IMG/VR virus record: IMGVR_UViG_3300030419_005541
Location: 62,001 to 126,000 of that record
Origin: a virus
Strand: one strand, 5' to 3'
DNA length: 64,000 nt
Shown: positions 1-64,000 of the stretch, one piece after another
Layout of the letters: each line of letters opens with the position of its first letter
How positions within the stretch are numbered: the first letter of the stretch is position 1
The notes under the pieces: model-generated
Databases searched by the model: none
Told to the model about the DNA's origin: nothing
The model's input: only the letters and a program-made list of their open reading frames with translations
Translations under genes and position numbers: made by a program

Positions 1-1
1 T

Positions 2-808
2 TGGCAGAAGTATAATGCACCATTTAATTTTTGGCAGTACTTAAAATTATTAAAAACATACGACCAAAGTATTTTTCCACAACTTAAAAAATTAACACCT
101 GCTCGTGCTAATGCAAGATTTGGTATTTTAGTAGAACCTAATATACTTGAAAGAGCAAGAGAAGTAGTTGGTAAACAACCTATATTTGAAAATACATATT
201 ATGAAACTTTACTACCAATTAGTGAATCATATTATGCACCAGGAATATCAGAGTTTAGAATGTACGGTCAACCAAATTCACCATCAACAGATACATCTTT
301 TGATGAGATAAATCAATCAATAAAATTTTATACTAATGACCCAAGTTCGAGTGCTATGGTTATTCGAGGAGAGAATAAATTTTATGAGGGTGTGATTTCA
401 CAAAGTAGAATGGAAAATTTTGAACATAGTATACTTGAAAGAAAAGGACAACCGGGAGATATTTATGCTTCAGCATCTGTAACATTTGGTGATTCGTTTA
501 AAGACCAACAACCTTTACAGCCTAATGTTACAGGTTCAAGACTTAATCCTTTAAAAGGTAGAATTAAATTATTTTATAGTAGTCAATTTAGTGCATCATA
601 TGAAATGCCTTCAAGTTTTTCATATGAACCAGCTGAAATTAACGTTCCTGCTGATTCATCTACTGCTATGAGAAGATTATTTTTTGAAGGAATTAAAAAT
701 ACTAAACTTACAACACAAGATGGTGGATTACCTGTTGAAGTAACATTGACTTCACCAACAAGAATTGTAACAAAAGAACCAGGAGATTCAAAACTTGACA
801 TTGAATAG
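2..808 (+). CDS. C-terminal part of a large virion structural protein (partial)
   Basis: The frame is open from the left edge of the window, so the true start lies upstream and only the last 268 residues are visible. It reads FWQYLKLLKTYDQ, then LTPARANARFGILVEPNILER, then Tyr- and Ser-rich sequence up to a stop. The pattern of a Pro-Ala-Arg-Ala segment followed by a Glu-Pro-x-x-Leu-Glu-Arg segment is one I associate with very large virion or baseplate-associated proteins of marine T4-like phages; this is from memory. No enzyme motif is visible. The gene heads a run of structural genes read in the same direction. Function beyond a virion component is not established. Confidence 0.6.
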   Translation, partial: WQKYNAPFNFWQYLKLLKTYDQSIFPQLKKLTPARANARFGILVEPNILERAREVVGKQPIFENTYYETLLPISESYYAPGISEFRMYGQPNSPSTDTSFDEINQSIKFYTNDPSSSAMVIRGENKFYEGVISQSRMENFEHSILERKGQPGDIYASASVTFGDSFKDQQPLQPNVTGSRLNPLKGRIKLFYSSQFSASYEMPSSFSYEPAEINVPADSSTAMRRLFFEGIKNTKLTTQDGGLPVEVTLTSPTRIVTKEPGDSKLDIE

Positions 809-877
809 TGAAGAAAAACTTAATGAACCAATATTTAATATAGAAGAATAGTCTATTTATCTAATAGGAGTCTAATT

Positions 878-1543
878 ATGGGATTTTTAAATAATACAAA
901 TATTACCGTTGATGCTGTACTTACAAAGAAGGGCAGAGAACTTTTAGCCAAAGGTGAGAATCAGTTCAACATAACAAAGTTTGCTTTAGCAGACGATGAA
1001 GTCGATTATCGTTTGTGGGATGTTACACATCCTAATGGTAGTGATTTCTACGGCAACGTAATTGAGAGTATGCCTTTACTTGAAGCATTTCCTGATGAAA
1101 ATCACGTTATGCGATATAAGTTAGTAACTCTACCTAAATCAACACAAGCAATGCCGATACTTGAAGTAGCACAAAGTGCAATTACTCTGAGAAGATTAAA
1201 TTCTGTTAGTATCATAAATCCATCTACACAGAATGGTTCAGATGATACATTAGGCTATACTTTTATTCTTCATAATCAATCTATGGCGAGACTCAGAGTT
1301 AGAGCAGGTGCACAAGTAACTGCAGGTGGTACAACGGTACCATTTTTCTTAGATGAAGACGATTTACCAAATAGTATTTCAGTAGTAGGTAAAAGTGTTG
1401 AAATAAGGCCAAAAAGATTGACAAGAACACAAACTACACAAATAACCGTAGTAGGTAATGAGACAGCCGCTACTACTACTCTAAACTTAACCGTTAGACG
1501 TAATAGAACATTCGGTGTGATGTCTGCTGCGGGTCCATTATAA
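878..1543 (+). CDS. conserved virion structural protein
   Basis: This is a 221-residue protein starting MGFLNNTNITVDAVLTKKG, with the Shine-Dalgarno AGGAG seven bases before the ATG. The N-terminal half contains the ordered run RELLAKGENQFNITKFALADD. The C-terminal third (about residues 140-215) is rich in Thr and Val, like a beta-sandwich. Proteins with this N-terminus occur beside tail and baseplate genes in T4-like phages (recalled, not searched). No catalytic motif or membrane segment is seen. It sits 70 bases after the preceding structural gene and 15 before the next, so it is probably co-transcribed with them. The exact position in the virion is unknown. Confidence 0.6.
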   Translation: MGFLNNTNITVDAVLTKKGRELLAKGENQFNITKFALADDEVDYRLWDVTHPNGSDFYGNVIESMPLLEAFPDENHVMRYKLVTLPKSTQAMPILEVAQSAITLRRLNSVSIINPSTQNGSDDTLGYTFILHNQSMARLRVRAGAQVTAGGTTVPFFLDEDDLPNSISVVGKSVEIRPKRLTRTQTTQITVVGNETAATTTLNLTVRRNRTFGVMSAAGPL

Positions 1544-1557
1544 GGGAGGAATGACTA

Positions 1558-2610
1558 ATGGCGATTTATCAACGATTTCAAACAGAAGCTGAAAATCCTG
1601 AGAATCCTGATGTGATTTCAGGACTCAGAGATGTTATCTCTTCCGGAATGTGGAGCGGCGGAGCAGGTACATTAACTACATTCTTCACTTCATCAACACA
1701 ATCAGGTTCGACAGGTGACTATTACTTAGATGTTTATAAAGCAGACCCTGATGCGGATTCTACTGCTGAAGTTCAGTTTAGTATAGCTTATTGTCACTAT
1801 AATGGTAGTGGTTCTTTAGGAAACAGAGGAGCTACAGGTAAAAGAGCATCTGCGGCATTATATGGTCAGTTTTCAAATATATTATTAGGACCAGGTGAAG
1901 ATAAATTCACAATGGCAAGTAATCACGTTTTGAATCACGCATATGTTATTTCTCTACAAAGAGCGAGACTACGTGAAAAGATGGACCCAGGTAATTGGGA
2001 ATTACATATAAGTGGTAGTGGTGCGAGTGGCACAAGTACTATAAAACTTATTGATGATTCAGGTGCAACTACTAATCCAACCGTTAATCAAGGTGGAAGA
2101 GTATTTAATGTTGTATCAGGGTCTATTGCAAATGGTACTGCTACTATTAAAACAACTGCGGCAAATGAAACGGTTATGGGTTCTTATGGATTGTTTTATC
2201 CTGACTTAGGTATGATAGTTCTTAATCCGCATCCATTGAAAGTATTAGGTTCACCTCATATGGCTATTGTTTCGGGAAGTAATGCTGAAGCTTTTAATGC
2301 TAATAAATTGTTTAAGTCTATTAAAGCAAAATCATACTTTCAAGCTCGTAGAGAAGAAGTAATTAGTTCTACACATTATTTCTGTAGAGTCGGTAATAAA
2401 AAGTTCAACTTTTCAAGTAACCCAACATACTTTACGGCTTCAGACGGTTCTTTTACTAACCCAACGTTTTTTAAGAATCCAAAATCTTATATTACACAAG
2501 TTGGTATGTATAATGATGCTAATGAATTGTTAGCAGTAGCTAAATTAAGTAAACCTTTATTAAAGTCTTTTGCAAGGGAAGCTATCGTAAAAGTTAAACT
2601 TGATTTCTAA
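1558..2610 (+). CDS. virion structural protein, paralogue A
   Basis: This is a 350-residue protein with a strong Shine-Dalgarno (GGGAGGA) before the ATG. It is rich in Ser, Gly and Thr and has no enzyme motif. The C-terminal part contains SYITQVGMYNDANELLAVAK followed by SKPL. That segment matches the C-terminal end of the next gene, which reads PYITQIGLYNDQNQLLAYGK then ANPI. A second shared stretch is GLFYPDLGMIVL here against GNIFYADGIIVI there. The two genes therefore look like diverged duplicates of one tail or baseplate component. The Tyr-Ile-Thr-Gln ending may be an assembly surface common to both. Assignment to a specific T4 gene product is not possible from the sequence alone. Confidence 0.6.
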   Translation: MAIYQRFQTEAENPENPDVISGLRDVISSGMWSGGAGTLTTFFTSSTQSGSTGDYYLDVYKADPDADSTAEVQFSIAYCHYNGSGSLGNRGATGKRASAALYGQFSNILLGPGEDKFTMASNHVLNHAYVISLQRARLREKMDPGNWELHISGSGASGTSTIKLIDDSGATTNPTVNQGGRVFNVVSGSIANGTATIKTTAANETVMGSYGLFYPDLGMIVLNPHPLKVLGSPHMAIVSGSNAEAFNANKLFKSIKAKSYFQARREEVISSTHYFCRVGNKKFNFSSNPTYFTASDGSFTNPTFFKNPKSYITQVGMYNDANELLAVAKLSKPLLKSFAREAIVKVKLDF

Positions 2611-2625
2611 TAAGGAGGAACTAAG

Positions 2626-3678
2626 GTGTTTCGTAGAATACCTCCTGACGATATTAGCATAACTCCATTTACGAGTCACAAATCATTCTCGTTTACAAAC
2701 AATGATACAGGCTCGTTTGGTGTCTACTCATATCAAGCAGTTTCACAATCTTTGTTTAACTATGCGAGTGCAAGTGATAGTATCACTTTTGTATCATCTT
2801 CGTATCCTGCTTCTTCATATACATTTTTCAAACAACCAACTTATTGGTGGGCAAAGAATAGATACTACAATACATTTACTGACAGGACACCAGGACCTTT
2901 TAATAATTTTGGTGGCAGTAATGTTTATACTAAATTAGATATACACGGACAAGTAAATGTAATATCAATACCATCTTCTTTTTATGGTGAAAAAATAAAA
3001 CCTGGTAGTGTTGTATTAACAGATAATAGTCCTGGTCATAAAACTTTAGATTTAAGAGATGATGGTTTTGGTAATTTATATGACCACACGTATTCTGCTT
3101 CTTTTGCCGCATATCAATCTTCTTCGTATGACACGACTAAACTTGTACATAGTGGTTCACAAATAATAAATGGTGTTGTAGGTAATATATTTTATGCTGA
3201 TGGTATAATAGTAATTACAGATACAGGAAGTTTGTATAATGGTGTTGGTGTTAATACGGGTAGTGATGGTTGGGAAATAAACTTAAAATCATCAGTAAAG
3301 AATGTAGAGTATGAATATCTATGTGAAGTACCTGAGTTTAAATTTAATAAATCAACTAACATAACCACAACATTTGAAAGAAGTGGTTCTATAGAAGTAC
3401 CTGAAAGTGGTTCTGCATATAAATTCTTTCCTCCAGGTAACGCACCTAAACACAATCTTAATTCAATCAGTGCGAGTTCATATGGTGACAAAGCATTTAG
3501 TGCCACAGAGAAAGTCGCAGATTTTGTTACGGGTTCTAAGTTCGCACCGTACATAACACAAATTGGACTCTACAACGACCAAAATCAGCTGTTGGCATAT
3601 GGTAAATTAGCTAACCCAATAAAAAATGATGACGAATTAGCACTCGGATTTGTTGTTCGTTTTGACGTTAACTCATAA
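2626..3678 (+). CDS. virion structural protein, paralogue B
   Basis: This is a 350-residue protein beginning at GTG with a good Shine-Dalgarno (AAGGAGGAA) just upstream, which fixes the start at MFRRIPPDD. It is Ser/Tyr/Asn-rich with no catalytic motif. Its last 70 residues align by eye with those of the preceding gene (PYITQIGLYNDQNQLLAYGK), and both proteins have the same length. This supports tandem duplication and divergence. It is probably a tail or baseplate-associated virion protein co-transcribed with its paralogue, since only 15 bases separate them. The next gene follows after eight bases but belongs to a different functional class. Confidence 0.6.
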   Translation: MFRRIPPDDISITPFTSHKSFSFTNNDTGSFGVYSYQAVSQSLFNYASASDSITFVSSSYPASSYTFFKQPTYWWAKNRYYNTFTDRTPGPFNNFGGSNVYTKLDIHGQVNVISIPSSFYGEKIKPGSVVLTDNSPGHKTLDLRDDGFGNLYDHTYSASFAAYQSSSYDTTKLVHSGSQIINGVVGNIFYADGIIVITDTGSLYNGVGVNTGSDGWEINLKSSVKNVEYEYLCEVPEFKFNKSTNITTTFERSGSIEVPESGSAYKFFPPGNAPKHNLNSISASSYGDKAFSATEKVADFVTGSKFAPYITQIGLYNDQNQLLAYGKLANPIKNDDELALGFVVRFDVNS

Positions 3679-3686
3679 TTATAGTT

Positions 3687-4607
3687 ATGAAGCTGAAAGA
3701 CATACTAAACGAAAAGATTGAACTTGATGTAGAGATTGGTGATACTATTCTTGTAGGTAGATTTAAAAACAAGAAGTTAGTAGTAAAAGACATTGGAAAA
3801 GATTCACACGGAATGCCGACTATTAATGGTAGAAAAGTTACTACGTTTCGTACTATGAAAAAAGATGAAGCTGTAGATGAAGCTTCTGATTTCAAAAAAG
3901 CTCACAAAAAATTTAAAGAGACAGGTGAACTACCACCACACTTAAAAAAATTAGTAAAAGATTTAAATAAAGTAAAAGTAAAACACAAAGTAAAAAATGT
4001 TGTCGTTCCTGGATTAGAATGGATGTCTGATATAGATGAAGGGACTTGTGGATATAGTATTGATGGTGAAGGCGATGATGAACCTGCAGGACCACATTTA
4101 CTAAAGAAAGAAAGCAAAGAACAGATTAAAGTTATACACGACTTTCTTACAAAACATACAAAATCTGCTAAGAAAGCCTCTGCTATGATTAAAAAATATT
4201 ATAACAAAGTCAAGAAACAATTCAGAGGAGATTCTACGAGAGACATAGCTATGGCAATTATAGGCTATGATGTTATAGGAGAAGGTAAACAAGATATAGA
4301 TAAGTTGTATGCTTTCTACTCTCAAGCAATGCAAATGGTCCCTAATAGTCCACAACAAAAAAAATTAAAAACCAAGATAAAAGCTCTACGTAAGAAATTA
4401 AAGATGGATGAATCAATCATTAAAGAAATGTCTCCTGAAAAGAGAGCATTTCTTATGTTAAGAATTTATGGTGATAGTTGGAAAGTAAATTTAGGTAAAG
4501 TCTTTTCAGGAATCAATAAACAGAAACCTGGAATGATAAAGAAAGGTCTTAAAGAAATCAAAATACTCAATAAAAAGATTGAGGAAATGATAGAAGACTT
4601 AGTGTGA
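3687..4607 (+). CDS. multi-module protein with capsid-targeting-like N-terminus
   Basis: This 306-residue protein opens with MKLKDILNE, an amphipathic peptide ending Leu-Asn-Glu. It resembles the T4 capsid targeting sequence cut by gp21 after (L/I)-x-E. Module 1 (about residues 10-60) contains VEIGDTILVGRFKNKK and GMPTINGRKVTTFR. A VDE-A site (63-66) and an IDE-G site (117-120) follow. The latter leads into a GYSIDGEGDDEPAGPHLL module. The remainder is Lys-rich and helical, with a further IKE-M site. The acidic/basic mosaic with protease-like sites between modules fits a precursor of several capsid-internal peptides. The function of the modules is unknown. Its stop overlaps the next start. 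Confidence 0.6.
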   Translation: MKLKDILNEKIELDVEIGDTILVGRFKNKKLVVKDIGKDSHGMPTINGRKVTTFRTMKKDEAVDEASDFKKAHKKFKETGELPPHLKKLVKDLNKVKVKHKVKNVVVPGLEWMSDIDEGTCGYSIDGEGDDEPAGPHLLKKESKEQIKVIHDFLTKHTKSAKKASAMIKKYYNKVKKQFRGDSTRDIAMAIIGYDVIGEGKQDIDKLYAFYSQAMQMVPNSPQQKKLKTKIKALRKKLKMDESIIKEMSPEKRAFLMLRIYGDSWKVNLGKVFSGINKQKPGMIKKGLKEIKILNKKIEEMIEDLV

Positions 4608-4963
4608 TTAGTCTTAAAAAAATTTTAAATGAAGTAATTGCTTGTGGTGAATGTGTTCAATGGGCATGGAAATATTATATGACTAATCAACACGATAAAA
4701 AAGCTAAAGTTGTATTTGGTACGGTTCAGAACGATTGGGTTTCTAAAGGTAAACGATACAAGCACGTTTGGATTATTAATAAAAAAGGTATCGTAGAAGA
4801 TTGGCAAACAATGGTAGCAGGTTCAAGTAAATATGCTTTTAAGGGAATGCCAATGAAATTTTTTAAAGATACTTGGAATCCAAAAGTAAACAAAATGTAT
4901 GGAATGGAGCAAGCAGCTGAACATTTTAAAAGAACTAAAACAATGTTAGGTTGGAAGTGGTAG
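4604..4963 (+). CDS. tagged papain-like cysteine peptidase-like protein
   Basis: This is a 119-residue protein starting at a GTG that overlaps the preceding TGA (GTGTGA). Residues 1-10 are MISLKKILNE, the shared tag ending Leu-Asn-Glu. Then come CGECVQWAWKYY (Cys14 and Cys17), RYKHVWII (His54) and VEDWQ (Asp66). The Cys, His and Asp order and spacing resemble small papain-fold/NlpC-like proteins of phages, with Cys17 the likely nucleophile. The length is short for a full peptidase, so it may instead be an amidase-like or inactive relative. Inference: it is carried into the capsid by its tag and acts on the host envelope or cytoplasm after ejection. Confidence 0.55.
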   Translation: MISLKKILNEVIACGECVQWAWKYYMTNQHDKKAKVVFGTVQNDWVSKGKRYKHVWIINKKGIVEDWQTMVAGSSKYAFKGMPMKFFKDTWNPKVNKMYGMEQAAEHFKRTKTMLGWKW

Positions 4964-4972
4964 AGACCTCGT

Positions 4973-5188
4973 ATGATTAGACTTGAGATAAAAGGAAATA
5001 AAGAACAAACAATTACAAACGTGTGTAATGAGTGTGGTCGTAAAATAAAAGATTTAGAACTTCAAGATATTGTAGTAGCACCAAAACCTGATATGAGTTT
5101 AACGTTACACGATTCTGAAGGTAAAGACATAACACGTACTGAAATAGACGAAGATTTAAAAGTATCTAAATGTGTAAATTGTGCTTGA
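4973..5188 (+). CDS. small zinc-ribbon protein
   Basis: This 71-residue protein has two Cys-x-x-Cys knuckles: CNEC (Cys18, Cys21) near the start and CVNC (Cys67, Cys70) at the end. That is the usual four-cysteine pattern of a zinc ribbon. The stretch between is acidic and beta-like (DIVVAPKPDMSLTLHDSEGK). It has no N-terminal capsid tag, unlike its two neighbours. It lies nine bases after the peptidase-like gene and 14 before the next tagged gene, so it is part of the same operon. The partner (nucleic acid or protein) cannot be told. Confidence 0.55.
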   Translation: MIRLEIKGNKEQTITNVCNECGRKIKDLELQDIVVAPKPDMSLTLHDSEGKDITRTEIDEDLKVSKCVNCA

Positions 5189-5202
5189 CTTTATGGTAAA
5201 TT

Positions 5203-5967
5203 ATGATTAAATTAAAACAGATATTGAGAGAGTATATCTCTACAGGTCAACTAAATCAAGTTGAAAAGTATCTTGATAGAGTTTGGGCTAAAGTTGGTAT
5301 TGATGTAGAGTTTACTAAACACTTTCACGATAGAGTGAATGATGCACGAAATATCAAACCTATTTCTACAGCTGAAGTAATAAAGATATTTAGAGAAGTG
5401 TATAAAAAGTTTGGTAAACAAATATCTACTTTACCTGATGGTATTAATTTACTTTTTAAAGATATGAGAAGTGACATCAATGTTCCTGTAGTATTAAGAT
5501 ACGACAAATTAAATAAAGAAATAGATATGATATCAAAAACGGTTATGAGAAAAAAGAATTTCAAGTCAAGTACTAAAAAGTATTCTGTAGAAAATAAATT
5601 AAACGAAAGAGTAGATTATTTACATATAGGACAAGAGTTAGTAAAAGCATATGGTTTAAAATCAAAAGTTAGATTTACATCAGGAAGTACATTAGCAGAA
5701 TATGTACCTGAAACTGATACGATATACCTCAGACGTTCATATCCAAATATGAAAGAATTTGTAATAACTATACTACACGAAATCAAACACGCTCTTGATG
5801 CTAAACAACTTGGTAGAAGAAAATTTATAAAGAAATATGCTCAAGCAGGTACAATGGCTCAGTACAAAGGATTAGACCCTCACGATGATAATAAGTGGGA
5901 AGAACGTGCTGAGAGATGGGCGAGAAACGAATTTAAACGTATAAAAAATAAATTGAATTTTAAGTAA
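5203..5967 (+). CDS. tagged two-domain protein with HExxH-type zinc metallopeptidase domain
   Basis: This is a 254-residue protein. Residues 1-10, MIKLKQILRE, form the shared tag. Domain A (about 11-130) contains HFHDRVNDARN, DMRSDINVPVVLRYD and KTVMRKKNF, a conserved phage module of unknown function. An LNE-R site (133-136) follows. Domain B (136-254) carries LHEIKHALDAKQLG: His192 and His196 flank Glu193 in an HExxH zinc motif. It is followed by KWEERAERWARNEF, whose Glu233/234 could be the third ligand, as in ImmA/IrrE-type gluzincins. Inference: gp21-type cleavage at the tag and at LNE-R would free a small metallopeptidase inside the head. The substrate is unknown. The ATG lacks a strong Shine-Dalgarno. 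Confidence 0.65.
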   Translation: MIKLKQILREYISTGQLNQVEKYLDRVWAKVGIDVEFTKHFHDRVNDARNIKPISTAEVIKIFREVYKKFGKQISTLPDGINLLFKDMRSDINVPVVLRYDKLNKEIDMISKTVMRKKNFKSSTKKYSVENKLNERVDYLHIGQELVKAYGLKSKVRFTSGSTLAEYVPETDTIYLRRSYPNMKEFVITILHEIKHALDAKQLGRRKFIKKYAQAGTMAQYKGLDPHDDNKWEERAERWARNEFKRIKNKLNFK

Positions 5968-6132
5968 TTTAGGTAATACTTATTATTGTAATAACGTTAT
6001 ATACACACTCTCTAAAGGTTTCATTTAAATCTAATAGAACCTTTATGGATACTGATTAAAACGTTACACTTAGCAATTAACTAATATAACTTAATAACTA
6101 ATAGCTTAAATAAACTAAAACTAATATAGTAT
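5968..6132 (+). other. intergenic region without a gene
   Basis: About 165 very AT-rich bases separate the tagged-protein block from the replication block. Two copies of AACGTTA are present (near 5994 and 6060). A weak imperfect hairpin is possible between AAAGGTT (6014-6020) and AACCTTT (6038-6044), with a 17-base loop and no U-tract. This may hold a promoter for the nuclease-primase-recombinase unit, but no clear consensus is visible. Confidence 0.3.
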
Positions 6133-6462
6133 ATGATTTCAACATCCGCTCGAAAGGCTAAAGGCCGTCGTTTACAAAATAAAGTTCGTGAACTTTTAAT
6201 CGAAAAATTTGATTTACATCCTGATGATATAAAAACAGCTGTTATGGGTGAATCAGGAGAAGACATAAGATTAGCACACTCTGCTCGAAAGAAATTTCCA
6301 TTCTCTGTAGAATGTAAGAATCAAGAAAAATTAAACATATGGTCATCGTTAGAACAAGCAGAAGATAACGCAAGTGACTATACACCATTATTAATATTTA
6401 AACGTAATCGTTCAAAAACTTACGTTACATTATCACTTGAGGATTTTTTAGACCTATTATAA
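6133..6462 (+). CDS. PD-(D/E)xK superfamily nuclease (putative)
   Basis: This is a 109-residue protein. An N-terminal basic helix (ARKAKGRRLQNKVRELLIE) is followed by GESGEDIRLAHSARKKFPF and FSVECKNQEK. The spacing Asp (in GEDI) then Glu-x-Lys (in ECK) is the catalytic signature of the PD-(D/E)xK nuclease fold. The complete protein is about the size of a phage Holliday-junction-resolvase-like or VRR-NUC-like enzyme. It stands directly before the primase gene with one base between, so a role in replication or recombination is likely. The ATG has no good Shine-Dalgarno. Exact substrate preference cannot be deduced. Confidence 0.65.
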   Translation: MISTSARKAKGRRLQNKVRELLIEKFDLHPDDIKTAVMGESGEDIRLAHSARKKFPFSVECKNQEKLNIWSSLEQAEDNASDYTPLLIFKRNRSKTYVTLSLEDFLDLL

Positions 6463-6463
6463 T

Positions 6464-7372
6464 ATGATAGACGTTATAAGTGTATTAACACGCGCTTTAG
6501 GTAGTCGTTACAAAAAAGCTAAACAAGGACAAGAAGTAATTTATCATTGTCCTTTTTGCCACCACCATAAGCCAAAGTTACAAATTAGTTTGTTGTCACA
6601 AAAGTGGCATTGTTGGGTGTGTGATAAAAAAGGTCGTTCACTCTATACATTACTAAAACTTATCAGAGCTCCTAAAGCATTGATAGATGAAGTACGTGAA
6701 TATAAACCTAATTATAAAGTAAAAAAAGTTGAAGAAAATCAAACTTTATATTTACCTAAAGAGTTTAAAAATTTTATATACGACCCAGGAACTTCTGTAT
6801 ATTATGAACAAGCATATACGTTTCTAAAAGACAGAGGTGTAGATGCGACAGAGATAGCGAGATATGGAATAGGGTATTGTACAGAAGGTACATATGCTGA
6901 AAGAATAATCATACCAAGTTATGATAAAGATGGTATCTTAAATTATTTCACAGCACGTTCTTTTACAGGTTCAAATTACAAATATAAAAATCCACCTGTT
7001 AGTAAAGATGTTATAGGATTTGAATTTTTTGTTAATTGGAATGAGCCAATAATTTTGTGTGAAGGACCATTCGATGCTTTGAGTATTAAGAGAAATGCGA
7101 TACCATTATTTGGTAAGACTATTCCTAAAACATTATTGAAAAAGATTTATGAACAGAGAGTTAAAGAAATATATATTGTGTTAGATGATGATGCAAGACA
7201 AGATAGTATTAAATTAATTGATAAATTAATGAAGGATGGTATAAACGTATATTTTGTTCAGTTAAAAGAAAAAGACCCAAATGATTTAGGGTTTAGTAAA
7301 GTGTGGGATGTTATACATTCTACAAATCAAGTAACATTTTCAGATTTTATAAAGCATAGGTTATATGGATAA
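6464..7372 (+). CDS. DNA primase (zinc finger plus Toprim)
   Basis: This is a 302-residue primase. The N-terminal zinc-binding domain has CPFC (Cys29, Cys32) and CWVC (Cys50, Cys53), with His28 and His49 nearby, as in CHC2-type primases and T4 gp61. The Toprim domain follows, with the catalytic Glu200 in ILCEGPFDAL and the acidic cluster VLDDDAR (Asp241-243). It would make RNA primers for lagging-strand synthesis together with a helicase not in this window. The length is close to T4 gp61. The last codons overlap the next gene by eight bases, indicating translational coupling with the gp47-gp46 fusion. Confidence 0.88.
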   Translation: MIDVISVLTRALGSRYKKAKQGQEVIYHCPFCHHHKPKLQISLLSQKWHCWVCDKKGRSLYTLLKLIRAPKALIDEVREYKPNYKVKKVEENQTLYLPKEFKNFIYDPGTSVYYEQAYTFLKDRGVDATEIARYGIGYCTEGTYAERIIIPSYDKDGILNYFTARSFTGSNYKYKNPPVSKDVIGFEFFVNWNEPIILCEGPFDALSIKRNAIPLFGKTIPKTLLKKIYEQRVKEIYIVLDDDARQDSIKLIDKLMKDGINVYFVQLKEKDPNDLGFSKVWDVIHSTNQVTFSDFIKHRLYG

Positions 7373-10300
7373 ATTAAAATACATACATCACATATCTGAT
7401 ATTCAGATTAGAAATTTAAAAAGACATAAAGAATATAATGAAGTATTCGAAAGAACTTACAGAGAAATTGAGAAATACAAAGATGATGCTGTAGTTTACA
7501 TTGGTGGTGACATAGCACATAGTAAAACTGATATGAGTCCTGAGTTAATAAAAATGTTATCAGACTTATTTGTTAATCTTGCAGATATATGTCCTACAAT
7601 TTTAATTGCAGGTAATCACGATTGTAATTTAAATAATTTAAATCGTTTAGATGTACTGAGTCCTATTGTTGATAATTTAAAACATCCTAATTTACTTTAT
7701 TACAAGAAAGGTGGTATCTATCCTTATGCTGATGTTAACTTTGTTGTATGGGATGTTTGGGATAATCCTAAAAATTATTTACAAGCAAAAGATGTACCTG
7801 GTGACAATAAGATATTATTGTTTCACGGAACGGTTGATAAATCTGAAACTGATTTAGGATTCAAATTACCATCAGATGTTAAAATGTCTCAAATGAAAGG
7901 ATATGACCTTGTACTACTTGGTGATATTCACAAGAGACAATTTATGAATAAAGCAAAAACGATTGCATATTGTGGTTCATTAGTTCAACAAAATCACGGA
8001 GAAGAATTAGGTCATGGATATTTAAGATGGGATGTACCAACTCGTAAATCTACATACGTTGAGATACCAAATGATTATGGTTACTATACTTTAGATATTG
8101 ATAAAGGAAAAGTTCCTGATGTAACTGATATGCCTAAAAAAGCAAGATTGAGATTACGTGTAAAAGATACAACGAGTACTAATCTTAAAAAAGCTATGAA
8201 ACAGATTCGTGATAAATATGGTATCGAAGAGATGACCGTAACACGAACTGATAGATTATTGGCAGAAGATAAAGTTAGAAGTGACGTAATCAATATCGGT
8301 GATGTACACGATGAGAATTATCGTTTTTCTTTAATCGATGAATATCTAAAAAATAATTTTATGATTGACGATGATATGTCTGTAGGTGTTAGTAAGATAA
8401 ACAAATATTTACAAGACTATTTGAAGTCAAGTGATGTAACGAGAAATCTTAGATGGAAACTTAAAAAGTTTGAGTTTTCAAATATGTTTAGTTACGGTGA
8501 AAATAATTCTGTTGATTTTAGTAAGTTAAATGGTATAGTAGGATTATTTGCACTCAATGCTTCAGGTAAATCTTCTTTATTAGATGCTTTAACATTTTGT
8601 TTGTATGATAAATCAAGTAGAGCACCTCGAGCAAAAAATGTTTTGAATAATAAGAAAGAAACATTCCATTGTAAAGCAGAATTAGAAATTGATGGTAAAC
8701 CTTATTTTATTGAAAGAAAAGCAAAACTTATAAAAAGAACACAACACGTAAAAGTAGATGTTGACTTTTGGACCGTAGACGATGGTGGTGAAAAAGTAAG
8801 TTTAAATGATGAACAAAGAAGAACTACAGATGTTAATATCAGAAAATATATTGGTACTTATGATGATTTTATTTTGACTTCAATGTCACTTCAAAATAAC
8901 AATACCGTTTTTATTGATAAGACACAGAAAGAAAGAAAAGAGTTAATGGCACAATTTATGGGACTTGGTGTCTTTGATGAATTGTATGTTTTAGCAAATC
9001 AAGAAGTAAATGAAATACAAGCAATATTAAAAGAATTTGAAAAATCAGATTATGATGTAGAACTAAGTGATATTGAAAAAGAATCAAAACAATATAAAAA
9101 AGATTTAGTAGATGTTGAAAAAAATATTGTAGATTTAGAAAAAGATTTGACAGACAAAGAACAAGAGTTACTATCTTTTACTAAACAATTAAAAAATATC
9201 GATGAGACTTTAGACATAAAAGAATTAGAAAAAGAATATGAAAAAGTATCTGAGGAATTAGATTCAGTAGACGAAGAACACGCTGATGCAAATGATAAAA
9301 TAGAATGGGTAGATAACACTATTGATAATCTTGAATCTGATTTAGAAGATATTGGCGCAGATGATGTTGAAACACAATTCAATAAATTGTCTAATTTAAA
9401 ATCTCAAAAACACGAAATAAAAGTAGAAATAGATAAACTAAAAATAGATGTACAAAACAAACTTGACAAGATTAAAAAATTAGGTGATTTACAATATGAC
9501 CCTGATTGTGAATATTGTATGGATAATGTTTTTGTAAAAGATGCTATTAAGACTCAACAAGATTTACAAACTGATAAAGAAATTAGTGATGAGTTAGTTA
9601 AAAAGTTTGATGACGTAGAACAACAAATTGATAAACTTACAGAATACGAAGATAAAAAAGATTCTTTAGATAAGATTGTAATTGAACTTAATCAATTTAG
9701 AGATTCATCAAAAGATTTAGAAAACAAAGTTTCTATTTTATCAGAAAGAATAACATCTCTTTCAGGTGCAAAAGAAGTATTAGATGAGAAGATTGAAAAG
9801 TATTACAAACTTGAAAGTGATATGGTTTTTAATGAAAAGATAAATGATAAGATTGAAGATGCAGAAAATGATTTAGCTAATTGGAGAAAAAGTATAAAAA
9901 TACTTTTATCAGGTAAGTCTGATATGGTAAGTGCTATTGCACGTTTAGATTCTAAGAAAGAAACAATCGATGAAAATATTAAGAAGATAAAAAAATTAGA
10001 ATCAAGATACTCTGCATATAAATATTTTATCGAAGCAGTACAAAGAGATGGTGTTCCTTATGAATTAATTTCAAAAGCATTACCTGTCGTTGAAGGTGCT
10101 GTTAATGACATACTTGCACAAATTGTTGATTTTCAAATCTTATTTGAAATGGATGGTAAAAATATTAATTGTCACATTGTATATGATGAAGATAATGTGT
10201 GGCCATTAGAACTATCATCCGGTATGGAAAGATTTATATCATCACTTGCTATTCGTGTTGGATTGATAAATGTATCTAATCTACCCGCATCAGACTTCCT

Positions 10301-10487
10301 TGCTATCGATGAAGGTTGGGGAACAATGGATAGTGAGAATTTAAACTCAGTATATAATTTATTTCAATTCTTAAAATCACAATTCAAATTTACTATGATT
10401 ATCTCACATATAGACACTATGAGAGATGCAGTTGATACATTACTCGATATTAAAAAAGTAGACGGATTTAGTTCAGTTTCTTCATAG
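7365..10487 (+). CDS. single-chain Mre11/Rad50 recombination nuclease (gp47-gp46 fusion)
   Basis: This 1040-residue protein joins two subunits that are separate in T4. Residues 1 to about 350 are a gp47/SbcD metallophosphoesterase: HISDIQI, YIGGDIAHS, AGNHDC and LGDIHKR are the metal-binding motifs. From about residue 365 it is gp46/SbcC-like. It has Walker A LNASGKSS (about 400-407), long coiled coils and a zinc hook CEYC (about 714-717). A signature LSSGMERF (about 951) and Walker B FLAIDEGW (about 980) complete the ATPase. The role is processing DNA ends for recombination-dependent replication. The reading frame is continuous with no internal stop, so this is a genuine fusion rather than overlapping genes. 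Confidence 0.9.
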   Translation: MDKLKYIHHISDIQIRNLKRHKEYNEVFERTYREIEKYKDDAVVYIGGDIAHSKTDMSPELIKMLSDLFVNLADICPTILIAGNHDCNLNNLNRLDVLSPIVDNLKHPNLLYYKKGGIYPYADVNFVVWDVWDNPKNYLQAKDVPGDNKILLFHGTVDKSETDLGFKLPSDVKMSQMKGYDLVLLGDIHKRQFMNKAKTIAYCGSLVQQNHGEELGHGYLRWDVPTRKSTYVEIPNDYGYYTLDIDKGKVPDVTDMPKKARLRLRVKDTTSTNLKKAMKQIRDKYGIEEMTVTRTDRLLAEDKVRSDVINIGDVHDENYRFSLIDEYLKNNFMIDDDMSVGVSKINKYLQDYLKSSDVTRNLRWKLKKFEFSNMFSYGENNSVDFSKLNGIVGLFALNASGKSSLLDALTFCLYDKSSRAPRAKNVLNNKKETFHCKAELEIDGKPYFIERKAKLIKRTQHVKVDVDFWTVDDGGEKVSLNDEQRRTTDVNIRKYIGTYDDFILTSMSLQNNNTVFIDKTQKERKELMAQFMGLGVFDELYVLANQEVNEIQAILKEFEKSDYDVELSDIEKESKQYKKDLVDVEKNIVDLEKDLTDKEQELLSFTKQLKNIDETLDIKELEKEYEKVSEELDSVDEEHADANDKIEWVDNTIDNLESDLEDIGADDVETQFNKLSNLKSQKHEIKVEIDKLKIDVQNKLDKIKKLGDLQYDPDCEYCMDNVFVKDAIKTQQDLQTDKEISDELVKKFDDVEQQIDKLTEYEDKKDSLDKIVIELNQFRDSSKDLENKVSILSERITSLSGAKEVLDEKIEKYYKLESDMVFNEKINDKIEDAENDLANWRKSIKILLSGKSDMVSAIARLDSKKETIDENIKKIKKLESRYSAYKYFIEAVQRDGVPYELISKALPVVEGAVNDILAQIVDFQILFEMDGKNINCHIVYDEDNVWPLELSSGMERFISSLAIRVGLINVSNLPASDFLAIDEGWGTMDSENLNSVYNLFQFLKSQFKFTMIISHIDTMRDAVDTLLDIKKVDGFSSVSS

Positions 10488-10489
10488 CC

Positions 10490-10502
10490 TTATATTTATA
10501 TA
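10490..10502 (+). promoter_or_regulatory. candidate promoter motif (TATTTATA type)
   Basis: TTATATTTATATA lies just after the recombinase stop and about 40 bases before the giant fibre start. The same core recurs upstream of other transcription-unit heads in this window. No mapped transcript supports it. Confidence 0.4.
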
Positions 10503-10542
10503 AAACGAAGAGTACCTTTCGGGAGGAAAACGTTTAGATATT

Positions 10543-13500
10543 ATGGCCATTAAAAGAAGAAAAAATAAATTACAAGACCTCGCCGCTTCAGGCATAGTAA
10601 CAAATAGAGTATCAGGTTCTATACCATTTGAGTATGAAGGACCAAATTCACCTTTATTTACAATATCTGAAATACCTCCTTCTGTACCTCAAGGTAAATC
10701 ATCATTTCTTATAGCAGGTACCGAATTACTAAAAAATAGTATAGAAGTCAAGATAGAAATTATTGATAGTGAAGGTGGTGTTATCTACACCGAACCTGTT
10801 GCTAATTATCTTGAAGGTAATGCACGTAGAGTTTCAATAGAAGTCTATGATGATACACCGCCTGGTCCTGCAAATCTTTATGTTTTAGCACAAGTAGACC
10901 CTGAAGAATGGGAAGACGAAACAGGTACAGATGTAACAAATTTTCCATCACCAAGACCTTTACGAGCAAAAGGTAAACGAAGAAAGAAAAGAAGAAGAGA
11001 CAGAGAAAAACGTAAACAAATGAGAGGGATGCCTCGATTTGATGTACCAAGAAGAGGAGGCGGAGGTAGATTTTTTGTAAATCCTAATTTTAGACCACCA
11101 CCAGGAAACGATACAAGATTTAGAAGGAGAAGAGGCAGAAGAAGACGAGGTACGACTTCTGATATTTCAGACCAATATAATTTTATACAAAAAGTACAAA
11201 TGCAAATTGTACCGACTGCTACTAATACAGAAAAGATTTTATTTTATCAAGAACCGAGACTTAGAGTATTTGAAGCATTTAAACCATTTGTATCTAATAT
11301 AGCACCTTCTGCTTCTATAACATCAACAGGTTTTGGTATTACAGGAACGGTTATACAAGATACACAAGGTTCAGCTGCTGCTTCTTCGCTCGATACTTTT
11401 GGCGCGGCTATAAATACCTTTCGTAAAAAACGAAAGTTTAGAAAGTTTGCAGTTAAAGGTGGTTTAAGTAAACGTAAAAGAATAACAAGAAGAGCTTCAC
11501 CTGAAGTAGATAACTATTCTCTTAATGTAGGAAATAATTTTAATTTTACTTCAGAACACGTAGGAGCAGATTTAACTTTAACAAGTATTTCTGTTGACCA
11601 AAATGAATTTCCCGCATCAAGATTTAAAGCAGATAGTTCAGGTACAGAAGTAGCTAATTCTACAGCTTCATTTGAAGTACGAAAAGTAAAAAATAGTTTT
11701 ACTATAATACCTGATAAATCTTTTCAATTATTTGATAATCAATTATCACAACTTGTTGACGCACCATTAACAAACGCTTCGTTTAGTTTAGAATTTCCAA
11801 ATCCTGTAACACAATCAATATCTATTACTAACTTTAGAAGTTATGCAGATGTACGTGTTTCAAACATAAGAACTTTTTCAGGTGATGTTTTTAGAGCAAA
11901 GATTTATAGAAAGTCTGAAGAAAGTATAAGTGACTATGAATTATTTGCAGATTTACCATTAGAATCTTCTGAGTTACTTTTAAATAAGAATGAAGGTACA
12001 GGTCTTGAAAGAACAGGATATTTTGTAACACAATCAGACGCAGTTGATTATTGGGAGGTTAGTCAAAGTTACCAAGGACTAACAGGTCTTGCCGCTACCG
12101 CATCTGCTAAATATGATATAGATAAAATAATGGATGCTATTCATATTTCAGGTTCTAACTATGAAGAAAATGATTTTGTAAAATTTACACTTAAAAAATC
12201 ACATTCGTTTATTCTTGAAAAAGATGTTGATTATGATTTCTCTGCAGAAATATATGGTATAGCTAAACCAAAAATTGTAACACCGGAAGAAGGACCTGCT
12301 GTAACAAAGAGTATGGCAGAAATGGAAGTTTTTATAAGTGGTTCTAATATTCCTGCACAACAAGGAAACGAACCATTTGGTGCTAAAATTGGTGCGCTAA
12401 GAATTAATGATGGTTCTTTAGAAAAAGATTTTGGAATAGTTACAGGTGATTTTGAATCAACTGCAAATAGTTCAAATTGTATTATAACATTTAAAGTAAA
12501 TGCGGGTCAATTTTATTTATCTGATTTAAGTATAAGACCTGCAACTGAAACAGGTTTCTCTCCTGACTTATTTACGTTTCAAGCACCGATGCCTGAAAAC
12601 GAACAACGACCTGAAACATATGAATTTTTAGCAGAGTTCTATGATGTAAATAATAATCAAGCAGACGCTTTTGCATTTACACCATCAGGTTCAGTATTTC
12701 AAGGTAGTAATATGGTTATTGGTGGTGGCGATAACGTTATGGAAAGTAACTTATTCATTGGAGGAGAAACTACTGCGAGTGGTATGCACTTAGGTGGTGT
12801 TAAATCAACGGTACCTGAACAAGGTGGAGTATCAGGCGCTGAAGGTTCTGCATTTATGCGTTCAGTTGGTTACACAGGATTCACAAGTGCATCAGTAGCA
12901 GGTAAAGGCGGTAAGCCTGGTTTTATGTTCTATAGTGGTTCTATATTACCGAGTAGTGGCGATAACTATAAAGGTGTGGGACTTGAGTTAGTTGGTGAAA
13001 GTGGTTCATTACGATTTGGTACAAATCCAAGTAGATTTGAAGTTAAAGCAGATGCGTTCTTTGTTGGAAGACGACATCAAGATTCTTCAACAGGTATAGG
13101 ACAATTTATATCAGGTGCGCTTGGTAACGTAGAAATAAGTTCAAGTAACTTTCATTTAACACGAGCCGGTGATGTTACGATGCAAGGAACTATAACTGCT
13201 ACCGCAGGTGCTATAGGTGGTTTTGGTATTTCTGCACAAACGATAAGTAGTTCTAATAATAATTTAATATTAAGAAGTACAGGAGAAATAACAGGTTCAG
13301 AAGTTTTATTTACAGGCGGTAAGATAGCTTCGTTTGAAATATCTGATAGCGTATTAAAAAACGGAAATAATTTTTTTATAAGTGGTTCTGCTACAGGAAA
13401 TAAATTTTTCATATCATCATCAAACTTTAATGTTAAAGCAAGTGGTGATGTAACAGGTTCAAACGTTTTATTTGAAGGCGGTACGATTGGTGGACTCACA

Positions 13501-16500
13501 ATAGCAGGTGATAATTTATCTGCAGGTACAAGTTATAAAATTTCTTCTTCTCAAGATGTTAATGATGACGTTTCATTTATATCATCTTCTGAATTTAAAG
13601 TTTCTGCAGATGGTAGAATAACAGGTTCACAAGTTAAGTTTGATGGCGGAACTATAGCAGGATGGAATATAAACTCAGACAATTTACAAGGTGGTAGTTT
13701 AATTCTTAGTAAAGATGGTTCTATGCGTTCTTCAAATTATGTTACTGATTTTTCAGGTTGGATAATATCTGCTGAAGATAATGGATTTGCAGAATTTGAA
13801 AACGTTAAAGTAAGAGGTACACTCGCAACAACTACATTTGAAAAAGAAACCGTAAATGCTGTTGGTGGACAATTATTTGTAGCTAATTCTACTACTATAA
13901 CAGGTTCAGCAGTAGGAGCTTCTGACACTACAATGAGTGTTGAGAATATGTCCGGATTTGCTAATGGTGAAGTTTTAATTGCAAAGAAAGTAACTAATAC
14001 AGGATTTACTACAGAGTACATAAAAGTTAATAGTGCTTCTTTTGATGGTGATGTATCTAAAGATGAATTTTATGGTAGAATTATGGTTGACAGAGGTATT
14101 GGTCAATCACCACCCGCAGGAACTGATAGTGGTTCAGTAGGTGATACACCAGGAGCCGGAGTAGCTTATGAACCAGGTCAAGTATTAGCATCAACAGGAA
14201 AAATAGGTACAGGATACATACGAATAAATGCTAATCCAAATAATTCAGCTACTCCATATATTGATATAGTAGAAAGAACAGGTTCAGGTCCTTATGATGT
14301 TGAGTTAAAAGCAAGACTCGGTGACTTGAGTGGTGTAGCAGGTACACGAAATGTTCCTCTAAACTTTGATGGTTTTGGATTGATGAGTGAAGTTGCTTTC
14401 TTATCAGGTTCTCAAATAAAATTAGAAGCACCTGCATTTATACTTGGTGACCAAAATAAAACTTTTGTAAGTGGTTCTGAAGGTAACATAGAAATAAGTT
14501 CATCTGCATTTCATTTGAAACAAGATGGTCAATTATTATTTGGAGATAAAGCCGGAAACAAATACATTGAATGGGATAATTCAAATCTTGTCGTTAGAGG
14601 AGATTTATCAGTAGATAATATACAAACACCTGCGCAAATAGAAAATTCACCGTCTACATTAGCAAATGCGTCTGCTTCTATTACATCACAAGGTTTTGCA
14701 AAATTTGCTTCAGCATCAATAGCAGGATTTGAAATTTCACCAACAGAGATAGCTTCTTCAAATCAAAATATTAGAATGAAAGCCGCAGGAAATATGACAG
14801 CATCTGCAGTTGATGTTAAAGGTGATATAAAAGCAAACACAGGATTTTTGCAAGACATATCTGTTTCAGGTGTAAGAATACCTCCTGAAAATGAGACTAC
14901 AGAATTAAGACACGATTTCAGCCAAGCCGCATCTGCAGAAAATTTTGGACCACGTTCTTCATCTCTCGGAAATGTACACGATGATGTTGCAACAGGTAGA
15001 CCATATGCTGTTGAAAATTGGTGGAGCGGAGATGACACAACAGCGCAAGGAGGAGACGGAACTACAAGATTGATTCCAAACACTACAGGAAGACCGCACG
15101 AAGATTTTTCTAATTGGGGTTGGAAATTTAAATTATGTAGATATACGAATAAAAGCATCGCGGGCGCTATAGGCTCAGATAGCAATGCGAATGACCCGGG
15201 TTGGGAATTATTAGAATCTGTGCAACAGAGTGGCGCATATAAATGGTCTGAATTAAATGATTTAGGTTTTAGTCTATCTTGGGGCCACACATTAGCATCA
15301 CCCGGATATGACGGCCCAAAAGATGAAGCCGGAAACACCGTTTCATCAGTAGGGATAGCATATTATCCCCAAGACAGGTACCCAGGTCCAACAGATAGTG
15401 CAGTTTGGAATAAATCTACAGGTGTGTCAAACGTTAATCATCGTATACCTCCTATAGTAGGCGGTACAGCTACATCTTTATTTGACCCTGAATCAAGATT
15501 TGTAGGATTTGATAATTATCCACAAAATAGTTTTAATATTCATCCTGATTCAGGTAGTTCAAACTTTTCACCTGTATTCTGTTTCTATACAGGAAGTGGA
15601 CTCATATCTACATATCTCGACCAAGATGGCGGAAATCAAATCATAGCTAACGGTGATTTAGGTACCGGCGGTACAACTCACGATGCTATACATCATTGTA
15701 CTTTTATAAGTCCGATGATAGAACAACAAGAATTTCTATCTGATGGGGCGACTATAGAATTGCACGGAGCTCCTTTAATAAAATATACAGGTGTTTCTAA
15801 CGTCAGTACTATGACACGAGACCAATATGAAAGATACATAGCTACCTCTGAAGTAACGTTTGAAATGCTAATTGTAGAAAGAATATATACAGGTTCCGGT
15901 TATACGGCCCATAAGAGGGGTATTGTTTCAAAGCCACTTTTACCAAACTCTTATCAGTATTCTGATGGAGATACAGCAGACCATTGGTCCGGTCAAACAT
16001 CAGGTCATCTATTTTTTGGATGGACTAAGCTAAGTATGGATTTAACTGAAATTTTAAAAACCGAATTTACCTCCAATAGTAATAGATTTCAAATAGTTAT
16101 TAATTTTTCATTTGAATTTGATAAAGGTCCTATGCAAGATGCAGGTTATGCTTGGGATAATTTACCTAACGGACTCAAAGGTTTCGCTATGTCGGAACTC
16201 AGAATTACAAAAAATGTAAATACTTCTACTTCTTGGGAGATAGCTAATGTAAAAGGCGCTAATTCTGTATCAGCAGGAAATTCTATTCATCTTGGAACTG
16301 ATGATAGCTCCGGATTTAACTTTAGAGCATACTATTCTACAAAAGGGAATCCTTCAACAAGTAAATATTTTAACATCACCTCAGGTGGTTCATCTACAAC
16401 AATAGGTAGTGAGAATATGGTAGCAGGAAGCTCAACCGGACAAGTATACCACAATGATGTAGCTAGGATTCTCTTTTCACCAAACGGCAATCCTGATTTA

Positions 16501-17142
16501 GGTTCCTATAGATGGTCATTGTCTGCAATCCAAAACTCTGGTATGATTCGATGGCAAGGACCTCATACTCATACCAATCCAAGTTCCGTAAATGATTATC
16601 TCACTTTTATAACAGCAGATTATCCGGTATATGTAAATTCTGCAAAAGGCGCAACTTATGTTAATGCACAAATGGCAGATTTAGATTTTATAGCCAGCGG
16701 GGATGGAGAGCGATTTCTTTTAAATGTTGATGCTTCAACAGATAGAGTTGGAATAAAAACTGAAGAACCTGCGTATGTATTAGATGTAACAGGTGCTATA
16801 CGGGCTACGGCAAATATCACAGCATATTCAGATATAAGAATAAAAGAAAATATAAGACCAATCGAAGATGCGTTGTTTAAAGTTACTCAACTCGAAGGTG
16901 TAACTTATGATAGAAAAGATGAAGATGAGATAGAAGATATTAACGGTAAACAAATGGGTTTAATAGCACAACAAGTAGAACCTATTGTACCTGAAGTTGT
17001 TGAAATTGATAAAGAAGGTATGTATAATCTAAGTTATGGAAATTTAGCCGGACTATTTGTAGAATCCATAAAAGAATTAAAACAAGAAGTAGATGATTTG
17101 AAGAAAGAAATTCAGGAGTTAAAGAATGGCAATTCCAAGTAG
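10543..17142 (+). CDS. giant tail fibre / adhesin with C-terminal S74 intramolecular chaperone
   Basis: This is a 2199-residue protein. Residues 1-130 form a beta-rich N-terminal domain (NYLEGNARRVSIEVYDDT). Residues about 141-205 are extremely Arg/Lys-rich. The middle has tandem beta modules such as TGSQVKFDGGTIAGWNINSD, repeated three times near 900-1060. Residues about 1450-2080 (HDFSQAAS onward) look unrelated, richer in Trp and Gly and less AT-rich in DNA. The end is a peptidase S74 chaperone domain: SDIRIKENIRPIEDAL, then GLIAQQVEPIVPEVV and a coiled coil. S74 domains trimerise fibres and usually self-cleave. The likely role is host recognition. GGGAGG lies unusually far (about 17 bases) from the ATG. 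The 3' end overlaps the Hint gene by 17 bases. Confidence 0.85.
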   Translation: MAIKRRKNKLQDLAASGIVTNRVSGSIPFEYEGPNSPLFTISEIPPSVPQGKSSFLIAGTELLKNSIEVKIEIIDSEGGVIYTEPVANYLEGNARRVSIEVYDDTPPGPANLYVLAQVDPEEWEDETGTDVTNFPSPRPLRAKGKRRKKRRRDREKRKQMRGMPRFDVPRRGGGGRFFVNPNFRPPPGNDTRFRRRRGRRRRGTTSDISDQYNFIQKVQMQIVPTATNTEKILFYQEPRLRVFEAFKPFVSNIAPSASITSTGFGITGTVIQDTQGSAAASSLDTFGAAINTFRKKRKFRKFAVKGGLSKRKRITRRASPEVDNYSLNVGNNFNFTSEHVGADLTLTSISVDQNEFPASRFKADSSGTEVANSTASFEVRKVKNSFTIIPDKSFQLFDNQLSQLVDAPLTNASFSLEFPNPVTQSISITNFRSYADVRVSNIRTFSGDVFRAKIYRKSEESISDYELFADLPLESSELLLNKNEGTGLERTGYFVTQSDAVDYWEVSQSYQGLTGLAATASAKYDIDKIMDAIHISGSNYEENDFVKFTLKKSHSFILEKDVDYDFSAEIYGIAKPKIVTPEEGPAVTKSMAEMEVFISGSNIPAQQGNEPFGAKIGALRINDGSLEKDFGIVTGDFESTANSSNCIITFKVNAGQFYLSDLSIRPATETGFSPDLFTFQAPMPENEQRPETYEFLAEFYDVNNNQADAFAFTPSGSVFQGSNMVIGGGDNVMESNLFIGGETTASGMHLGGVKSTVPEQGGVSGAEGSAFMRSVGYTGFTSASVAGKGGKPGFMFYSGSILPSSGDNYKGVGLELVGESGSLRFGTNPSRFEVKADAFFVGRRHQDSSTGIGQFISGALGNVEISSSNFHLTRAGDVTMQGTITATAGAIGGFGISAQTISSSNNNLILRSTGEITGSEVLFTGGKIASFEISDSVLKNGNNFFISGSATGNKFFISSSNFNVKASGDVTGSNVLFEGGTIGGLTIAGDNLSAGTSYKISSSQDVNDDVSFISSSEFKVSADGRITGSQVKFDGGTIAGWNINSDNLQGGSLILSKDGSMRSSNYVTDFSGWIISAEDNGFAEFENVKVRGTLATTTFEKETVNAVGGQLFVANSTTITGSAVGASDTTMSVENMSGFANGEVLIAKKVTNTGFTTEYIKVNSASFDGDVSKDEFYGRIMVDRGIGQSPPAGTDSGSVGDTPGAGVAYEPGQVLASTGKIGTGYIRINANPNNSATPYIDIVERTGSGPYDVELKARLGDLSGVAGTRNVPLNFDGFGLMSEVAFLSGSQIKLEAPAFILGDQNKTFVSGSEGNIEISSSAFHLKQDGQLLFGDKAGNKYIEWDNSNLVVRGDLSVDNIQTPAQIENSPSTLANASASITSQGFAKFASASIAGFEISPTEIASSNQNIRMKAAGNMTASAVDVKGDIKANTGFLQDISVSGVRIPPENETTELRHDFSQAASAENFGPRSSSLGNVHDDVATGRPYAVENWWSGDDTTAQGGDGTTRLIPNTTGRPHEDFSNWGWKFKLCRYTNKSIAGAIGSDSNANDPGWELLESVQQSGAYKWSELNDLGFSLSWGHTLASPGYDGPKDEAGNTVSSVGIAYYPQDRYPGPTDSAVWNKSTGVSNVNHRIPPIVGGTATSLFDPESRFVGFDNYPQNSFNIHPDSGSSNFSPVFCFYTGSGLISTYLDQDGGNQIIANGDLGTGGTTHDAIHHCTFISPMIEQQEFLSDGATIELHGAPLIKYTGVSNVSTMTRDQYERYIATSEVTFEMLIVERIYTGSGYTAHKRGIVSKPLLPNSYQYSDGDTADHWSGQTSGHLFFGWTKLSMDLTEILKTEFTSNSNRFQIVINFSFEFDKGPMQDAGYAWDNLPNGLKGFAMSELRITKNVNTSTSWEIANVKGANSVSAGNSIHLGTDDSSGFNFRAYYSTKGNPSTSKYFNITSGGSSTTIGSENMVAGSSTGQVYHNDVARILFSPNGNPDLGSYRWSLSAIQNSGMIRWQGPHTHTNPSSVNDYLTFITADYPVYVNSAKGATYVNAQMADLDFIASGDGERFLLNVDASTDRVGIKTEEPAYVLDVTGAIRATANITAYSDIRIKENIRPIEDALFKVTQLEGVTYDRKDEDEIEDINGKQMGLIAQQVEPIVPEVVEIDKEGMYNLSYGNLAGLFVESIKELKQEVDDLKKEIQELKNGNSK

Positions 17143-18214
17143 CGGTGAGTTAACAATGGGAAATATAAACGGAGAACATACTACAGGTAATTATAGTACT
17201 TTAGTTGAAACTACGGTTGATTTACAAGCTTTATCTACAGAAGCAGCTGCTACTTGGGATGATGGTCCTGATGGTTCTGAACCACACGCGATGGGTGAAT
17301 TTTATAGTTTATCTAAATCAGGTTGTTTTGTAAAAGGAACTAAAGTATTGATGGCAGACAATACCACTAAAAACATAGAAGATGTAGTTGTTGGAGATGT
17401 AGTTCAAACTATTGATAGCAATCAAAAAGTAAAAAAAGTACTTTCACATCCTGCTACTAATAGATTGTATAGTATAAATGGAAGTGTTGGATTTGTTACA
17501 AGTAATCATCCATTTTATACAAAAAATGGTTGGAAGATAATTGATATAGAAGCGCGTGATGAGAGACAGCATTATGTTGAAAAACAACCTTTGACTATTG
17601 GTGATTTTGTAAGAACAGATAAGGGTTGGGTAGAGATAACAAGTATCATTTGTGAAAGAGACGGGAATTCTGATGAATTGTTTTATAACCTATCTATTGA
17701 AAACACAAAATCATATTATGCGGATGGATTTTTAGTACATAATAAATGTTTTGTCGGTAATACATTAATTAATATGGCAGACGGAACACAGAAGACAATA
17801 GATAAAATTGTTGTAGGAGATATGGTAGATACTATTTCAGGTTCACAAGAAGTGACACGAGTAGAATCGCCAACACATAATAATCTTGTAGAGTATGTTA
17901 CTGAGAGACATATAACAAGATGTACAGACGACCATCCTTTTTGGTCTTATGATAAACAAAGTTGGGTTTCTAATAATCCCTCTGCTTCAATTTCATCATA
18001 CGGAATTTCTTGTGAACAGGTTACTACAGGTTCGTTTTTTCAATTACCTGGAATAGGACCATATGCGGCAAATAATTCCCCAGGTTTAGATAATTTTCCC
18101 TTTTATACGTTATATAAAATTAATGATGTTACAGGTTCATTTCAAACTTATACTTTTAGTACAGATTCTCAAACCTATTATGCTGATAATAAATTAGTAC
18201 ATAGTGAGATTTAA
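17126..18214 (+). CDS. virion-associated protein with two tandem Hint (intein-like) domains
   Basis: This is a 362-residue protein. Residues 1-60 (MAIPSSGELTMGNINGE to HAMGEFYS) match a short N-terminal domain common in phage fibre proteins. Hint domain 1 starts at Cys67 (CFVKGTKVLM), has the TSNHPF block and ends with FLVHNK. Hint domain 2 starts at Cys208 (CFVGNTLINM), has TDDHPF and ends KLVHS at the C-terminus. Cys at the start, Thr/Asp-x-x-His and terminal His-Asn are autoprocessing residues of inteins and bacterial intein-like domains. There is no endonuclease domain and no real C-extein after domain 2, so self-cleavage is likelier than splicing. It lies between the giant fibre and the lysozyme. 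Confidence 0.8.
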   Translation: MAIPSSGELTMGNINGEHTTGNYSTLVETTVDLQALSTEAAATWDDGPDGSEPHAMGEFYSLSKSGCFVKGTKVLMADNTTKNIEDVVVGDVVQTIDSNQKVKKVLSHPATNRLYSINGSVGFVTSNHPFYTKNGWKIIDIEARDERQHYVEKQPLTIGDFVRTDKGWVEITSIICERDGNSDELFYNLSIENTKSYYADGFLVHNKCFVGNTLINMADGTQKTIDKIVVGDMVDTISGSQEVTRVESPTHNNLVEYVTERHITRCTDDHPFWSYDKQSWVSNNPSASISSYGISCEQVTTGSFFQLPGIGPYAANNSPGLDNFPFYTLYKINDVTGSFQTYTFSTDSQTYYADNKLVHSEI

Positions 18215-18228
18215 TTTAGGAGAAAACA

Positions 18229-18705
18229 ATGTTAGTAGAATTTAAAGAAATAATAGAAGCAGTATTACATCACGAAGGTGGATACGTAAACGACCCTAAA
18301 GACCCGGGTGGTGAAACTAAATATGGTGTATCTCGTAAGGCATATCCTGATTTAGACATAAAAAACTTAACTTTAGACGATGCGGTTGATATTTATAAGA
18401 GAGACTATTGGGACAAGGCTAAAGTTGAAAAACTAAAGCCGGACCTAAGACACATATATTTCGATATGGTAGTAAATATGGGGCGTAGTCGAGCTGTAAA
18501 AGTTTTACAGCAAACAGCCAACTCAAAGGGGAGGACCCTAAAAATCGATGGTGGTCTCGGACCAAAAACCCTCGAGGCTCTACAAGACGTAAAGTTGGAA
18601 CGAGCAAGATGTTACAGAGTGAAATATTATTGTGATTTAGTCTCAAGAAAACCGGATTTAGAAAAATTCTTGTACGGATGGTTTCGCCGAAGTCTTGAAG
18701 TATAA
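18229..18705 (+). CDS. GH108-type endolysin / N-acetylmuramidase
   Basis: This is a 158-residue protein with the Shine-Dalgarno AGGAG before the ATG. Near the N-terminus, LHHEGGYVNDPKDPGGETKY then GVS is the glycoside hydrolase family 108 signature, with Glu16 as the catalytic acid. The C-terminal half (KIDGGLGPKTLEALQDVKLE and onward) matches the helical peptidoglycan-binding part of that family. The length is typical (about 160-180). It cleaves the glycan strand of peptidoglycan for host lysis, or locally on entry if virion-borne. There is no signal peptide, so a holin or pinholin would be needed for export. It follows the Hint gene by 14 bases. Confidence 0.85.
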   Translation: MLVEFKEIIEAVLHHEGGYVNDPKDPGGETKYGVSRKAYPDLDIKNLTLDDAVDIYKRDYWDKAKVEKLKPDLRHIYFDMVVNMGRSRAVKVLQQTANSKGRTLKIDGGLGPKTLEALQDVKLERARCYRVKYYCDLVSRKPDLEKFLYGWFRRSLEV

Positions 18706-18715
18706 TTTCACACCC

Positions 18716-18726
18716 TTATATTTATT
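18716..18726 (+). promoter_or_regulatory. candidate promoter motif (one mismatch)
   Basis: TTATATTTATT lies 28 bases before the tagged kinase start, in a 48-base gap after the lysozyme. It matches the recurrent TATTTATA core except for the last base. A second similar TATATTTATG overlaps the ATG at 18747-18756. Confidence 0.3.
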
Positions 18727-18753
18727 ATTGTGTAACAAGATATTGGTATATTT

Positions 18754-19644
18754 ATGGTTAAATTAAAAGAACTAATAGAAGCGACTAAATCAGATAATAG
18801 TCCTGGACCTAAAGGATATGCTCCTTTTGTAACACCTGAAAAATTCAAACAATATAAAGCATACCTCAAACGTATTTTTGAGACAAGTGGTATGAAGTTG
18901 ATTAATGAAGGTGTTGATGATAAAGGTATTTTGAAAGCAATCTTTTTAGCAGGTGGTCCTGGCTCAGGTAAAACTTGGGTTACACGAGGATTATATGGTA
19001 TACCAAGTAAAATGAACTTTTCTGTTGGTGGTCTTAAACTTGTCAATCAAGATACTGAATTAGAATTTTTATTAAAGAAGTATTTCGGAACTACTGATTT
19101 AGATAATATGCCTGAAGAATTATTTGCAGATATAACAGGTGTAGACTTCAAAGGTAAAGAAGTTGATATGAATAGTGGTATGAGAGCATACGCTAAATCA
19201 TTAACTAAAGCAAGAATGGAAAGTTATGTTCGTGGTCGTTTAGGAGTTATCGTAGATGGTACAGGACACAAATATCAATCTATAGCAGGAAAAAAACAAA
19301 AGATGGAAGATTTAGGATATGATTGTTATATGGTATTTGTCAATACATCTTTAGAAATAGCACTACAAAGAAACTCTGAAAGAGATAGAGTAGTACCTGA
19401 AAAAATTGTACGTGATAGTTGGCACGATGTTCAACAAAACTTAGGTGGATTTCAAAGATTATTTGGTCGTAACTTTTTAATTGTTGACAATAGTAAGACA
19501 CTTGATGAAGACGAAGCACAGAAAAAATTTGATTCATTAGTAAAACAAGGTGTAAACAAATTTATGAAAGCACCTGTTAAAAATAGAATTGGTATTAATT
19601 GGATAAAAAGAGCGAGACTACTAAAAAAACAGGGAATAAAATGA
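18754..19644 (+). CDS. tagged P-loop kinase (zeta toxin / polynucleotide kinase-like)
   Basis: This is a 296-residue protein. Residues 1-9, MVKLKELIE, followed by Ala, form the shared capsid-targeting-like tag. A linker region ends at INE-G (50-53), a second possible protease site, immediately before the kinase. Walker A is GGPGSGKT (67-74). LGVIVDGTGHKYQS is the Walker B-like strand seen in AAA_33/zeta-toxin/PNK-type kinases. TSLEIALQRNSERDR supplies the Arg-rich lid. The substrate could be a nucleic acid 5' end, a nucleotide or a small metabolite. Both protease-like sites fit release of a free kinase domain inside the head. The stop overlaps the next start (ATGA). Confidence 0.75.
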   Translation: MVKLKELIEATKSDNSPGPKGYAPFVTPEKFKQYKAYLKRIFETSGMKLINEGVDDKGILKAIFLAGGPGSGKTWVTRGLYGIPSKMNFSVGGLKLVNQDTELEFLLKKYFGTTDLDNMPEELFADITGVDFKGKEVDMNSGMRAYAKSLTKARMESYVRGRLGVIVDGTGHKYQSIAGKKQKMEDLGYDCYMVFVNTSLEIALQRNSERDRVVPEKIVRDSWHDVQQNLGGFQRLFGRNFLIVDNSKTLDEDEAQKKFDSLVKQGVNKFMKAPVKNRIGINWIKRARLLKKQGIK

Positions 19645-19988
19645 CACGTAATGAAGCAATACAATTAATTAAACAAAATCTTTGTATTGAATGTGGACAT
19701 CCTGTAAACGAAGATTTAAGAAAATGGTTCAAACAGAAATGGGTGAACATTGGTAAAAAAGATAAATCAGGAAAACATCCTGAATGTGGAACGAGCGGCG
19801 AGAAACGTGGATACGCTAAATGTGTACCAGCAAGTAAAGCAGCTTCGATGAGTAAGAAAGAAAAAGAAAGTGCAACACGTAGAAAACGAGCAGCACAAAA
19901 TAAAGCAAACAGAGGTGGTAGAGGAAAAAAAGGTGCTGGTGCGCAAGGTAAAAAACCAATAAGAGTTTCTACTAAACCAAAGAAGTGA
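19641..19988 (+). CDS. small basic Cys-containing protein (DUF5872-like)
   Basis: This is a 115-residue protein translated from the ATG overlapping the kinase stop. An N-terminal knuckle CIECGHP is followed by KQKWVNIGKKDKSGKHPECG and GYAKCVPASKAASMSKKEKE, then a strongly Lys/Arg/Ala-rich tail. The Trp-Val-x-Ile-Gly and Tyr-Ala-Lys-Cys pattern is a short conserved module found in T4-like phages and some large eukaryotic viruses (DUF5872-like, from memory). A basic tail suggests binding to nucleic acid, as expected of a capsid-internal protein. It lacks the classic N-terminal tag but sits between two cargo-like genes. Function is unknown. Confidence 0.6.
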   Translation: MTRNEAIQLIKQNLCIECGHPVNEDLRKWFKQKWVNIGKKDKSGKHPECGTSGEKRGYAKCVPASKAASMSKKEKESATRRKRAAQNKANRGGRGKKGAGAQGKKPIRVSTKPKK

Positions 19989-20671
19989 TGGCTGATTTAG
20001 TTTTACCAAGAGGAAAAACAAAAGTTTTAAAAGCAGAAGACAAAGACTACGAAAGAGGTATGTTAGTCAAACTGCTTGATGATGGTGGATACAAAATGGC
20101 ATATTGGTATGAAAAACCTGACAAAGCGTATCCTGTTGAAATAATAGTAGATGGTAAAAGTATAAAAAAAGATGGAAAAGTAGTAGAAATGAAATTTCAC
20201 CCAAAAGATTATTATAAACAAAATGAGGAAACTGATATGAACGAAGCGAGGGGAACTTGTTGGGTAGGATATAAACAAGTTGGTATGAAAAAGAAAGGTG
20301 ATAAAATGGTTCCTAATTGTGTAGCTGAAATCTACTATGAAAATACTATTGGCGAAGGGTATGGATATACTTTTGAGTTTGACGGACAGCCATTACAAGA
20401 AGCAGAATATCAAGGTCGTAAAGTTAAACTTGGCAAAATTATGCAAGGCACTCAAAAGAAATTTAGAGTATATGTAAAGAACGATAAAGGAAACGTAGTA
20501 CAGGTTCATTTTGGTCAAGGTGGAAAAGCAGGTAAGAAAAAAGGTGGAGAAGGAACAATGAAAATCCGTAAATCTAATCCCGATGCTAGGAAATCATTTA
20601 GAGCAAGACATAATTGTGATAACCCAGGTCCACGTTGGAAAGCTCGGTATTGGTCTTGTAGAAAGTGGTAA
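19988..20671 (+). CDS. mosaic protein with GTCWVGYKQVG and ARHNCDNPGP modules
   Basis: This is a 227-residue protein starting at the ATG in the TGATG overlap with the previous stop; an in-frame GTG three bases earlier is possible. Module 1 (about 10-80) is beta-like (YERGMLVKLLDDGGYKMAYW). An MNE-A site leads into EARGTCWVGYKQVGMKKKGD and MVPNCV. An LQE-A site then leads into YQGRKVKLGKIMQGTQKKFR. The last module reads NPDARKSFRARHNCDNPGPR then ARYWSCRKW. Each module also appears as a short unit in other phage proteins that I recall. The protease-like sites at module starts fit a precursor of capsid-internal peptides. No enzymatic function can be assigned. Confidence 0.6.
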   Translation: MADLVLPRGKTKVLKAEDKDYERGMLVKLLDDGGYKMAYWYEKPDKAYPVEIIVDGKSIKKDGKVVEMKFHPKDYYKQNEETDMNEARGTCWVGYKQVGMKKKGDKMVPNCVAEIYYENTIGEGYGYTFEFDGQPLQEAEYQGRKVKLGKIMQGTQKKFRVYVKNDKGNVVQVHFGQGGKAGKKKGGEGTMKIRKSNPDARKSFRARHNCDNPGPRWKARYWSCRKW

Positions 20672-20677
20672 CCCACT

Positions 20678-23155
20678 ATGAGCAAACTTTCAGATTGGTT
20701 AGTCCAACCTATTATAGAAGAAGACATAACCAAAAATCCTAAGATAAAACGAGCATTAAAAAAATTAATTGATAATAATCTTTTACCCAAAACATACGCA
20801 AAAGATATTAATAAATTACAAAGTTTTTTAAATACAAATCCACAAGTATTCACTTCTTTGTTAAAAGTTTTAGGAGAAAAGAAAAGTAGTATTAGTGTGA
20901 AAGAACAAAAAGGTGATGTTGTAGTAGTTTATTCAGGAAGATTTCAACCGTTTCATATAGGTCACTACTCAACGTATAAGAAGTTAACACAAAAATTTGG
21001 AAAAAACAAGGTTTTTATTGGTACAAGTAATAAAACACAACCAGGTCGTAGTCCTTTAAATTTCAAAGAAAAGAAATCTATTATTACAAAGTTCTTTAAC
21101 ATATCACCTAAGATGATTGTACAAGTTCGTAATCCTTATTCACCTGTTGAAATATTAAAAGATTTTCCTAAAGATACTACATATATAGCCGCAGTAGGAG
21201 AAAAAGATTCACAAAGATTAAAAGGTAAATATTTTAAACCATATAAAACAGGAAAAACAATTCCTTATGAAGAAGGAGGATTTGTTTTAGCAGTACCACC
21301 AACTGATTTTAAAGTAGGTGGCGAGCCTGTAAGCGGGACAAAGGTACGAGCAACTTTTGGTGGTTCCGTGAATATGTCTGCCAAAGAAGAATTATTTAAA
21401 AGAATGTATGGAAAGGTTGACAAAAAGATATTACAATTTTTGATTAAAAAGTTTGGAGGCACTTTAACAGAAGCAACTACGACGGTACAAGGAAATCTTG
21501 ATGATGGTCCACCAACTTATTATGCGAGTTATGATGATTATAAAAAATTCTCTACTGCTTGGTTGTTGGACCTTTATGGTGAAGATTGGGAAGTATTAGA
21601 CCATTTGATAAGTGCAGAGTTTGACCCTATTGAAGATTATACTTTAAAATATAGTACGGTGCCTGCAGTTTCATATATGGATGCAGGTACAATTAAAGGT
21701 TCTAAAGATGCAGTAAAAAAATATAAAAAATTTATACAAAGAATAACAGATGATTTTGGTTGGGATGTTGTCAAATGGTTAGGTACAGATGAAGCAGAAA
21801 AGAGTTTAACAGGAACTATTGTTTCTGCAGGTGTTGGTGGTAAGATAGGTGATTATGACGTTGAACTAAAAGAAAATGTATTTTCAGATTCTAAACAACT
21901 ATTTATAGAAGAGAAAGAGTTATTATTAATGGGTGGAGCATATGGACATCTCGCTCATCCTTTCGATGACAATAGGTTAACATTTAGAGATTTAAAAACA
22001 ATGATAGATTTAGCACTTCAAGGTAAACTTGAAAGTGTGTCGGAAAAGACAGATGGTCAAAATCTTATGATTTCCTATATTGATGGAAAGGTAAGAGCGG
22101 CACGTAATAAAGGACAATTAAAAAACTTTGGAAAAAATTCTCTTGATATCAAAGGCATACAAAATATGTTTGCAGGTAGAGGAGAAATAGAAAAAGCATT
22201 TACATACTCTATGAGAGATTTAGAGATAGCTATTAAGAAGTTAAGTAAAAAAGATTTAGATAATATATTTGGTAATGGTAAATCTTTTATGAGTTTAGAG
22301 GTAATGTATGTGCCTACTACAAACGTTATACCATATGGTATAAATATGTTAGTGTTTCACGGGACTATGACTTATAACGAAAAAGGTGAGCCTATAGGAC
22401 AAAGCAAATCTGCAGGTTCAAAGTTAACAAAATTAATTAAAAAAGTCAACGCAAATGTTCAAAGACATTTTGATATACAAGCATTACCTAATACTAAATT
22501 ACCACAAGTAAAAAATTATGAAGCTAAAAAATCTTCATTTTTAAAAAGAGTAGATAAATTACAAAAACAATATGGTCTCAAAGATTCAGATACTGCAGGT
22601 GATTATCATCAACATTATTGGTTAGAATATGTTTTAGCAGGTGCTAAGTCAAATGGTTATCCTAATCCTACAGATAATGTTTTATATAGTTTGATGAAGA
22701 GATGGGCGTTTTTTGATAAAAGTTATAAGATACCACAAATTAAAAAAGATTTAAAAGAATATCCTAAATTTTTAGATTGGGTATTAACTACTGACAAAGT
22801 AGACCATACAAAAATATGGAAGCAAAACGTTTCTGCATTTGAAAGAATATTTCTTGATTTAGGTGCAGAAATATTATCTAATATGGAAAACTTTTTATCT
22901 GCTAATCCTACAGAAGCCGCAGTTAAAATGAGACAAGAATTAGCAAAGACAATAAAGAAAATACGTTCAAGTAAAGATTTGAGAACTATAGATATGATGA
23001 AAGCACAACTTGAAAAAGTTCAATCTATGGGTGGATTTAAAAAATTAGTTCCTACTGAAGGAATTACTTTTATGTTTAAAGGTAAAGTTTACAAACTAAC
23101 AGGTTTGTTTGCACCTATAAATCAAATACTTGGAATGTTAAAATATACGAGGTAA
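20678..23155 (+). CDS. multidomain nucleotidyltransferase plus KTDG ligase-like protein
   Basis: This is an 825-residue protein. Residues 1-70 are helical (MSKLSDWLVQPIIEE). At 81-260 is a cytidylyltransferase-fold domain with YSGRFQPFHIGHYSTYKK, whose HIGH motif (93-96) binds ATP as in NMNAT, FAD synthetase and PPAT. LTE-A (263-266) is a probable protease site. A middle module starts DDGPPTYYASYDDYKK. LKE (397-399) and FIE-E then lead to an ATP-grasp/ligase-like domain with SEKTDGQNLMISYIDGK, where Lys457 is the expected nucleotidylation site of RNA/DNA ligases. FMSLEVMY may be motif III. Possible roles are NAD or nucleic-acid repair. The boundary sites suggest capsid packaging and cleavage into separate enzymes, which is inference. 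Confidence 0.7.
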   Translation: MSKLSDWLVQPIIEEDITKNPKIKRALKKLIDNNLLPKTYAKDINKLQSFLNTNPQVFTSLLKVLGEKKSSISVKEQKGDVVVVYSGRFQPFHIGHYSTYKKLTQKFGKNKVFIGTSNKTQPGRSPLNFKEKKSIITKFFNISPKMIVQVRNPYSPVEILKDFPKDTTYIAAVGEKDSQRLKGKYFKPYKTGKTIPYEEGGFVLAVPPTDFKVGGEPVSGTKVRATFGGSVNMSAKEELFKRMYGKVDKKILQFLIKKFGGTLTEATTTVQGNLDDGPPTYYASYDDYKKFSTAWLLDLYGEDWEVLDHLISAEFDPIEDYTLKYSTVPAVSYMDAGTIKGSKDAVKKYKKFIQRITDDFGWDVVKWLGTDEAEKSLTGTIVSAGVGGKIGDYDVELKENVFSDSKQLFIEEKELLLMGGAYGHLAHPFDDNRLTFRDLKTMIDLALQGKLESVSEKTDGQNLMISYIDGKVRAARNKGQLKNFGKNSLDIKGIQNMFAGRGEIEKAFTYSMRDLEIAIKKLSKKDLDNIFGNGKSFMSLEVMYVPTTNVIPYGINMLVFHGTMTYNEKGEPIGQSKSAGSKLTKLIKKVNANVQRHFDIQALPNTKLPQVKNYEAKKSSFLKRVDKLQKQYGLKDSDTAGDYHQHYWLEYVLAGAKSNGYPNPTDNVLYSLMKRWAFFDKSYKIPQIKKDLKEYPKFLDWVLTTDKVDHTKIWKQNVSAFERIFLDLGAEILSNMENFLSANPTEAAVKMRQELAKTIKKIRSSKDLRTIDMMKAQLEKVQSMGGFKKLVPTEGITFMFKGKVYKLTGLFAPINQILGMLKYTR

Positions 23156-23157
23156 TT

Positions 23158-23730
23158 ATGAGTCACGATTACGGTAGTAAAAGTGGAAAAGAAAGAGTTC
23201 GTGAATACAAGGCGATGGAATCTATTCTTAGAGGAGAAACACCTGAGAAAAGAATATTGGTTGGTTATGAAGGCAAAAAACAAAAACACGGAGACATAGA
23301 AAGTCCACTAACTGAAATAATGCAGAAAGTTAGAATGCCTTGGTTCTGTCCTTCTTGTAAGAAAGTTATGAAAAAGAAAATGGACAATCAAACTTGGATG
23401 CAGTTTGAACATTGTTTTGATTGTCAAATAGAATTTGAAAATAAATTAATCATCGAAGGAAAGTATGATGATTGGAGAAAAAAGAAATCTGTAGAAAATA
23501 GATTAGCTAAATATAAAGATGACTTACAAGGTTTAAAAGAATTTTACGATAAAAAAAATGTAACACATTTTAATGCAATAAATCCTGAATTAGGCGCATT
23601 AGATACAGAAACATATGAAGTTGAAAATCCTGAAGAATGGGATAAGAAAATTGATGAAGCAGTAGAATTTTTTGAAAATGAAATAGTTAAACTCGAAAAA
23701 GAGTTGGAGGAATTAAATGAAGTGGCTTAA
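23158..23730 (+). CDS. zinc-ribbon protein upstream of terminase
   Basis: This is a 190-residue protein. A zinc ribbon is formed by CPSCKK and CFDCQI in the middle (about residues 63-100), with MPWFCPSCKKVMKKKMDNQT as the leading part. The C-terminal half is an acidic, Glu-rich coiled coil (EIVKLEKELEELNE). Proteins of this type occur near terminase genes in T4-like phages. It could be a small DNA-packaging or transcription-related factor, but there is no positive evidence that it is the small terminase subunit. It overlaps the next gene by 14 bases, which suggests translational coupling. Confidence 0.55.
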   Translation: MSHDYGSKSGKERVREYKAMESILRGETPEKRILVGYEGKKQKHGDIESPLTEIMQKVRMPWFCPSCKKVMKKKMDNQTWMQFEHCFDCQIEFENKLIIEGKYDDWRKKKSVENRLAKYKDDLQGLKEFYDKKNVTHFNAINPELGALDTETYEVENPEEWDKKIDEAVEFFENEIVKLEKELEELNEVA

Positions 23731-24028
23731 ATACATATTAGGATTTCTTGGTGCTGTAGGTGCTTTGTTTGCGGTTAATAAAGCAAAAAGTAAAGAAGTA
23801 CAAAAACTTAAAAAAGTTATTGACGAAAACAAGAAAGAAGAAAAGAAAGTTGAAAAACAAATTAAAGAATTAGAAACTGCTAAGAAAGCTTCTAAAAAAG
23901 AGATTGGTAATATGAAAAGAAAACTTACTATCTCAAAAAAGAAAACTAAAAAGATGGAAGAAGTTTATGAGAATGATGAAGTAGAATCAGCAGAAGATTT
24001 TTTAAGAAAGTTCGCTAAGAACAAATGA
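23717..24028 (+). CDS. membrane-anchored coiled-coil protein (spanin-like?)
   Basis: This 103-residue protein has one N-terminal membrane segment (about 4-20, LKYILGFLGAVGALFAV). A long Lys/Glu-rich coiled coil follows (KKVIDENKKEEKKVEKQIKE). The topology resembles an inner-membrane spanin (Rz-like) or a generic phage membrane protein. It overlaps the next gene by four bases (ATGA), and that gene encodes a signal-peptide protein, as Rz/Rz1 pairs often do. However, the neighbour has no lipobox Cys, so a classical spanin pair is uncertain. Confidence 0.4.
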   Translation: MKWLKYILGFLGAVGALFAVNKAKSKEVQKLKKVIDENKKEEKKVEKQIKELETAKKASKKEIGNMKRKLTISKKKTKKMEEVYENDEVESAEDFLRKFAKNK

Positions 24029-24441
24029 GGATTAGTATGAAAATATTAAAATACTTTTTAATAATATTTTTTGCGATGTCAATGGTAAGAAGTCAAGATG
24101 TAGAGATACAGAAAGGCGGTAAAAAGCCAACGACTTTTACATATGAAGAAGCATTAGAAATGTTAAAAGCTCGTGATGCACAATGGGAAGGTAAATTAGC
24201 AAAAGCAGATTCATTGATAGAATCACAAAAGATTGTAATTTCAGATTGTGATTCTCTTGTTTCTAATTTAGAAGAACAAGCAAAATTAGATACCTTAATG
24301 TTAGTTGCTCAGAGAAAACAAATTGATTTATTAAAAGTTCGTGATGAAACTAATGAAAAATTAGTAAAGTTAGTTGAACCAAAATGGTATGAAAATCAAT
24401 ATCTTTGGTTAGGAATAGGATTTATACTTGGTAAGATATGA
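24025..24441 (+). CDS. exported coiled-coil protein with C-terminal hydrophobic segment
   Basis: This is a 138-residue protein; starts at 24025 and 24037 are both possible. A signal-peptide-like N-terminus (MKILKYFLIIFFAMSMVRSQ) with a plausible Ser-Gln cleavage zone precedes a charged helix (YEEALEMLKARDAQWEGKLA). A coiled coil follows, and the C-terminal segment WLGIGFILGKI is hydrophobic. There is no Cys after the signal, so it is not an obvious lipoprotein. With the preceding membrane protein it may form a periplasm-spanning lysis or entry device. The stop overlaps the terminase start by four bases. Assignment is tentative. Confidence 0.4.
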   Translation: MRISMKILKYFLIIFFAMSMVRSQDVEIQKGGKKPTTFTYEEALEMLKARDAQWEGKLAKADSLIESQKIVISDCDSLVSNLEEQAKLDTLMLVAQRKQIDLLKVRDETNEKLVKLVEPKWYENQYLWLGIGFILGKI

Positions 24442-26015
24442 AATCAAATGATTTAAAAGAAGCTCTACGACAGGAATATATTAAATGTGGGAATGACCCT
24501 TGTTACTTTATTACAAAGTATTGTGTTATTCAACATCCTATTCGTGGTAAAATACCTTTTGAATTATATCCATTTCAAGATAAAACTTTAAAAGAATTAT
24601 TAAATCATAAATACAATATAATTTTAAAAGCAAGGCAGTTAGGTATATCAACTTTGACTGCGGCGTATTCTTTGTGGTTAATGACATTTAGAAATGATAA
24701 GAACATTTTAGTGTTAGCTACTAAACAAGATACAGCAAAAAATCTTGTTACTAAAATTAGAGTGATGCACTCTAACTTACCTGGTTGGTTAAGACAAAAA
24801 TGTATTGAAGATAATAAATTGTCTTTACGATATAAAAATGGTTCACAAGTAAAAGCAGTTTCATCAAGTGAAGATTCAGGTCGTTCAGAAGCACTATCTC
24901 TTTTAGTATTAGATGAGGCCGCATTCATAGACAAAATTGATACAATATGGGCTGCGGCTCAACAAACACTATCAACCGGTGGACAATGTATTGCTTTGTC
25001 TACACCTAACGGTGTTGGTAATTGGTTTCATAGAACTTGGGTAGATGCAGAAGAAGGAGTAAATAGCTTTCACACTATAAAATTACATTGGTCATTACAC
25101 CCTGAACGTGATGAAACATATAGAAAAGAACAAGATAAATTATTAGGTCCATCACTCGCGGCACAAGAATGTGATTGTGACTTTCTAACTTCAGGTCAAA
25201 TGGTTGTAGATGGTTCTATATTACAAGAATATAAAGATACTCAATGTACAGACCCAATAGTAAAACAAGGAATAGATTCAAATGTTTGGGTATGGCAACA
25301 ACCTAATTACAATAAAAACTATATAATGAGTGCTGATGTTAGTAGAGGAGATGGTACTGATTATTCTGCTTTCCATATATTAGAATTAGAGTCAATGGAA
25401 CAAGTTGCTGAGTATCGTGGTAAGATAGGAACTAAAGATTTTGGTAATTTATGTGTAAATGTTGCAACAGAATTTAATGATGCACTTTTAGTTGTTGAAA
25501 ACAATAATATCGGATGGGCCGCTATTCAACAAATTATAGATAGAGGATATCAAAATTTATTTTATACAAGTAAAGATTTACAATATGTAGATGTAGAACA
25601 TCAAATAACTAATCGATATAGAGCAGAAGATAGAAATTTAAAACCCGGATTCTCTATGACTATGAAAACACGACCACTTGTTATTGCTAAATTAGAGGAA
25701 TACTTTAGAGAAAAGGCAGTAATTGTTCGTTCAAATCGATTAATAGATGAGTTGTTTGTATTTATATATAATAACAATAAAGCACAAGCTATGACCGGAT
25801 ATAATGATGATTTAGTTATGAGTTTTGGAATAGCATTGTGGGTGAGAGATACTGCATTAAGATTGAGAGCAGAAGGCGTAGAATTAAGTAAAAAAACTAT
25901 TACTAATTTTTCTACTCCTAATCAATTAATGTATCAACCCGGGGATAAAGAAGATTCTTGGAAAATTGAAATAGGTCACAACAAAGATGTTGAAGACCTT
26001 AAATGGTTACTATAG
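24438..26015 (+). CDS. gp17: terminase large subunit (gp17)
   Basis: This is a 525-residue DNA-packaging motor. The ATPase domain has the terminase-type Walker A KARQLGIST (64-72) and Walker B LLVLDEA (155-161). SALSTP-like coupling sequence IALSTPNGVGNWFH follows. The nuclease domain has SADVSRGDGTDYSAF with Asp300 and Asp305, then VVENNNIGWAAIQ and later acidic residues (YNDDLV), as in T4 gp17. It translocates DNA into the prohead through the portal and cuts concatemers. The length is shorter than T4 gp17 (about 610). It is followed immediately by the portal gene, the usual order in marine T4-like phages. Confidence 0.95.
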   Translation: MKSNDLKEALRQEYIKCGNDPCYFITKYCVIQHPIRGKIPFELYPFQDKTLKELLNHKYNIILKARQLGISTLTAAYSLWLMTFRNDKNILVLATKQDTAKNLVTKIRVMHSNLPGWLRQKCIEDNKLSLRYKNGSQVKAVSSSEDSGRSEALSLLVLDEAAFIDKIDTIWAAAQQTLSTGGQCIALSTPNGVGNWFHRTWVDAEEGVNSFHTIKLHWSLHPERDETYRKEQDKLLGPSLAAQECDCDFLTSGQMVVDGSILQEYKDTQCTDPIVKQGIDSNVWVWQQPNYNKNYIMSADVSRGDGTDYSAFHILELESMEQVAEYRGKIGTKDFGNLCVNVATEFNDALLVVENNNIGWAAIQQIIDRGYQNLFYTSKDLQYVDVEHQITNRYRAEDRNLKPGFSMTMKTRPLVIAKLEEYFREKAVIVRSNRLIDELFVFIYNNNKAQAMTGYNDDLVMSFGIALWVRDTALRLRAEGVELSKKTITNFSTPNQLMYQPGDKEDSWKIEIGHNKDVEDLKWLL

Positions 26016-26024
26016 GAGTTAATT

Positions 26025-27821
26025 ATGGCTGTAGATAAAGGATTATTTACAAGACTACGTAGATTGTTTTCTACTAATGTTGTTGTTAGGCAAGTTGGCG
26101 GTAAAAAACTAAAAGTTGCTGACACTTCAAGAACACAATCAAGTATAAAACATCAGTTGATAGATAGATATCAAAAGATTTATTCATCTGCTAAGCAGTA
26201 TGGATATGATGGTGGTGCTATTATTCAACAACAACGTTTAGGTCTTTTTAAAGATTATGAATCGATGGATTCTGATTCTATTATATCATCTGCACTTGAT
26301 ATTTACGCAGATGAGTCTACTATGAAAAATGAGTATGGGAAAGTTTTAGACATCGATACTGATAATGCTAATATTCACGATATATTACATAACTTATTTT
26401 ATGATGTTTTGAATGTAGAATTTAATTTATGGCCATGGGTTCGTAATATGTGTAAGTATGGTGATTTCTTTTTATTTATGGATATAGATGAAAAGTACGG
26501 TGTTACTAATGTAGTTCCTATTAGTCCTTATGATGTTTCAAGATTAGAAGGCGAAGACCCTGAAAATCCACATTATGTAAAATTTCGTATGACTCCTGTT
26601 GATAATGTTAGACATACACAATATGGAGCGCAACACGATGATTTAGAATCATTTCAAATTGCACATTTTAGATTGATAAGTGATGCAAACTTTTTACCAT
26701 ATGGTAGGTCAACATTAGAAGCCGCACGTAAAGTTTGGAAACAATTAACTCTTATGGAAGACGCTATGTTGATACATCGTATTATGAGAGCACCTGAAAA
26801 AAGAGTTTTCAAATTTGATATTGGAAATATTCCACCCGCAGAAGTAGAAAACTATATGAATCAAGTTGTAAATAAAATGAAGAAAACTCCTGTTATCGAT
26901 ACACAAACAGGTGATTATAATTTAAAATACAATATGCAAAATATTACAGAAGATTTCTTCATACCTGTTCGTGGAGGTGACAGCGGAACAAATATAGATA
27001 CATTAAGTGGATTAACTTACGAGGCCGTAGACGATATCGAGTATTTGAGGAATAGGATGTTAGCATCTCTGCGTGTGCCTAAGGCCTTTCTTGGATACGA
27101 AGAAGGAGTCGAGGGTAAAGCAACACTTGCCGCAGAAGATGTAAGATTTGCACGTACAATAGAAAGATTACAAAGAATTGTTGTAAGTGAATTACATAAA
27201 ATAGCTATTGTTCATTTATATGCACAAGGTTATCGTGACCAAGAGTTAGTTAATTTTGATTTAAAACTAACTAATCCATCTACAATATATGAACAAGAAA
27301 AACTTGAAATTTGGAATACAAAGACAAGTTTAGCAGATTCTATGTTGAGAGATGGTTTAATGTCTTCAGAATGGGTATATAAAAACATTTTTGGTATGAG
27401 TGACGAAGATATAAAAAACGAAGACGAAAAAATTATCTTTGATTACAAAAACAAGTATAGAAAATCTACTATCGAAAGTGAAGGTGAAGACCCAGCAAAG
27501 CAACCTGAACAGGCAGAAACTAACGATGATGCGATAGGTAGAACAGGAAAAGAATTAAATGGTGTAATGGGAAGACCTAAAGAAGGTCCAAAGTACGGAA
27601 AAGACGGTTCAGCACGTGGTCGTGACCCAATGGGTTCACACGATTTGAATACAAGTTATGAAAAAGATAACAAAATTAGACATACTTTTAAGAACGGGCC
27701 GTTGGCTTTAGCTCATTATGATGGTTTAATGAAGGCAATGGACAAAAATTCGAGGGAAATTCTTTCAGAATCAGACGATTTATCGAAAAATTATGAAGAA
27801 GAATTAAACTCAGAAAAATAA
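26025..27821 (+). CDS. gp20: portal vertex protein (gp20)
   Basis: This is a 598-residue portal with the Shine-Dalgarno AGGAG. Characteristic stretches are SMDSDSIISSALDIYADEST near residue 80, WPWVRNMCKYGDFFLFMDID, and YLRNRMLASLRVPKAFLGYE around 340-365, all matching the gp20 family used as a marine myovirus marker. It forms the twelve-subunit ring through which DNA enters and leaves and nucleates the prohead. The C-terminal tail (about 480-598) is polar and rich in Gly/Asp/Lys. The gene sits between terminase and a promoter-like motif at 27835. Confidence 0.95.
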   Translation: MAVDKGLFTRLRRLFSTNVVVRQVGGKKLKVADTSRTQSSIKHQLIDRYQKIYSSAKQYGYDGGAIIQQQRLGLFKDYESMDSDSIISSALDIYADESTMKNEYGKVLDIDTDNANIHDILHNLFYDVLNVEFNLWPWVRNMCKYGDFFLFMDIDEKYGVTNVVPISPYDVSRLEGEDPENPHYVKFRMTPVDNVRHTQYGAQHDDLESFQIAHFRLISDANFLPYGRSTLEAARKVWKQLTLMEDAMLIHRIMRAPEKRVFKFDIGNIPPAEVENYMNQVVNKMKKTPVIDTQTGDYNLKYNMQNITEDFFIPVRGGDSGTNIDTLSGLTYEAVDDIEYLRNRMLASLRVPKAFLGYEEGVEGKATLAAEDVRFARTIERLQRIVVSELHKIAIVHLYAQGYRDQELVNFDLKLTNPSTIYEQEKLEIWNTKTSLADSMLRDGLMSSEWVYKNIFGMSDEDIKNEDEKIIFDYKNKYRKSTIESEGEDPAKQPEQAETNDDAIGRTGKELNGVMGRPKEGPKYGKDGSARGRDPMGSHDLNTSYEKDNKIRHTFKNGPLALAHYDGLMKAMDKNSREILSESDDLSKNYEEELNSEK

Positions 27822-27834
27822 TTTTCAATAAGGA

Positions 27835-27848
27835 CATATTTATATATG
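27835..27848 (+). promoter_or_regulatory. candidate promoter motif (TATTTATA type)
   Basis: CATATTTATATATG lies in the 49-base gap after the portal gene, about 23 bases before the next ATG. It matches the core found at other unit heads. It may drive the head-assembly island from 27871 on. Confidence 0.4.
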
Positions 27849-27870
27849 ACTTGGAAGAGTTGGAGTTAAA

Positions 27871-28725
27871 ATGATTAAACACAATAAAGTTAAAAACACA
27901 GCATTTTTATATGAATGTTTGACTCGGCAGATAACTTCTGACGTATTGTCAAATGTAGAACCTTCACCTGCCTTAGATATTGTAAAAGAATTTTTTAGGC
28001 CTACTACTATATTAGGTAAAGAATTAGTTCTTTATAAAGCACTTACATCTAAGAAGTTAAAGAATGAAGGTAAAATAAATTATTTAGTAGATTCAGTTTT
28101 ACGTGAAAGAGCTAAGTTGAACTATAGTGATATGCGTAGAGCAAGATACAATTTAGTAAAAAAGATTACTGAAAGCTACGAATTAAAAGATTTTTTTAGA
28201 ACACGAATTTCAAACTTTAAAGATATAGCGTCTGTTTATAAATTATTCGAAATTCAACACAACTCCAATCCTTTCGAAGAAACAGAAATACGATTTATTG
28301 TTATGGAAAATCTTAAAGATACAGATTCACCTAAAACAGAAAAAACTTCTGTAGTGGAAAAATTTGAAAAAGAATCAAAAGATTTAAGATTATTATCGTA
28401 TAAAATACTTGTAGATAAGTTTAATCAAAAATACTCCAACCTTAATGAATCACAACGTGATTTGTTAAAAACATATATTAATAACATATCAAATACAAGT
28501 ACTTTAAAAGAGTTTATGTCTGAAGAAATTAAAACTCTTAAAGAAAAAATCTCAAAGATTCATCCTAAGATTGATGACAAGGTCGTTTCTATTAAATTAA
28601 AAGAATGTTTGAATGTTCTAAAAAAATTAAATAAAGGAAATGTTGTTAACGAAGAACAACTTATCACAATGATGAGATTCTATAATCTTTTGGATGAAAT
28701 TAATGCAGCAGTCGATAAAGCGTAG
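27871..28725 (+). CDS. conserved head-region protein of unknown function
   Basis: This is a 284-residue, mainly helical, charged protein. It starts MIKHNKVKNTAFLYECLTRQ and contains FFRPTTILGKELVLYKAL and YSDMRRARYNLVKKI. No enzymatic motif, signal or membrane segment is seen. There is no N-terminal capsid tag. Its location between portal and the tagged internal proteins, and its helical character, fit a prohead assembly or core factor of the sort T4 encodes with genes 67 and 68, but no sequence match to those is visible. Its 3' end overlaps the next gene by about 20 bases. Confidence 0.55.
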   Translation: MIKHNKVKNTAFLYECLTRQITSDVLSNVEPSPALDIVKEFFRPTTILGKELVLYKALTSKKLKNEGKINYLVDSVLRERAKLNYSDMRRARYNLVKKITESYELKDFFRTRISNFKDIASVYKLFEIQHNSNPFEETEIRFIVMENLKDTDSPKTEKTSVVEKFEKESKDLRLLSYKILVDKFNQKYSNLNESQRDLLKTYINNISNTSTLKEFMSEEIKTLKEKISKIHPKIDDKVVSIKLKECLNVLKKLNKGNVVNEEQLITMMRFYNLLDEINAAVDKA

Positions 28726-29218
28726 CGAAATATTTGAAATCATAAAAGAGATTCTTCGTGAAATGATGAACGAAGCATCCGTAACAGGAAATATTGCTGG
28801 TTATGAAACTCCAAACGCTTTTTCAGGCGGTCTTGCAAAAAACAAAAAGATGAAAAAAGATTTAATTAAAAGACTTCATATGAAGTTGGTTGGTAAGATT
28901 GATGAAAGTAAAGATGATGTAAAGTTAATGAAAGTCTATACTATGAAAGATAGACCACCATTTAAAGTAACTGAATCAAGATATCACGAGTATCGTAATG
29001 ATGAGACTCGTACACCCAAACAAAAGATTTGGCATAGTGTAAAAGAAGTTCGTGATAGTTTACAAAATCTTGACAGAAATTTAAAACACGCTATCAAGTT
29101 AAAGACCGAACAAGGAATGGATTCAAGAACATATTATAAATATGCTCGTAATAGTTTTCCAAAGATACAAGAAAAATTAATTAAGATGGCAAAAAAAGTT
29201 GGGGAGTTAAGCGCGTGA
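28703..29218 (+). CDS. probable capsid-internal / core protein with targeting-like helix
   Basis: This is a 171-residue protein from ATG 28703; ATG 28694 is an alternative adding MKL. The first 24 residues are an amphipathic helix (SEIFEIIKEILREMMNE) ending Asn-Glu before Ala-Ser, the tag pattern with a likely gp21-type cut. The next segment NIAGYETPNAFSGG is a motif I recall from head-region proteins of marine T4-like phages. The remainder is basic and helical. The mature product would be a basic, possibly DNA-associated capsid-interior protein. It overlaps the previous and next genes, and lies just upstream of the protease gene. Confidence 0.6.
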   Translation: MQQSIKRSEIFEIIKEILREMMNEASVTGNIAGYETPNAFSGGLAKNKKMKKDLIKRLHMKLVGKIDESKDDVKLMKVYTMKDRPPFKVTESRYHEYRNDETRTPKQKIWHSVKEVRDSLQNLDRNLKHAIKLKTEQGMDSRTYYKYARNSFPKIQEKLIKMAKKVGELSA

Positions 29219-29568
29219 GTACATATAAAAAAATGATGGCAGAAGCATTTGGTATTCAAGAAGGTAAAATTGAAGCTCGTGAATTAAAACTTTACATAGA
29301 TAATGATTCTGCTTTATATAGACAAAGATTTATGCCTATTATGAGAAATCTCAGTAACCATATGGCAAAAAATAGATATAAAGATTCTCTTGCTGTAAAA
29401 GCTTTTATGTATTTAGCCACAGCAGGAGCAAAGAAATATATTAAAGATTTTGGAGGAGATAGAAATACTTTTTCTAAAGCTGATTTAAAAGCAGTTGCCA
29501 AAGAATTTGTAGAAGAATTTAAAGATTCGTATGAGAATGAAGAATACGATTTTATGGGGAGAAAATAA
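29215..29568 (+). CDS. small internal protein with T4-like capsid targeting sequence
   Basis: This is a 117-residue protein starting at a GTG that overlaps the preceding TGA. The N-terminus MSTYKKMMAEA is strikingly like the T4 internal protein tag MKTYQEFIAEA: same length, Thr-Tyr at positions 3-4, and Ala-Glu before Ala at the cleavage point. The remaining part is a compact helical domain (YRQRFMPIMRNLSNHMAKNR) with no enzyme motif. It is the clearest capsid-targeting sequence in the window. Prediction: it is packaged in the prohead, cut after Glu10 by gp21 and ejected with the DNA. Confidence 0.65.
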   Translation: MSTYKKMMAEAFGIQEGKIEARELKLYIDNDSALYRQRFMPIMRNLSNHMAKNRYKDSLAVKAFMYLATAGAKKYIKDFGGDRNTFSKADLKAVAKEFVEEFKDSYENEEYDFMGRK

Positions 29569-29569
29569 A

Positions 29570-30835
29570 GTGAAAATTTTAGAAGAATATAAAAGATTTG
29601 CCGAAGAATTACTTATTGAAGCTGATGAACAACAGCCTCTTGATGATAAAGAAAAAGAAAAAGCTAAAAGTCAAGGACTTGTCCATCTTGGTGGAGGTGC
29701 ATATGGTAAAAAAGGTAAAGAAGCCACACATAAAAATGTTGATGGTAAACTTGAACCAATTGATAAAGATGGTGATGATGATGGTGCAGATGATAGTCAA
29801 AAATTAAGCGGTAAATCAGATTTCTCAAGAGATGGCGGAGATACTCCTCCTGAAGCCTGGGATGTTGAGGACGAGTTTGGTGGTGAAGATAGTGAAGTTG
29901 CAAAATATTTGAAAAGCTTACAAGGCAAGGAAGATGATGAAGACGAGTGGGATGATACATCTATGGGACAACGCAATCGCAGTTATGGTGGTAGAGGATT
30001 TGGAGATGATTCAGATGGTGGTGATGATAAACCAAAAGCAGACGAACCAAAAGCAGACGAACCAAGAGGTGCTGCGATTGTCGGCAAAACGGGAAACGCT
30101 GAACAATCAGCAAGTAAATTATCAGATATTATTGATGACGCAAAAGACCATGAAGGTAAAATGCCTAAAGGTGTTGCACGTCAAGTAGCACAATACGAAG
30201 CAGATATTTTAGCTCGACAAGGTATAAACAAAAGTCCGGATGGTACGTATTCAACAAGTGATTACGATGAAGACGAAGACGAAGTTATTTACGAACCAAT
30301 GTCTGAAGAAGGAATAATAAATGCAATCGCGCGCGAAACAGGCAAAAGTAAAGATGAAGTTGTTGCTATGAGAGCTATGGCAAAGGAATCAAACCCAGGA
30401 GTGTTTCCTGAAGATAAAGGTGATGATGAAAAAAGTGGAGAAGAGAGTATTTCTGACGAAGATTTAAAAGATACAATTTTACAAGATTTAAATCCAAGTC
30501 GTGATTCAGATAGAGATGAACGTGGTTTACCTAATAGTAAAGAAGATTGGGAAAACGAAGTAGAAGAAGTTGATAGCGCGTTTAAAGATGCAATGGAATA
30601 CTACGAAAGAACGAAGAAAGAATATGAAGATGAGTCTGTAACTGATGACCCGGAAGAAAGAGAGTATTTAAAAGATAGAGCACAAAAAGCTGAAAAAGAA
30701 TTTATTAAACGTAGAGCTGTTAGAGATGCTTATAAAGAAAAAGGTGAAACCTTAGGTTTATTTGACCACGTTGAACCTAAAAAGAAACCATTTCTAAGAG
30801 AACAATTAGAACGTATTGGTGGAGGAAAATACTAA
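29570..30835 (+). CDS. acidic tagged internal/core protein
   Basis: This is a 421-residue protein read from GTG 29570, one base after the preceding stop. The start is chosen because it gives the N-terminus MKILEEYKRFAEELLIEADE, a tag-like helix ending Leu-Ile-Glu before Ala. Residues about 25-60 contain AKSQGLVHLGGGAYGKKGKE and THKNVDGK, a module known to me from other phages. The rest is very acidic and Gly/Asp-rich (DKDGDDDGADD and similar), with a tandem KADEPKADEP. The acidity resembles prohead core or scaffold proteins that are degraded on maturation. It overlaps the protease start by one base. Confidence 0.6.
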   Translation: MKILEEYKRFAEELLIEADEQQPLDDKEKEKAKSQGLVHLGGGAYGKKGKEATHKNVDGKLEPIDKDGDDDGADDSQKLSGKSDFSRDGGDTPPEAWDVEDEFGGEDSEVAKYLKSLQGKEDDEDEWDDTSMGQRNRSYGGRGFGDDSDGGDDKPKADEPKADEPRGAAIVGKTGNAEQSASKLSDIIDDAKDHEGKMPKGVARQVAQYEADILARQGINKSPDGTYSTSDYDEDEDEVIYEPMSEEGIINAIARETGKSKDEVVAMRAMAKESNPGVFPEDKGDDEKSGEESISDEDLKDTILQDLNPSRDSDRDERGLPNSKEDWENEVEEVDSAFKDAMEYYERTKKEYEDESVTDDPEEREYLKDRAQKAEKEFIKRRAVRDAYKEKGETLGLFDHVEPKKKPFLREQLERIGGGKY

Positions 30836-31440
30836 TGAAACAATTAATAGTAGACTATATACCATTTGAAGTTGCTCCTGAGACAATCAATGAAGCAATG
30901 TCTTCTAATGGTAAACTAATCGTGAAAGGCGTTCTACAACGTGCAGAAGCGAAAAATCAAAATGGTCGTGTTTATCCTATGGACTTACTTCAACGTGAAG
31001 CTAAAAAGTACACAAGTAATTTTATAAGAGAAAAGAGAGCATTAGGTGAGTTAGACCATCCTGATAGTTCTGTTGTAAATTTAAATAACGTTTCTCATAA
31101 TGTGTTAGAAATGAATTGGGATGGAAATGATTTGAAAGGTACAATCGAAGTATTGACTACACCAAGTGGAAATATTTTAAGAGAATTATTTAAAAGTGGT
31201 ATTAGACTTGGTATCTCTTCACGTGGATTAGGTTCTGTTGAACCAATGAAAGAAGATAAAGATGCGCAAGAAGTACAAAACGATTTTGAATTGATTGCAT
31301 TTGATTTTGTTAGTAATCCATCTACACACGGAGCATTTATGAATCCTGTTAACGAAAGTGTTAATCGTGATGAACAAATACGTTCAGGTAAGTGGCACGC
31401 GGTAGATAATACTATAGGAAAAATTTTAAGAGGCGAATAA
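30835..31440 (+). CDS. gp21: prohead core protease (gp21)
   Basis: This is a 201-residue serine protease of the T4 gp21 family. RALGELDHPDSS contains the catalytic His (His75) and GIRLGISSRGLGSV the nucleophilic Ser (127-131 region). FELIAFDFVSNPSTHGAF is the conserved C-terminal motif. It cleaves scaffold, capsid and internal proteins after (L/I)-x-E during head maturation. Its own N-terminus has TINE-A (18-21) and its C-terminus PVNE-S (171-175), possible self-processing sites. The gene starts inside the stop of the acidic core gene and ends sharing one base with the next ORF. Confidence 0.93.
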   Translation: MKQLIVDYIPFEVAPETINEAMSSNGKLIVKGVLQRAEAKNQNGRVYPMDLLQREAKKYTSNFIREKRALGELDHPDSSVVNLNNVSHNVLEMNWDGNDLKGTIEVLTTPSGNILRELFKSGIRLGISSRGLGSVEPMKEDKDAQEVQNDFELIAFDFVSNPSTHGAFMNPVNESVNRDEQIRSGKWHAVDNTIGKILRGE

Positions 31441-32810
31441 TGCCTTTTAAGTCTGAAAAACAAAAACGATGGATGTATGCTAATAAACCTAAAATGGCTA
31501 AAAAGTGGGAGAAGAAAGTGAAAGAACAAAAGCTAAATGAGAATCCAGCAGTAATAGCAACTGCGGCTCGCGCGGCTATAGAAAAAGCAAAAGAAAAAGA
31601 CATTTCTCCTGGCGTAAAGGTAAAAACTGCTGCAAATAATCCAAACCATAAAGACCATAAAAAAGCAAAAGGTATTATACAAAGAATTAGAGATAAAGCA
31701 AAAGCGGCAATAGATAAAATTAAAAATAAAAAAGGTAAAGAAACAAAAAAAGCTGAACCAAAGAAACAATCTAAATCAGATGCTGACCATTATGCAAGAC
31801 AATTTGGTGTTAAAGAAAATGCAAAACAACAATTAAAAATGTTTTTTGAAAAAAATGTTCCAACTAATCCAACTAAGTGGTCATATTACAAAAGTCGAGC
31901 AAAAGAAAAATTTGATGTTTATCCATCAGCTTATGCAAATGCTTGGGCTGTTGACCAATATAATGATGCTGGTGGTGGATGGAAAAAAGAAAAGAAAAAG
32001 AAAAAAGAACAAATTGGTGAAGCTAAAATAAAAAGATGGGAACAAATACCAAAAAGTGGAACTATTGATTTTGGTAAATATGGTAGATTTGTAATACTAA
32101 GTACAAACGATTTGAGAGTTAGTGGAAAATTTGTATCAGGTTCTGCTAAAAGTAATAGAACAATTACATTTTATTCTGATAAAGGAAAAACTTATTATCG
32201 TAAAAGAAAAGGATTGAGCATATCAGATACTCCATCATTTCCTTTTGATAATGTTAAATCTATAAAAGAATCCGAAGTAAATGAACGTATGCCATATAAA
32301 CGCTCTTTTAAAGGACAACGGAAAACGGGTGATAATTACCTAGGCGGTTCAAGTGACAACAGAGGAAATAGAAGTGAACTATATCAAGCTAAAGACGGAA
32401 AATTTTATATTTGGGTACAGAGTGGCGGTGCTGAAGGTTACATAGACTTACCTAAAAACATAAAAAATAGAGGTGAGGCTGATGATATACATCTTGACCT
32501 TCGGGATAAATTTAGAAAAAAGAAACCAATTAAAGTTAAAGGTAAAACTCTCAAACCCGAATCTGTAAATGAAGATGTACTAAATGAAGCAACTTATGTA
32601 AAAGGTAAGATGATGGTAATATTGAAAAATTCATTTATGGATGTACATGGAGGTTTAGTTAAGAATGTGACTTTATCAGATTCTTTATCTGACGAAGCAA
32701 GATACAGATTAGGTATGTTTCAAAAAAGAATGTCTGCGGCTCGTGAAAATTATGTTAAAGCAGTTATGAGAGCAAGTAAACCATTTGATAAAGAGATAAC
32801 CGGAGTATAA
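31440..32810 (+). CDS. multi-module basic protein with repeated gp21-type sites
   Basis: This is a 456-residue protein. The start MPFKSEKQKRWMYANKPKMA is a recurrent phage module. Candidate protease sites are LNE-N (32-35), IGE-A (192-195), VNE-R (280-283), VNE-D (376-379) and LNE-A (381-384). They divide the chain into a Lys/Ala-rich basic segment, a module with KFDVYPSAYANAWAVDQY (DUF5872-like), a beta module (IPKSGTIDFGKYGRFVILST), a module with MPYKRSFKGQRKTGDNYLGG, and a C-terminal helical unit. No catalytic residues are evident. The design looks like a polyprotein of small capsid-interior proteins, processed by the protease encoded immediately upstream. Confidence 0.6.
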   Translation: MPFKSEKQKRWMYANKPKMAKKWEKKVKEQKLNENPAVIATAARAAIEKAKEKDISPGVKVKTAANNPNHKDHKKAKGIIQRIRDKAKAAIDKIKNKKGKETKKAEPKKQSKSDADHYARQFGVKENAKQQLKMFFEKNVPTNPTKWSYYKSRAKEKFDVYPSAYANAWAVDQYNDAGGGWKKEKKKKKEQIGEAKIKRWEQIPKSGTIDFGKYGRFVILSTNDLRVSGKFVSGSAKSNRTITFYSDKGKTYYRKRKGLSISDTPSFPFDNVKSIKESEVNERMPYKRSFKGQRKTGDNYLGGSSDNRGNRSELYQAKDGKFYIWVQSGGAEGYIDLPKNIKNRGEADDIHLDLRDKFRKKKPIKVKGKTLKPESVNEDVLNEATYVKGKMMVILKNSFMDVHGGLVKNVTLSDSLSDEARYRLGMFQKRMSAARENYVKAVMRASKPFDKEITGV

Positions 32811-32811
32811 C

Positions 32812-33477
32812 GTGGCTAAGATTCAAGTACAAGGTATTGGAATGTTTACTGATGATACTCTTAAAAAGAAAATTATACAATTAGCAAATGATTTACAAAA
32901 GAACGCTAAGAAAGGTAATTGGAATAAAGCATCTGAAAATGGTATCAGAGCATTAGGTCGTATGTGGGGAGCATATCAAGAGTGGTCGAGAAATAACGAA
33001 TCTGTAAATGAAGCTGGTATGGAACTAAATAAAATTAAAGATGCTATATTAATGTTTCAAAAGAAGATTAAGAAACAAGGTAGCGTTACTAATGCGAGAG
33101 ATGAAGACCACCTAAAGAATCTAATCAAAGTTTATAAACAAATGGGTGGTAAGGGAATTAAAGAAGGAAAACTTAATGAAAGAATGAAAACTCCTTTTAT
33201 AGTACATCCTACTGACCCTGACCAAACAGAAAGACATTTTGTTAAATTATTTAAACAACTTGCTAAAGGTCATCCAAGTCCAATTGATTACGGACCGAGA
33301 GAATCTGATATGTATGATTGGAATGATAGACGTAATTACTATAAAGCAATAGAAGAATACAATAAGTATATGAATAAAATTGCTGACGGTCTTAATAAAT
33401 CACTTGATGAGATGAACAACATTTGGAAAACTTGGACAAAGATACGAGACAAACATCGTAAAAAAGATAAAAGTTAA
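32812..33477 (+). CDS. helical mosaic protein with internal gp21-type sites
   Basis: This is a 221-residue protein from GTG. It has no clear N-terminal tag, but the sites SVNE-A (65-68) and LNE-R (121-124) separate three helical segments of roughly 65, 55 and 97 residues. Segment 1 includes KGNWNKASENGIRALGRMWG. Segment 3 includes FIVHPTDPDQTERHFVKLFK and a Trp/Tyr-rich stretch. Function is unknown. Location between the polyprotein and a tagged gene suggests it belongs to the same cargo or core group. Confidence 0.5.
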   Translation: MAKIQVQGIGMFTDDTLKKKIIQLANDLQKNAKKGNWNKASENGIRALGRMWGAYQEWSRNNESVNEAGMELNKIKDAILMFQKKIKKQGSVTNARDEDHLKNLIKVYKQMGGKGIKEGKLNERMKTPFIVHPTDPDQTERHFVKLFKQLAKGHPSPIDYGPRESDMYDWNDRRNYYKAIEEYNKYMNKIADGLNKSLDEMNNIWKTWTKIRDKHRKKDKS

Positions 33478-33479
33478 TA

Positions 33480-33938
33480 ATGATTAAGATAACAGATATA
33501 TTAAATGAAAGTAAAACTTCTAATATGATGAAAGCTATTCGTAAACACGGAACTGCGGGACCTTGGGATATTATTGTAAGTAAAAATAATAAGATAGCAA
33601 AACGAGTATCTGTACAAAATTTAAAAGAGATACCAGCAGAAATGGATGATGTAAAGAAAAAATTTCCAAACCATAAGATTGGTATAGAAGCAAAAAGTGG
33701 CAAGATAGCTTATAGAGAAGATAATAGTTGGTCTAATAATAAAGCAAAAAAGAAAGCTGATGTTGCTAAAATTATAAAAAAAGATATGGCTCTTATTATA
33801 AGCGGCGGGAAACCGAAAGGTGGATACAACGGCAACACAGGTGAAATTTTTGCTTGGGCTGATTCAAATTCTAAACGAGGTATGAGATACACGGTAAGTG
33901 TTGATACCGTAAGAGATATGTTAAGAGAATTACCATGA
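33480..33938 (+). CDS. tagged basic internal protein
   Basis: This is a 152-residue protein beginning MIKITDILNES, the tag pattern ending Leu-Asn-Glu before Ser. The mature part has a beta/alpha module (GPWDIIVSKNNKIAKRVSVQ), KIGIEAKSGKIAYREDN, a basic helix and GYNGNTGEIFAWADSNSKRG near the end. No catalytic motif is recognised. It is Lys-rich, compatible with packaging beside DNA. The start follows the previous stop by two bases. Confidence 0.55.
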   Translation: MIKITDILNESKTSNMMKAIRKHGTAGPWDIIVSKNNKIAKRVSVQNLKEIPAEMDDVKKKFPNHKIGIEAKSGKIAYREDNSWSNNKAKKKADVAKIIKKDMALIISGGKPKGGYNGNTGEIFAWADSNSKRGMRYTVSVDTVRDMLRELP

Positions 33939-33972
33939 TAAAATTAAATAAAAATATTTTAGGAGATAAATA

Positions 33973-34260
33973 ATGGCAACAGCAGATGCAGGAGGAATGC
34001 ACCGAGAAAAAAGAAAAGATGCTTACAGCCTCGGTGATTACAATAAAGTAACATACGTAGCACCAAACTCAATGGTAGCATTCACAGGTTCAATGGCGAG
34101 CGCTGCGGTTTTGATTGAAAATGCTACAAATGTAACACTTAATTTAAATAATGGTGGTAGTATGACAGGTGCATTACTAAATACTAAAGAAATACATCCA
34201 ATCGGTGTTAACAAAGTAACAATAGGTGCTACAGGCAAAGTACACGTATTACATAGATAA
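33973..34260 (+). CDS. small beta-rich structural protein, possible head decoration
   Basis: This 95-residue protein has a strong Shine-Dalgarno (AGGAGATAA) before the ATG. It begins MATADAGGMHREKRKDAYSL and then has regular beta segments (VTYVAPNSMVAFTGSMASAA, VTLNLNNGGSMTG, VTIGATGKVHVLHR). It has no tag and no cleavage site. Its size and fold type would suit a head decoration or small virion protein, but that is a guess from size and position only. Confidence 0.5.
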   Translation: MATADAGGMHREKRKDAYSLGDYNKVTYVAPNSMVAFTGSMASAAVLIENATNVTLNLNNGGSMTGALLNTKEIHPIGVNKVTIGATGKVHVLHR

Positions 34261-34280
34261 AATTTATAACGGAGATTCTA

Positions 34281-34880
34281 ATGAAAATTAAAGATATAAT
34301 AAAAGAAAATTCTGTTCTTGTTAGTCCAATAAGAACAATCAGACCGATTGGTGATACAGGCTCACAAATAAAAATGTCTGATTTAGTAAAAGAAGACGAA
34401 CAGAATGAAGAAAGAAAAATCGATACAAATGCTTTTCTTGGTATGGTTAACAGATTTGGTCGTATCGGTGAAGATATTAAAGTCAATGACTTACGTGGTA
34501 TAGCTAATGTGTTAAAGAATGTTGCTGAAGTAGCAAAGATTCATACAGAGTCTTTACAAGAAGATTGGTTTGATAAAGTAACCGTCACACGTAATATGAA
34601 AGAATTAAATAACTATTCAAGGCAGTTTAGTAAAATTGCTCAAGAGGCCGCAAGTCTTCAAGAACGTATGCGTGGCCTATATGAAGATATGGGTAACATT
34701 ATGGGTCGTTATTATGAAATCAATGAAGAACTTACAGAAGACGATGATTATGATGAGTTTTTTCAAGCCGCACTTAAAAAATTTGATGCAAGTTCTCCTG
34801 CTGATATGGATGGTGAAAAGAAAAAGAAATTTTTTAATTATGTAGATAAAAATTATGATGCTAAGGATGAGAGGGACTAA
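34281..34880 (+). CDS. tagged helical internal protein
   Basis: This is a 199-residue protein starting MKIKDIIKEN, the tag pattern ending Ile-Lys-Glu before Asn. There is another possible site at LVKE-D (about 36-39), and acidic residues follow. The rest is helical with SRQFSKIAQEAASLQERMRG and a Tyr/Asp-rich tail. SPADMDGEKKKKFFNYVDKN near the end is a module I recall from related phage proteins. No enzyme signature is visible. The bS21 gene begins at the base after its stop. Confidence 0.55.
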   Translation: MKIKDIIKENSVLVSPIRTIRPIGDTGSQIKMSDLVKEDEQNEERKIDTNAFLGMVNRFGRIGEDIKVNDLRGIANVLKNVAEVAKIHTESLQEDWFDKVTVTRNMKELNNYSRQFSKIAQEAASLQERMRGLYEDMGNIMGRYYEINEELTEDDDYDEFFQAALKKFDASSPADMDGEKKKKFFNYVDKNYDAKDERD

Positions 34881-35087
34881 ATGGTTTATGTAAAGGTTGA
34901 TAAAAAAAGAAGTGTTGAAAAAGCAATATCAATATTTAAGAGAAAAGTAAAAGAAGCAGGTATTCTTTTAGAGTTACGTGAAAGACAAGAATTTAAAAAG
35001 AAAAGTGCAGTAAAAAGAAAAAAGAGAGCACAAGCATTAGCTCGTATGAGACAAAGAAAAGAAAAAAGACCAACAAAATGGTTATAA
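34881..35087 (+). CDS. rpsU: ribosomal protein bS21 homologue
   Basis: This 68-residue protein has the full bS21 pattern: VYVKVDKKRSVEKAISIFKR, an Ala-Gly-Ile-Leu-Leu-Glu-Leu-Arg turn, then FKKKSAVKRKKRAQALARMR and a basic tail. The length matches bacterial bS21. bS21 is a loosely bound small-subunit protein near the anti-Shine-Dalgarno that helps initiation. Phage copies are known from marine viruses and can join host ribosomes. Here it stands immediately before the scaffold and capsid genes, which suggests expression with head genes to favour viral mRNA late in infection (inference). A Shine-Dalgarno-like GAGAGG precedes the ATG. Confidence 0.88.
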   Translation: MVYVKVDKKRSVEKAISIFKRKVKEAGILLELRERQEFKKKSAVKRKKRAQALARMRQRKEKRPTKWL

Positions 35088-35097
35088 AATCTTTTCT

Positions 35098-35112
35098 TTA
35101 TATATTTATATA
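35098..35112 (+). promoter_or_regulatory. candidate promoter motif (TATTTATA type)
   Basis: TTATATATTTATATA follows the bS21 gene and begins the 135-base leader of the scaffold/capsid unit. It is one of the best matches to the recurrent core. Confidence 0.45.
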
Positions 35113-35120
35113 AAAACAAA

Positions 35121-35154
35121 TACACTTTCGTACTTTCGTACATCATAAAGTGTA
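35121..35154 (+). promoter_or_regulatory. leader hairpin with tandem octamer before scaffold gene
   Basis: Perfect 8-base inverted arms TACACTTT (35121-35128) and AAAGTGTA (35147-35154) enclose an 18-base loop. The octamer CTTTCGTA is directly repeated at 35125-35132 and 35133-35140. There is no U-tract, so it is not an obvious terminator. It could be an mRNA leader structure or a protein-binding site controlling gp22-gp23 expression. Confidence 0.4.
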
Positions 35155-35222
35155 CCAATAGAGTAATCTATAATAGTTTAAAATAACTATTTTAATTCCA
35201 AAATTCCGTAAGGAGAATAGTA

Positions 35223-36245
35223 ATGGATGATTTATTAAAAGATGCCATTGCAGATGCCAAAGCAGTTCGTGAAACAGCTATCGCTAACGCTAAATTAGCT
35301 TTAGAAGAAGCTTTCACTCCTAAACTTCAGAATATGCTTTCCGCTAAAATTCAAAATGAAATCGACCTTGACGAAGAAGAACACGAAGACGAAGAAGGAC
35401 ACGAAGACGAAGAAGAAATGGAAGCAGAAGGTCGCGGTGACGATGAAATGGCTCGTGACGGTGATGAACTTGAAAATGAAATGCGTGGAGACGATAAAGA
35501 AGTTGAAGAAGATGAACACGAAGACGAAGAACAGAATGAAGAAGACGATATGGACATGGATGCTGATGACGAAGAGATGGGTGACGATGAGTTAGACCTC
35601 GAAGCTATTATCAAAGAGTTAGAAGCTGAAATTAACGAAGAAGATGAAGAAGAACCTAAGGAAGAATCTGTCAACGAAGAAGATGATGAGTCTGAAAAGA
35701 AAGATGAATCTGTCAACGAAGAAGAAGAAGATGAACCTAAGGAAGAATCTGTCAACGAAGAAGAAGAAGATGAAAAGAAAGATGATGTCAAGGAAGACGC
35801 TGAGTTTAACTTAGATGAAATTCTTGATGCTCTTAAAGAAGAATCTGACGAAGAAAGCGATGACGTTTCTGAAATCTCTAAAGTTCGTGCTGAGTTAGAA
35901 GAAACTCGTGAAGCTGTCAAATTTATGAGAGACAAGCTAAATGAAGTTAATCTACTTAACGCTAAGCTTCTTTTCACAAACAAGCTTTTCCGTGCTTATG
36001 GCTTAAACAATGAGCAAAAAATGAAAGTTGTTGAGACTTTCGACAGAGCATCAAACATACGTGAAGTCAAGTTGGTTTATTCAACAATGGCTGAAACATT
36101 TGGTGCTAAGAAGACTGAAATTAAAGAATCAAAAGGCTCGGCTTCTAAAGCTGTTGCATCAACAAAGAGTGAAAAACAAGAAGAAGTAATTTCTGAAGGT
36201 AATGAACTCCGCAACAGATTTAAGAAGTTAGCTAATATCATTTAA
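35223..36245 (+). CDS. gp22: prohead scaffold protein (gp22)
   Basis: This is a 340-residue, extremely acidic protein placed directly before the major capsid gene, as T4 gene 22. The N-terminal helix (LLKDAIADAKAVRETAIANA) is followed by long Asp/Glu tracts with three copies of an ESVNEE-containing unit. A helical C-terminal domain ends NELRNRFKKLANII, typical of gp22-like scaffolds. The Val-Asn-Glu sites inside the acid repeats match the cleavage pattern seen in the cargo proteins. That fits removal of the scaffold by gp21 during maturation. The acidic tracts have low complexity at DNA level too. Confidence 0.85.
   Translation: MDDLLKDAIADAKAVRETAIANAKLALEEAFTPKLQNMLSAKIQNEIDLDEEEHEDEEGHEDEEEMEAEGRGDDEMARDGDELENEMRGDDKEVEEDEHEDEEQNEEDDMDMDADDEEMGDDELDLEAIIKELEAEINEEDEEEPKEESVNEEDDESEKKDESVNEEEEDEPKEESVNEEEEDEKKDDVKEDAEFNLDEILDALKEESDEESDDVSEISKVRAELEETREAVKFMRDKLNEVNLLNAKLLFTNKLFRAYGLNNEQKMKVVETFDRASNIREVKLVYSTMAETFGAKKTEIKESKGSASKAVASTKSEKQEEVISEGNELRNRFKKLANII
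35655..35775 (+). repeat. tandem repeat inside gp22 encoding ESVNEE units
   Basis: The unit GAATCTGTCAACGAAGAAG occurs three times (starting near 35664, 35706 and 35744), with GAA/GAT-rich spacers. It encodes Glu-Ser-Val-Asn-Glu-Glu, a probable multiplication of gp21-type cleavage sites. Confidence 0.7.
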
Positions 36246-36256
36246 GGGGAATTAAA

Positions 36257-37864
36257 ATGCCTAATTATGACAATATTAATGACTTAATGAGCGCTCAATC
36301 TCCACAAGCTGAATTGTTGAAACATACACGTAAGCTTCAGGAGAAATGGGAACCAACAGGTTTATTAGATGGCATAGATGATGAAACTAAGAAAAGTAGT
36401 ATGTCTGTACTTCTTGAGAACCAGGCTTCACAGCTTGTTAAAGAGGCTTCTCAGACTTCTACATCTTCTAACAAAGAAGAATGGTCAGGTGTTGCACTTC
36501 CATTGGTTCGTAGAATCTTTGGTGAGTTAGCCGCACAGGACTTCGTAAGCGTTCAGCCTATGAATCTTCCAAGTGGACTTATTTTCTATCTTGACTTCAA
36601 ATATGGCTCAGGTAATGGACTTGCAGAAGTAGGTGGCGACATCTTCGGTAACACTTCAGGTTCAGGTGATGCGAGTGGTGGACTTTATGGTGCTGGTAAA
36701 TTTGGATATTCTGCTAAAGAAGTATCTAAAACAGGACTTGTAAGTGCTGCAGCTCTTGCGTCTGATAAATTTACAACCGGTTCAGTAGGATTCGCTGATG
36801 TTGACTTTGAACCATCACTTTCTGCTTCTTTATCAAGCTTGATGAAAGTTAGTATTCGTAAACAGGATTTATCAAGTCCTGACGTGCAGTCTGTAAGAGC
36901 TTTTGAACTTACAGGTTCACAAATCAATACACTTTATCCTGCTTATACAGCTTATGATGGTGATGATACAATTTCATTTATCGTTGATGGTGGTGCTACA
37001 CTACCTGCACAAGCGATTGGTGTGAAATATATCAAAGAAACAGGTGCTACTTCAAGAGGTGATTTTGAAGATACTCCTGCAGAACCAACTCCAACTGATT
37101 TGAGTATACCTCAGGTAGACATCCAAATGAAATCAATTCCGATTGTCGCAAAGACTCGTAAATTGAAAGCTGTTTGGACTCCTGAACTTGCTCAAGACCT
37201 TAACGCTTATCATTCAGTTGATGCTGAAGCTGAATTGACATCTATGCTTTCTGAGTATGTTTCTATGGAAATAGATTTAGAAATCCTTGATATGTTGATG
37301 GCTGACGCTTCTGCTAAAGAAGAAAAGTGGTCTGCTAAAGTTGGATTCGAATGGGATGGTGGTAATGCTTTTGCAGAATCATCAGGTAATTCAAATGCTT
37401 ACACAAAAGGTGAGTGGTTCCAAACACTTGGAAACAAAATCCAAAGCGTAAGTAACGCAATACATCAGAAGACACTACGTGGTGGTGCTAACTTTATTGT
37501 TGTTTCTCCTGAGACTGCAACAATCATTGAAAGTATACCTGGCTACGCAGCTTCTACTAATGGTGATGCTAACAACAACAAGTATGCGATGGGTGTACAG
37601 CAGATAGGTGCTCTTAATAACAGATATACGGTTTACAAGAACCCATATATGTTAGAGAATCAAATCCTATGTGGTTTCAGAGGAAGCAATTTCTTAGAAA
37701 CAGGTGCTGTCTATGCTCCATACATTCCGTTAATTATGACACCTCTTGTTTACGACCCTGTGAATTTCACACCTCGTAAAGGCGTAATGACACGTTATGC
37801 TAAGAAGATGGTACGTCCTGAGTTCTACGGTAAAGTTATCGTTGCTGACGTTGACAAAGTGTAA
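36257..37864 (+). CDS. gp23: major capsid protein (gp23)
   Basis: This is a 535-residue HK97-fold capsid protein of the T4 gp23 family. WSGVALPLVRRIFGELAAQD then FVSVQPMNLPSGLIFYLDFK is the family hallmark, and the C-terminal part (RKGVMTRYAKKMVRPEFYGK) agrees. A likely gp21 site is VKE-A at residues 61-64, nearly the position of the T4 cut (65/66), which would remove the N-terminal propeptide. Codon use is somewhat less AT-biased than in the flanking cargo genes, as expected for a highly expressed gene. It is followed at once by a strong terminator. Confidence 0.95.
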   Translation: MPNYDNINDLMSAQSPQAELLKHTRKLQEKWEPTGLLDGIDDETKKSSMSVLLENQASQLVKEASQTSTSSNKEEWSGVALPLVRRIFGELAAQDFVSVQPMNLPSGLIFYLDFKYGSGNGLAEVGGDIFGNTSGSGDASGGLYGAGKFGYSAKEVSKTGLVSAAALASDKFTTGSVGFADVDFEPSLSASLSSLMKVSIRKQDLSSPDVQSVRAFELTGSQINTLYPAYTAYDGDDTISFIVDGGATLPAQAIGVKYIKETGATSRGDFEDTPAEPTPTDLSIPQVDIQMKSIPIVAKTRKLKAVWTPELAQDLNAYHSVDAEAELTSMLSEYVSMEIDLEILDMLMADASAKEEKWSAKVGFEWDGGNAFAESSGNSNAYTKGEWFQTLGNKIQSVSNAIHQKTLRGGANFIVVSPETATIIESIPGYAASTNGDANNNKYAMGVQQIGALNNRYTVYKNPYMLENQILCGFRGSNFLETGAVYAPYIPLIMTPLVYDPVNFTPRKGVMTRYAKKMVRPEFYGKVIVADVDKV

Positions 37865-37889
37865 GTAATTTAACTTATACTCTTTAAGG

Positions 37890-37920
37890 AAAAGGCCCTA
37901 TTTTTAGGGCCTTTTTCTTT
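37890..37920 (+). terminator. rho-independent terminator after gp23
   Basis: The 11-base stem AAAAGGCCCTA (37890-37900) and its complement TAGGGCCTTTT (37905-37915) enclose a TTTT loop and run into a T-rich tract. It ends the scaffold-capsid unit. Confidence 0.9.
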
Positions 37921-37947
37921 TTCTATTTCTTCAGAAATTTGAGTTTT

Positions 37948-37962
37948 TTATATTTATATATG
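37948..37962 (+). promoter_or_regulatory. candidate promoter motif (TATTTATA type)
   Basis: TTATATTTATATATG lies between the gp23 terminator and the neck gene, about 24 bases before its ATG. A promoter is needed here because of the terminator just upstream, which strengthens the reading of this motif. Confidence 0.5.
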
Positions 37963-37985
37963 ATACAAAGCTTTGGAGAAAAAAT

Positions 37986-39155
37986 ATGCCTCAATTATCA
38001 ATATGGTCAGGTACAAGTACATTTAGTAGTGGACAGACACCATATGGATTCTATGATAGTGATTCAGAATTTTCAGGTTCAGGAGTACATTCTGTAGACA
38101 GATTTGCAGATTGGGCCGCAAAAAGACTTGGATATCCAATAGTAGATATAGAATTACAATCAGGTTCCTTTTATGCTTGTTATGAAGAAGCTGTAACAGA
38201 ATATTCAGCACAAGTAAATCAGTTTAATATTAAAGATAATTTATTATCTTTGCAAGGTCAGCCTACAAGTTCTAATCTAACACACAGAACCGTAACTAAT
38301 TCTTTTGGTAGATTTATTACTCTTTCTGAACAATATGGTACAGAAGCAGGTGTAGGCGGAACGGTAGATTTTAAAACAGGTTCTATCGATATTGTTAGTG
38401 GTTCACAAGAATATGATTTAGATGCACTTTGGACAATTCCATCAGAGAGTGTAGCATCATCAGGTAGTGGTATAGAAATTAGAAAAATTTATTATGAAGG
38501 ACCTGCCGCAGTCAATAAATATTTTGACCCTTATGCCGGTGTAAATCAAAATAATATGAATATGTTAGATGCGTTTGGGTGGGGAAATTATTCACCTTCA
38601 ATTCAGTTTCTAATGATGCCAATGTATGCTGACTTATTAAGAATACAAGCTATAGAGTTAAATGACCAAATTAGAAAATCAGCATATTCTTTTGAATTGA
38701 CAAATAACAAACTAAGAATTTTCCCAAAACCTGTCGATGATTATAAATTATATTTTAAATATCTTATAAAAGACGATAGAGGTAATCCACTAAAAGGTAG
38801 TAATCAAGATAGAATAAGTGACATAAGTAATGCACCATATGACAATATGCAATTTAAATTTATAAATGATGTTGGTAAACAATGGATTAAAAAGTATGCA
38901 CTTGCTCTATGTAAAGAGTTATTAGGAACAATAAGAAGCAAGTATTCTTCAGTACCTATTCCAAATGCAGATGTTTCGATGGACGGTGATACATTGAGAA
39001 ATGAAGCCGCAACAGAAAAAGAAAATTTAATAACACAATTACGGGAAGTATTAGAACAAACAAGTAGAAAAGCAATGATGGAAGCAGAACGTGATGAATC
39101 TGAAGCATTGCAAGAAAAACTTAATAAAGTACCTTACCCAATTTACATAGGATAA
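37986..39155 (+). CDS. gp13: neck protein (gp13-like head completion)
   Basis: This 389-residue protein has SVDRFADWAAKRLGYPIVDI followed by YEEAVTEYSAQVNQF, a typical start of head-tail connector proteins. Its C-terminal segment includes KELLGTIRSKYSSVPIP and VSMDGDTLRNEAATEKENLI, the pattern I associate with gp13 neck proteins of T4-like phages. It would complete the head below the portal and bind the neck. The Shine-Dalgarno GGAG is present. It is the first gene of the tail-joining operon that continues with 39160 and 39645. It is longer than T4 gp13 (309). Confidence 0.7.
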   Translation: MPQLSIWSGTSTFSSGQTPYGFYDSDSEFSGSGVHSVDRFADWAAKRLGYPIVDIELQSGSFYACYEEAVTEYSAQVNQFNIKDNLLSLQGQPTSSNLTHRTVTNSFGRFITLSEQYGTEAGVGGTVDFKTGSIDIVSGSQEYDLDALWTIPSESVASSGSGIEIRKIYYEGPAAVNKYFDPYAGVNQNNMNMLDAFGWGNYSPSIQFLMMPMYADLLRIQAIELNDQIRKSAYSFELTNNKLRIFPKPVDDYKLYFKYLIKDDRGNPLKGSNQDRISDISNAPYDNMQFKFINDVGKQWIKKYALALCKELLGTIRSKYSSVPIPNADVSMDGDTLRNEAATEKENLITQLREVLEQTSRKAMMEAERDESEALQEKLNKVPYPIYIG

Positions 39156-39159
39156 AGTG

Positions 39160-39645
39160 ATGGCAGGACGCTTTCTCTCATCAAGAGATAACGATTTCTT
39201 TCACAAAGTAAACAAAGAACTATTAGGTGATTCGTTTAGAAGTAAAGAAGGAATAATAAATCAAGAAGTAACAATTTATCAAATAGATGAACGAGATACC
39301 TCTGTTGATATGTACGGAGAATCAGCATCAGGTAAAGCTTGGAAAGATGGTGTTTCTTTAAAATGTTTAATTGATGCAGAAGATTTTGATTTTAATACTG
39401 ACGAGTTTGGAGCTGATAAACAACAAAATGCAACTTTCTCTTTTTTAAGAGATTCAGTATTAGAAGCAAATATTGTTATAGCTTTAGGAGATGTAATAAA
39501 TTGGAACTACGCATATTTTACAATTTCATCTTTAAATGAAAATCAATTAATTGGTGGAATGCAAAATCAAAATTTTTCAGTAATAGCAACAGCATATCTA
39601 ACAAGACTAAGTAGTTTAGGTATTGAAAATGTGAGGGCTTACTAA
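39160..39645 (+). CDS. neck / head-tail joining protein (gp14 position)
   Basis: This is a 161-residue protein from ATG 39160, with an in-frame GTG at 39157. Typical pieces are LSSRDNDFFHKVNKELLGD, VTIYQIDERDTSVDMYGES and LGDVINWNYAYFTISSLNEN. The motif of an early Ile-Tyr-Gln/Lys-Ile strand followed by Asp-Met-Tyr-Gly-Glu is one I associate with neck proteins in marine myoviruses. Its position between the gp13-like and gp15-like genes supports a gp14 role, although it is shorter than T4 gp14 (256). It shares one base with the next start. Confidence 0.55.
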   Translation: MAGRFLSSRDNDFFHKVNKELLGDSFRSKEGIINQEVTIYQIDERDTSVDMYGESASGKAWKDGVSLKCLIDAEDFDFNTDEFGADKQQNATFSFLRDSVLEANIVIALGDVINWNYAYFTISSLNENQLIGGMQNQNFSVIATAYLTRLSSLGIENVRAY

Positions 39646-40487
39646 TGGCAGGTAGAGTAGAACCTAATTTATCAAGACCGATTGAGTATACAGAAAAAAA
39701 GAAAATCAATCGTGGTCGTGAGTTAAGAAGAGATAACGATGATTATAAAAAGAATTATTCAATTACTCTTATGGACCACGATGCGGCTGTTATGTATTAT
39801 TTTAATGAAGTAATCAGACCCGTTGTAGAAGAGAATGGTAATCAAGTAAAAGTTCCAATTATGTATGCTAATCCTGAAAGATGGGCAAGTGTTAAAAAAT
39901 CAGGTCATATGGTAGACAGAAATAAAAAAAGAATTATTCCTGTAGTAGCATTTAGAAGAGTTTCGATTGAGAAAGACCCTAACTATGTTATAGATAAATT
40001 AGATGCTAATAAACCAAATCTTACATATACATTTCAAAAAAAATATTCTGTAAATAACAGATACGATTTATTGTCTGCTATGAATGGTGCTCAACCAAGT
40101 AAAGAATTTCATTCTGTAACAATGCCTGACTATATGATTATGAATTATGAAGCTATCGTTTGGACAAACTTTACAGACCAAATGAATAAGATTATTGAAA
40201 GAATCAATTTTGCTGATGGAGCATATTGGGGTGACCCAGGAAAATTTAAATTTCGTACTACTATAGATAGTTTTACAGATGCATCTGAATATGACCAAGA
40301 AAGATTGATAAGAACTAACTTTAGTTTTACGTTTAACGGATATTTATTACCCGAAGAGTTTAATGGTGTTTCTAATACACAACGTGGCTTCTCTCCAAAG
40401 TATGTCACTATGTTTTCAGAAACAACTACAGATTTAAATAAAACTCTTAGAAACGAAAATATTGAAGTGAAGGGACAAAATGGCTGA
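39645..40487 (+). CDS. gp15: tail sheath stabilizer / completion protein (gp15)
   Basis: This 280-residue protein shows the gp15 architecture. YYFNEVIRPVVEENGNQVKV then PIMYANPERW matches the T4 gp15 strand with Val-Pro-Ile-x-Tyr-Ala. A helical/strand middle with KYSVNNRYDLLSAMNG follows. Then VWTNFTDQMNKIIERI and the final strand LIRTNFSFTFNGYLLPEEFN correspond to gp15 Thr-Phe-Glu-Val-Asn-Gly-Trp-Met-Tyr-Pro. gp15 caps the contractile sheath and connects tail to head. It overlaps the next gene by eight bases. Confidence 0.8.
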   Translation: MAGRVEPNLSRPIEYTEKKKINRGRELRRDNDDYKKNYSITLMDHDAAVMYYFNEVIRPVVEENGNQVKVPIMYANPERWASVKKSGHMVDRNKKRIIPVVAFRRVSIEKDPNYVIDKLDANKPNLTYTFQKKYSVNNRYDLLSAMNGAQPSKEFHSVTMPDYMIMNYEAIVWTNFTDQMNKIIERINFADGAYWGDPGKFKFRTTIDSFTDASEYDQERLIRTNFSFTFNGYLLPEEFNGVSNTQRGFSPKYVTMFSETTTDLNKTLRNENIEVKGQNG

Positions 40488-40944
40488 TACGAGCGATTAC
40501 TTACGAACTAATCAAATAGGAAACATAGAAGACTTAGAGTTTACTAATGCAGATGGCGGACCTACTTTATATATTTTAAGAGGTAGTGGTGAACCATCAA
40601 GTTCAGCAGATAGTAAAGCACTTGTAAATTATGGATATGTTGTTGGTAACTTTGTAACAAGACAACAATATTTTGCAGGCAACGCATCTTCATCTTTAAA
40701 AGCAGGGTCTCCTGTTTATAGAGTTACTTTATCAGCTACAGGTTCACAACAAGTTAATTCTAATACTTTAGAAGTATATTTAAATGGTATTAGTTTAAGA
40801 AAAAATGAAATAGCAAATCAACACTCTTCAGACTATTTCTTATCAGGTTCTAATAATGTAGTTTTATATAAACCAACAGGTTCATATGGTTATTCTATAA
40901 AAAATGATGATAAAATTAAAATTAAATTTCAACAAGGATTCTAA
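40480..40944 (+). CDS. small virion/fibre protein
   Basis: This is a 154-residue protein rich in Ser, Gly and Asn. After MADTSDYLRTNQIGNIEDLE comes ALVNYGYVVGNFVTRQQYFA and then a beta domain with LEVYLNGISLRKNE and SDYFLSGSNNVVLYK. Such a Leu-x-Val-Tyr-Leu-Asn-Gly beta module is common in phage fibre and baseplate periphery proteins. A similar beta domain with FKVNGVEQ is found in the next protein. It shares one base with that gene. Probably a fibre-network component. Confidence 0.5.
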   Translation: MADTSDYLRTNQIGNIEDLEFTNADGGPTLYILRGSGEPSSSADSKALVNYGYVVGNFVTRQQYFAGNASSSLKAGSPVYRVTLSATGSQQVNSNTLEVYLNGISLRKNEIANQHSSDYFLSGSNNVVLYKPTGSYGYSIKNDDKIKIKFQQGF

Positions 40945-41447
40945 TGGCAAGCGCAACTGACAAAAGAAGAATTTTAGTAAATGCTGTTGTTTCATTGAAA
41001 GATGAAAGCAATAAAGCATCAGACCTTGGATTTAGACATACACTTACAAGAAAAAGAAAACCATATAAACTAAATCTTAAAGATACATTATCTAATAGAA
41101 ATGAAGATTTGTTATCTCACGGACATATAAAAAGATATATAGAAGAAAAAACAATTTGTTTAAACAAACGTAAAATAGCAGTAGATTCTACAAAACAAAC
41201 TTTTCAGTTAGATGTTCCTACAGGATATAAAACGGTTACCGGAAGTGTATCTTTTAAAGTGAACGGAGTAGAACAACATAGTACAGATAATCAAGCAACA
41301 GCGATGACATCAAGTATTGATTATTTCATCGGTGACTCACCAAATTATGAATTTGTTTATTTATATAAACCTCGACAAGACCATAGTGGTTTGTTGGTAG
41401 ATAATCGAGACTCCTTAATAATTAATTATAGAGTGGAGAAAGCATAG
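40944..41447 (+). CDS. small virion protein with beta domain
   Basis: This is a 167-residue protein. The basic N-terminal part (DLGFRHTLTRKRKPYKLNLK) is followed by a beta domain (KQTFQLDVPTGYKTVTGSVS, FKVNGVEQHS, then YEFVYLYKPRQDHSGLLVD). The domain parallels that of the preceding protein, suggesting a related module. It shares one base with the start of the large adhesin. No enzymatic motif is present. Probably part of the fibre or its attachment. Confidence 0.5.
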   Translation: MASATDKRRILVNAVVSLKDESNKASDLGFRHTLTRKRKPYKLNLKDTLSNRNEDLLSHGHIKRYIEEKTICLNKRKIAVDSTKQTFQLDVPTGYKTVTGSVSFKVNGVEQHSTDNQATAMTSSIDYFIGDSPNYEFVYLYKPRQDHSGLLVDNRDSLIINYRVEKA

Positions 41448-44400
41448 TGGCTAAAATAGATTTAATAAGACAGGTAAAAGGACCGCAAACAGCATCAGTA
41501 TATGTACGTACTACAGCTGTTACGAGTTCACTTACAGGTGAATATGATTTAGAATTTGTACCTATTACAGGAATAAGTGCATCAGTAGATGGTCCTGCAA
41601 TTAGTGGTTCTCTTTCTAAAGCACATTTATCTTCAAAAGTACCTAATCTTGTAAGTGGCTCAGCACAAGTAAAAAGTTTATTACCCGCAGGAAGCGTAAG
41701 TAGTTCAGCACAGATATCAAGTTTAACAGGTGTTGTTAGTGGTTCAGCACAAATAGCTACAGATATTAGTGGTGCTTTTTCAGCACCAAGTGCTTCTTTT
41801 AGTACACGATTAACAACTGCAGAAACAGAACTATCTCTAACATTATTAAGTGGCTCAGCACAAGTAAAAAGTTTACTACCTGCGGGAACCGTAAGTAGTT
41901 CAGCACAAATATCAAATTTAACAGGTGTTGTTAGTGCCTCAGGTCAACTTTCTTCAGATATTAGTGGTTCTCTTTCTAAAGCACATTTATCTTCAAAAGT
42001 ACCAGGTGTAGTTAGTGGTTCAGCACAAATTAGGGCTGACATTAGTGGTTCTTGGACTCCATCAAGTGCATCATTTTCAACAAGATTGACAACTGCTGAA
42101 TCAGAATTATCACTTACTTTATTAAGTGGTTCAGCACAAGTAAAAAGTTTATTGCCTGCAGGAACAATAAGTAGTTCTCAGCAAATACGAAGCTTACCTA
42201 AGATGGAAGATAAAACAATTAAGATTTCACAAGTAGGTGGTGCAAATGTAAAAACTCTTGTAAACGAGTCTAATCAGCCTATCTTAAATGATGGTGATAT
42301 TTTACAATGGAGTCTTTCAGAAGGACAATTTGTACAAAGACAAAGAATAATTAATCCAACTATGTCTTTTAATTCTTCTACAAATGGTTTGGCTATTCAA
42401 GGTGGTAACTCTGTAGACTTATCAAGTCTTGCCGGAGGAGGCGGAGGCGGAGGCTCAGGTCTTGCTCTAACTGCTTCTAACGAAGGAAGTGCTTTAAGTA
42501 AAAACGTTAGAAGTATTAATTTTGTTGGTAGTGATATAACTGCATCAAATTCCGGAAACGCAGTAACGGTAACTTTAAGACAAACTCCATTTGATGGTAA
42601 TCGTGTAGTGTCTAATCCAACTATAGGACAATTATACTCTGACGAGTTTAATGCAGGTACTTCAGGGTCTATAGTAGACTTTTTGAATGGTATGTTTTTC
42701 CCAAATACAGCACCAACACTCTCAAGTAGTAAAATGGAGATAAATGAATTTGAAACAGGAAGTGCGGTTGTAGGAACAATAACCGCAACAGATGCTGAAC
42801 AATCTTCTGCGAGTGGTACTTTGACTTTTGGTACAGGAAGTTACGCCGCAGCAGTTTTTCAAATACATAGTGGTAGTGGACAAATTACCGTAAGACCAGG
42901 TAAACATACATCTGCAAGTTTAAATATAACTAATCCAGGTGATGGCACACTTAGACACTCATTTCCTGCAACCGTTAGTGATGGAATTGTCACAAGCACT
43001 GCTAATATTTTTATTAGAATTATACCAAACACCGCTCCTAAATTTAGAACAACAAGTGTAGGTGGTTCGATAATAACAAATCAAACGGGTAGTGTAAATG
43101 AAAACACAACAAATGGTACAACGGTATCAACAATTTTTGTAACAGATAGTGAATCTGATACTCTTACAATTTCAGCATTAAGTCAAAGTGCTGGAAATAA
43201 ATTTGCGATGGCAGTTGCGAATGTAGCAGGTGGTAAAAGATTAACAATAACTACAAATACTTCAAGTTTTGATTTTGAGACTGCTACACAACATAATTTA
43301 GAAGTTAGTGCTTCTGACCAACATCACGGAAACACAAGTGGTAGCTATCTAACAACTTTACCAATAAGAGTAAATGTAGTAGATAACGTTTTACCGACTA
43401 TGGGAAGTCACGCATTTAACGTTCACGAACATAGTGGTAGTAATGTTAACAACGGACTTGGAGCAAATACAAATAGTCAAACAAGAGTAGGTAATCTTAC
43501 TGCTAATGACGCAGAAGGTGATACGATAACTTTTACAGGTTTAACCGTAACAAGTGGTAGTGGAAAGGGTAATACAAATCAAAGTAATCCTGCTAATGAC
43601 CCTTTTCAAGTTTCAAGTACAGGTGAAGTTCAATTAAAAGCAGGTCAATATTTAAATGCTGATGTATTTAAACAATATAAATATAATGCAAGTTATAGAG
43701 ACAATTTTAACAATGCAAGTTCGAGTGGTGTTATAACAATAAACATTTTACCTGAACCTGTACCAACTTTAACAAGTAATGCGCCTTTCTTTATGATAGA
43801 AAGTGGAGTTGCGACTAATACGGTGAGAGTTGGAACAGATGGTAGAAGTGGAGCAGTTGCTGATTTTAATTCTAACGCTACGGTTTCAATGAGTGTTAGT
43901 TCTTCAGGATTCTTTGCATTAAGTAGTGAAGGAAATTTATCACTCGCAACAAATGTTAGTGCGAGTACGTTTACATCCGGTAGTACTATAACAGGAGCAG
44001 TTAGTGCTTCTACGGCTTATGGTACGGTAGCAACTTCTTCATTTTCTGTCAAGATTACAAAGAATAATGCACCAACACCATCTTTCAGTAATACATCAGC
44101 TAACTTGAATACAAACGGTGCGAGACCAAGTAATACATTGACTACGATATCTTTTAGTGATGCAGAAAGTGATACTCTTGAACATCCTTCATTTGTATTC
44201 ACAGACCCAAGTGGTCAGTTAGATACAAACAAAGTCGGTAACACATATCAAGTAAGAGCAGAGACTAATTTAAGTGCATCTGTTTATCAGATGACAGCAT
44301 CTATAAAAGATGAACACGGATTTAATACAGGAACTACAAAACACACAATAACGATAGCACAAGCAGGTTCAGGGTCAATGACTACAAATGGCACGTTTCG

Positions 44401-45253
44401 TATACGAGATACTGCAACAAGTGGTTCAAAAATAGTAACTGCGGCAGATGGCGACCCAACAGGAACACAAGGTGATTTAGGAGTTACATATTCACCAAAC
44501 TATAACTCACAAGCAGTACAAAACTTTACATCTTCAAATGCCGCTATACATATTGCAGACAACGGTAATTTGACCGTTAAACAGAACTTTGGTGGAGCAG
44601 GAAAACAAGCAGGAGATACTCTTACATCTACGATTAACTTTCAAGACCAATTTGGAAACTTTGGAACAGGTTCATTAACTCTTAATGTCGTAGCGACACC
44701 AAACTTAGTTTACGGTTATGGTTGGTCAGGTGGTAGTGCGGCAGCAGAATCTACTGCGATAGCATCTATGGGTGATTCAGGTGCAGATGGAGATGCAATC
44801 ACAAGTGGTAGTGTAATAGCTATGTTACAAAGTGGTTCGTTAGGAAGTACATTTACACCTTCTTATGTTGGAGGTGCGATGACATTACATAAGAGTGCTT
44901 CTTTAGCAACTATGTCTGATTCAAGTGGAAACGGAATCTCAGATTTAGGTCATTTTAATTTTTCAAGTCTTTCACAAAGAACAATAATAATATTTGCTTC
45001 AGCTTCAAATCAAGCAGGAAAACCAAGAAGTATGTACGATGGAGTACCACCCGATTCGACAGGTACTGATAAAGAATATTATTTATATGCAAAAGATGCC
45101 TCAATTCCAGGAACTATGCAAACAGGAATTTATTATTTTAATATAAAAACTCCGATAAATGGAGTTTCAAGGTGGGGTATGATTTTTGGTGAAGGTAAAA
45201 ACACTAATAATTCACGGTATTTCTTGATGCCTGATTCGGCATCAGCACCTTAA
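41447..45253 (+). CDS. large adhesin/fibre with SGSAQ repeats and cadherin-like domains
   Basis: This is a 1268-residue protein from GTG. Residues about 60-250 hold repeated units such as SGSAQVKSLLPAGTVSSSAQI, a fibre repeat frequent in marine phages. A Gly-rich hinge (GGGGGGG) follows near 330. From about 420 to 1050 there are several cadherin-like immunoglobulin-fold domains. They show APTLSSSKMEINEFETGSAV, TVSTIFVTDSESDTLTISAL and IRVNVVDNVLPTMGSHAFNV; the Asp-rich loops fit calcium sites. The C-terminal domain (NLVYGYGWSGGSAAAESTAI onward) may bind the receptor. Likely role: host-surface or particle adhesion. Confidence 0.7.
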   Translation: MAKIDLIRQVKGPQTASVYVRTTAVTSSLTGEYDLEFVPITGISASVDGPAISGSLSKAHLSSKVPNLVSGSAQVKSLLPAGSVSSSAQISSLTGVVSGSAQIATDISGAFSAPSASFSTRLTTAETELSLTLLSGSAQVKSLLPAGTVSSSAQISNLTGVVSASGQLSSDISGSLSKAHLSSKVPGVVSGSAQIRADISGSWTPSSASFSTRLTTAESELSLTLLSGSAQVKSLLPAGTISSSQQIRSLPKMEDKTIKISQVGGANVKTLVNESNQPILNDGDILQWSLSEGQFVQRQRIINPTMSFNSSTNGLAIQGGNSVDLSSLAGGGGGGGSGLALTASNEGSALSKNVRSINFVGSDITASNSGNAVTVTLRQTPFDGNRVVSNPTIGQLYSDEFNAGTSGSIVDFLNGMFFPNTAPTLSSSKMEINEFETGSAVVGTITATDAEQSSASGTLTFGTGSYAAAVFQIHSGSGQITVRPGKHTSASLNITNPGDGTLRHSFPATVSDGIVTSTANIFIRIIPNTAPKFRTTSVGGSIITNQTGSVNENTTNGTTVSTIFVTDSESDTLTISALSQSAGNKFAMAVANVAGGKRLTITTNTSSFDFETATQHNLEVSASDQHHGNTSGSYLTTLPIRVNVVDNVLPTMGSHAFNVHEHSGSNVNNGLGANTNSQTRVGNLTANDAEGDTITFTGLTVTSGSGKGNTNQSNPANDPFQVSSTGEVQLKAGQYLNADVFKQYKYNASYRDNFNNASSSGVITINILPEPVPTLTSNAPFFMIESGVATNTVRVGTDGRSGAVADFNSNATVSMSVSSSGFFALSSEGNLSLATNVSASTFTSGSTITGAVSASTAYGTVATSSFSVKITKNNAPTPSFSNTSANLNTNGARPSNTLTTISFSDAESDTLEHPSFVFTDPSGQLDTNKVGNTYQVRAETNLSASVYQMTASIKDEHGFNTGTTKHTITIAQAGSGSMTTNGTFRIRDTATSGSKIVTAADGDPTGTQGDLGVTYSPNYNSQAVQNFTSSNAAIHIADNGNLTVKQNFGGAGKQAGDTLTSTINFQDQFGNFGTGSLTLNVVATPNLVYGYGWSGGSAAAESTAIASMGDSGADGDAITSGSVIAMLQSGSLGSTFTPSYVGGAMTLHKSASLATMSDSSGNGISDLGHFNFSSLSQRTIIIFASASNQAGKPRSMYDGVPPDSTGTDKEYYLYAKDASIPGTMQTGIYYFNIKTPINGVSRWGMIFGEGKNTNNSRYFLMPDSASAP
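41600..41643 (+). repeat. 44-base exact direct repeat, copy 1
   Basis: This begins ATTAGTGGTTCTCTTTCTAA and is identical to 41960-42003, offset by 360 bases. It encodes ISGSLSKAHLSSKVP in both places. Confidence 0.85.
41960..42003 (+). repeat. 44-base exact direct repeat, copy 2
   Basis: This is the second copy of the 41600-41643 sequence. It marks an in-frame duplication of about 360 bases (120 residues) in the adhesin stalk. Confidence 0.85.
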
Positions 45254-45265
45254 TGGAGAGTATGA

Positions 45266-45988
45266 ATGGCAACAACAGCAGGTGATATTTATGTAAGAAG
45301 TGGAGCATCAGGTTCATTTACCGGAGCAGAATATGTTCAGGGTGGATGGATAACCGTAGCATCACAATCCAATATGAATTCCATCTATCACGATAGGATA
45401 TCTGATGGTCAAGTAGCTTACGTAAGAAGTTCAAATAGAGTTTACATAGCAACAAAATTTGTAGCATTTCAGACACCTGGCTATGGCGGAACTTCAGATT
45501 CAGCATCTTGGACTGATTTAGTTTGGCCATCCGCAAGTTTTGCTTCTAACGGTGGCGGAGGAGGTGGTATAACTATCTCTAATAATGCTAATAATAGAGT
45601 TTTAACGGGTGATGGTTCTAATGCAGTAGCAGAAACAAAATTAACATTTGATGGTACAACACTAACTTTAGGTGCGGCAACAACTGCTTCTTTTAAGAGA
45701 TTAGATGCTGAAGTTATAAGTTCAAGTCTTGTACAAGTAGATGCTTCAACTTTACAAATAGGTGGTACATCAATAAATAAAACGTTGGTTGACAACGTAA
45801 AATTAAGTTTTAGTTCTACAGAAGTACAAACATCTGAAAATGTAACTACAGAAGCGGCAACAGGTTCGTTTTCAGGTTATGTTACATCATCATTATTTTT
45901 ATTATCATCAGTACAAGGAGCACCGCCAACAGCTAAAGCAGGTGGAATGATGTTTAGTGGTAGTGCTTTTTACTTAGGATTCGAATAA
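45266..45988 (+). CDS. fibre-associated virion protein
   Basis: This is a 240-residue protein with GGAG before the ATG. The N-terminal domain (YVRSGASGSFTGAEYVQGG, then YHDRISDGQVAYVRSSNRVY) is a compact beta fold. A Gly run (GGGGGG) is followed by NNRVLTGDGSNAVAETKLTF and DGTTLTLGA, the standard phage fibre repeat. The C-terminal part ends GGMMFSGSAFYLGFE. It resembles a fibre collar or tip component next to the cadherin-like adhesin. No enzymatic function. Confidence 0.55.
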   Translation: MATTAGDIYVRSGASGSFTGAEYVQGGWITVASQSNMNSIYHDRISDGQVAYVRSSNRVYIATKFVAFQTPGYGGTSDSASWTDLVWPSASFASNGGGGGGITISNNANNRVLTGDGSNAVAETKLTFDGTTLTLGAATTASFKRLDAEVISSSLVQVDASTLQIGGTSINKTLVDNVKLSFSSTEVQTSENVTTEAATGSFSGYVTSSLFLLSSVQGAPPTAKAGGMMFSGSAFYLGFE

Positions 45989-46013
45989 GAATGAAAGAAT
46001 TTTTTAAGCATTT

Positions 46014-46025
46014 CATATTTATAGA
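46014..46025 (+). promoter_or_regulatory. candidate promoter motif (TATTTATA type)
   Basis: CATATTTATAGA lies in the 82-base gap before the next fibre gene, about 46 bases upstream of its ATG. Confidence 0.4.
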
Positions 46026-46070
46026 TATGAATATTCATAGTAACAATAACCTTAATTAAGGAGAATAATA

Positions 46071-47846
46071 ATGGCAAGTTGGAAAAAAGTAATCGTCTCA
46101 GGCTCGAAAGCTGTCCTTGCCGAAGTGACAGCATCAGCGGGCTTTTCAGGAGATGGTTCAGGATTAACAGGTATTACAGCTACGTCTGTAAATATCGATG
46201 GTCTTGATGCGTTAGGTGGAACAGGACTCCATCAAACACAAGACCACTTTATGTTTTCCGATAACGGAACAGAAAAGAAAATAACATTTAGTAATATGCA
46301 AGATGCAATTTTTGCTGATGTAAGTGGAGACGTAGCAATCGCCGCAGGTGGTGCCGCTACGATACAAGCTGATTCAGTTGAAAACTCTATGTTAGCAAAT
46401 ATAACACGAGGTAGTGTTAAAGTTGGTGGGGCAGCAAATGCACCTACAGATTTAGACGCTAAGACAAGTGGACAAATACTTGTTGGTGATGGAACTGATA
46501 TTGTTTCAGTAGCAGTTAGTGGTGATGCTACATTATCAAGTGCAGGTGCTTTAACAATCGCCGCAGATTCTGTTTCTAACTCAATGTTAGAAAATATGAC
46601 ACGTGGTACGGTCAAAGTTGGTGGTGGTTCAAATGCTCCAACTGACTTAGATGCTAAAACAGATGGTCAAATTTTAGTCGGTGACGGAACAGACATTGCT
46701 TCAGTAGCAGTTAGTGGTGATGTAACATTATCTAATACAGGTGCTGTGACAATCGCTGCAAACGCAGTTGAAGGTTCAATGTTAAATTCAAACGTCGCAG
46801 GTACAGGACTTGACTATGGTTCAGACGAATTATCAGTAGACGTTTCAGACTTTATGACAAACGGTTCTAATAATAGAATCGTGACTGCAACAGGTACAGA
46901 TGGAATGAACGGTGAAGCTAATCTTACATTTGACGGAACTATTTTAAGCATTACAGGTAATGTAACTGCTTCTGCAGGTTTTACAGGTTCATTTGTAGGT
47001 GATGGTTCAGGACTGACAGGTGTAACAGGTACCGTTGACGTTGATTCGTTATCCGCATTAGGTGGTGCTTCTCTTCATCAAACACAAGACCATTTCTTAG
47101 TTTCTGATAATGGTACTGAAAAGAAAGTTACTTTTAGTAATTTAGAAGATAGTATCTTTGCAAACGTAAGTGGTGACGCAACCGTAGCCGCAGGTGGTGC
47201 TTTAACAATCGCCGCAGATTCTGTACAAGGAACTATGTTAAATGATGATGTTGCTGATGATTCAACTATTGAAGTATCAAGTAATAATCTTTCTGTATTG
47301 AAAGTTCCAAATGCGTTAACAGCAGGAGATGGTATTTCTGCGGGTGGTACTTTTGATGGTGCTACAGCAAGAACATTTGCTGTTGATTTATCAGGTTTAT
47401 CTACCGTATCAATCGGTGCAGGTACATCTGAAGTAACCGTTAATGATAATCTTACCGTAACAGGTGATTTGACCGTTAATGGTGATAGAACTATCGTATC
47501 TACAACTAATTTGGTAGTAGAAGATAAATTCATCACACTTGCAAGTGGTTCAAGTGCCGCTACAGATGGTGGTATTGTTGTTCAAACTGCAGCAGCAGGT
47601 ACAGGTGCCGCGCTTGTTTGGGACACAGGTGTTGATAGATGGGCAGTAGCAGGTGAATCAACATTGAGTGGAGGTGCAGTTAGCGTTGATGCGTCTGTCG
47701 CCGCTTATGATTACATCGTAGGTGTTTCAGGTTCAACACTTAATCCAAACTTGGCAAGTGGTACGCCAACATTAGGTGCATCAAATCATAGATATGGTCA
47801 AATGCACGTTAACACTACAAGTGGTGATATTTTTATTTACTCTTAA
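46071..47846 (+). CDS. repeat-containing tail fibre protein
   Basis: This is a 591-residue Gly/Ala/Thr/Asp-rich fibre with the strong Shine-Dalgarno AAGGAGAA. It begins MASWKKVIVSGSKAVLAEVT. Two modules are duplicated. The first is ALGGTGLHQTQDHF with SDNGTEKKITFSN, near residues 45 and 325. The second is SMLANITRGSVKVGG with APTDLDAKTSGQILVGDGTD, near residues 105 and 165. A long beta stretch (VTVNDNLTVTGDLTVNGDRT) and VVEDKFITLASGSSAATDGG are typical of T4-like marine phage fibres. The end (NHRYGQMHVNTTSGDIFIYS) is a small capping domain. Likely a trimeric tail fibre. Confidence 0.7.
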   Translation: MASWKKVIVSGSKAVLAEVTASAGFSGDGSGLTGITATSVNIDGLDALGGTGLHQTQDHFMFSDNGTEKKITFSNMQDAIFADVSGDVAIAAGGAATIQADSVENSMLANITRGSVKVGGAANAPTDLDAKTSGQILVGDGTDIVSVAVSGDATLSSAGALTIAADSVSNSMLENMTRGTVKVGGGSNAPTDLDAKTDGQILVGDGTDIASVAVSGDVTLSNTGAVTIAANAVEGSMLNSNVAGTGLDYGSDELSVDVSDFMTNGSNNRIVTATGTDGMNGEANLTFDGTILSITGNVTASAGFTGSFVGDGSGLTGVTGTVDVDSLSALGGASLHQTQDHFLVSDNGTEKKVTFSNLEDSIFANVSGDATVAAGGALTIAADSVQGTMLNDDVADDSTIEVSSNNLSVLKVPNALTAGDGISAGGTFDGATARTFAVDLSGLSTVSIGAGTSEVTVNDNLTVTGDLTVNGDRTIVSTTNLVVEDKFITLASGSSAATDGGIVVQTAAAGTGAALVWDTGVDRWAVAGESTLSGGAVSVDASVAAYDYIVGVSGSTLNPNLASGTPTLGASNHRYGQMHVNTTSGDIFIYS

Positions 47847-47875
47847 TCTTAAATGACAAGGTGAAAAGGTTTTTT

Positions 47876-48103
47876 ATGGGTTTAGTAGATAAAATGAACG
47901 CGAAAAGTGTTAAAAAAAGTGTGAAAAAAACACAACCTAAAAAAGATGCTTCAGGACTTAGCCTGAGGCATCTTGAATGGTTGTTAAAAACAATAAGAGA
48001 TGCTGAACATTTAAAAGGTTCAGAATTACAAATTGCAACTGAAACGGTGCAATGGTTACAAAACGAATATATGAGGTTACAAAATGAAATTGGAAGTAAA
48101 TGA
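47876..48103 (+). CDS. small hypothetical protein
   Basis: This is a 75-residue protein from ATG 47876 with AAAAGG about six bases upstream; a GTG at 47861 would add five residues. A basic N-terminal third (KSVKKSVKKTQPKKD) is followed by a helical domain (SLRHLEWLLKTIRDAEHLKG, then TVQWLQNEYMRLQNEIG). No known function. It overlaps the next small gene by 20 bases. It lies between fibre genes and could be a fibre assembly factor, but nothing in the sequence proves that. Confidence 0.5.
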   Translation: MGLVDKMNAKSVKKSVKKTQPKKDASGLSLRHLEWLLKTIRDAEHLKGSELQIATETVQWLQNEYMRLQNEIGSK

Positions 48104-48269
48104 GTTGGCGTTTATAAAAGATTGTATTTATAATACGGCAATACAAGGTAAAGATTCTATTTTTGTAGGAGATTTATTAAGAAAAATTTTGAAAGAAAAC
48201 GATAGACTTATAGCAATACAAAAGAAAAAAGAAGCGGAGATGCAAGAAGTCTATATTAAAGAAAAGTAG
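48084..48269 (+). CDS. small hypothetical helical protein
   Basis: This is a 61-residue protein starting inside the end of the previous gene, with GAGG before its ATG. MKLEVNELAFIKDCIYNTAI then LLRKILKENDRLIAIQKKKE is entirely helical and charged. Codon use looks normal for the phage. The overlap with a good Shine-Dalgarno supports a real gene. Function unknown. Confidence 0.45.
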   Translation: MKLEVNELAFIKDCIYNTAIQGKDSIFVGDLLRKILKENDRLIAIQKKKEAEMQEVYIKEK

Positions 48270-48279
48270 TCTATATCGG

Positions 48280-48289
48280 CCCGAAAGGG
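48280..48289 (+). promoter_or_regulatory. small RNA hairpin in fibre leader
   Basis: CCC-GAAA-GGG would form a hairpin with a GNRA tetraloop; a longer alternative pairs GCCC with a later GGGC (to about 48296). No U-tract follows. It sits 45 bases before the next fibre start and may stabilise or regulate that mRNA. Confidence 0.3.
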
Positions 48290-48333
48290 AAGTGGGCTCA
48301 GAAGAGTAACCAACCATATAGGAGAAGTAGTAA

Positions 48334-48972
48334 ATGCCAAGTTGGAAAAAATTAGTCACGAGCGGTAGTGACGCTTCAATACCAAGTGTATCACCTTCAG
48401 GTGATTTTACTATCGATGCAGGTTCAAATATCAATCTTGATGCTGATGGTGCAGTTATAAAATTAAAAGATGATGGAACAGAATTTGGTAGATTAAGTAG
48501 AGTTTCTTCTGATTTAGTTATAAAATCCGCAGGTAATAATAATGATATTATATTCAAAGGTGTTGATGCTTCATCAACCATAACTGCACTTACTTTAGAT
48601 ATGTCTGAAGGCGGAAATGCTAATTTTGAAGGTTATGTAAGTGGTTCAGCATTGGTAGGTATACAAACTGCCGCTTCAATGACAGGTGCAAACAACGTAG
48701 ATTTATCAACATCTGCAAATCATAATATTACAATAACAGGGAATATCACTTTAACTCCAACAAACTTCGCAGGAAGAAAAGGACAAAGTGGTATTATAAC
48801 ATTAATTCAAGATAGTTCAGGTGGTCATTCAATAACATTAAATTCATTGTTTAAAACGCCTAGGGGAGATTCCATAAGCTTTGATACATCTGCTGATGGC
48901 GTATCACTAATGTCTTATTACGTGATAGACGCAACAAGAGTAGCAGTTAATTACTTAGGTCCATTCTCGTAA
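48334..48972 (+). CDS. short fibre-like protein
   Basis: This is a 212-residue protein with AGGAGAAG before the ATG. It begins MPSWKKLVTSGSDASIPSVS, closely paralleling the start of the 46071 fibre (MASWKKVIVSGS), so the two probably share the same attachment domain. The middle has FTIDAGSNINLDADGAVIKL and VIKSAGNNNDIIFKGVD. The C-terminal domain (NITLTPTNFAGRKGQSGIIT and later Ile/Leu strands) is a beta fold common at fibre tips. Likely a second fibre competing for or stacking on the same attachment point. Confidence 0.6.
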   Translation: MPSWKKLVTSGSDASIPSVSPSGDFTIDAGSNINLDADGAVIKLKDDGTEFGRLSRVSSDLVIKSAGNNNDIIFKGVDASSTITALTLDMSEGGNANFEGYVSGSALVGIQTAASMTGANNVDLSTSANHNITITGNITLTPTNFAGRKGQSGIITLIQDSSGGHSITLNSLFKTPRGDSISFDTSADGVSLMSYYVIDATRVAVNYLGPFS

Positions 48973-48989
48973 TGAGATAGGAGTTACAC

Positions 48990-51900
48990 ATGGTCGGTGG
49001 ATTCGGATTTTTAGACGAATTAAAATTCAATACTGAATTTAATACTACTAAAAGTACAAGTACTTCTAAGAACACCACCTTAGCCACTTCTACATCAAAA
49101 GCTACTGCTACTTCAAAAAGTACAATTACTACTTTTAATACTACAAAAGAAACTACTACAACTTATAATACTACCAAGTCAACTATAACGACTTTTGATA
49201 CAACTCTAAGTACTGCTACTTCAAAATCAACGTCAACTTCAAAAAGTACGTCTACAACTTTTAACACTACGTTAGAAACTATTACTGCCTACAACACTAC
49301 GTTAGAAACTATTACTACCTACAACACTACGTTAGAAACTATTACAACTTACGAAACAACTAAGAGTACTATAGAATCAAGAGCAACTGCTACTTCGAAA
49401 GCAACTATTACGACTTTTAATACCACGTTAGAAACTATTGAATCTCGTGCTACTTCTACATCGAAAAGTACGATTACAACTTTTGAAACGACTTTAGAAA
49501 CTATCACGACATATAATACTACTCTGAGTACGATAGAAACACGGGCGACATCCACCTCAAAGTCCACCATAACTACTTTTAATACTACGTTAGAAACAAT
49601 TACAACTTATGAAACTACTCTGAGTACTATTGAACAGCGGTCCACGGGTACTTCTAAGTCAACTATAACTACTTTTAATACTACGTTAACAACTATCACA
49701 ACTTTTGAAACTACGTTAAGTACGATAGAAACACGGGCGACATCCACCTCAAAAAGTACGATTACAACTTATGAAACTACTCTGAGTACCATTGAACAAC
49801 GAGCCACCTCTACTTCAAAAAGTACTATTACCACGTATAATACAACATTAGCAACTATAACAACTTATGAAACTACTCTGAGTACTATTGAATCTCGGGC
49901 TACTTCGACCTCAAAAAGTACGATTACAACTTATGAAACTACATTAGAAACTATTGAAACTCGTGCTACTTCGACTTCAAAAAGTACAATTACTACTTTT
50001 GAAACTACATTGGCAACTATTACTACCTATGAGACTACTCTGAGTACGATAGAATCAAGAGCAACCTCTACTTCAAAAACTACGATTACAACTTTTATTA
50101 CTTCGAAGAGTACTATCACAACTTATAATACTATTACAACTTATAGTACGATAACGACTTATAATACTACCTTAGCAACTATTACAACTTACAATACTAT
50201 AAAAGAAACCACCACAACTTTTGATACAATTACAACATATTCTACAATTACAACTTATGAAACTTCTAAGTCAACAATTACGACCTATAATACTATTACA
50301 ACTTATAGTACGATAACGACTTATAATACTACAAAAAGTACGACAACAACTTTTAGTACTATTACAACTTATAGTACAATTACAACGTATAATACCACTT
50401 TAGCAACTATTACAACTTACGAAACTTCTGTAAGTACTATTGAATCGAGGTCCACAGGTACATCAAAATCTACGATTACTACTTACAACACTACATTGGC
50501 AACTATTACAACCTATGAGACTTCTAAAAGCACAATAGAAACAAGGGCAACGTCTACTTCGAAATCAACTACTACAACTTATAATACTATAAAAGAAACT
50601 ACTACGACTTTTAGTACTATTACAACTTATAGTACAATTACAACGTATAATACCACTTTAGCAACTATTACAACGTATGAAACGACTAAGAGTACTATTG
50701 AGCAGAGGTCTACTTCTACTTCAAGAGCTACGATTACAACTTTTATTACTTCGAAGGCAACTATTACGACTTATAATACTACCCTAAGTACCATTGAGCA
50801 GAGGTCTACTTCTACTTCAAGAGCTACTATTACAACTTTTAATACTACTAAGAGCACCACAACTACTTATAATACTATTACTACTAAAGCAACTATAACT
50901 ACTTTTGAAACTTCTAAAAGTACAATAGAAACAAGAGCTACTTCTACATCGAAAAGCACGAGTACAACTTATGAAACCACATTAAGTACAATAGAAACGA
51001 GGTCTACAGGTACATCAAAAAGTACTACAACGATTTATTCTACCGCGACTACAAAAGAAACTACTACAACTTATAATACTACGAAAAGTACGACTACTGC
51101 GTATGCTACTTCTACTACAAAAGAAACTACTACAACTTATAATACTACGGCAAGTACGACTACCGCATATGCTACTTCTACTACAAAAGAAACCACTACA
51201 ACATTTGGTACAATTACGGTTTATAGTACAATTACAACGTTTAATACAACATTGGCAACTATTACAACGTATAATACAACGTTGGCAACTATTACAACTT
51301 ATAATACTATTACCACAAAGAGTACAATTACAAGTTATAATACTATTACTTCGAAAACTACGATTACAACTTTTAATACTTCTAAAAGCACAATAGAAAC
51401 AAGAAGTACGATTACATCGAAAACTACAAGTACAACTTATAATACTACTTTAGCAACTATTACAACTTATAATACTTCTAAAAGTACAATAGAAACAAGA
51501 AGTACGATTACAACTTTTATTACTTCAAAAAATACAATTACAGAGTTTTCACAAATTACTATTTTTTCTACGATTACAACAAGAATTACAACGAGAGAAA
51601 CAGATACGGTTTATGAAACATCTAAGTCAACTACCACGACTTATATAACTTCAAAATCGACTACAAGAAGCACTCTTGAAGTAAAAAGTACAACTACAAC
51701 TTATAATACTACGAAAAGTACGATTACATCATATCTTTCAAGTTTTAATACGATTACTTCGAAGAATACTACTACCACAAGGAGTACAGCTACTTCAAAA
51801 AATACAACTACTATTTATGCTACGATTACAACGTTTAATACCAATACTTCAAAAACCACGGTTTTCAATACTACTAAAAATACCGTAAACGCAACTATTT

Positions 51901-54900
51901 ATGGAACGTATAGAAATACTACTACGATTTTCAACACAATTAAATCTACAACGTATAAAACATATTTCTTTACCTTTGACCCAAGGTCAGGTGGTGAGAT
52001 AACAAGTAGAAATACCAGCAGAAATACAACTAAATCTACTTCGAGAACTACATCTACTTTACTTGCAATTACAATGAGGATTACAACTTTTATCACTACG
52101 AAAAGTACCTCAAGAACTACAACTTATAGTACCGCAACTACTCGAAGCACCATTGAATCAAGAAATACGAGTACAACTTTTGGTACTATTACAAGTTTTG
52201 ATGTAATTACTATTTTTGCTACGATTACCGCAAAGAATACTTCTCGTGAAACGGATACGGTTTATAATACCACCAAGTCAACTATTACAAGTTATAATAC
52301 CATTACCACGTATATTACAAGTTATAATACAAGTAAAACAACTATTACAACTTATAATACCACCAAGTCAACTATTACAAGTTATTTGACTGCTTTTAAT
52401 ACAATTACTTCTAAAAGCACTATAACATCGAGGTCTACAGCAACTTCGTATAATACTACTTTGAGTACGATTACTACGTATTCTACTACTACCACGTATA
52501 ATACTACTTTGAGTACAATTACAACTTATAATACTTCAAAAGATACAACTACTATTTATGCTACGATTACAACTTATAGTACGATAACGACCTATAATAC
52601 TATAAAAGAAACAACCACGACTTATTCTACTATTACCACGAAGAGTACAATTACTGCGTATGCTACTATTACTACAAAAGAAACAATAACGACTTATAAC
52701 ACCACCAAGGAAACAATTACAACATATAATACTACTCTGAGTACTATTGAACAGCGGTCAACATCTACCTCGAGGATAACTATAACAACGTATAATACTA
52801 TTACTTCAAAAAGTACAATTACAACTTATAATACAAGTAAAACAACTATTACAACGTATAATACTATTACTTCAAAAAGTACAATAACTACGTATAATAC
52901 TACTTTAACAACTATTACAACTTATAATACGATTACTTCGAAGAGTACGATTACCTCGTATAATACTATTACAACGTATTCTACCATAACTACCTATAAT
53001 ACTTCTAAGAATACGATTACAACTTATAATACTATTACAACGTATTCTACTATAACTACCTATAATACTACTTTAGAAACAATTACTGCGTATGCTACTA
53101 TTACTACAAAAGCTACAATAACTACATATAATACCACGTTAGAAACTATTACGACTTTTAGTACCACTACAACTTATAGTACAATAACGACCTATAATAC
53201 TACAAAAGAAACTATTACAAGTTATAATACTACATTAGAAACTATTACGACTTTTAGTACCACTACAACTTATAGTACGATAACTACTTACAACACTACG
53301 TTGGAAACTATTACGACTTATAATACTACCCTAAGTACTATTGAACAAAGAGCAACTTCTACTTCGAAAACTACGATTACGACTTTTAATACTTCTAAGT
53401 CAACTATAACAACGTATAATACAATTACAACGTATAGTACAATTACGACCTATAATACCACGTTAGAAACTATTACAACTTATAATACTACTAAGTCAAC
53501 TATTACAAGTTATAATACTATTACGGTTTATTCTACTATAACTACTTTTAATACCACGTTAGAAACAATTACAACCTACGAAACTACGTTAAGCACTATT
53601 GAGCAGAGGTCAACAAGTACATCTAAAAATACGATTACAACTTTTAATACTACCTTGAGTACTATTGAGACAAGGGCAACTTCTACTTCAAAAAGTACAA
53701 CTACTACGTATAATACAACACTAAGTACTATTGAACAAAGAGCAACCTCTACTTCAAAAACTACTATAACTACTTTTAATACCACGTTAGAAACAATTAC
53801 AACTTATGAAACTACATTAAGTACTATTGAGACCAGGTCTACAAGTACTTCAAAGAGTACAATTACAAGTTATAATACTATAAAAGAAACTATCACGACT
53901 TATAATACTATAACGACTTACAGCACAATTACGACCTATAATACCACGTTAGAAACTATTACAACTTATAATACGACCTTAAGTACAATTACAACTTTTG
54001 ATACAATTACAACTTATGCGACTATAACAACCTATAATACTACTAAGTCAACAATTACAACTTACAACACGATTACAACTTATAGTACGATAACTACTTA
54101 CAACACTACGTTGGAAACTATTACAACTTACGAAACGACTAAGAGTACTACAACTACTTATGATACAATTACAGCATATTCAACTATAACAACGTATAAT
54201 ACTACCAAGTCAACTATTACGACTTACAACACGATTACAACTTATAGTACAATTACAACGTATAATACTATAAAAGAAACTACCACAACTTATAATACTA
54301 CAAAGAGTACGATTACAAGTTATAATACTATAACGACTTATAGTACAATTACAACTTATAATACAACATTGGCAACCATTACAACGTACAATACTACTAA
54401 GTCAACAATTACGACCTATAATACTATTACAACTTATAGTACAATTACAACGTATGAAACGACTTTGGCAACTATTACGACTTATAATACTACGAAGTCA
54501 ACTACTACGACTTTTGATACAATTACAGCTTATGCAACTATAACGACTTATGAAACTACGTTAGAGACTATTACGACTTATAATACTATAACGACTTATA
54601 GTACAATTACAACGTATAATACCACTTTAGCAACTATTACAACGTATGAAACGACTTTGGCAACTATTACAACGTATGAAACGACTTTGGCAACTATTAC
54701 AACTTTTGAAACTTCTAAGTCAACTATAACTACTTTTAATACTACTACGGTATATAATACAATAACAACTTACAATACCACTAAGTCAACTATTACAACC
54801 TATGAAACGACTTTGGCAACTATTACGACTTATGAAACTACAAAGAGTACTATTACGACTTATAATACTATAACTACTTTTGATACAATTACAGAATATA

Positions 54901-54962
54901 CTACCGTATATGATACGATAACAACTTTTACCACAACTCGAATAACAAGTTATTACTTCTGA
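48990..54962 (+). CDS. giant Thr-rich repeat protein (mucin-like fibre)
   Basis: This 1990-residue protein begins MVGGFGFLDELKFNTEFNTT and is then almost wholly repeats. The units are TTYNTI or TTYSTI (6 residues), TTYNTTLETI or TTFETTLATI (10) and ESRATSTSKSTI (12). Every unit is even in length and ends Thr-Ile or Ser-Ile, so Ile and Tyr recur regularly on one face. About half of all residues are Thr, and Gly, Pro and Cys are rare. A short non-repeat island (FFTFDPRSGGEITSRN) is near residue 995. The chain ends TRITSYYF. The pattern suits a long beta-structured or extended fibre with dense Thr/Ser for O-glycosylation. There is no signal peptide. Function is inferred from neighbours. Confidence 0.7.
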   Translation: MVGGFGFLDELKFNTEFNTTKSTSTSKNTTLATSTSKATATSKSTITTFNTTKETTTTYNTTKSTITTFDTTLSTATSKSTSTSKSTSTTFNTTLETITAYNTTLETITTYNTTLETITTYETTKSTIESRATATSKATITTFNTTLETIESRATSTSKSTITTFETTLETITTYNTTLSTIETRATSTSKSTITTFNTTLETITTYETTLSTIEQRSTGTSKSTITTFNTTLTTITTFETTLSTIETRATSTSKSTITTYETTLSTIEQRATSTSKSTITTYNTTLATITTYETTLSTIESRATSTSKSTITTYETTLETIETRATSTSKSTITTFETTLATITTYETTLSTIESRATSTSKTTITTFITSKSTITTYNTITTYSTITTYNTTLATITTYNTIKETTTTFDTITTYSTITTYETSKSTITTYNTITTYSTITTYNTTKSTTTTFSTITTYSTITTYNTTLATITTYETSVSTIESRSTGTSKSTITTYNTTLATITTYETSKSTIETRATSTSKSTTTTYNTIKETTTTFSTITTYSTITTYNTTLATITTYETTKSTIEQRSTSTSRATITTFITSKATITTYNTTLSTIEQRSTSTSRATITTFNTTKSTTTTYNTITTKATITTFETSKSTIETRATSTSKSTSTTYETTLSTIETRSTGTSKSTTTIYSTATTKETTTTYNTTKSTTTAYATSTTKETTTTYNTTASTTTAYATSTTKETTTTFGTITVYSTITTFNTTLATITTYNTTLATITTYNTITTKSTITSYNTITSKTTITTFNTSKSTIETRSTITSKTTSTTYNTTLATITTYNTSKSTIETRSTITTFITSKNTITEFSQITIFSTITTRITTRETDTVYETSKSTTTTYITSKSTTRSTLEVKSTTTTYNTTKSTITSYLSSFNTITSKNTTTTRSTATSKNTTTIYATITTFNTNTSKTTVFNTTKNTVNATIYGTYRNTTTIFNTIKSTTYKTYFFTFDPRSGGEITSRNTSRNTTKSTSRTTSTLLAITMRITTFITTKSTSRTTTYSTATTRSTIESRNTSTTFGTITSFDVITIFATITAKNTSRETDTVYNTTKSTITSYNTITTYITSYNTSKTTITTYNTTKSTITSYLTAFNTITSKSTITSRSTATSYNTTLSTITTYSTTTTYNTTLSTITTYNTSKDTTTIYATITTYSTITTYNTIKETTTTYSTITTKSTITAYATITTKETITTYNTTKETITTYNTTLSTIEQRSTSTSRITITTYNTITSKSTITTYNTSKTTITTYNTITSKSTITTYNTTLTTITTYNTITSKSTITSYNTITTYSTITTYNTSKNTITTYNTITTYSTITTYNTTLETITAYATITTKATITTYNTTLETITTFSTTTTYSTITTYNTTKETITSYNTTLETITTFSTTTTYSTITTYNTTLETITTYNTTLSTIEQRATSTSKTTITTFNTSKSTITTYNTITTYSTITTYNTTLETITTYNTTKSTITSYNTITVYSTITTFNTTLETITTYETTLSTIEQRSTSTSKNTITTFNTTLSTIETRATSTSKSTTTTYNTTLSTIEQRATSTSKTTITTFNTTLETITTYETTLSTIETRSTSTSKSTITSYNTIKETITTYNTITTYSTITTYNTTLETITTYNTTLSTITTFDTITTYATITTYNTTKSTITTYNTITTYSTITTYNTTLETITTYETTKSTTTTYDTITAYSTITTYNTTKSTITTYNTITTYSTITTYNTIKETTTTYNTTKSTITSYNTITTYSTITTYNTTLATITTYNTTKSTITTYNTITTYSTITTYETTLATITTYNTTKSTTTTFDTITAYATITTYETTLETITTYNTITTYSTITTYNTTLATITTYETTLATITTYETTLATITTFETSKSTITTFNTTTVYNTITTYNTTKSTITTYETTLATITTYETTKSTITTYNTITTFDTITEYTTVYDTITTFTTTRITSYYF
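49030..54950 (+). repeat. degenerate 18/30/36-base tandem repeat array
   Basis: DNA of the Thr-rich gene is made of ACT/ACA/ACG Thr codons with TAT/TTT and ATT at fixed phase. Units vary at third positions but keep the protein pattern. Near-identical longer blocks recur, for example the block around GAGCAGAGGTCTACTTCTAC near 50700 and 50796. The coding strand is strikingly poor in G. Confidence 0.85.
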
Positions 54963-54991
54963 TAAAAAAAATAATCGTTTAGGTTTTTTCA

Positions 54992-55007
54992 TTATATTTA
55001 TATATAT
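54992..55007 (+). promoter_or_regulatory. candidate promoter motif (TATTTATA type)
   Basis: TTATATTTATATATAT lies in the 74-base gap between the Thr-rich gene and the sugar cassette, about 30 bases before its first ATG. It would make the cassette its own transcription unit. Confidence 0.45.
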
Positions 55008-55036
55008 AATGGTTATACATCTTAAGGAGTTATTTA

Positions 55037-56008
55037 ATGGCTAAAATGCAAAACGAAATGTTTGACCCTAATAATATGGAGGAACGCATTGGCGAGTATG
55101 AAAAGAATAAATATTTGGTTGACAATCTCGCAGGTGTAGATAAATTCTTCAGAAAACGTATGAGAAGATATACTACAGAATTTTCATATGATGTTATGGC
55201 AAACGAAATACCATATTTTAAAACAATAAATTATACAGAATATGCTACATCATTTATGATGGTTCCTCTTAGTCAAATAATGAGAGAGCAACAAATTAAA
55301 GATGCTTACTATGATGAAGAAAATGAAGAATATCCAATATTAGATTGGGTAACTTACTTTAGAGAAAATGTAGAAAATAAAGTATCTAACAAATATGAAG
55401 ATAGAGTAGATTTTACTAAAGACCCACAATATGATAGAGAACTTGAAGCATTAGTAATTTTACCAGGTTCTAATAAAATAAAAAGTAGGATTTGTTTAAA
55501 TAAATTAAAGACTATAAAAGATAGACACGGAGATAAAGTTTTATTTAAACCACATCCTATAACACAACATCAGATTATAGGTGAGTTAAAAGACTTGTTT
55601 GGTGAATCTTGTATATTACCACGTGAAGCAGACTTATATGCTTTTATGTTGAAGGTTCCTAAAATCTATACAACTAATATTAGTGAATCTTGTTTGTATG
55701 CAGTTTGTTTAGAAAAACAACTTGACCATATTGAAGTACATCAAGATATGGCTTGGGGTTCTTTCTATCATATGAGTTGGCCTATTTATCAATCTGAAGT
55801 ACGTGGACAAGATACACATTATTGGATTAACAAAGTTCTTTCAAGTCCTAAATGTGGAATAGTAAATCCTAAAGTAGACTTAAATTGGAAGAAAAAACTT
55901 AGTGATTATTTAACTTACATACACAAAGAGAGGGAGTTATGGTACGAAGTTTTTGTACGTGATGACCCTATTACAAAACCTGAAGAATTTAAAAAGAAGA
56001 AATCTTAG
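55037..56008 (+). CDS. putative GT-B-type glycosyltransferase-like protein
   Basis: This is a 323-residue protein with AAGGAG before the ATG. The C-terminal half has LVILPGSNKIKSRICLNKLK, then KVLFKPHPITQHQIIGELKD and LYAFMLKVPKIYTTNISESC. A Lys-Pro-His-Pro strand followed by a helix and a Thr-x-x-Ser-Glu-Ser segment resembles the nucleotide-sugar half of GT-B enzymes such as capsule or glycerophosphate transferases. The N-terminal half is Tyr/Glu-rich and not recognised. It heads the sugar cassette, ten bases before the kdsA fusion. The family is uncertain and catalysis unproven. Confidence 0.45.
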   Translation: MAKMQNEMFDPNNMEERIGEYEKNKYLVDNLAGVDKFFRKRMRRYTTEFSYDVMANEIPYFKTINYTEYATSFMMVPLSQIMREQQIKDAYYDEENEEYPILDWVTYFRENVENKVSNKYEDRVDFTKDPQYDRELEALVILPGSNKIKSRICLNKLKTIKDRHGDKVLFKPHPITQHQIIGELKDLFGESCILPREADLYAFMLKVPKIYTTNISESCLYAVCLEKQLDHIEVHQDMAWGSFYHMSWPIYQSEVRGQDTHYWINKVLSSPKCGIVNPKVDLNWKKKLSDYLTYIHKERELWYEVFVRDDPITKPEEFKKKKS

Positions 56009-56017
56009 GAGTTTCAA

Positions 56018-57436
56018 ATGAAAGAAATTTCAGTTTCAAATATAACATTTGGTGGTGAAGATACACCTCTAATAGCAGGACCTTGTGTTGTTGAGACATA
56101 CAAACTTGCTACTGATGTTGCAAAACAACTTGTGAAGATAGGAGAAAAAACAAACACTCCTATAATTTATAAAAGTTCTTTTGATAAAGCAAATCGTTCT
56201 TCTAATTCATCTTACAGAGGACCTGGAATAGAAAAAGGATTAGAAGCACTTAGACGAGTAAAAGATGAAACAGGATTACCTGTTCTTACTGATATACACG
56301 AAGTTCATCACGTAAATGAAGTAGCAGAAGTTGCTGATATATTACAAATACCTGCTTTTTTATGTAGACAAACAGACTTGATAAAAGCCGCAGCACAAAC
56401 CGGTAAAGTAGTAAATGTAAAAAAAGGTCAATTTTTGTCACCTTGGGAAATAGAAAATGTAATAATAAAAATTACAGAAGAAGGTAATGAGAATATTTTG
56501 ATTACAGAACGTGGAACACAATTTGGATATCAGAATCTTGTTGTTGATATGAGGTCAATTCCTATTATGCAACAATTCGGATTTCCTGTTATCTTTGATG
56601 CTACGCATAGCAATCAACTTCCTGGCGGAAACGGAACATCTACAGCAGGTATGAGAGATATGGTGCCTTATTTAGCTAAAGCGGCGGTGGCAGTTGGATG
56701 TGATGGATTGTTTTTCGAAACACATCCTGACCCTAAAAATGCTAAATCTGATGCGTCAACACAATGGCCTTTAGATGAGTTAGAAGAAGTTATTTCAAAT
56801 CTAAAAATGAAACCAGCTAAGGTAGTCGATTCCGCTCCTAGTCGAAATTTAAGAGAAAGTCAAGCAAAAACTTACATAAAATCATTAAAAGAAAAAAGTT
56901 TAAAACATAGAACTATAGATTTTAATGATATGGAAGAAAAAGAAGAAAAATCCGTAAGTAATAAAAAACCTTCACCTAATTCATTTGAAAGCACCGTTGT
57001 TCATTTGATGAATGAACGTGAATTGACCGAGAGAATAAATATTGATTCTGAAAGTGAATATGCTAAATTAGATTTAGATAAAAAATACCAAACCGTTGTT
57101 TCAGATAAATATCTTGATACTTTAAATCCATTAGAAGTAGATGAAGTATTAGTTCAAATATTTAATATAGCAGAACGTTTAATAGTTTTACATCTTGAAC
57201 CAGCAAGAAGACCTGTACAATGGTGGATGGATAAGTTTCAGTTTTTAAGAGAAAGACACGACCAAGAAGAACTAAACATATTTGTAGTTTTTGATGCTAA
57301 ACCTAATGAACTTAAAATGATTACGTTGCCTAACGACTATCATCAAAAGAAAAAACAACAAGAAGAGAGACTAAAAGGAAAGCGCGTTCCATTTGTTTCG
57401 TGGAGAGATAATAATAAACCTAAACCAAGGATGTAA
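56018..57436 (+). CDS. kdsA: Kdo-8-phosphate synthase fused to a methyltransferase-like C-terminal domain
   Basis: This is a 472-residue protein. Residues 1-268 are a complete KdsA: LIAGPCVVE, YKSSFDKANRSS (51-62), LPVLTDIHE, VNVKKGQFLSPWE, ITERGTQFGY and VIFDATHSNQLPGG. It condenses phosphoenolpyruvate with arabinose-5-phosphate to Kdo-8-phosphate. Asn (in KANRSS) and the absence of a clear Cys metal ligand suggest the metal-independent type. The extra 200 residues (about 270-472) are not part of KdsA. They include KYQTVVSDKYLDTLNPLEVD, LIVLHLEPARRPVQWWMDKF and FVVFDAKPNE, which resemble the C-terminal half of class I SAM methyltransferases. The SAM-binding glycine motif is missing. Confidence 0.85.
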   Translation: MKEISVSNITFGGEDTPLIAGPCVVETYKLATDVAKQLVKIGEKTNTPIIYKSSFDKANRSSNSSYRGPGIEKGLEALRRVKDETGLPVLTDIHEVHHVNEVAEVADILQIPAFLCRQTDLIKAAAQTGKVVNVKKGQFLSPWEIENVIIKITEEGNENILITERGTQFGYQNLVVDMRSIPIMQQFGFPVIFDATHSNQLPGGNGTSTAGMRDMVPYLAKAAVAVGCDGLFFETHPDPKNAKSDASTQWPLDELEEVISNLKMKPAKVVDSAPSRNLRESQAKTYIKSLKEKSLKHRTIDFNDMEEKEEKSVSNKKPSPNSFESTVVHLMNERELTERINIDSESEYAKLDLDKKYQTVVSDKYLDTLNPLEVDEVLVQIFNIAERLIVLHLEPARRPVQWWMDKFQFLRERHDQEELNIFVVFDAKPNELKMITLPNDYHQKKKQQEERLKGKRVPFVSWRDNNKPKPRM

Positions 57437-57437
57437 T

Positions 57438-57782
57438 ATGCACACAGCAGGAAAAGTATGGGGCAAAACAGCTAATATATTTTCTAATCCTAACTTTGAA
57501 GTACATAGGATTGAAGTAAATAAAGGCGGATTCTGTTCTAAACATAAACACAAATATAAATTCAATGCTTTTTATGTAGAAAGTGGTGAATTAGAAATTA
57601 TAATTTATAAAAATGACTACGATTTAGTAGATACTACGGTTCTTAAAGCAGGTGATATGACGATTGCTAAACCAGGTGAATATCATAGTTTTAAAGCAAA
57701 TGCAAAAACAATTTGTTATGAACTTTATTGGGTAGAATTAAATCACAACGATATTGAAAGAGAATCTGTAGGCGGTATTTAG
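57438..57782 (+). CDS. cupin-domain protein (sugar isomerase/epimerase-like)
   Basis: This is a 114-residue single-domain cupin, starting at the ATG two bases after the kdsA stop. Cupin motif 1 is GGFCSKHKHKYKFNAFYVES followed by GELE, with His36 and His38 as metal ligands. Motif 2 is AGDMTIAKPGEYHSF with His83. Such short cupins in sugar clusters act as epimerases, isomerases or sugar-binding regulators (mannose-6-phosphate isomerase-like). The substrate cannot be deduced. It shares one base with the next start, so it is translationally coupled to the GT29-like gene. Confidence 0.7.
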   Translation: MHTAGKVWGKTANIFSNPNFEVHRIEVNKGGFCSKHKHKYKFNAFYVESGELEIIIYKNDYDLVDTTVLKAGDMTIAKPGEYHSFKANAKTICYELYWVELNHNDIERESVGGI

Positions 57783-58591
57783 TGTTATCAGTTCCTATTC
57801 AAAATCTTGTAAAAGATAAAAGAGTTATCATTGTAGGTAATTCTGTAGAAATGATGAAACACGAATATGGTGATTTTATTGATTCTTTTGATATTGTTGT
57901 TCATTTAGGTGCGGCTATCACAAGAGGTAAAAAATTTTACAAACATCTTGGAAGTAGAACTGACATATGGGCTACCGGTACATTCAGATTTGATTGTTAT
58001 TGGGATTGTGAAGAGGATTTTATCAGTGGTAGATATAAAGATACTATGGTATTATTTAATAGAGCAAGAACTAAATTATTAAACGTAGATGCTATAGCTC
58101 ATTTTGAAAATCAATTACCACAAATACCAAGAAAAGATATGTTTTGTGATGTAGAACTTATAAACTTGTTAGATGAATTTAACTATTTAGATGGATTTGG
58201 TGATGGATACAGAGGACCTAAAAACGGAATGAGACCATCAGGCGGATTTATAACTATTTTATATTTTATTAGAAAAGTACAAACTTATAAAAGTTTAGAT
58301 ATAATAGGTTTTGATTTTTTTAGAAAAACAACGGATGTTTATAGAAAAAAACCAAACGATGAAACAAAAGGAGCTGTGCCATTTAGTTGGTATATGCCTA
58401 TGAGGTCTGCAACAACAGGTAGCCATCCACATAATAAAACATTAGAATTTGATTATGTTAAAAAATTAGAAAAAGAAAACAAAATAAATTGGAATGTACT
58501 AACTGATTTAAAAGATAAAGTAGTAAAGTACGATGGATGGTTAGAAGGGTCTGAACAATGGAATAGAGGTATCACAAAAAGTGATTCTTGA
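57782..58591 (+). CDS. GT29-like (sialyltransferase-like) transferase
   Basis: This 269-residue protein starts at GTG overlapping the previous TAG by one base. RVIIVGNSVEMMKHEYGDFI then DSFDIVVHLG and HLGSRTDIWATG correspond to sialylmotif L of family 29 glycosyltransferases: Val-Gly-Asn-Ser, an Ile-Asp-x-x-Asp strand and Gly-x-Arg-Thr-Asp. RPSGGFITILYFI and LDIIGFDFF match the following part, and a late SHPHNKTLEFDYV gives a conserved His-x-x-x region. GT29 enzymes transfer CMP-sialic acid, and bacterial/viral relatives may use CMP-Kdo or related acids. With kdsA nearby, transfer of a Kdo-type sugar is plausible (inference). Confidence 0.65.
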   Translation: MLSVPIQNLVKDKRVIIVGNSVEMMKHEYGDFIDSFDIVVHLGAAITRGKKFYKHLGSRTDIWATGTFRFDCYWDCEEDFISGRYKDTMVLFNRARTKLLNVDAIAHFENQLPQIPRKDMFCDVELINLLDEFNYLDGFGDGYRGPKNGMRPSGGFITILYFIRKVQTYKSLDIIGFDFFRKTTDVYRKKPNDETKGAVPFSWYMPMRSATTGSHPHNKTLEFDYVKKLEKENKINWNVLTDLKDKVVKYDGWLEGSEQWNRGITKSDS

Positions 58592-59492
58592 CAATAAACA
58601 CAGCTTTCTTCAATATAGAAAAGACCAAGAGAAGAAACATTTAAAATTAATTAAAAATACTACTAATCCTTTACATAGTATTCTAACGGTTGAAATGAAT
58701 CTTACAGAATTATGTAATAGAAAATGTGTTTTTTGTCCACGACACGACCCTAAAGTATATCCTAACAGAAACTTGAACACAACTATTGAAGACGCAACTA
58801 CTATAGCAAAACGTTTAGCAGATTTTGATTACTTTGGTAGAATATCATTTAGTGGATTTGGAGAAAACTTTTTAAATAAACAATTTAACGAAATTGTACA
58901 CGCTATGAGAAAAGAATTACCTACTAATGTATTTGAATGTAACACAAATGGTGATTTTTTAAACAAAAAAACCGTTACAGAAATATACGAAAATGGTATG
59001 GATATGTTGTACATAAATTTATACGATGGTCTTGAACAAATAGACCCTTTTGTAAAGATAATGAAAGAAGCAGGTATACCTGAAGAAAATTATAAATTAC
59101 GAGCGCATCATACACAAGACGAATGGGGATTATTTGTAAATAATAGAAGCGGTCTTATAGATTGGATAGGGTTTGATGAGGATGATATTGAAAATTTAAA
59201 AGGCACAAAATGTCACTATCCGTATTACAAAATGTTTGTGGATTGGAATGGTGATGTATTGTTCTGTTCTAATGATTGGGGTAGAGAAATAGTAATTGGT
59301 AATCTAATTGAAAGTTCTGTTATGGATGTTTGGATGGGTGAAGAGATGAAAAAAGTTCGTGATAGACTTTCAGTAGGAGATAGAAGTCACAGCCCGTGTA
59401 ATACGTGTTCAGTAAAAGGTGACTTATTTGGAGAACCAAGTTTTAACTTAATTAATGAGTATTATGAGAGTAGCGATAACAGGTCACACTAA
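58581..59492 (+). CDS. radical SAM protein with SPASM-like C-terminal cysteines
   Basis: This is a 303-residue protein from GTG, overlapping the GT29-like gene by 11 bases. VEMNLTELCNRKCVFCPRHD has the radical SAM CxxxCxxC cluster (Cys45, Cys49, Cys52). ISFSGFGENFLNKQ is the Gly-Glu motif, and ECNTNGDFLNKK follows. The C-terminal part has KCHYPYYKMFVDWNGDVLFC and SPCNTCSVKG, cysteines of a SPASM or twitch-type auxiliary cluster. Such enzymes modify sugars (dehydrogenation, epimerisation) or peptides. The context favours a sugar or a Thr/Ser-rich protein target. The exact reaction is unknown. Confidence 0.75.
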   Translation: MILDNKHSFLQYRKDQEKKHLKLIKNTTNPLHSILTVEMNLTELCNRKCVFCPRHDPKVYPNRNLNTTIEDATTIAKRLADFDYFGRISFSGFGENFLNKQFNEIVHAMRKELPTNVFECNTNGDFLNKKTVTEIYENGMDMLYINLYDGLEQIDPFVKIMKEAGIPEENYKLRAHHTQDEWGLFVNNRSGLIDWIGFDEDDIENLKGTKCHYPYYKMFVDWNGDVLFCSNDWGREIVIGNLIESSVMDVWMGEEMKKVRDRLSVGDRSHSPCNTCSVKGDLFGEPSFNLINEYYESSDNRSH

Positions 59493-60030
59493 CGGATTAG
59501 GTAAAGAATTATATAATCGTCTTTACGATATGTATCCTTTTGAAGTTCATGGATTTTCTCGTACAAACGATTATGATGTTTCCGACAATTATGAAAGAGC
59601 AAAGATAATTTTAAAGATAGAAGAATGTGATTTGTTTATTAATAATGCACATCCATTGTTTGACCAAACACGTATGTTAATGGAAGTGTTTGATAAGTGG
59701 AAATATGAAGATAAAACTATTGTTAATATAATTAGTAGAGCAAAGTATGACAATATATCTAAAGGATTTATGTATTCTGCTTCTAAAGCATCATTATCAC
59801 ATCTTTCACATAATTTAAGATTTAACACAGATAAAAAATGTAAGATAATTGATGTAAATCCAGGACTACTTGAATCAGCCTTATCAAGTTTAACTTATAA
59901 AGAGATGGCAGATATTGTTATGTGGTGTATTAATCAACCAAAACATATTGAAATAGGTGAAATATCTGCTTGGCATAGAGATTCATATGTTGAGGTACAA
60001 AAAGAAAAAGCAAAACTCTTTAAAAAATGA
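59455..60030 (+). CDS. short-chain dehydrogenase/reductase (SDR)
   Basis: This is a 191-residue protein; starts at 59455 and 59464 are both possible, overlapping the radical SAM gene. VAITGHTNGLG is the nucleotide-binding Thr-Gly-x3-Gly-x-Gly pattern. LFINNAH corresponds to the Asn-Asn-Ala-Gly strand. Tyr107 and Lys111 in YSASKASL are the catalytic YxxxK pair. IDVNPGLLES follows as the Pro-Gly segment. It is short for an SDR (usually about 250). It would oxidise or reduce a sugar or nucleotide-sugar in the cassette. It overlaps the next gene by four bases (ATGA). Confidence 0.8.
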   Translation: MSIMRVAITGHTNGLGKELYNRLYDMYPFEVHGFSRTNDYDVSDNYERAKIILKIEECDLFINNAHPLFDQTRMLMEVFDKWKYEDKTIVNIISRAKYDNISKGFMYSASKASLSHLSHNLRFNTDKKCKIIDVNPGLLESALSSLTYKEMADIVMWCINQPKHIEIGEISAWHRDSYVEVQKEKAKLFKK

Positions 60031-60734
60031 ACATTTATATAGGTTATGATAGTAGACAAGATTATTCTGAAGATTTTGCAGATGTTGTAAATCCACCATA
60101 TCAAGTATCGAAGTATTCAATAGAAAAATACAATAAAAGTGTTATTATAGAACCTATAATTATTTCAGAATTAAGAAGAAAACAGATATATTGGAGAGGA
60201 ACTGACTATTTATCAAGTACTGAATTTGTTTATAGTAGATTTCTTACTCCTTATCTTAATGGATACAAAGGAATTGCATTATTTTGTGATTCAGATTTTT
60301 TATGGCAATCAGATGTAAATGAATTATTAGATTATTATGATAGTAAGTATTCTGTTATGTGTGTAAAACATAATTATACACCACCGGAAAGTACAAAGAT
60401 GGATGGAAAAGCACAAACACATTATCCAAGAAAAAATTGGTCAAGTCTTATGTTGTTTAATTGTTCTCATCCTGATATTAAAAAATTAAATGTTAAAAAT
60501 ATTAACACAAAAGACGCAAAATGGTTGCATAGATTTGAATGGACAAGTGATGAGTGTGTAGGAGAGATACCAGCAACTTTCAATTGGTTAGAAGGTTGGT
60601 ATAATGATAACGTAGACCCAAAAGCTATACATTATACACGTGGAGGTCCTTGGCATACGACTTGGAATGGTCACTATAAAGACAAATGGGTACAAACATA
60701 TAACGAATTAGTTAAGGAGAAATCAAATGGCTAA
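60027..60734 (+). CDS. glycosyltransferase (GT-A type, DxD)
   Basis: This is a 235-residue protein. It begins MNIYIGYDSRQDYSEDFADV, has YLSSTEFVYSRFLTPYLNGY and then IALFCDSDFLW with the metal-binding DxD (Asp88, Asp90). Later LEGWYNDNVDPKAIHYTRGG and PWHT provide the conserved His/Gly acceptor region. This set matches small glycosyltransferases common in alphaproteobacterial and phage surface-sugar clusters. It is the last sugar gene. The next gene starts eight bases before its end. The donor and acceptor are unknown. Confidence 0.75.
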   Translation: MNIYIGYDSRQDYSEDFADVVNPPYQVSKYSIEKYNKSVIIEPIIISELRRKQIYWRGTDYLSSTEFVYSRFLTPYLNGYKGIALFCDSDFLWQSDVNELLDYYDSKYSVMCVKHNYTPPESTKMDGKAQTHYPRKNWSSLMLFNCSHPDIKKLNVKNINTKDAKWLHRFEWTSDECVGEIPATFNWLEGWYNDNVDPKAIHYTRGGPWHTTWNGHYKDKWVQTYNELVKEKSNG

Positions 60735-61008
60735 CGAAACAACGTTCTCAGAAGAAGAACTAAAACAAATAAACGAAGTTGCAGACACTTATAATTCTTT
60801 ACAAACAGAATTAGGAAATCTTAGTGTACAGAAAATTTTAGTAGACGACAGAATACTCGCTATTCAAGATAGAGAAGCTGAAATTAGAAAAGAATGGAAA
60901 AAGAACCAAGTTACTGAAGGAGATTTAGTAAAAACTCTTAGTGAAAAGTATGGCGAAGGCACACTTGACCCTAAAACGGGTAATTTTGTACCTGTAGAGA
61001 AAAAATAA
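60727..61008 (+). CDS. small coiled-coil protein upstream of tail sheath
   Basis: This is a 93-residue protein with GGAG before its ATG, overlapping the glycosyltransferase gene by eight bases. A helical coiled coil (EEELKQINEVADTYNSLQTE, then ILAIQDREAEIRKEWKKNQV) is followed by a short turn LSEKYGEGTLDPKTGNFVPV. Proteins ending in a Gly-x-Gly-x-x-Asp-Pro-x-Thr-Gly motif of this size are common in marine T4-like genomes and lack an assigned role. It could be a tail assembly chaperone, but this is a guess. Confidence 0.5.
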   Translation: MANETTFSEEELKQINEVADTYNSLQTELGNLSVQKILVDDRILAIQDREAEIRKEWKKNQVTEGDLVKTLSEKYGEGTLDPKTGNFVPVEKK

Positions 61009-61011
61009 CAC

Positions 61012-61019
61012 TATAAATA
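61012..61019 (+). promoter_or_regulatory. TATAAATA, match to T4 late promoter element
   Basis: TATAAATA on the + strand lies 69 bases before the sheath ATG, in the same gap as a TATTTATA copy. It is the only direct-orientation match to the T4 late consensus that I noted in an intergenic region here. Confidence 0.35.
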
Positions 61020-61041
61020 TAACGTTTGAGATTTTTCTCAA

Positions 61042-61054
61042 CTATTTATATATG
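61042..61054 (+). promoter_or_regulatory. candidate promoter motif (TATTTATA type)
   Basis: CTATTTATATATG lies about 34 bases before the tail sheath start. The core is identical to the other copies. Confidence 0.45.
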
Positions 61055-61087
61055 TTTAACAATAACCTTATTTCATAGGAGAATAAA

Positions 61088-63505
61088 ATGGCAGAAAGAA
61101 TTGTAAGCCCCGGTGTATTTACCGAGGAAAAAGATTTATCATTCTTGCCGCAGGGTATTGCAGAGATTGGACCTGCAATTATCGGTCCAACTTTAAGAGG
61201 CCCCGCATTTACTCCAACGGTAATCACAAGTTCTGACGACTTTATAAAGAAGTTTGGACCAATTGGCGGTAAACTACCATATTATGCAGGCATTACAGCA
61301 CAACGTATGCTTGATAATGGTGCCCCAAGTGTTACTATCGTTAGAGTATTAGGCATAGGAGGATATTCCGTTGATGCAGTCAACATAAGTGTTAAAGCTG
61401 GCGAAGAAAACGCGGGTAAAGTTTTAGCAACTTTAGCACCATCTAATAAAGCAGGTGCGGGTACAGGAGATTTAAGTGCAACTAAAGTAGGTCAGTTAGC
61501 AGCCCACTCGCAGAGTGCAGGAATAGTATCAGGTTCCGGAGATATACGATTGTTTATTTCAGGTTCTGATGTAGCACAAGAAATCGTACAAGGATTCCGT
61601 GTAGATGGTGGTACAAATTCTGTATCTGATGACGCACAAGACACTAACTTTTCAGCATATGTGTATAAAAACTATAACTCAGCAGGTGATGTAATTGCGA
61701 GTATGAATGCTACTGCATCTGTATCTCATTCTTATCACACTCTTGATTTTTCAGGCGGTTCACAATCTTATGGTGCAAATGGAAATGCAGGAACTTGGAC
61801 AGGTAATAGTTCTTACTCTGTAGCAAGAACACCTTATATCCAATCACAGAAGTTTGGAAGCGCAAGAAAGAATCTATTTAGAGTTTACACACGTGGCTAT
61901 GGTAATGAGATGAATAAAAATTATCACATTGCTATTCAAAATATTAAAGCCGCATCTAATTCAAATGTAGCACCTGGATATGCTCAGTTTGATTTGGTTG
62001 TTTTCCAATATAACGCAGACCAAAATAGCTATACGTCAATAGAGACTTTTTCAGCTCTAAGTTTTGACCCTGAAAGTAATAGCTATATTGTTAATCAGAT
62101 TGGTGATGGATTTGAAGTTTGTGATTCAAATGGTAATCTTACAAAATATGGTCTATATGGAAATAAGTCTGATATCATTCGTATAGGTGATTACACTTTA
62201 TTGCCTTCCGTTGATAAGTCAACCGCACCTATGGGTTGTGGCGCTGTTCAAAATCCAGGACCTGGTGGAATAAACGTACCTGTTGCTTCATTAGTAACAA
62301 GTGCTGATACAGATGGTCAATTTGATGCAGGTAAGTATTATGGATTTGATTTCAATACTGCTCATCATTTGAATCAACAATATTTAGCACCTATTCCTGC
62401 AACAGCAACTGCTGGAGCTAACACATCAATGTCTCTTGAAGATATGACAGGTACTGCACAAAGCGGATTAACAGGATATGCTGATAGTTCTACAAAGTTA
62501 AGTTTAGGTTCAGGAACTAATGTAAATCAGCGTAAATTTAAAGTTCCATTTCAGTGGGGCTTTGATGGTGAGAATCCTGCGCGTAACATATACTTTAATG
62601 GTGACATTGTATCAACTAACCAACAGGGTTTTGATTGTTCAACATCAACCTCAAGTGGTTCAGTTGCTTATAATCAGGCATTAGGTACAATTAAAGACCC
62701 GGATTTTGTTGATATCAATATGATATTAACACCAGGTATTATACACGAATATCATCCTGTTGTTAGTAATAGAGCTAAGAGTATAGTTAAGAATCGTGGA
62801 GATGCTTTCTATATTATGGATGGTTCACGTTGGGGAGCATCAGTTAGTAATGCTGTATCTAACGTAGCAGGTGTAGATAACAATTATGTTGCTACTTACT
62901 TTCCTTGGGTTAGAATACTTAATCCAGGAGGCGGTGCTCAGATTTGGGTTCCACCATCAGTAGTAATGGCAGGTGCTTATGCGAACAACGATAGTATCGG
63001 ACAAGAGTGGTTTGCTCCCGCAGGTCTGAATCGTGGTTTGATAGCGGCACAGGATGTTAAGAAAATCTTAACACATACAGACAGAGATGAATTGTATGAT
63101 GGTAGAGTTAATCCAATTGCTTCTTTCCCAGGACAGGGTATTGTAGCATTTGGTCAAAAAACTCTACAAGCAAGACCATCTGCTCTTGATAGAGTTAATG
63201 TTCGTAGATTGTTAATTAACTTGAAGAAGTTTATTGCATCATCTTCAAGATTCTTAGTATTCGAACAAAATACTGCGGCAACAAGAAATCGTTTCTTGAA
63301 CATTGTCAATCCTTATATGGAATCAGTACAACAACGTTCAGGTCTTTCGGCTTTCAGAGTAGTAATGGATGACTCCAATAATACTCCTGAAGTAGTAGAT
63401 AGAAACCAATTAGTTGGTCAAATCTTCGTACAGCCTACAAGAACTGCTGAGTTTATTGTACTTGACTTTGTTGTTCTGCCGACAGGAGCGGCATTCCCGG
63501 AGTAA
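61088..63505 (+). CDS. gp18: tail sheath protein (gp18)
   Basis: This is an 805-residue contractile sheath subunit with AGGAGAA before the ATG. The N-terminus IVSPGVFTEEKDLSFLPQGI then GPAIIGPTLRGPAFTPTVIT is the gp18 family start. The C-terminal domain has WFAPAGLNRGLIAAQDVKKI, LYDGRVNPIASFPGQGIVAF and IFVQPTRTAEFIVLDFVVLP, the conserved sheath core that handshakes neighbouring subunits. It is longer than T4 gp18 (659) through inserted outer domains, about residues 120-520, exposed on the tail surface. It is followed by a terminator. Confidence 0.95.
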   Translation: MAERIVSPGVFTEEKDLSFLPQGIAEIGPAIIGPTLRGPAFTPTVITSSDDFIKKFGPIGGKLPYYAGITAQRMLDNGAPSVTIVRVLGIGGYSVDAVNISVKAGEENAGKVLATLAPSNKAGAGTGDLSATKVGQLAAHSQSAGIVSGSGDIRLFISGSDVAQEIVQGFRVDGGTNSVSDDAQDTNFSAYVYKNYNSAGDVIASMNATASVSHSYHTLDFSGGSQSYGANGNAGTWTGNSSYSVARTPYIQSQKFGSARKNLFRVYTRGYGNEMNKNYHIAIQNIKAASNSNVAPGYAQFDLVVFQYNADQNSYTSIETFSALSFDPESNSYIVNQIGDGFEVCDSNGNLTKYGLYGNKSDIIRIGDYTLLPSVDKSTAPMGCGAVQNPGPGGINVPVASLVTSADTDGQFDAGKYYGFDFNTAHHLNQQYLAPIPATATAGANTSMSLEDMTGTAQSGLTGYADSSTKLSLGSGTNVNQRKFKVPFQWGFDGENPARNIYFNGDIVSTNQQGFDCSTSTSSGSVAYNQALGTIKDPDFVDINMILTPGIIHEYHPVVSNRAKSIVKNRGDAFYIMDGSRWGASVSNAVSNVAGVDNNYVATYFPWVRILNPGGGAQIWVPPSVVMAGAYANNDSIGQEWFAPAGLNRGLIAAQDVKKILTHTDRDELYDGRVNPIASFPGQGIVAFGQKTLQARPSALDRVNVRRLLINLKKFIASSSRFLVFEQNTAATRNRFLNIVNPYMESVQQRSGLSAFRVVMDDSNNTPEVVDRNQLVGQIFVQPTRTAEFIVLDFVVLPTGAAFPE

Positions 63506-63524
63506 AGGGAGGTCAATAGAATTG

Positions 63525-63550
63525 AGGGGCTCATAAAGAGCCCCTTTTTT
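63525..63550 (+). terminator. rho-independent terminator after gp18
   Basis: Stem AGGGGCTC (63525-63532) and GAGCCCCT (63538-63545) enclose an ATAAA loop and run into a T6 tract. It separates sheath from tube genes. Confidence 0.9.
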
Positions 63551-63620
63551 CTTGGAATATAAAACTAAGAAAAAACTAAGAAAAAAGAAATAGATTCTTT
63601 TAAACGATTTTATAGTTTCT

Positions 63621-63633
63621 GTATATTTATAAT
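63621..63633 (+). promoter_or_regulatory. candidate promoter motif (TATTTATA type)
   Basis: GTATATTTATAAT lies after the sheath terminator, 32 bases before the tube gene, where a promoter is expected. Confidence 0.5.
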
Positions 63634-63664
63634 AGAACAATAAAACATTAACAGGAGAAAAAAG

Positions 63665-64000
63665 ATGCCTGATTTGATTGGAGCTAACGAAATATTTTTT
63701 ACACCTTTCGAGCCTAAAACGAAAAATCGTTTTATCATGGAAATAGAAGGTGTACCGAGTTTCTTAATTAGAGCGGCTAATAGACCATCAATAGAATTTG
63801 AAGAAATTGAATTAAATCATATCAATGTTAAAAGATATGTTAAAGGTAAGGCTTCTTGGCAACCTTTAGATATTACTCTTTATGACCCAATCGTACCAAG
63901 TGGTGCTCAAGCAGTAATTGAGTGGATTAGACTTGGACACGAATCAGTAACAGGAAGAGACGGATACTCTGACTTCTATAAAAAGAATGTGACATTCCAA
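63665..64000 (+). CDS. gp19: tail tube protein (gp19), partial at the window edge
   Basis: The first 112 residues are visible; the gene runs off the right edge. The AGGAG Shine-Dalgarno precedes the ATG. FEPKTKNRFIMEIEGVPSFL then IRAANRPSIEFEEIELNHIN is the typical start of gp19-like tube proteins. KRYVKGKASWQPLDITLYDP matches the conserved beta-hairpin that builds the inner tube ring. The tube polymerises inside the gp18 sheath. T4 gp19 is 163 residues, so about a third is missing here. Confidence 0.92.
   Translation, partial: MPDLIGANEIFFTPFEPKTKNRFIMEIEGVPSFLIRAANRPSIEFEEIELNHINVKRYVKGKASWQPLDITLYDPIVPSGAQAVIEWIRLGHESVTGRDGYSDFYKKNVTFQ

Follow-up and report, generated by a model that had tools for sequence, protein, structure and literature searches.

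Ten proteins encoded in the window, by which we mean the whole stretch of 64,000 nucleotides analysed here (positions 62001-126000 of a 126.5 kb virus record), carry at their N-termini a tag that, judged from the sequence, is real, specific and T4-like. T4 is the textbook case of a phage that packs a few proteins by means of a short tag, and we conclude, with a probability of about 0.83, that the present set represents an expanded and modular version of the internal-protein system of T4. The nearly identical ten-residue label that this phage and its relatives have on many unrelated proteins, enzymes included, suggests that these phages load a protein toolbox into the head for delivery to the host.

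In the mechanism that we propose, the short amphipathic peptide at the N-terminus (in its typical form M-(x)-K-h-x-x-h-h-x-E; h, hydrophobic) would bind the prohead core and bring the attached protein into the assembling head, where the gp21-family protease would cut after the Glu and free the mature protein. The freed protein would remain with the packaged DNA and the enzymes, at least, would enter the host at infection. The bodies are exchangeable modules (a kinase, a nucleotidyltransferase, a metallopeptidase-like module and several unknown domains), encoded either by separate tagged genes, as is mostly the case in the window, or within a single long protein that starts with a tag and has further h-x-E sites between its modules. 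From the sequence evidence, packaging and cleavage in this phage appear highly probable, and ejection of the tagged proteins into the host moderately so.

All the nine N-terminal peptides listed by a sequence-only reading of the window were recovered; the list was incomplete, having missed a tenth, longer member at 20678. Table 1 reports the tagged proteins together with the head genes, and proteins are referred to below by the start positions of their genes.

Table 1. Tagged proteins and head-gene positions in the window (arrows mark predicted cut sites).
Feature	Positions	Strand	Remarks
MKLKDILNE↓KIEL tagged protein	3687..4607	+	VGDTIL-type N-terminal domain
MISLKKILNE↓VIACGEC tagged protein	4604..4963	+	GTG start
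MIKLKQILRE↓YIST two-module protein	5203..5967	+	module A, joint NKLNE↓R, module B
MVKLKELIE↓ATK P-loop kinase-like protein	18754..19644	+	
Cytidylyltransferase/NMNAT-like protein, long tag MSKLSDWLVQPIIE↓E	20678..23155	+	tenth member
Terminase position	24438		sequence reading and gene order
Portal position	26025		sequence reading and gene order
Protein whose long N-terminal helix ends in MMNE↓ASVTGN	28703..29218	+	between portal and protease, core-protein position
MSTYKKMMAE↓AFG tagged protein	29215..29568	+	GTG start; core-protein position
Acidic protein starting MKILEEYKRFAEELLIE↓ADEQ	29570..30835	+	GTG start
Prohead protease, gp21 family	30835..31440	+	presumed cutter; Peptidase_S77 97.2 bits, cut-off 27
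MIKITDILNE↓SKTS tagged protein	33480..33938	+	
MKIKDIIKE↓NSVL tagged protein	34281..34880	+	directly before scaffold-position gene
Acidic protein in scaffold position	35223		
Major capsid protein	36257..37864	+	predicted propeptide end QLVKE↓ASQ

The window contains a T4-type head block, with terminase, portal, protease, scaffold and major capsid protein positions, in which the gp21-family protease gene sits beside the tagged genes. QL(I/V)xE↓(A/S) is conserved as a predicted site at the expected propeptide end in the major capsid proteins of the group, and a site of matching specificity is predicted in the major capsid protein of this phage. Since this site matches, a protease of the needed specificity is probably encoded by the phage. 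The genes at 28703, 29215 and 29570, between portal and protease, occupy the place of T4 core genes 67 and 68; given that some tagged genes lie at such places, not all of them need be cargo. Two further head-block proteins show similar-looking internal sites, QKLNE↓NPAV in 31440-32810, and SVNE↓AGM and KLNE↓RMK in 32812-33477; both are possibly cut and are without a short N-terminal tag.

A near-identity DNA search of phage records with the window gave no match. By capsid protein, the closest cultured relatives are Microcystis phage Mel-JY01 (54%) and Flavobacterium phage immuto (52%), with Rhodothermus phage RM378 more distant than both. In immuto, two adjacent proteins at 12588-13888, with the N-termini MADNFNLRSFLTE↓NKLTKNAQLLKE and MENFDLKKFLVE↓NKLTTNSKILKE, appear to carry a different kind of tag that has two sites. 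Elsewhere in the window, a Hint/Vint (intein-type) domain protein (17126-18214) adjoins a protein of 2,199 residues that has a Peptidase_S74 chaperone domain at its end, the tail gene region encodes a 1,990-residue protein consisting largely of Thr/Ser-rich repeats (TTLETITTYNTT and similar; 48990-54962), and an island between virion genes (56018-60734) resembles, by eye only, a sugar- or surface-modification cluster, with synthase-, cupin-, radical-SAM-, dehydrogenase- and transferase-like proteins. Outside the window, at about 31559-32923 of the record, three adjacent proteins have pilin-like N-termini (GFTLIELIMVM...), which is odd for a phage.

As for the tagged proteins themselves, the 3687 protein has an internal site, AVDE↓ASD, ahead of a second module; its relatives keep both the tag and the junction Glu, and its domain also occurs inside long fused proteins. 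Six homologues of the 4604 body have a tag in front (e.g. MIKLTQILRE, MIKLKEILNE and MIKLRQLISE). The 4604 structure model was poor (pLDDT 58) and a fold search with it gave no meaningful match; a cysteine peptidase, for which the basis would be only conserved Cys, His and Asp, is not claimed. In the 5203 protein, module A covers about residues 12-131 and the zincin-like module B, with HEIKH, residues 133-254. The 18754 protein has a second predicted site, LINE↓GVDD, ahead of the kinase domain. The 20678 N-terminus, MSKLSDWLVQPIIEED, resembles MDKLTEWLTKPFLEEDILNE, the N-terminus of fused proteins in relatives, and the protein has a second conserved domain, EKTDG, besides the nucleotidyltransferase domain.

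Within the head block, most of the 78 relatives of the 28703 family have a helix ending h-x-E before a STxxxPGY or TGxxxGY stretch, and relatives of the 29570 protein show the N-termini MKLKKLLNE, MIKLSDITKLIIE and MKILDSYKEMMYQFINE. The 34281 family is the tagged family of widest spread (46 relatives matched), and its members keep the tag (MAKLKDIIKE, MANIKLKDLLNE, MSKKIKLKDLLEE). The 28703 and 29570 proteins are looser members because of their longer helices with several h-x-E steps, as is the 18754 protein because its tag is shorter by one residue; the 20678 protein is also loosely counted among them. The 18229 protein (MLVEFKEIIE↓A) fits the bare motif, and was excluded because it looks like a lysozyme by sequence reading and these residues are retained within the domain in its homologues.

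The tag was compared with chance over the 151 genes of the 126.5 kb record, using shuffled N-termini and internal stretches as the two nulls. The sequence-only reading had defined the tag by an (I/L/M)-x-E ending; placed at residues 7-12, this bare motif gave 18 matches, compared to 11.7-13.4 expected, and its genome-wide count alone is therefore not above chance. The T4-like spacing [KRTS]-h-x-x-h-h-x-E, derived from T4 and window sequences, gave 8 matches, compared to 0.4-0.6 expected. By place, the bare motif was found in 10 of 30 genes at 3.6-35 kb and in 8 of 121 elsewhere (p=3e-4), and the T4-like spacing in 6/30 and 2/121, respectively (p=8e-4), these p-values being not fully independent, because the zone came from the sequence-only reading and the pattern in part from the same sequences. 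The four matches to a stricter form, K-h-polar-polar-h-h-x-E, all lie within this zone. As a control, the same patterns applied to T4 recovered IPII, IPIII and gp24, and Alt in a looser form, with a few other matches.

An out-of-sample test was provided by 80 related contigs, retrieved with the protease gene, for several of which longer stretches were read. The consensus tag K-h-x-x-h-h-x-E was present in 95 of their 1,177 non-redundant proteins, where shuffled N-termini predicted 0.4 and internal stretches 1.3, an excess of about 70-fold or more. Comparing N-termini across the record and its relatives, an analysis that had been suggested together with the original list, revealed an excess of the full-spacing tag in both. 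The bodies behind the consensus tag in relatives form 16 families; near-identical tags such as MIKLKDLLNE, MIKLKELINE and MIKLKDLIKE precede bodies without detected similarity, and both one body with different tags and one tag with different bodies were seen. In four long relatives, tagged genes accounted for 11 of 114 genes in the head and cargo blocks, as set after inspection, and for 3 of 366 elsewhere (p=1.7e-5).

The relatives also disclosed a modular and polyprotein side that the initial reading did not see. Specifically, the modules of the 5203 protein occur there as A alone, A-B, A-C-B, C-B and B alone, and many of these forms start with a tag of their own; a Glu, with a hydrophobic residue at the second position ahead of it, almost always precedes module B. 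For the 18754-type kinase, h-x-E lies close before the domain in 15 of 16 contexts, be it after a tag, within a longer polypeptide or, as MIPFILKE↓G, in Pelagibacter phage HTVC008M, the sixteenth being cut short by its contig, and for the PRKKGQ module directly before it in 8 of 8; the 32-residue upstream scan for h-x-E is lenient, because this motif also arises by chance in such a span, and it is the exact-position cases that carry weight.

In several relatives, one frame of 1,216-1,372 residues, which starts with a tag (e.g. MDKLTKYLIE), joins the kinase to the 3687 domain and the 20678 nucleotidyltransferase; in the window these are separate genes. Fused proteins of the relatives span 800-1,370 residues and have h-x-E sites at the joints. 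We see an even chance that many aquatic T4-like phages, forming a large group, produce enzyme polyproteins for packing into the head. A single tag would then take a whole chain of modules into the prohead, where the prohead protease would cut it at the h-x-E joints into separate enzymes, to be injected together; since one cut site would serve tag and joint alike, modules could move freely from stand-alone tagged genes to the polyprotein and back.

Regarding the likely activities of the cargo, the 18754 kinase gave matches above cut-off to AAA_33 and Zeta_toxin and, among solved structures, matches L-seryl-tRNA(Sec) kinase, while the 20678 protein matches the CTP_transf_like domain. Profile searches with the EKTDG domain of the latter found no recognised family. 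An RNA ligase in the C-terminal part of the same protein was considered and not supported, as this domain showed no profile match to nucleotidyltransferase ligases and only the conserved EKxDG motif. Module B of the 5203 protein scored 22.7 and 25.3 bits with MPTase-PolyVal, below the cut-off of 27.5, and gave weak fold matches to small zincins, including ArdC and abylysin; in the 5203 structure model it is the only well modelled part (blocks about 72-95). Injected enzymes modifying nucleotides, RNA or proteins could plausibly serve early takeover or counter-defence.

One tagged enzyme can be linked to virions through cyanophage S-SM1. In purified S-SM1 virions a putative cytidylyltransferase of cluster T4-GC190 was detected, and the text consulted does not report N-terminal processing of this protein (PMC3037559). 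The T4-GC190 cytidyltransferase of S-SM1 corresponds to gene SSM1_190, with the N-terminus MKKFSAFLNE↓AERSF, in T4 register and the only strict tag match within the surrounding 30 kb; its cut site is a predicted one. SSM1_190 belongs to PHROG 395, which also matches the 20678 nucleotidyltransferase domain, with a weak direct pairwise similarity; it is shorter than the 20678 protein and not fused to an EKTDG domain. This is a family-level link and not a proof for the phage studied here.

The tagged proteins could instead be prohead core or scaffold components, docked by the peptide and trimmed or destroyed by gp21, with no injected cargo. The positions of 28703, 29215, 29570 and 34281 in the head block around the protease, like those of T4 genes 67, 68 and 22, are in keeping with this, as is the near-universal presence of the 34281 and 28703 families in relatives. 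However, the bodies that look like a kinase, a nucleotidyltransferase or a metallopeptidase do not resemble scaffold proteins, many of the tagged bodies differ from scaffold genes in being rare and in varying from one relative to another, and the tagged enzyme relative of S-SM1 persists in mature virions, all of which renders this explanation improbable.

Very improbable, in our judgement, is an N-terminal helix targeting something else (a membrane, a replication site, the tail or a host complex), with the terminal Glu incidental. Amphipathic N-terminal helices have many roles, and several tags have K, R or Y as the predicted P1' residue, which are not known as gp21 sites; yet the Glu is kept at module joints within long proteins, where there is no N-terminus, the spacing is the same as in the T4 capsid targeting sequence, and the tagged genes cluster with head genes. 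This clustering, the excess of full-spacing tags in relatives and the retention of tag residues while codons drift also speak against chance combined with recent copying of one functionless N-terminal stretch between genes, an explanation that is strongly disfavoured and scarcely credible, even if the bare motif is near expectation genome-wide (18 vs about 12.5) and identical residues in the tags share their codon modestly more often than codon use predicts (0.68, compared to 0.54 expected). Judged from their DNA, the tags were not copied recently.

We therefore retain the expanded, modular internal-protein system as the preferred explanation. The interpretation given in the sequence-only reading is only partly supported, because some members may be core or scaffold proteins and the short motif, as written, is near chance; its core inference of an expanded T4 system is very likely right in kind. 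The comparison with T4 drawn there agrees with the register of the tags, the gp21-family protease, the capsid protein site, the head-gene clustering, the enzymatic bodies and the tagged relative in cyanophage virions.

If this explanation is true, the tag would be a searchable signature predicting the injected protein repertoire of uncultivated T4-like phages from sequence, and many hypothetical genes would become testable early-infection effectors. In addition, enzyme chains cut apart inside the head would be a new twist on the T4 system, and new short tags would be at hand with which to load phage heads with proteins. The ability of T4-like phages to pack varied cargo by means of the tag has been suggested in a review (PMC9026906). 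When we searched the literature for descriptions of such an enlarged set of tags in T4-like phages, the only papers that came up dealt with T4, giant phages and P1-type phages, which, with limited coverage of subscription papers, does not prove that none exists.

By comparing the present set with known systems, similarities appear with the polyvalent proteins, multi-domain proteins built of enzyme modules, for which packaging and delivery have been proposed (Iyer et al. 2017, PMC5512222). In those of phages and plasmids a zincin-like metallopeptidase is a common module, which module B of the 5203 protein may resemble, and several enzyme domains in one polypeptide, which characterise polyvalent proteins, are found in the longest fused frames of the relatives. 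Unlike in polyvalent proteins, the modules here are connected through one tag and sites of the gp21 type, and they are also encoded by tagged genes of their own. The giant phages phiKZ and SPN3US have gp175 or gp245 prohead proteases and many internal head proteins, several head proteins being cleaved after x-E by this distant gp21 relative; those of SPN3US include RNA polymerase. The SPN3US propeptides are mostly long (111-254 residues, with two of 20-24) and are not described as a shared short tag (PMC10052503).

In the ten-residue targeting sequence of T4 IPIII, residues 4 and 7 serve targeting and residues 8 and 10 processing, and gp21 cleaves after L/I-X-E (PMC9026906). MIKLKQILRE, MIKITDILNE and MSTYKKMMAE have hydrophobic residues at positions 4, 7 and 8 and Glu at 10, and the nine-residue tags are offset by one at the N-terminus relative to the T4 register. 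The tag consensus is MIKLKDLLNE here and MKTYQEFIAE in T4, a distant phage lineage. The T4 gp23 propeptide ends in FLTE↓A, and that of the vertex protein gp24, MAKINELLRE↓S, is nearly the same as MAKLKDLLKE; gp24, for which the T4 record lists gp21 cleavage, is a shell protein, unlike cargo. The ten-residue tag, the gp21-family protease and the unrelated bodies behind one tag are common to this phage and to T4 IPI-III and Alt, and the T4 system also has at least one tagged enzyme, Alt. Unlike in T4, there are many more body families, enzyme modules are exchanged between genes, and fused proteins of relatives have extra predicted sites at their joints. In conclusion, the present system is new in its scale, in the exchange of modules and in the fused forms that have sites at their joints.

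Follow-up and report, generated by a model that had tools for sequence, protein, structure and literature searches.

A giant threonine-rich phage protein that probably folds as one antiparallel beta-ribbon hairpin

Introduction

Beta-solenoid and triple-stranded beta-helix folds are often used in phage fibres. In the needle of T4 gp37 each chain reaches the tip and returns as antiparallel strands, and trimeric fibres that depend on chaperones provide the general setting. In beta-hairpins, aromatic-lysine cross-strand pairs are favourable. The gp37 needle measures about 150 by 25 angstrom (PMC3004832).

In this study a window of 64,000 nucleotides (positions 62,001 to 126,000 of the IMG/VR virus record IMGVR_UViG_3300030419_005541) was analysed, in which the locus at 48990-54962 has only one long open frame, coding for a Thr-rich protein of a marine phage. 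The gene lies within a late tail/baseplate cluster, with a fibre-like gene upstream and the tail sheath (at 61088; phrog_23, 2.3e-66) and tube genes downstream, and likewise in relatives.

48334..48972, + strand: tail-fibre-like protein, 212 aa (MPSWKK...); PHROG tail fibre matches of 3e-4 to 2e-3; same position in relatives
48990..54962, + strand: proposed hairpin fibre protein, rich in Thr, 1,990 aa; open reading frame, strict two-phase alternation, purifying selection on relatives

The repeat protein gave zero matches to PHROG, Pfam and PDB sequences, known fibre families included, so that, as in the first-pass annotation, no described family is recognised; it is fibre-like and is kept out of the named families. 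Nothing relevant turned up in the literature on phage fibres rich in Thr, on fibre proteins with a palindromic or hairpin build, or on Kdo glycosylation in phages, and virion proteomics was likewise not found. The absence of tblastn matches for the Thr-rich proteins in INPHARED is expected because BLAST masks low complexity; isolate relatives were located via the neighbouring glycosyltransferase-like gene and not via the repeat itself.

Results

Two-class alternation along the chain

Thr makes up 43.8% of the protein, somewhat less than the half first estimated, Thr and Ser together 55% and Gly 0.6%, and His is absent. The spacing from Ile to Ile is even in 199 of 200 intervals, which bears out the strict even periodicity described in the first-pass annotation. 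Its units of 6, 10 and 12 residues are the main vocabulary (64, 75 and 21 intervals) and not the only one, since spacings of 4 (13), 16 (7), 20 (6) and 2 (3) also occur, as do 14 and 22. The two residue classes alternate strictly: the gain of a two-state alternating model was 0.34 nats per residue, whereas block-shuffled sequence gave 0.004-0.008, and the model placed a single phase slip in the 1,990 residues, at residue 1026. One face carries Thr with Tyr, Phe, Leu, Lys and Arg, and the other Thr, Ser, Ile, Asn, Ala and Glu. The earlier proposal of one hydrophobic face therefore fails: hydrophobic residues of different classes occupy both faces, with Ile on the side opposite to the aromatics.

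The pattern is not peculiar to this protein. Residue-face preferences trained on it alone gave z of 15-47 on other Thr-rich phage proteins and of -1.4 to 2.7 on controls. Phase slips numbered one per 3,421 residues in L009 and none per 3,308 in L082, close homologues were separated by indels of 12, 24 and 76 aa, and odd-length units were not common in homologues. Neither of the two outcomes that the first-pass annotation had named as refuting its reading was seen.

Mirror complementarity and the midpoint turn

The first half of the protein is the mirror partner of the second, a symmetry that the first-pass annotation missed. The parts of the chain are as follows.

48990..49019, + strand: N-terminal cap, residues 1-10 (MVGGFGFLDE), unpaired; the mirrored alignment begins at residue 11
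49020..51920, + strand: outgoing arm, residues 11-977, pairing with residues 1990-1024 reversed (0-based i+j=1999)
51921..52058, + strand: tip region, residues 978-1023, with the turn FDPRSGG at the midpoint; lowest Thr/Ser/Asn window, register change near 978
52059..54959, + strand: returning arm, residues 1024-1990, in mirrored pairing with the outgoing arm

Residue i stands opposite residue 1999-i (0-based), bulky opposite bulky. The mirror correlation of bulky residues reaches r=0.93 at one register, with 0.58 at the next best. Among the bulky pairs, 177 of 179 join an aromatic residue (F/Y) to K, R, L or Q and two are like pairs, although, as for the other pair counts given here, the shared ancestry of the repeats means that the pairs did not arise independently, and the register used was in each case the best-scoring one; at other registers the aromatic:non-aromatic share is 53%. 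The observed pairing score of 158 compares with at most -61 after shuffling the units of the C-terminal half. Thr-Thr pairs are interspersed on the bulky face, and the other face shows Ile/Ile, Asn/Ser and Glu/Thr pairs. Units pair across the mirror as words, a 10-mer (aromatic, then K/L) opposite a 10-mer and a 12-mer with two or three K/R/Q opposite two 6-mers with one aromatic each, which accounts for the irregular order of 6, 10 and 12. The Thr/Ser/Asn content is lowest at 0.498 of the length, and the sole phase slip comes directly after the FDPRSGG turn. Both chain ends are conserved: the cap consensus M(ANGA/AGG/VGG)FGF(L/F)(D/E)ELKF is kept in all relatives, and the returning arm ends in TSYYF or TSYYVS.

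Since the first half mirrors the second, the protein appears to fold as one long zipped hairpin. Alternation of inward and outward residues would also suit coils stacked in parallel, whether in a monomeric beta-solenoid or in a triple-stranded beta-helix, as in the T4 gp5 C-terminus or the adenovirus shaft, folds frequent in phage fibres. However, the irregular unit lengths of 4, 6, 10, 12 and 16 give no constant coil, and the halves correlate far better as mirror images (0.93) than at any direct lag (0.25 at most); nor was the octapeptide of gp5, in which a Gly is conserved (PMC3004832), seen in this Gly-poor protein. Such a fold is thus most improbable here.

A cause at the DNA level, such as an inverted repeat, was ruled out by reasoning. 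Thr is encoded by ACN in both halves, on one and the same strand, and the paired residues are Y-K or F-R; therefore neither reverse-complement nor mirror DNA yields the pairing. The same peptide units are written in many codon strings (the 18 copies of TTYSTI have 10 DNA forms) and dN/dS between homologues is 0.19-0.32, which shows selection at the protein level.

Relatives with one gene and with two

In each of the eight single-gene proteins, of 762-3,418 aa, the stretch least rich in Thr/Ser/Asn falls at 0.487-0.514 of the length; the slip and the Gly/Pro turn of relatives in this size range likewise lie at the midpoint. Five relatives have a mirror peak at their own midpoint (r 0.59-0.89). 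Gapped pairing of six homologues gave 1403 complementary pairs versus 8. Where homologues differ by a 12-aa insertion in one arm, the opposite arm has a matching change, and whole pairs are swapped (RY to FK, KF to YR, TT to RY).

Other phages encode the two arms in two genes that lie side by side. Their Thr-tract lengths agree between gene 1 and gene 2 (r=0.953, ratio 1.007), their products pair antiparallel in the aligned sequences (1006:36), and the cognate partner is the best one for 12 of 14 (mean r 0.62 vs 0.35 for non-cognate partners). An S74 chaperone domain ends gene 1 in L148, L165 and L180 (above the Pfam cut-off) and, via phrog_6121, in L052. Among the isolates, KVP40, QD01 and 6E35.1a have a mirror with p<0.005 by shuffling, and complementary pairs at the best register of 9:0, 10:0 and 12:0, respectively; in the small proteins of the Caulobacter phages Lullwater, BL199, Quill and Cr30 the mirror was not significant. 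KVP40.0254 is currently annotated as hypothetical, and the QD01 and 6E35.1a proteins as "cell wall mannoprotein".

These results bear on two further explanations. The first is a disordered, mucin-like, O-glycosylated linker in which the alternation merely sets glycosylation sites. The high Thr and Ser content would suit it, as would the glycosyltransferase-like neighbour gene in every relative and the pLDDT of 27 in an AlphaFold2 monomer prediction of the C-terminal 250 aa, a query from which the partner strand was absent and which is uninformative on the fold. However, disorder would not explain a register kept to the single residue between mirror partners 50 to 1,980 residues apart, nor arm lengths that match across separate genes. 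The linker is thus very unlikely, and the first-pass preference for a beta-type fibre over a random linker is supported by this residue-level antiparallel cross-strand complementarity more strongly than by parity.

The second is an antiparallel homodimer or domain-swapped ribbon, in which the N-terminal half of one chain would pair with the C-terminal half of a second, giving double the length, no turn, and a mere bend or crossing at the Gly/Pro island. It agrees with the mirror complementarity as well as the hairpin does, and where two genes encode the arms, the partners are certainly separate chains. On the other hand, the midpoint combines a turn-like Gly/Pro/Asp island, a register change and a phase slip, and the globular or S74 domains of the two-gene phages, at the C-terminus of gene 1 and the N-terminus of gene 2, sit at the position equivalent to the island, which suits a tip. 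The homodimer is therefore considered unlikely, and the hairpin is preferred.

The neighbouring sugar genes

A co-oriented sugar cassette lies between the fibre and sheath genes of the window.

55037..56008, + strand: putative CMP-Kdo/sialate-type glycosyltransferase, GT-B fold; AF2 model, structural matches, synteny
56018..57436, + strand: KDO-8-phosphate synthase with C-terminal extension of about 200 aa; NCBIfam PRK05198/KdsA 1.9e-119, above cut-off
57393..57782, + strand: small cupin-like protein of the cassette; phrog_7851 3.6e-11, 93-97% conserved in relatives
57782..58591, + strand: GT29 (sialyltransferase)-like protein; PF00777 4.6e-8, above cut-off
58581..59492, + strand: radical SAM/SPASM protein; PF04055/PF13186, missing from L091, L094 and L096
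59455..60030, + strand: short-chain dehydrogenase-like protein; phrog_3142 5.6e-10, missing from L091, L094 and L096
60027..60734, + strand: phrog_28018 protein (1.2e-58), last cassette gene before the tail sheath, its sequence suggesting a glycosyltransferase

The idea that the radical SAM protein epimerises the peptide to build a D/L beta-helix was considered and dropped, because L091 keeps the fibre pattern without that gene.

The AF2 model of the 55037-56008 protein (pLDDT 78, pTM 0.79) has the predicted fold of the retaining Kdo transferases of GT99, GT107 and GT140. Retaining beta-Kdo transferases account for all of its 14 best VIA matches (Z 8.2-10.8; KpsC 10.8, WbbB 9.9, KrkA 8.6), with the next other family at 7.5, and the Foldseek match has E 1e-4. 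KPHP at residues 171-174, with K, H and P invariant in 23 diverse members, agrees with (K/R)XHP, the CMP-binding motif of retaining Kdo transferases and sialyltransferases (PMC12887879). The QXXXD nucleophile motif is absent, the loop in the 23 members reading L-x-G-S/T-N with no conserved Asp, and therefore the protein is not filed in GT99, GT107 or GT140. Of the profiles of the CMP-sialyl/Kdo transferase superfamily (PF05159, GT52, GT38), PF05159 matched three of the 23 members, at 6e-4 for the best, GT52 reached 5e-4 and polysialyltransferase 0.26. The model suggests that it works like a CMP-sugar transferase, a putative assignment. Neither a CMP-Kdo synthetase nor kpsF was found in the 126.5-kb record.

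With supply from the KDO-8-P synthase of the phage and from CMP-Kdo synthesis in the host, the GT-B enzyme may attach an acidic, Kdo-like sugar to the hydroxyls of Thr and Ser along the ribbon, which would make the surface charged, soluble, protease-resistant or receptor-masking. Kdo is, on the other hand, a lipopolysaccharide sugar. The enzyme and the synthase could instead act on host lipopolysaccharide, in receptor masking or superinfection exclusion, with operon layout as their only link to the fibre, and the known relatives of the enzyme fold make capsule and O-antigen (PMC10148158, PMC9587256, PMC12887879). However, in all 74 testable loci the enzyme gene comes 54-72 bases after a Thr-rich gene, and it lies just 3' of Thr-rich ORFs in unrelated Vibrio and Caulobacter phage isolates even without an adjacent KDO synthase; Vibrio phages F86 and D479, which at first looked like exceptions, carry Thr-rich ORFs directly upstream that had not been annotated. 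Together with the co-oriented cassette, this makes the lipopolysaccharide target rather improbable. A fibre sugar-coated by the neighbour enzyme is likely but unproven, less certain than the ribbon, and is a putative acceptor of that enzyme.

Discussion

Based on these results, we regard it as quite probable that the gene encodes a giant phage fibre protein built as one antiparallel two-stranded beta-ribbon hairpin. The chain would go out for about 970 residues, turn at the mid-chain Gly/Pro tip and return, the arms zipping residue to residue with F/Y opposite K, R, L or Q on one face and Ile with Ile, Asn with Ser and Glu with Thr on the second; 972 extended pairs would give a fibre of about 320 nm. 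The strict alternation, the midpoint turn, the single register and the pairing of two-gene products are read at the level of sequence, and from them we infer a physical beta-ribbon, formed within one chain. The protein would form a fibre of the virion, its two ends lying at the base and its turn, or the S74/globular domain, at the distal tip. Several ribbons may associate; S74 chaperones elsewhere act on trimers.

More generally, it seems likely that tailed phages encode "double-stranded" protein fibres whose arms pair by a two-class code with lineage-specific words and which bear a sugar coat from a Kdo-type transferase. The arms, in one gene or two neighbours, would recognise each other over hundreds to 1,700 pairs of residues in a way that resembles base pairing, and complementarity would stay although the order of the words differs between lineages. 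If true, this would be a natural protein whose partner recognition over a very long range is readable from its sequence, as in the stem of a nucleic acid, and whose arms, when encoded by separate genes, show covariation and cognate specificity. It would offer a folding rule open to direct testing and a new material architecture. The partner, length and tip of fibres could be predicted in hundreds of marine phage contigs, a widespread glycosyltransferase-like family would gain a proposed substrate, and the odd annotations in the cultured Vibrio phages (KVP40.0254; QD01, 6E35.1a) would be explained.

Comparison with known systems

The neighbour enzyme resembles KpsC, WbbB and KrkA (GT107, GT99 and GT140) in predicted fold and in the KPHP motif, but sequence identity is 9-16% and LPGSN stands where they hold the nucleophilic Asp in QXXXD. 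Gene 1 of several two-gene relatives ends in S74, as in endosialidase-type chaperoned fibres, whereas the window protein has neither S74 nor a globular domain. From the triple-stranded beta-helix of T4 gp5, an octapeptide with conserved Gly, it differs in its 6/10/12 units and low Gly. In the T4 gp37 needle the chain runs out and back antiparallel, as the mirror complementarity would imply for the window protein; however, the needle is about 15 nm long, against some 320-560 nm of paired arms computed for Thr-rich proteins, binds iron via His motifs, whereas the window protein is without His, and has no described two-class pairing code, while the Thr-rich arms have one and can be separate genes. 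Silk fibroin (GAGAGS)n shares the strict two-class alternation along the beta strand but is without the long-range register and mirror complementarity of the Thr-rich proteins. Finally, natural hairpins extend over tens of residues, whereas the Thr-rich proteins reach hundreds to 1,700 pairs with about 99% class complementarity.

Composition and alternation of the Thr-rich protein

The window spans positions 62001-126000 of a 126.5-kb IMG/VR virus record and carries a T4-like late cluster (major head protein, gp15-like tail sheath stabiliser, S74 fibres, tail sheath and tube). The genes considered here are:

10543-17142: second, conventional long fibre of the same phage, 2,199 aa, C-terminal S74 chaperone (PF13884, 3.1e-16)
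41447-45253: cadherin-domain protein (PF00028, 3.6e-9), 1,268 aa, in the structural region of the late cluster
48990-54962, + strand: ORF of the Thr-rich, fibre-like protein, 1,990 residues
55037-56008, + strand: putative CMP-Kdo/sialate-type glycosyltransferase
56018-57436: KDO-8-P synthase, directly after the transferase-like gene

The Thr-rich protein is composed of 44% Thr, 11% Ser and 10% Ile and has no His, Cys or Trp. The first-pass annotation had proposed repeat units of even length and a single hydrophobic face. The even parity was borne out, since 199 of 200 Ile-Ile spacings (mainly 10, 6 and 12) were even and a two-state alternating model with rare slips allowed needed one slip in 1,990 residues; its gain over a single-state model was 0.34 nats/residue, compared with 0.004-0.008 in shuffles of 30-residue blocks. 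The single hydrophobic face had to be abandoned, as Tyr, Leu and Phe lie on face a (Thr, 59%, with Tyr, Lys, Leu, Phe and Arg) and Ile and Ala on face b (Thr, Ser, Ile, Asn, Ala and Glu), the two alternating residue classes along the proposed strand.

Relatives in IMG/VR were sought by a degenerate DNA pattern for TT[FY]xTITT[FY] plus the downstream gene. About 20 contigs had full or partial homologues (1,786 to 3,418 aa) with a common N-cap (GFLDELKF), C-terminal end (TSYYF/TSYYVS) and the same neighbours as in the window. Thr-rich proteins of very different make-up were also recovered (the L061/L048/L026 group, L011, and the MPNTT.../MKWLW... groups; L-numbers denote other loci with related genes). 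Face preferences trained on nothing but the window protein predicted alternation in these differently composed proteins (z 15-47) and not in control proteins of the same phages. Among close homologues dN/dS was 0.19-0.32, and the indels were of 12, 24 or 76 residues, every one even. The Thr-rich gene of contig 3300037961_006939 (L010/L055, about 9536-10114) does not stay in one frame, and misassembly of the repeat is the probable cause. The sole confirmed match among 84,980 prokaryote genomes was a pair (L197) on a contig binned to a Flavobacteriales MAG (TMED123), which is probably phage DNA.

Mirror pairing of the two halves

Positions of bulky side chains (Y, F, L, K, R, W, H, Q) along the first half were compared with those along the reversed second half. 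In the window protein the correlation was 0.93 at a single register (0-based i+j=1999), with 0.58 at the runner-up register and at most 0.25 at direct, parallel lags; five other proteins peaked at their own midpoints (L009 0.84, L078 0.86, L093 0.70, L061 0.89, L011 0.59). At i+j=1999, bulky residues were opposite each other in 179 pairs and unmatched in 21, and 177 of the 179 pairs set an aromatic residue against K/R/L/Q. Pooled over four proteins, the pairs were F-K 164, K-Y 136, R-Y 134, F-R 95, F-L 63, L-Y 49 and F-Q 22, like pairs were depleted (F-Y 3, expected 84; K-K 1, expected 34), and on the other face Ile-Ile was enriched 4.7-fold and Asn-Ser 2.5-fold. Gapped pairing of six homologues gave 1403 opposite versus 8 like pairs with register changes nearly absent, the exception being one bulge in L093, a 76-residue jump near residue 349, i.e., an unpaired segment of one hairpin arm.

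Pairs inside a repeat protein and among related contigs are not independent, and the registers were selected. This first-order concern is met by the controls with other registers (only 53% opposite pairs in the window protein), shuffled unit order in its C-terminal half (best score -61 versus 158 observed) and non-cognate partners. The pairing of the arms is demonstrated at the sequence level.

The pairing extends to the units. A 10-mer (e.g., TTYNTTLETI) has one aromatic residue and one K/L and is partnered by another 10-mer, and a 12-mer (e.g., ESRATSTSKSTI) has R and K only and is partnered by two 6-mers (e.g., TTYSTI) with a single aromatic residue each; the irregular unit order is therefore a sequence of words whose reversed complement lies in the other half. 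In each of eight single-gene proteins, between 762 and 3,418 residues long, the content of Thr/Ser/Asn was lowest in a stretch at 0.487-0.514 of the length, with motifs such as FDPRSGG (window protein), VDPFRGP (L009), FPFYNPPF (L093) and NLNFDPENG (L048). The sole phase slip of the window protein, at residue 1026, adjoins FDPRSGG.

Two-gene and short forms

In many marine phage contigs the arms are separate adjoining Thr-rich genes. Gene 1 (MKWLW..., MNFLW..., MRNL...) often has a globular or S74 chaperone domain at its C-terminal end, and in gene 2 (MPNTT...) the globular part, where present, is usually close to the N-terminus. In 14 pairs the Thr-tract lengths were correlated (r=0.953, ratio 1.007 +/- 0.067), and the cognate gene 2 was the top partner among 14 for 12 of the 14 gene 1 proteins. 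The products showed antiparallel complementarity (1006 opposite versus 36 like), the gene 1 N-terminus constantly lying against the gene 2 C-terminus. This is an independent replicate in proteins without a common continuous chain. A methyltransferase-like ORF, possibly another fibre modifier, lies between the two genes in several of these phages (L050 5633-6682, - strand, with a weak PF13649 match; L065 1411-2469; L039 717-1862).

Short forms of 168-198 aa occur in cultured phages. The mirror was significant by shuffling in KVP40.0254, QD01_260 and the 6E35.1a 'cell wall mannoprotein', with best-register opposite:like counts of 9:0, 10:0 and 12:0, which are illustrative because the register was chosen. 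It was not significant in small Caulobacter phage proteins, although these are likewise rich in Thr and encoded beside the neighbour gene. Unannotated Thr-rich ORFs in Vibrio phages F86 and D479 (L104 3062-3667, L105 3134-3676) lie directly upstream of the conserved transferase-like gene.

Proposed fibre

We infer a physical ribbon, its oligomeric state, virion location and sugar as follows. The fibre would be a hairpin beta-ribbon with both chain ends on the virion and the turn at the distal tip, its register held by cross-strand pairing of aromatic residues with K/R/L/Q, of Ile with Ile and of Asn with Ser, and Thr-Thr pairs in the intervals; each fibre would probably contain more than one ribbon, and the putative transferase would attach Kdo or a related acid sugar to Thr/Ser hydroxyls. 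Structure prediction of the repeat was a single run that left out the partner strand. At a beta-strand rise of 0.33 nm per residue, the paired arms would measure about 320 nm in the window protein and reach 530-560 nm in the longest relatives; to our knowledge, most known fibres are shorter. No earlier description of such a protein was found in the open-access literature, which is not proof of novelty.

Neighbouring putative transferase and sugar cassette

A Thr-rich gene preceded the transferase-like gene, with a gap of 54-72 bases, in 74 of 74 IMG/VR loci with sufficient upstream sequence (not dereplicated). With a family profile, members were located at most a few hundred bases 3' of the Thr-rich gene in four loci (L011, L048, L061 and L026), and L052 has one about 2.4 kb away on that side; the gene also stands beside Thr-rich ORFs in Vibrio and Caulobacter phage isolates. 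The KDO-8-P synthase has about 200 additional C-terminal residues, kept in relatives. It is followed by cupin, GT29-like, usually radical SAM/SPASM and SDR, and phrog_28018 genes, a set that the window's relatives have kept; the GT29, radical SAM, SDR and phrog_28018 genes are present beside the L061 protein too.

Single family members of the transferase gave weak Pfam matches (Capsule_synth, GT52). Its AlphaFold2 model (pLDDT 78, pTM 0.79) had four Foldseek matches with E <0.001, all retaining beta-Kdo transferases, as were the best 14 matches by VIA (KpsC, WbbB, KrkA; Z 10.8-8.2, next 7.5). KPHP is invariant in the family and agrees with (K/R)XHP, the motif by which sialyl- and Kdo transferases bind CMP; QXXXD is the nucleophile motif of the retaining Kdo transferases (PMC12887879, PMC9587256). 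With QXXXD absent from its family, the window enzyme differs from the retaining beta-Kdo transferases, whose fold its own resembles.
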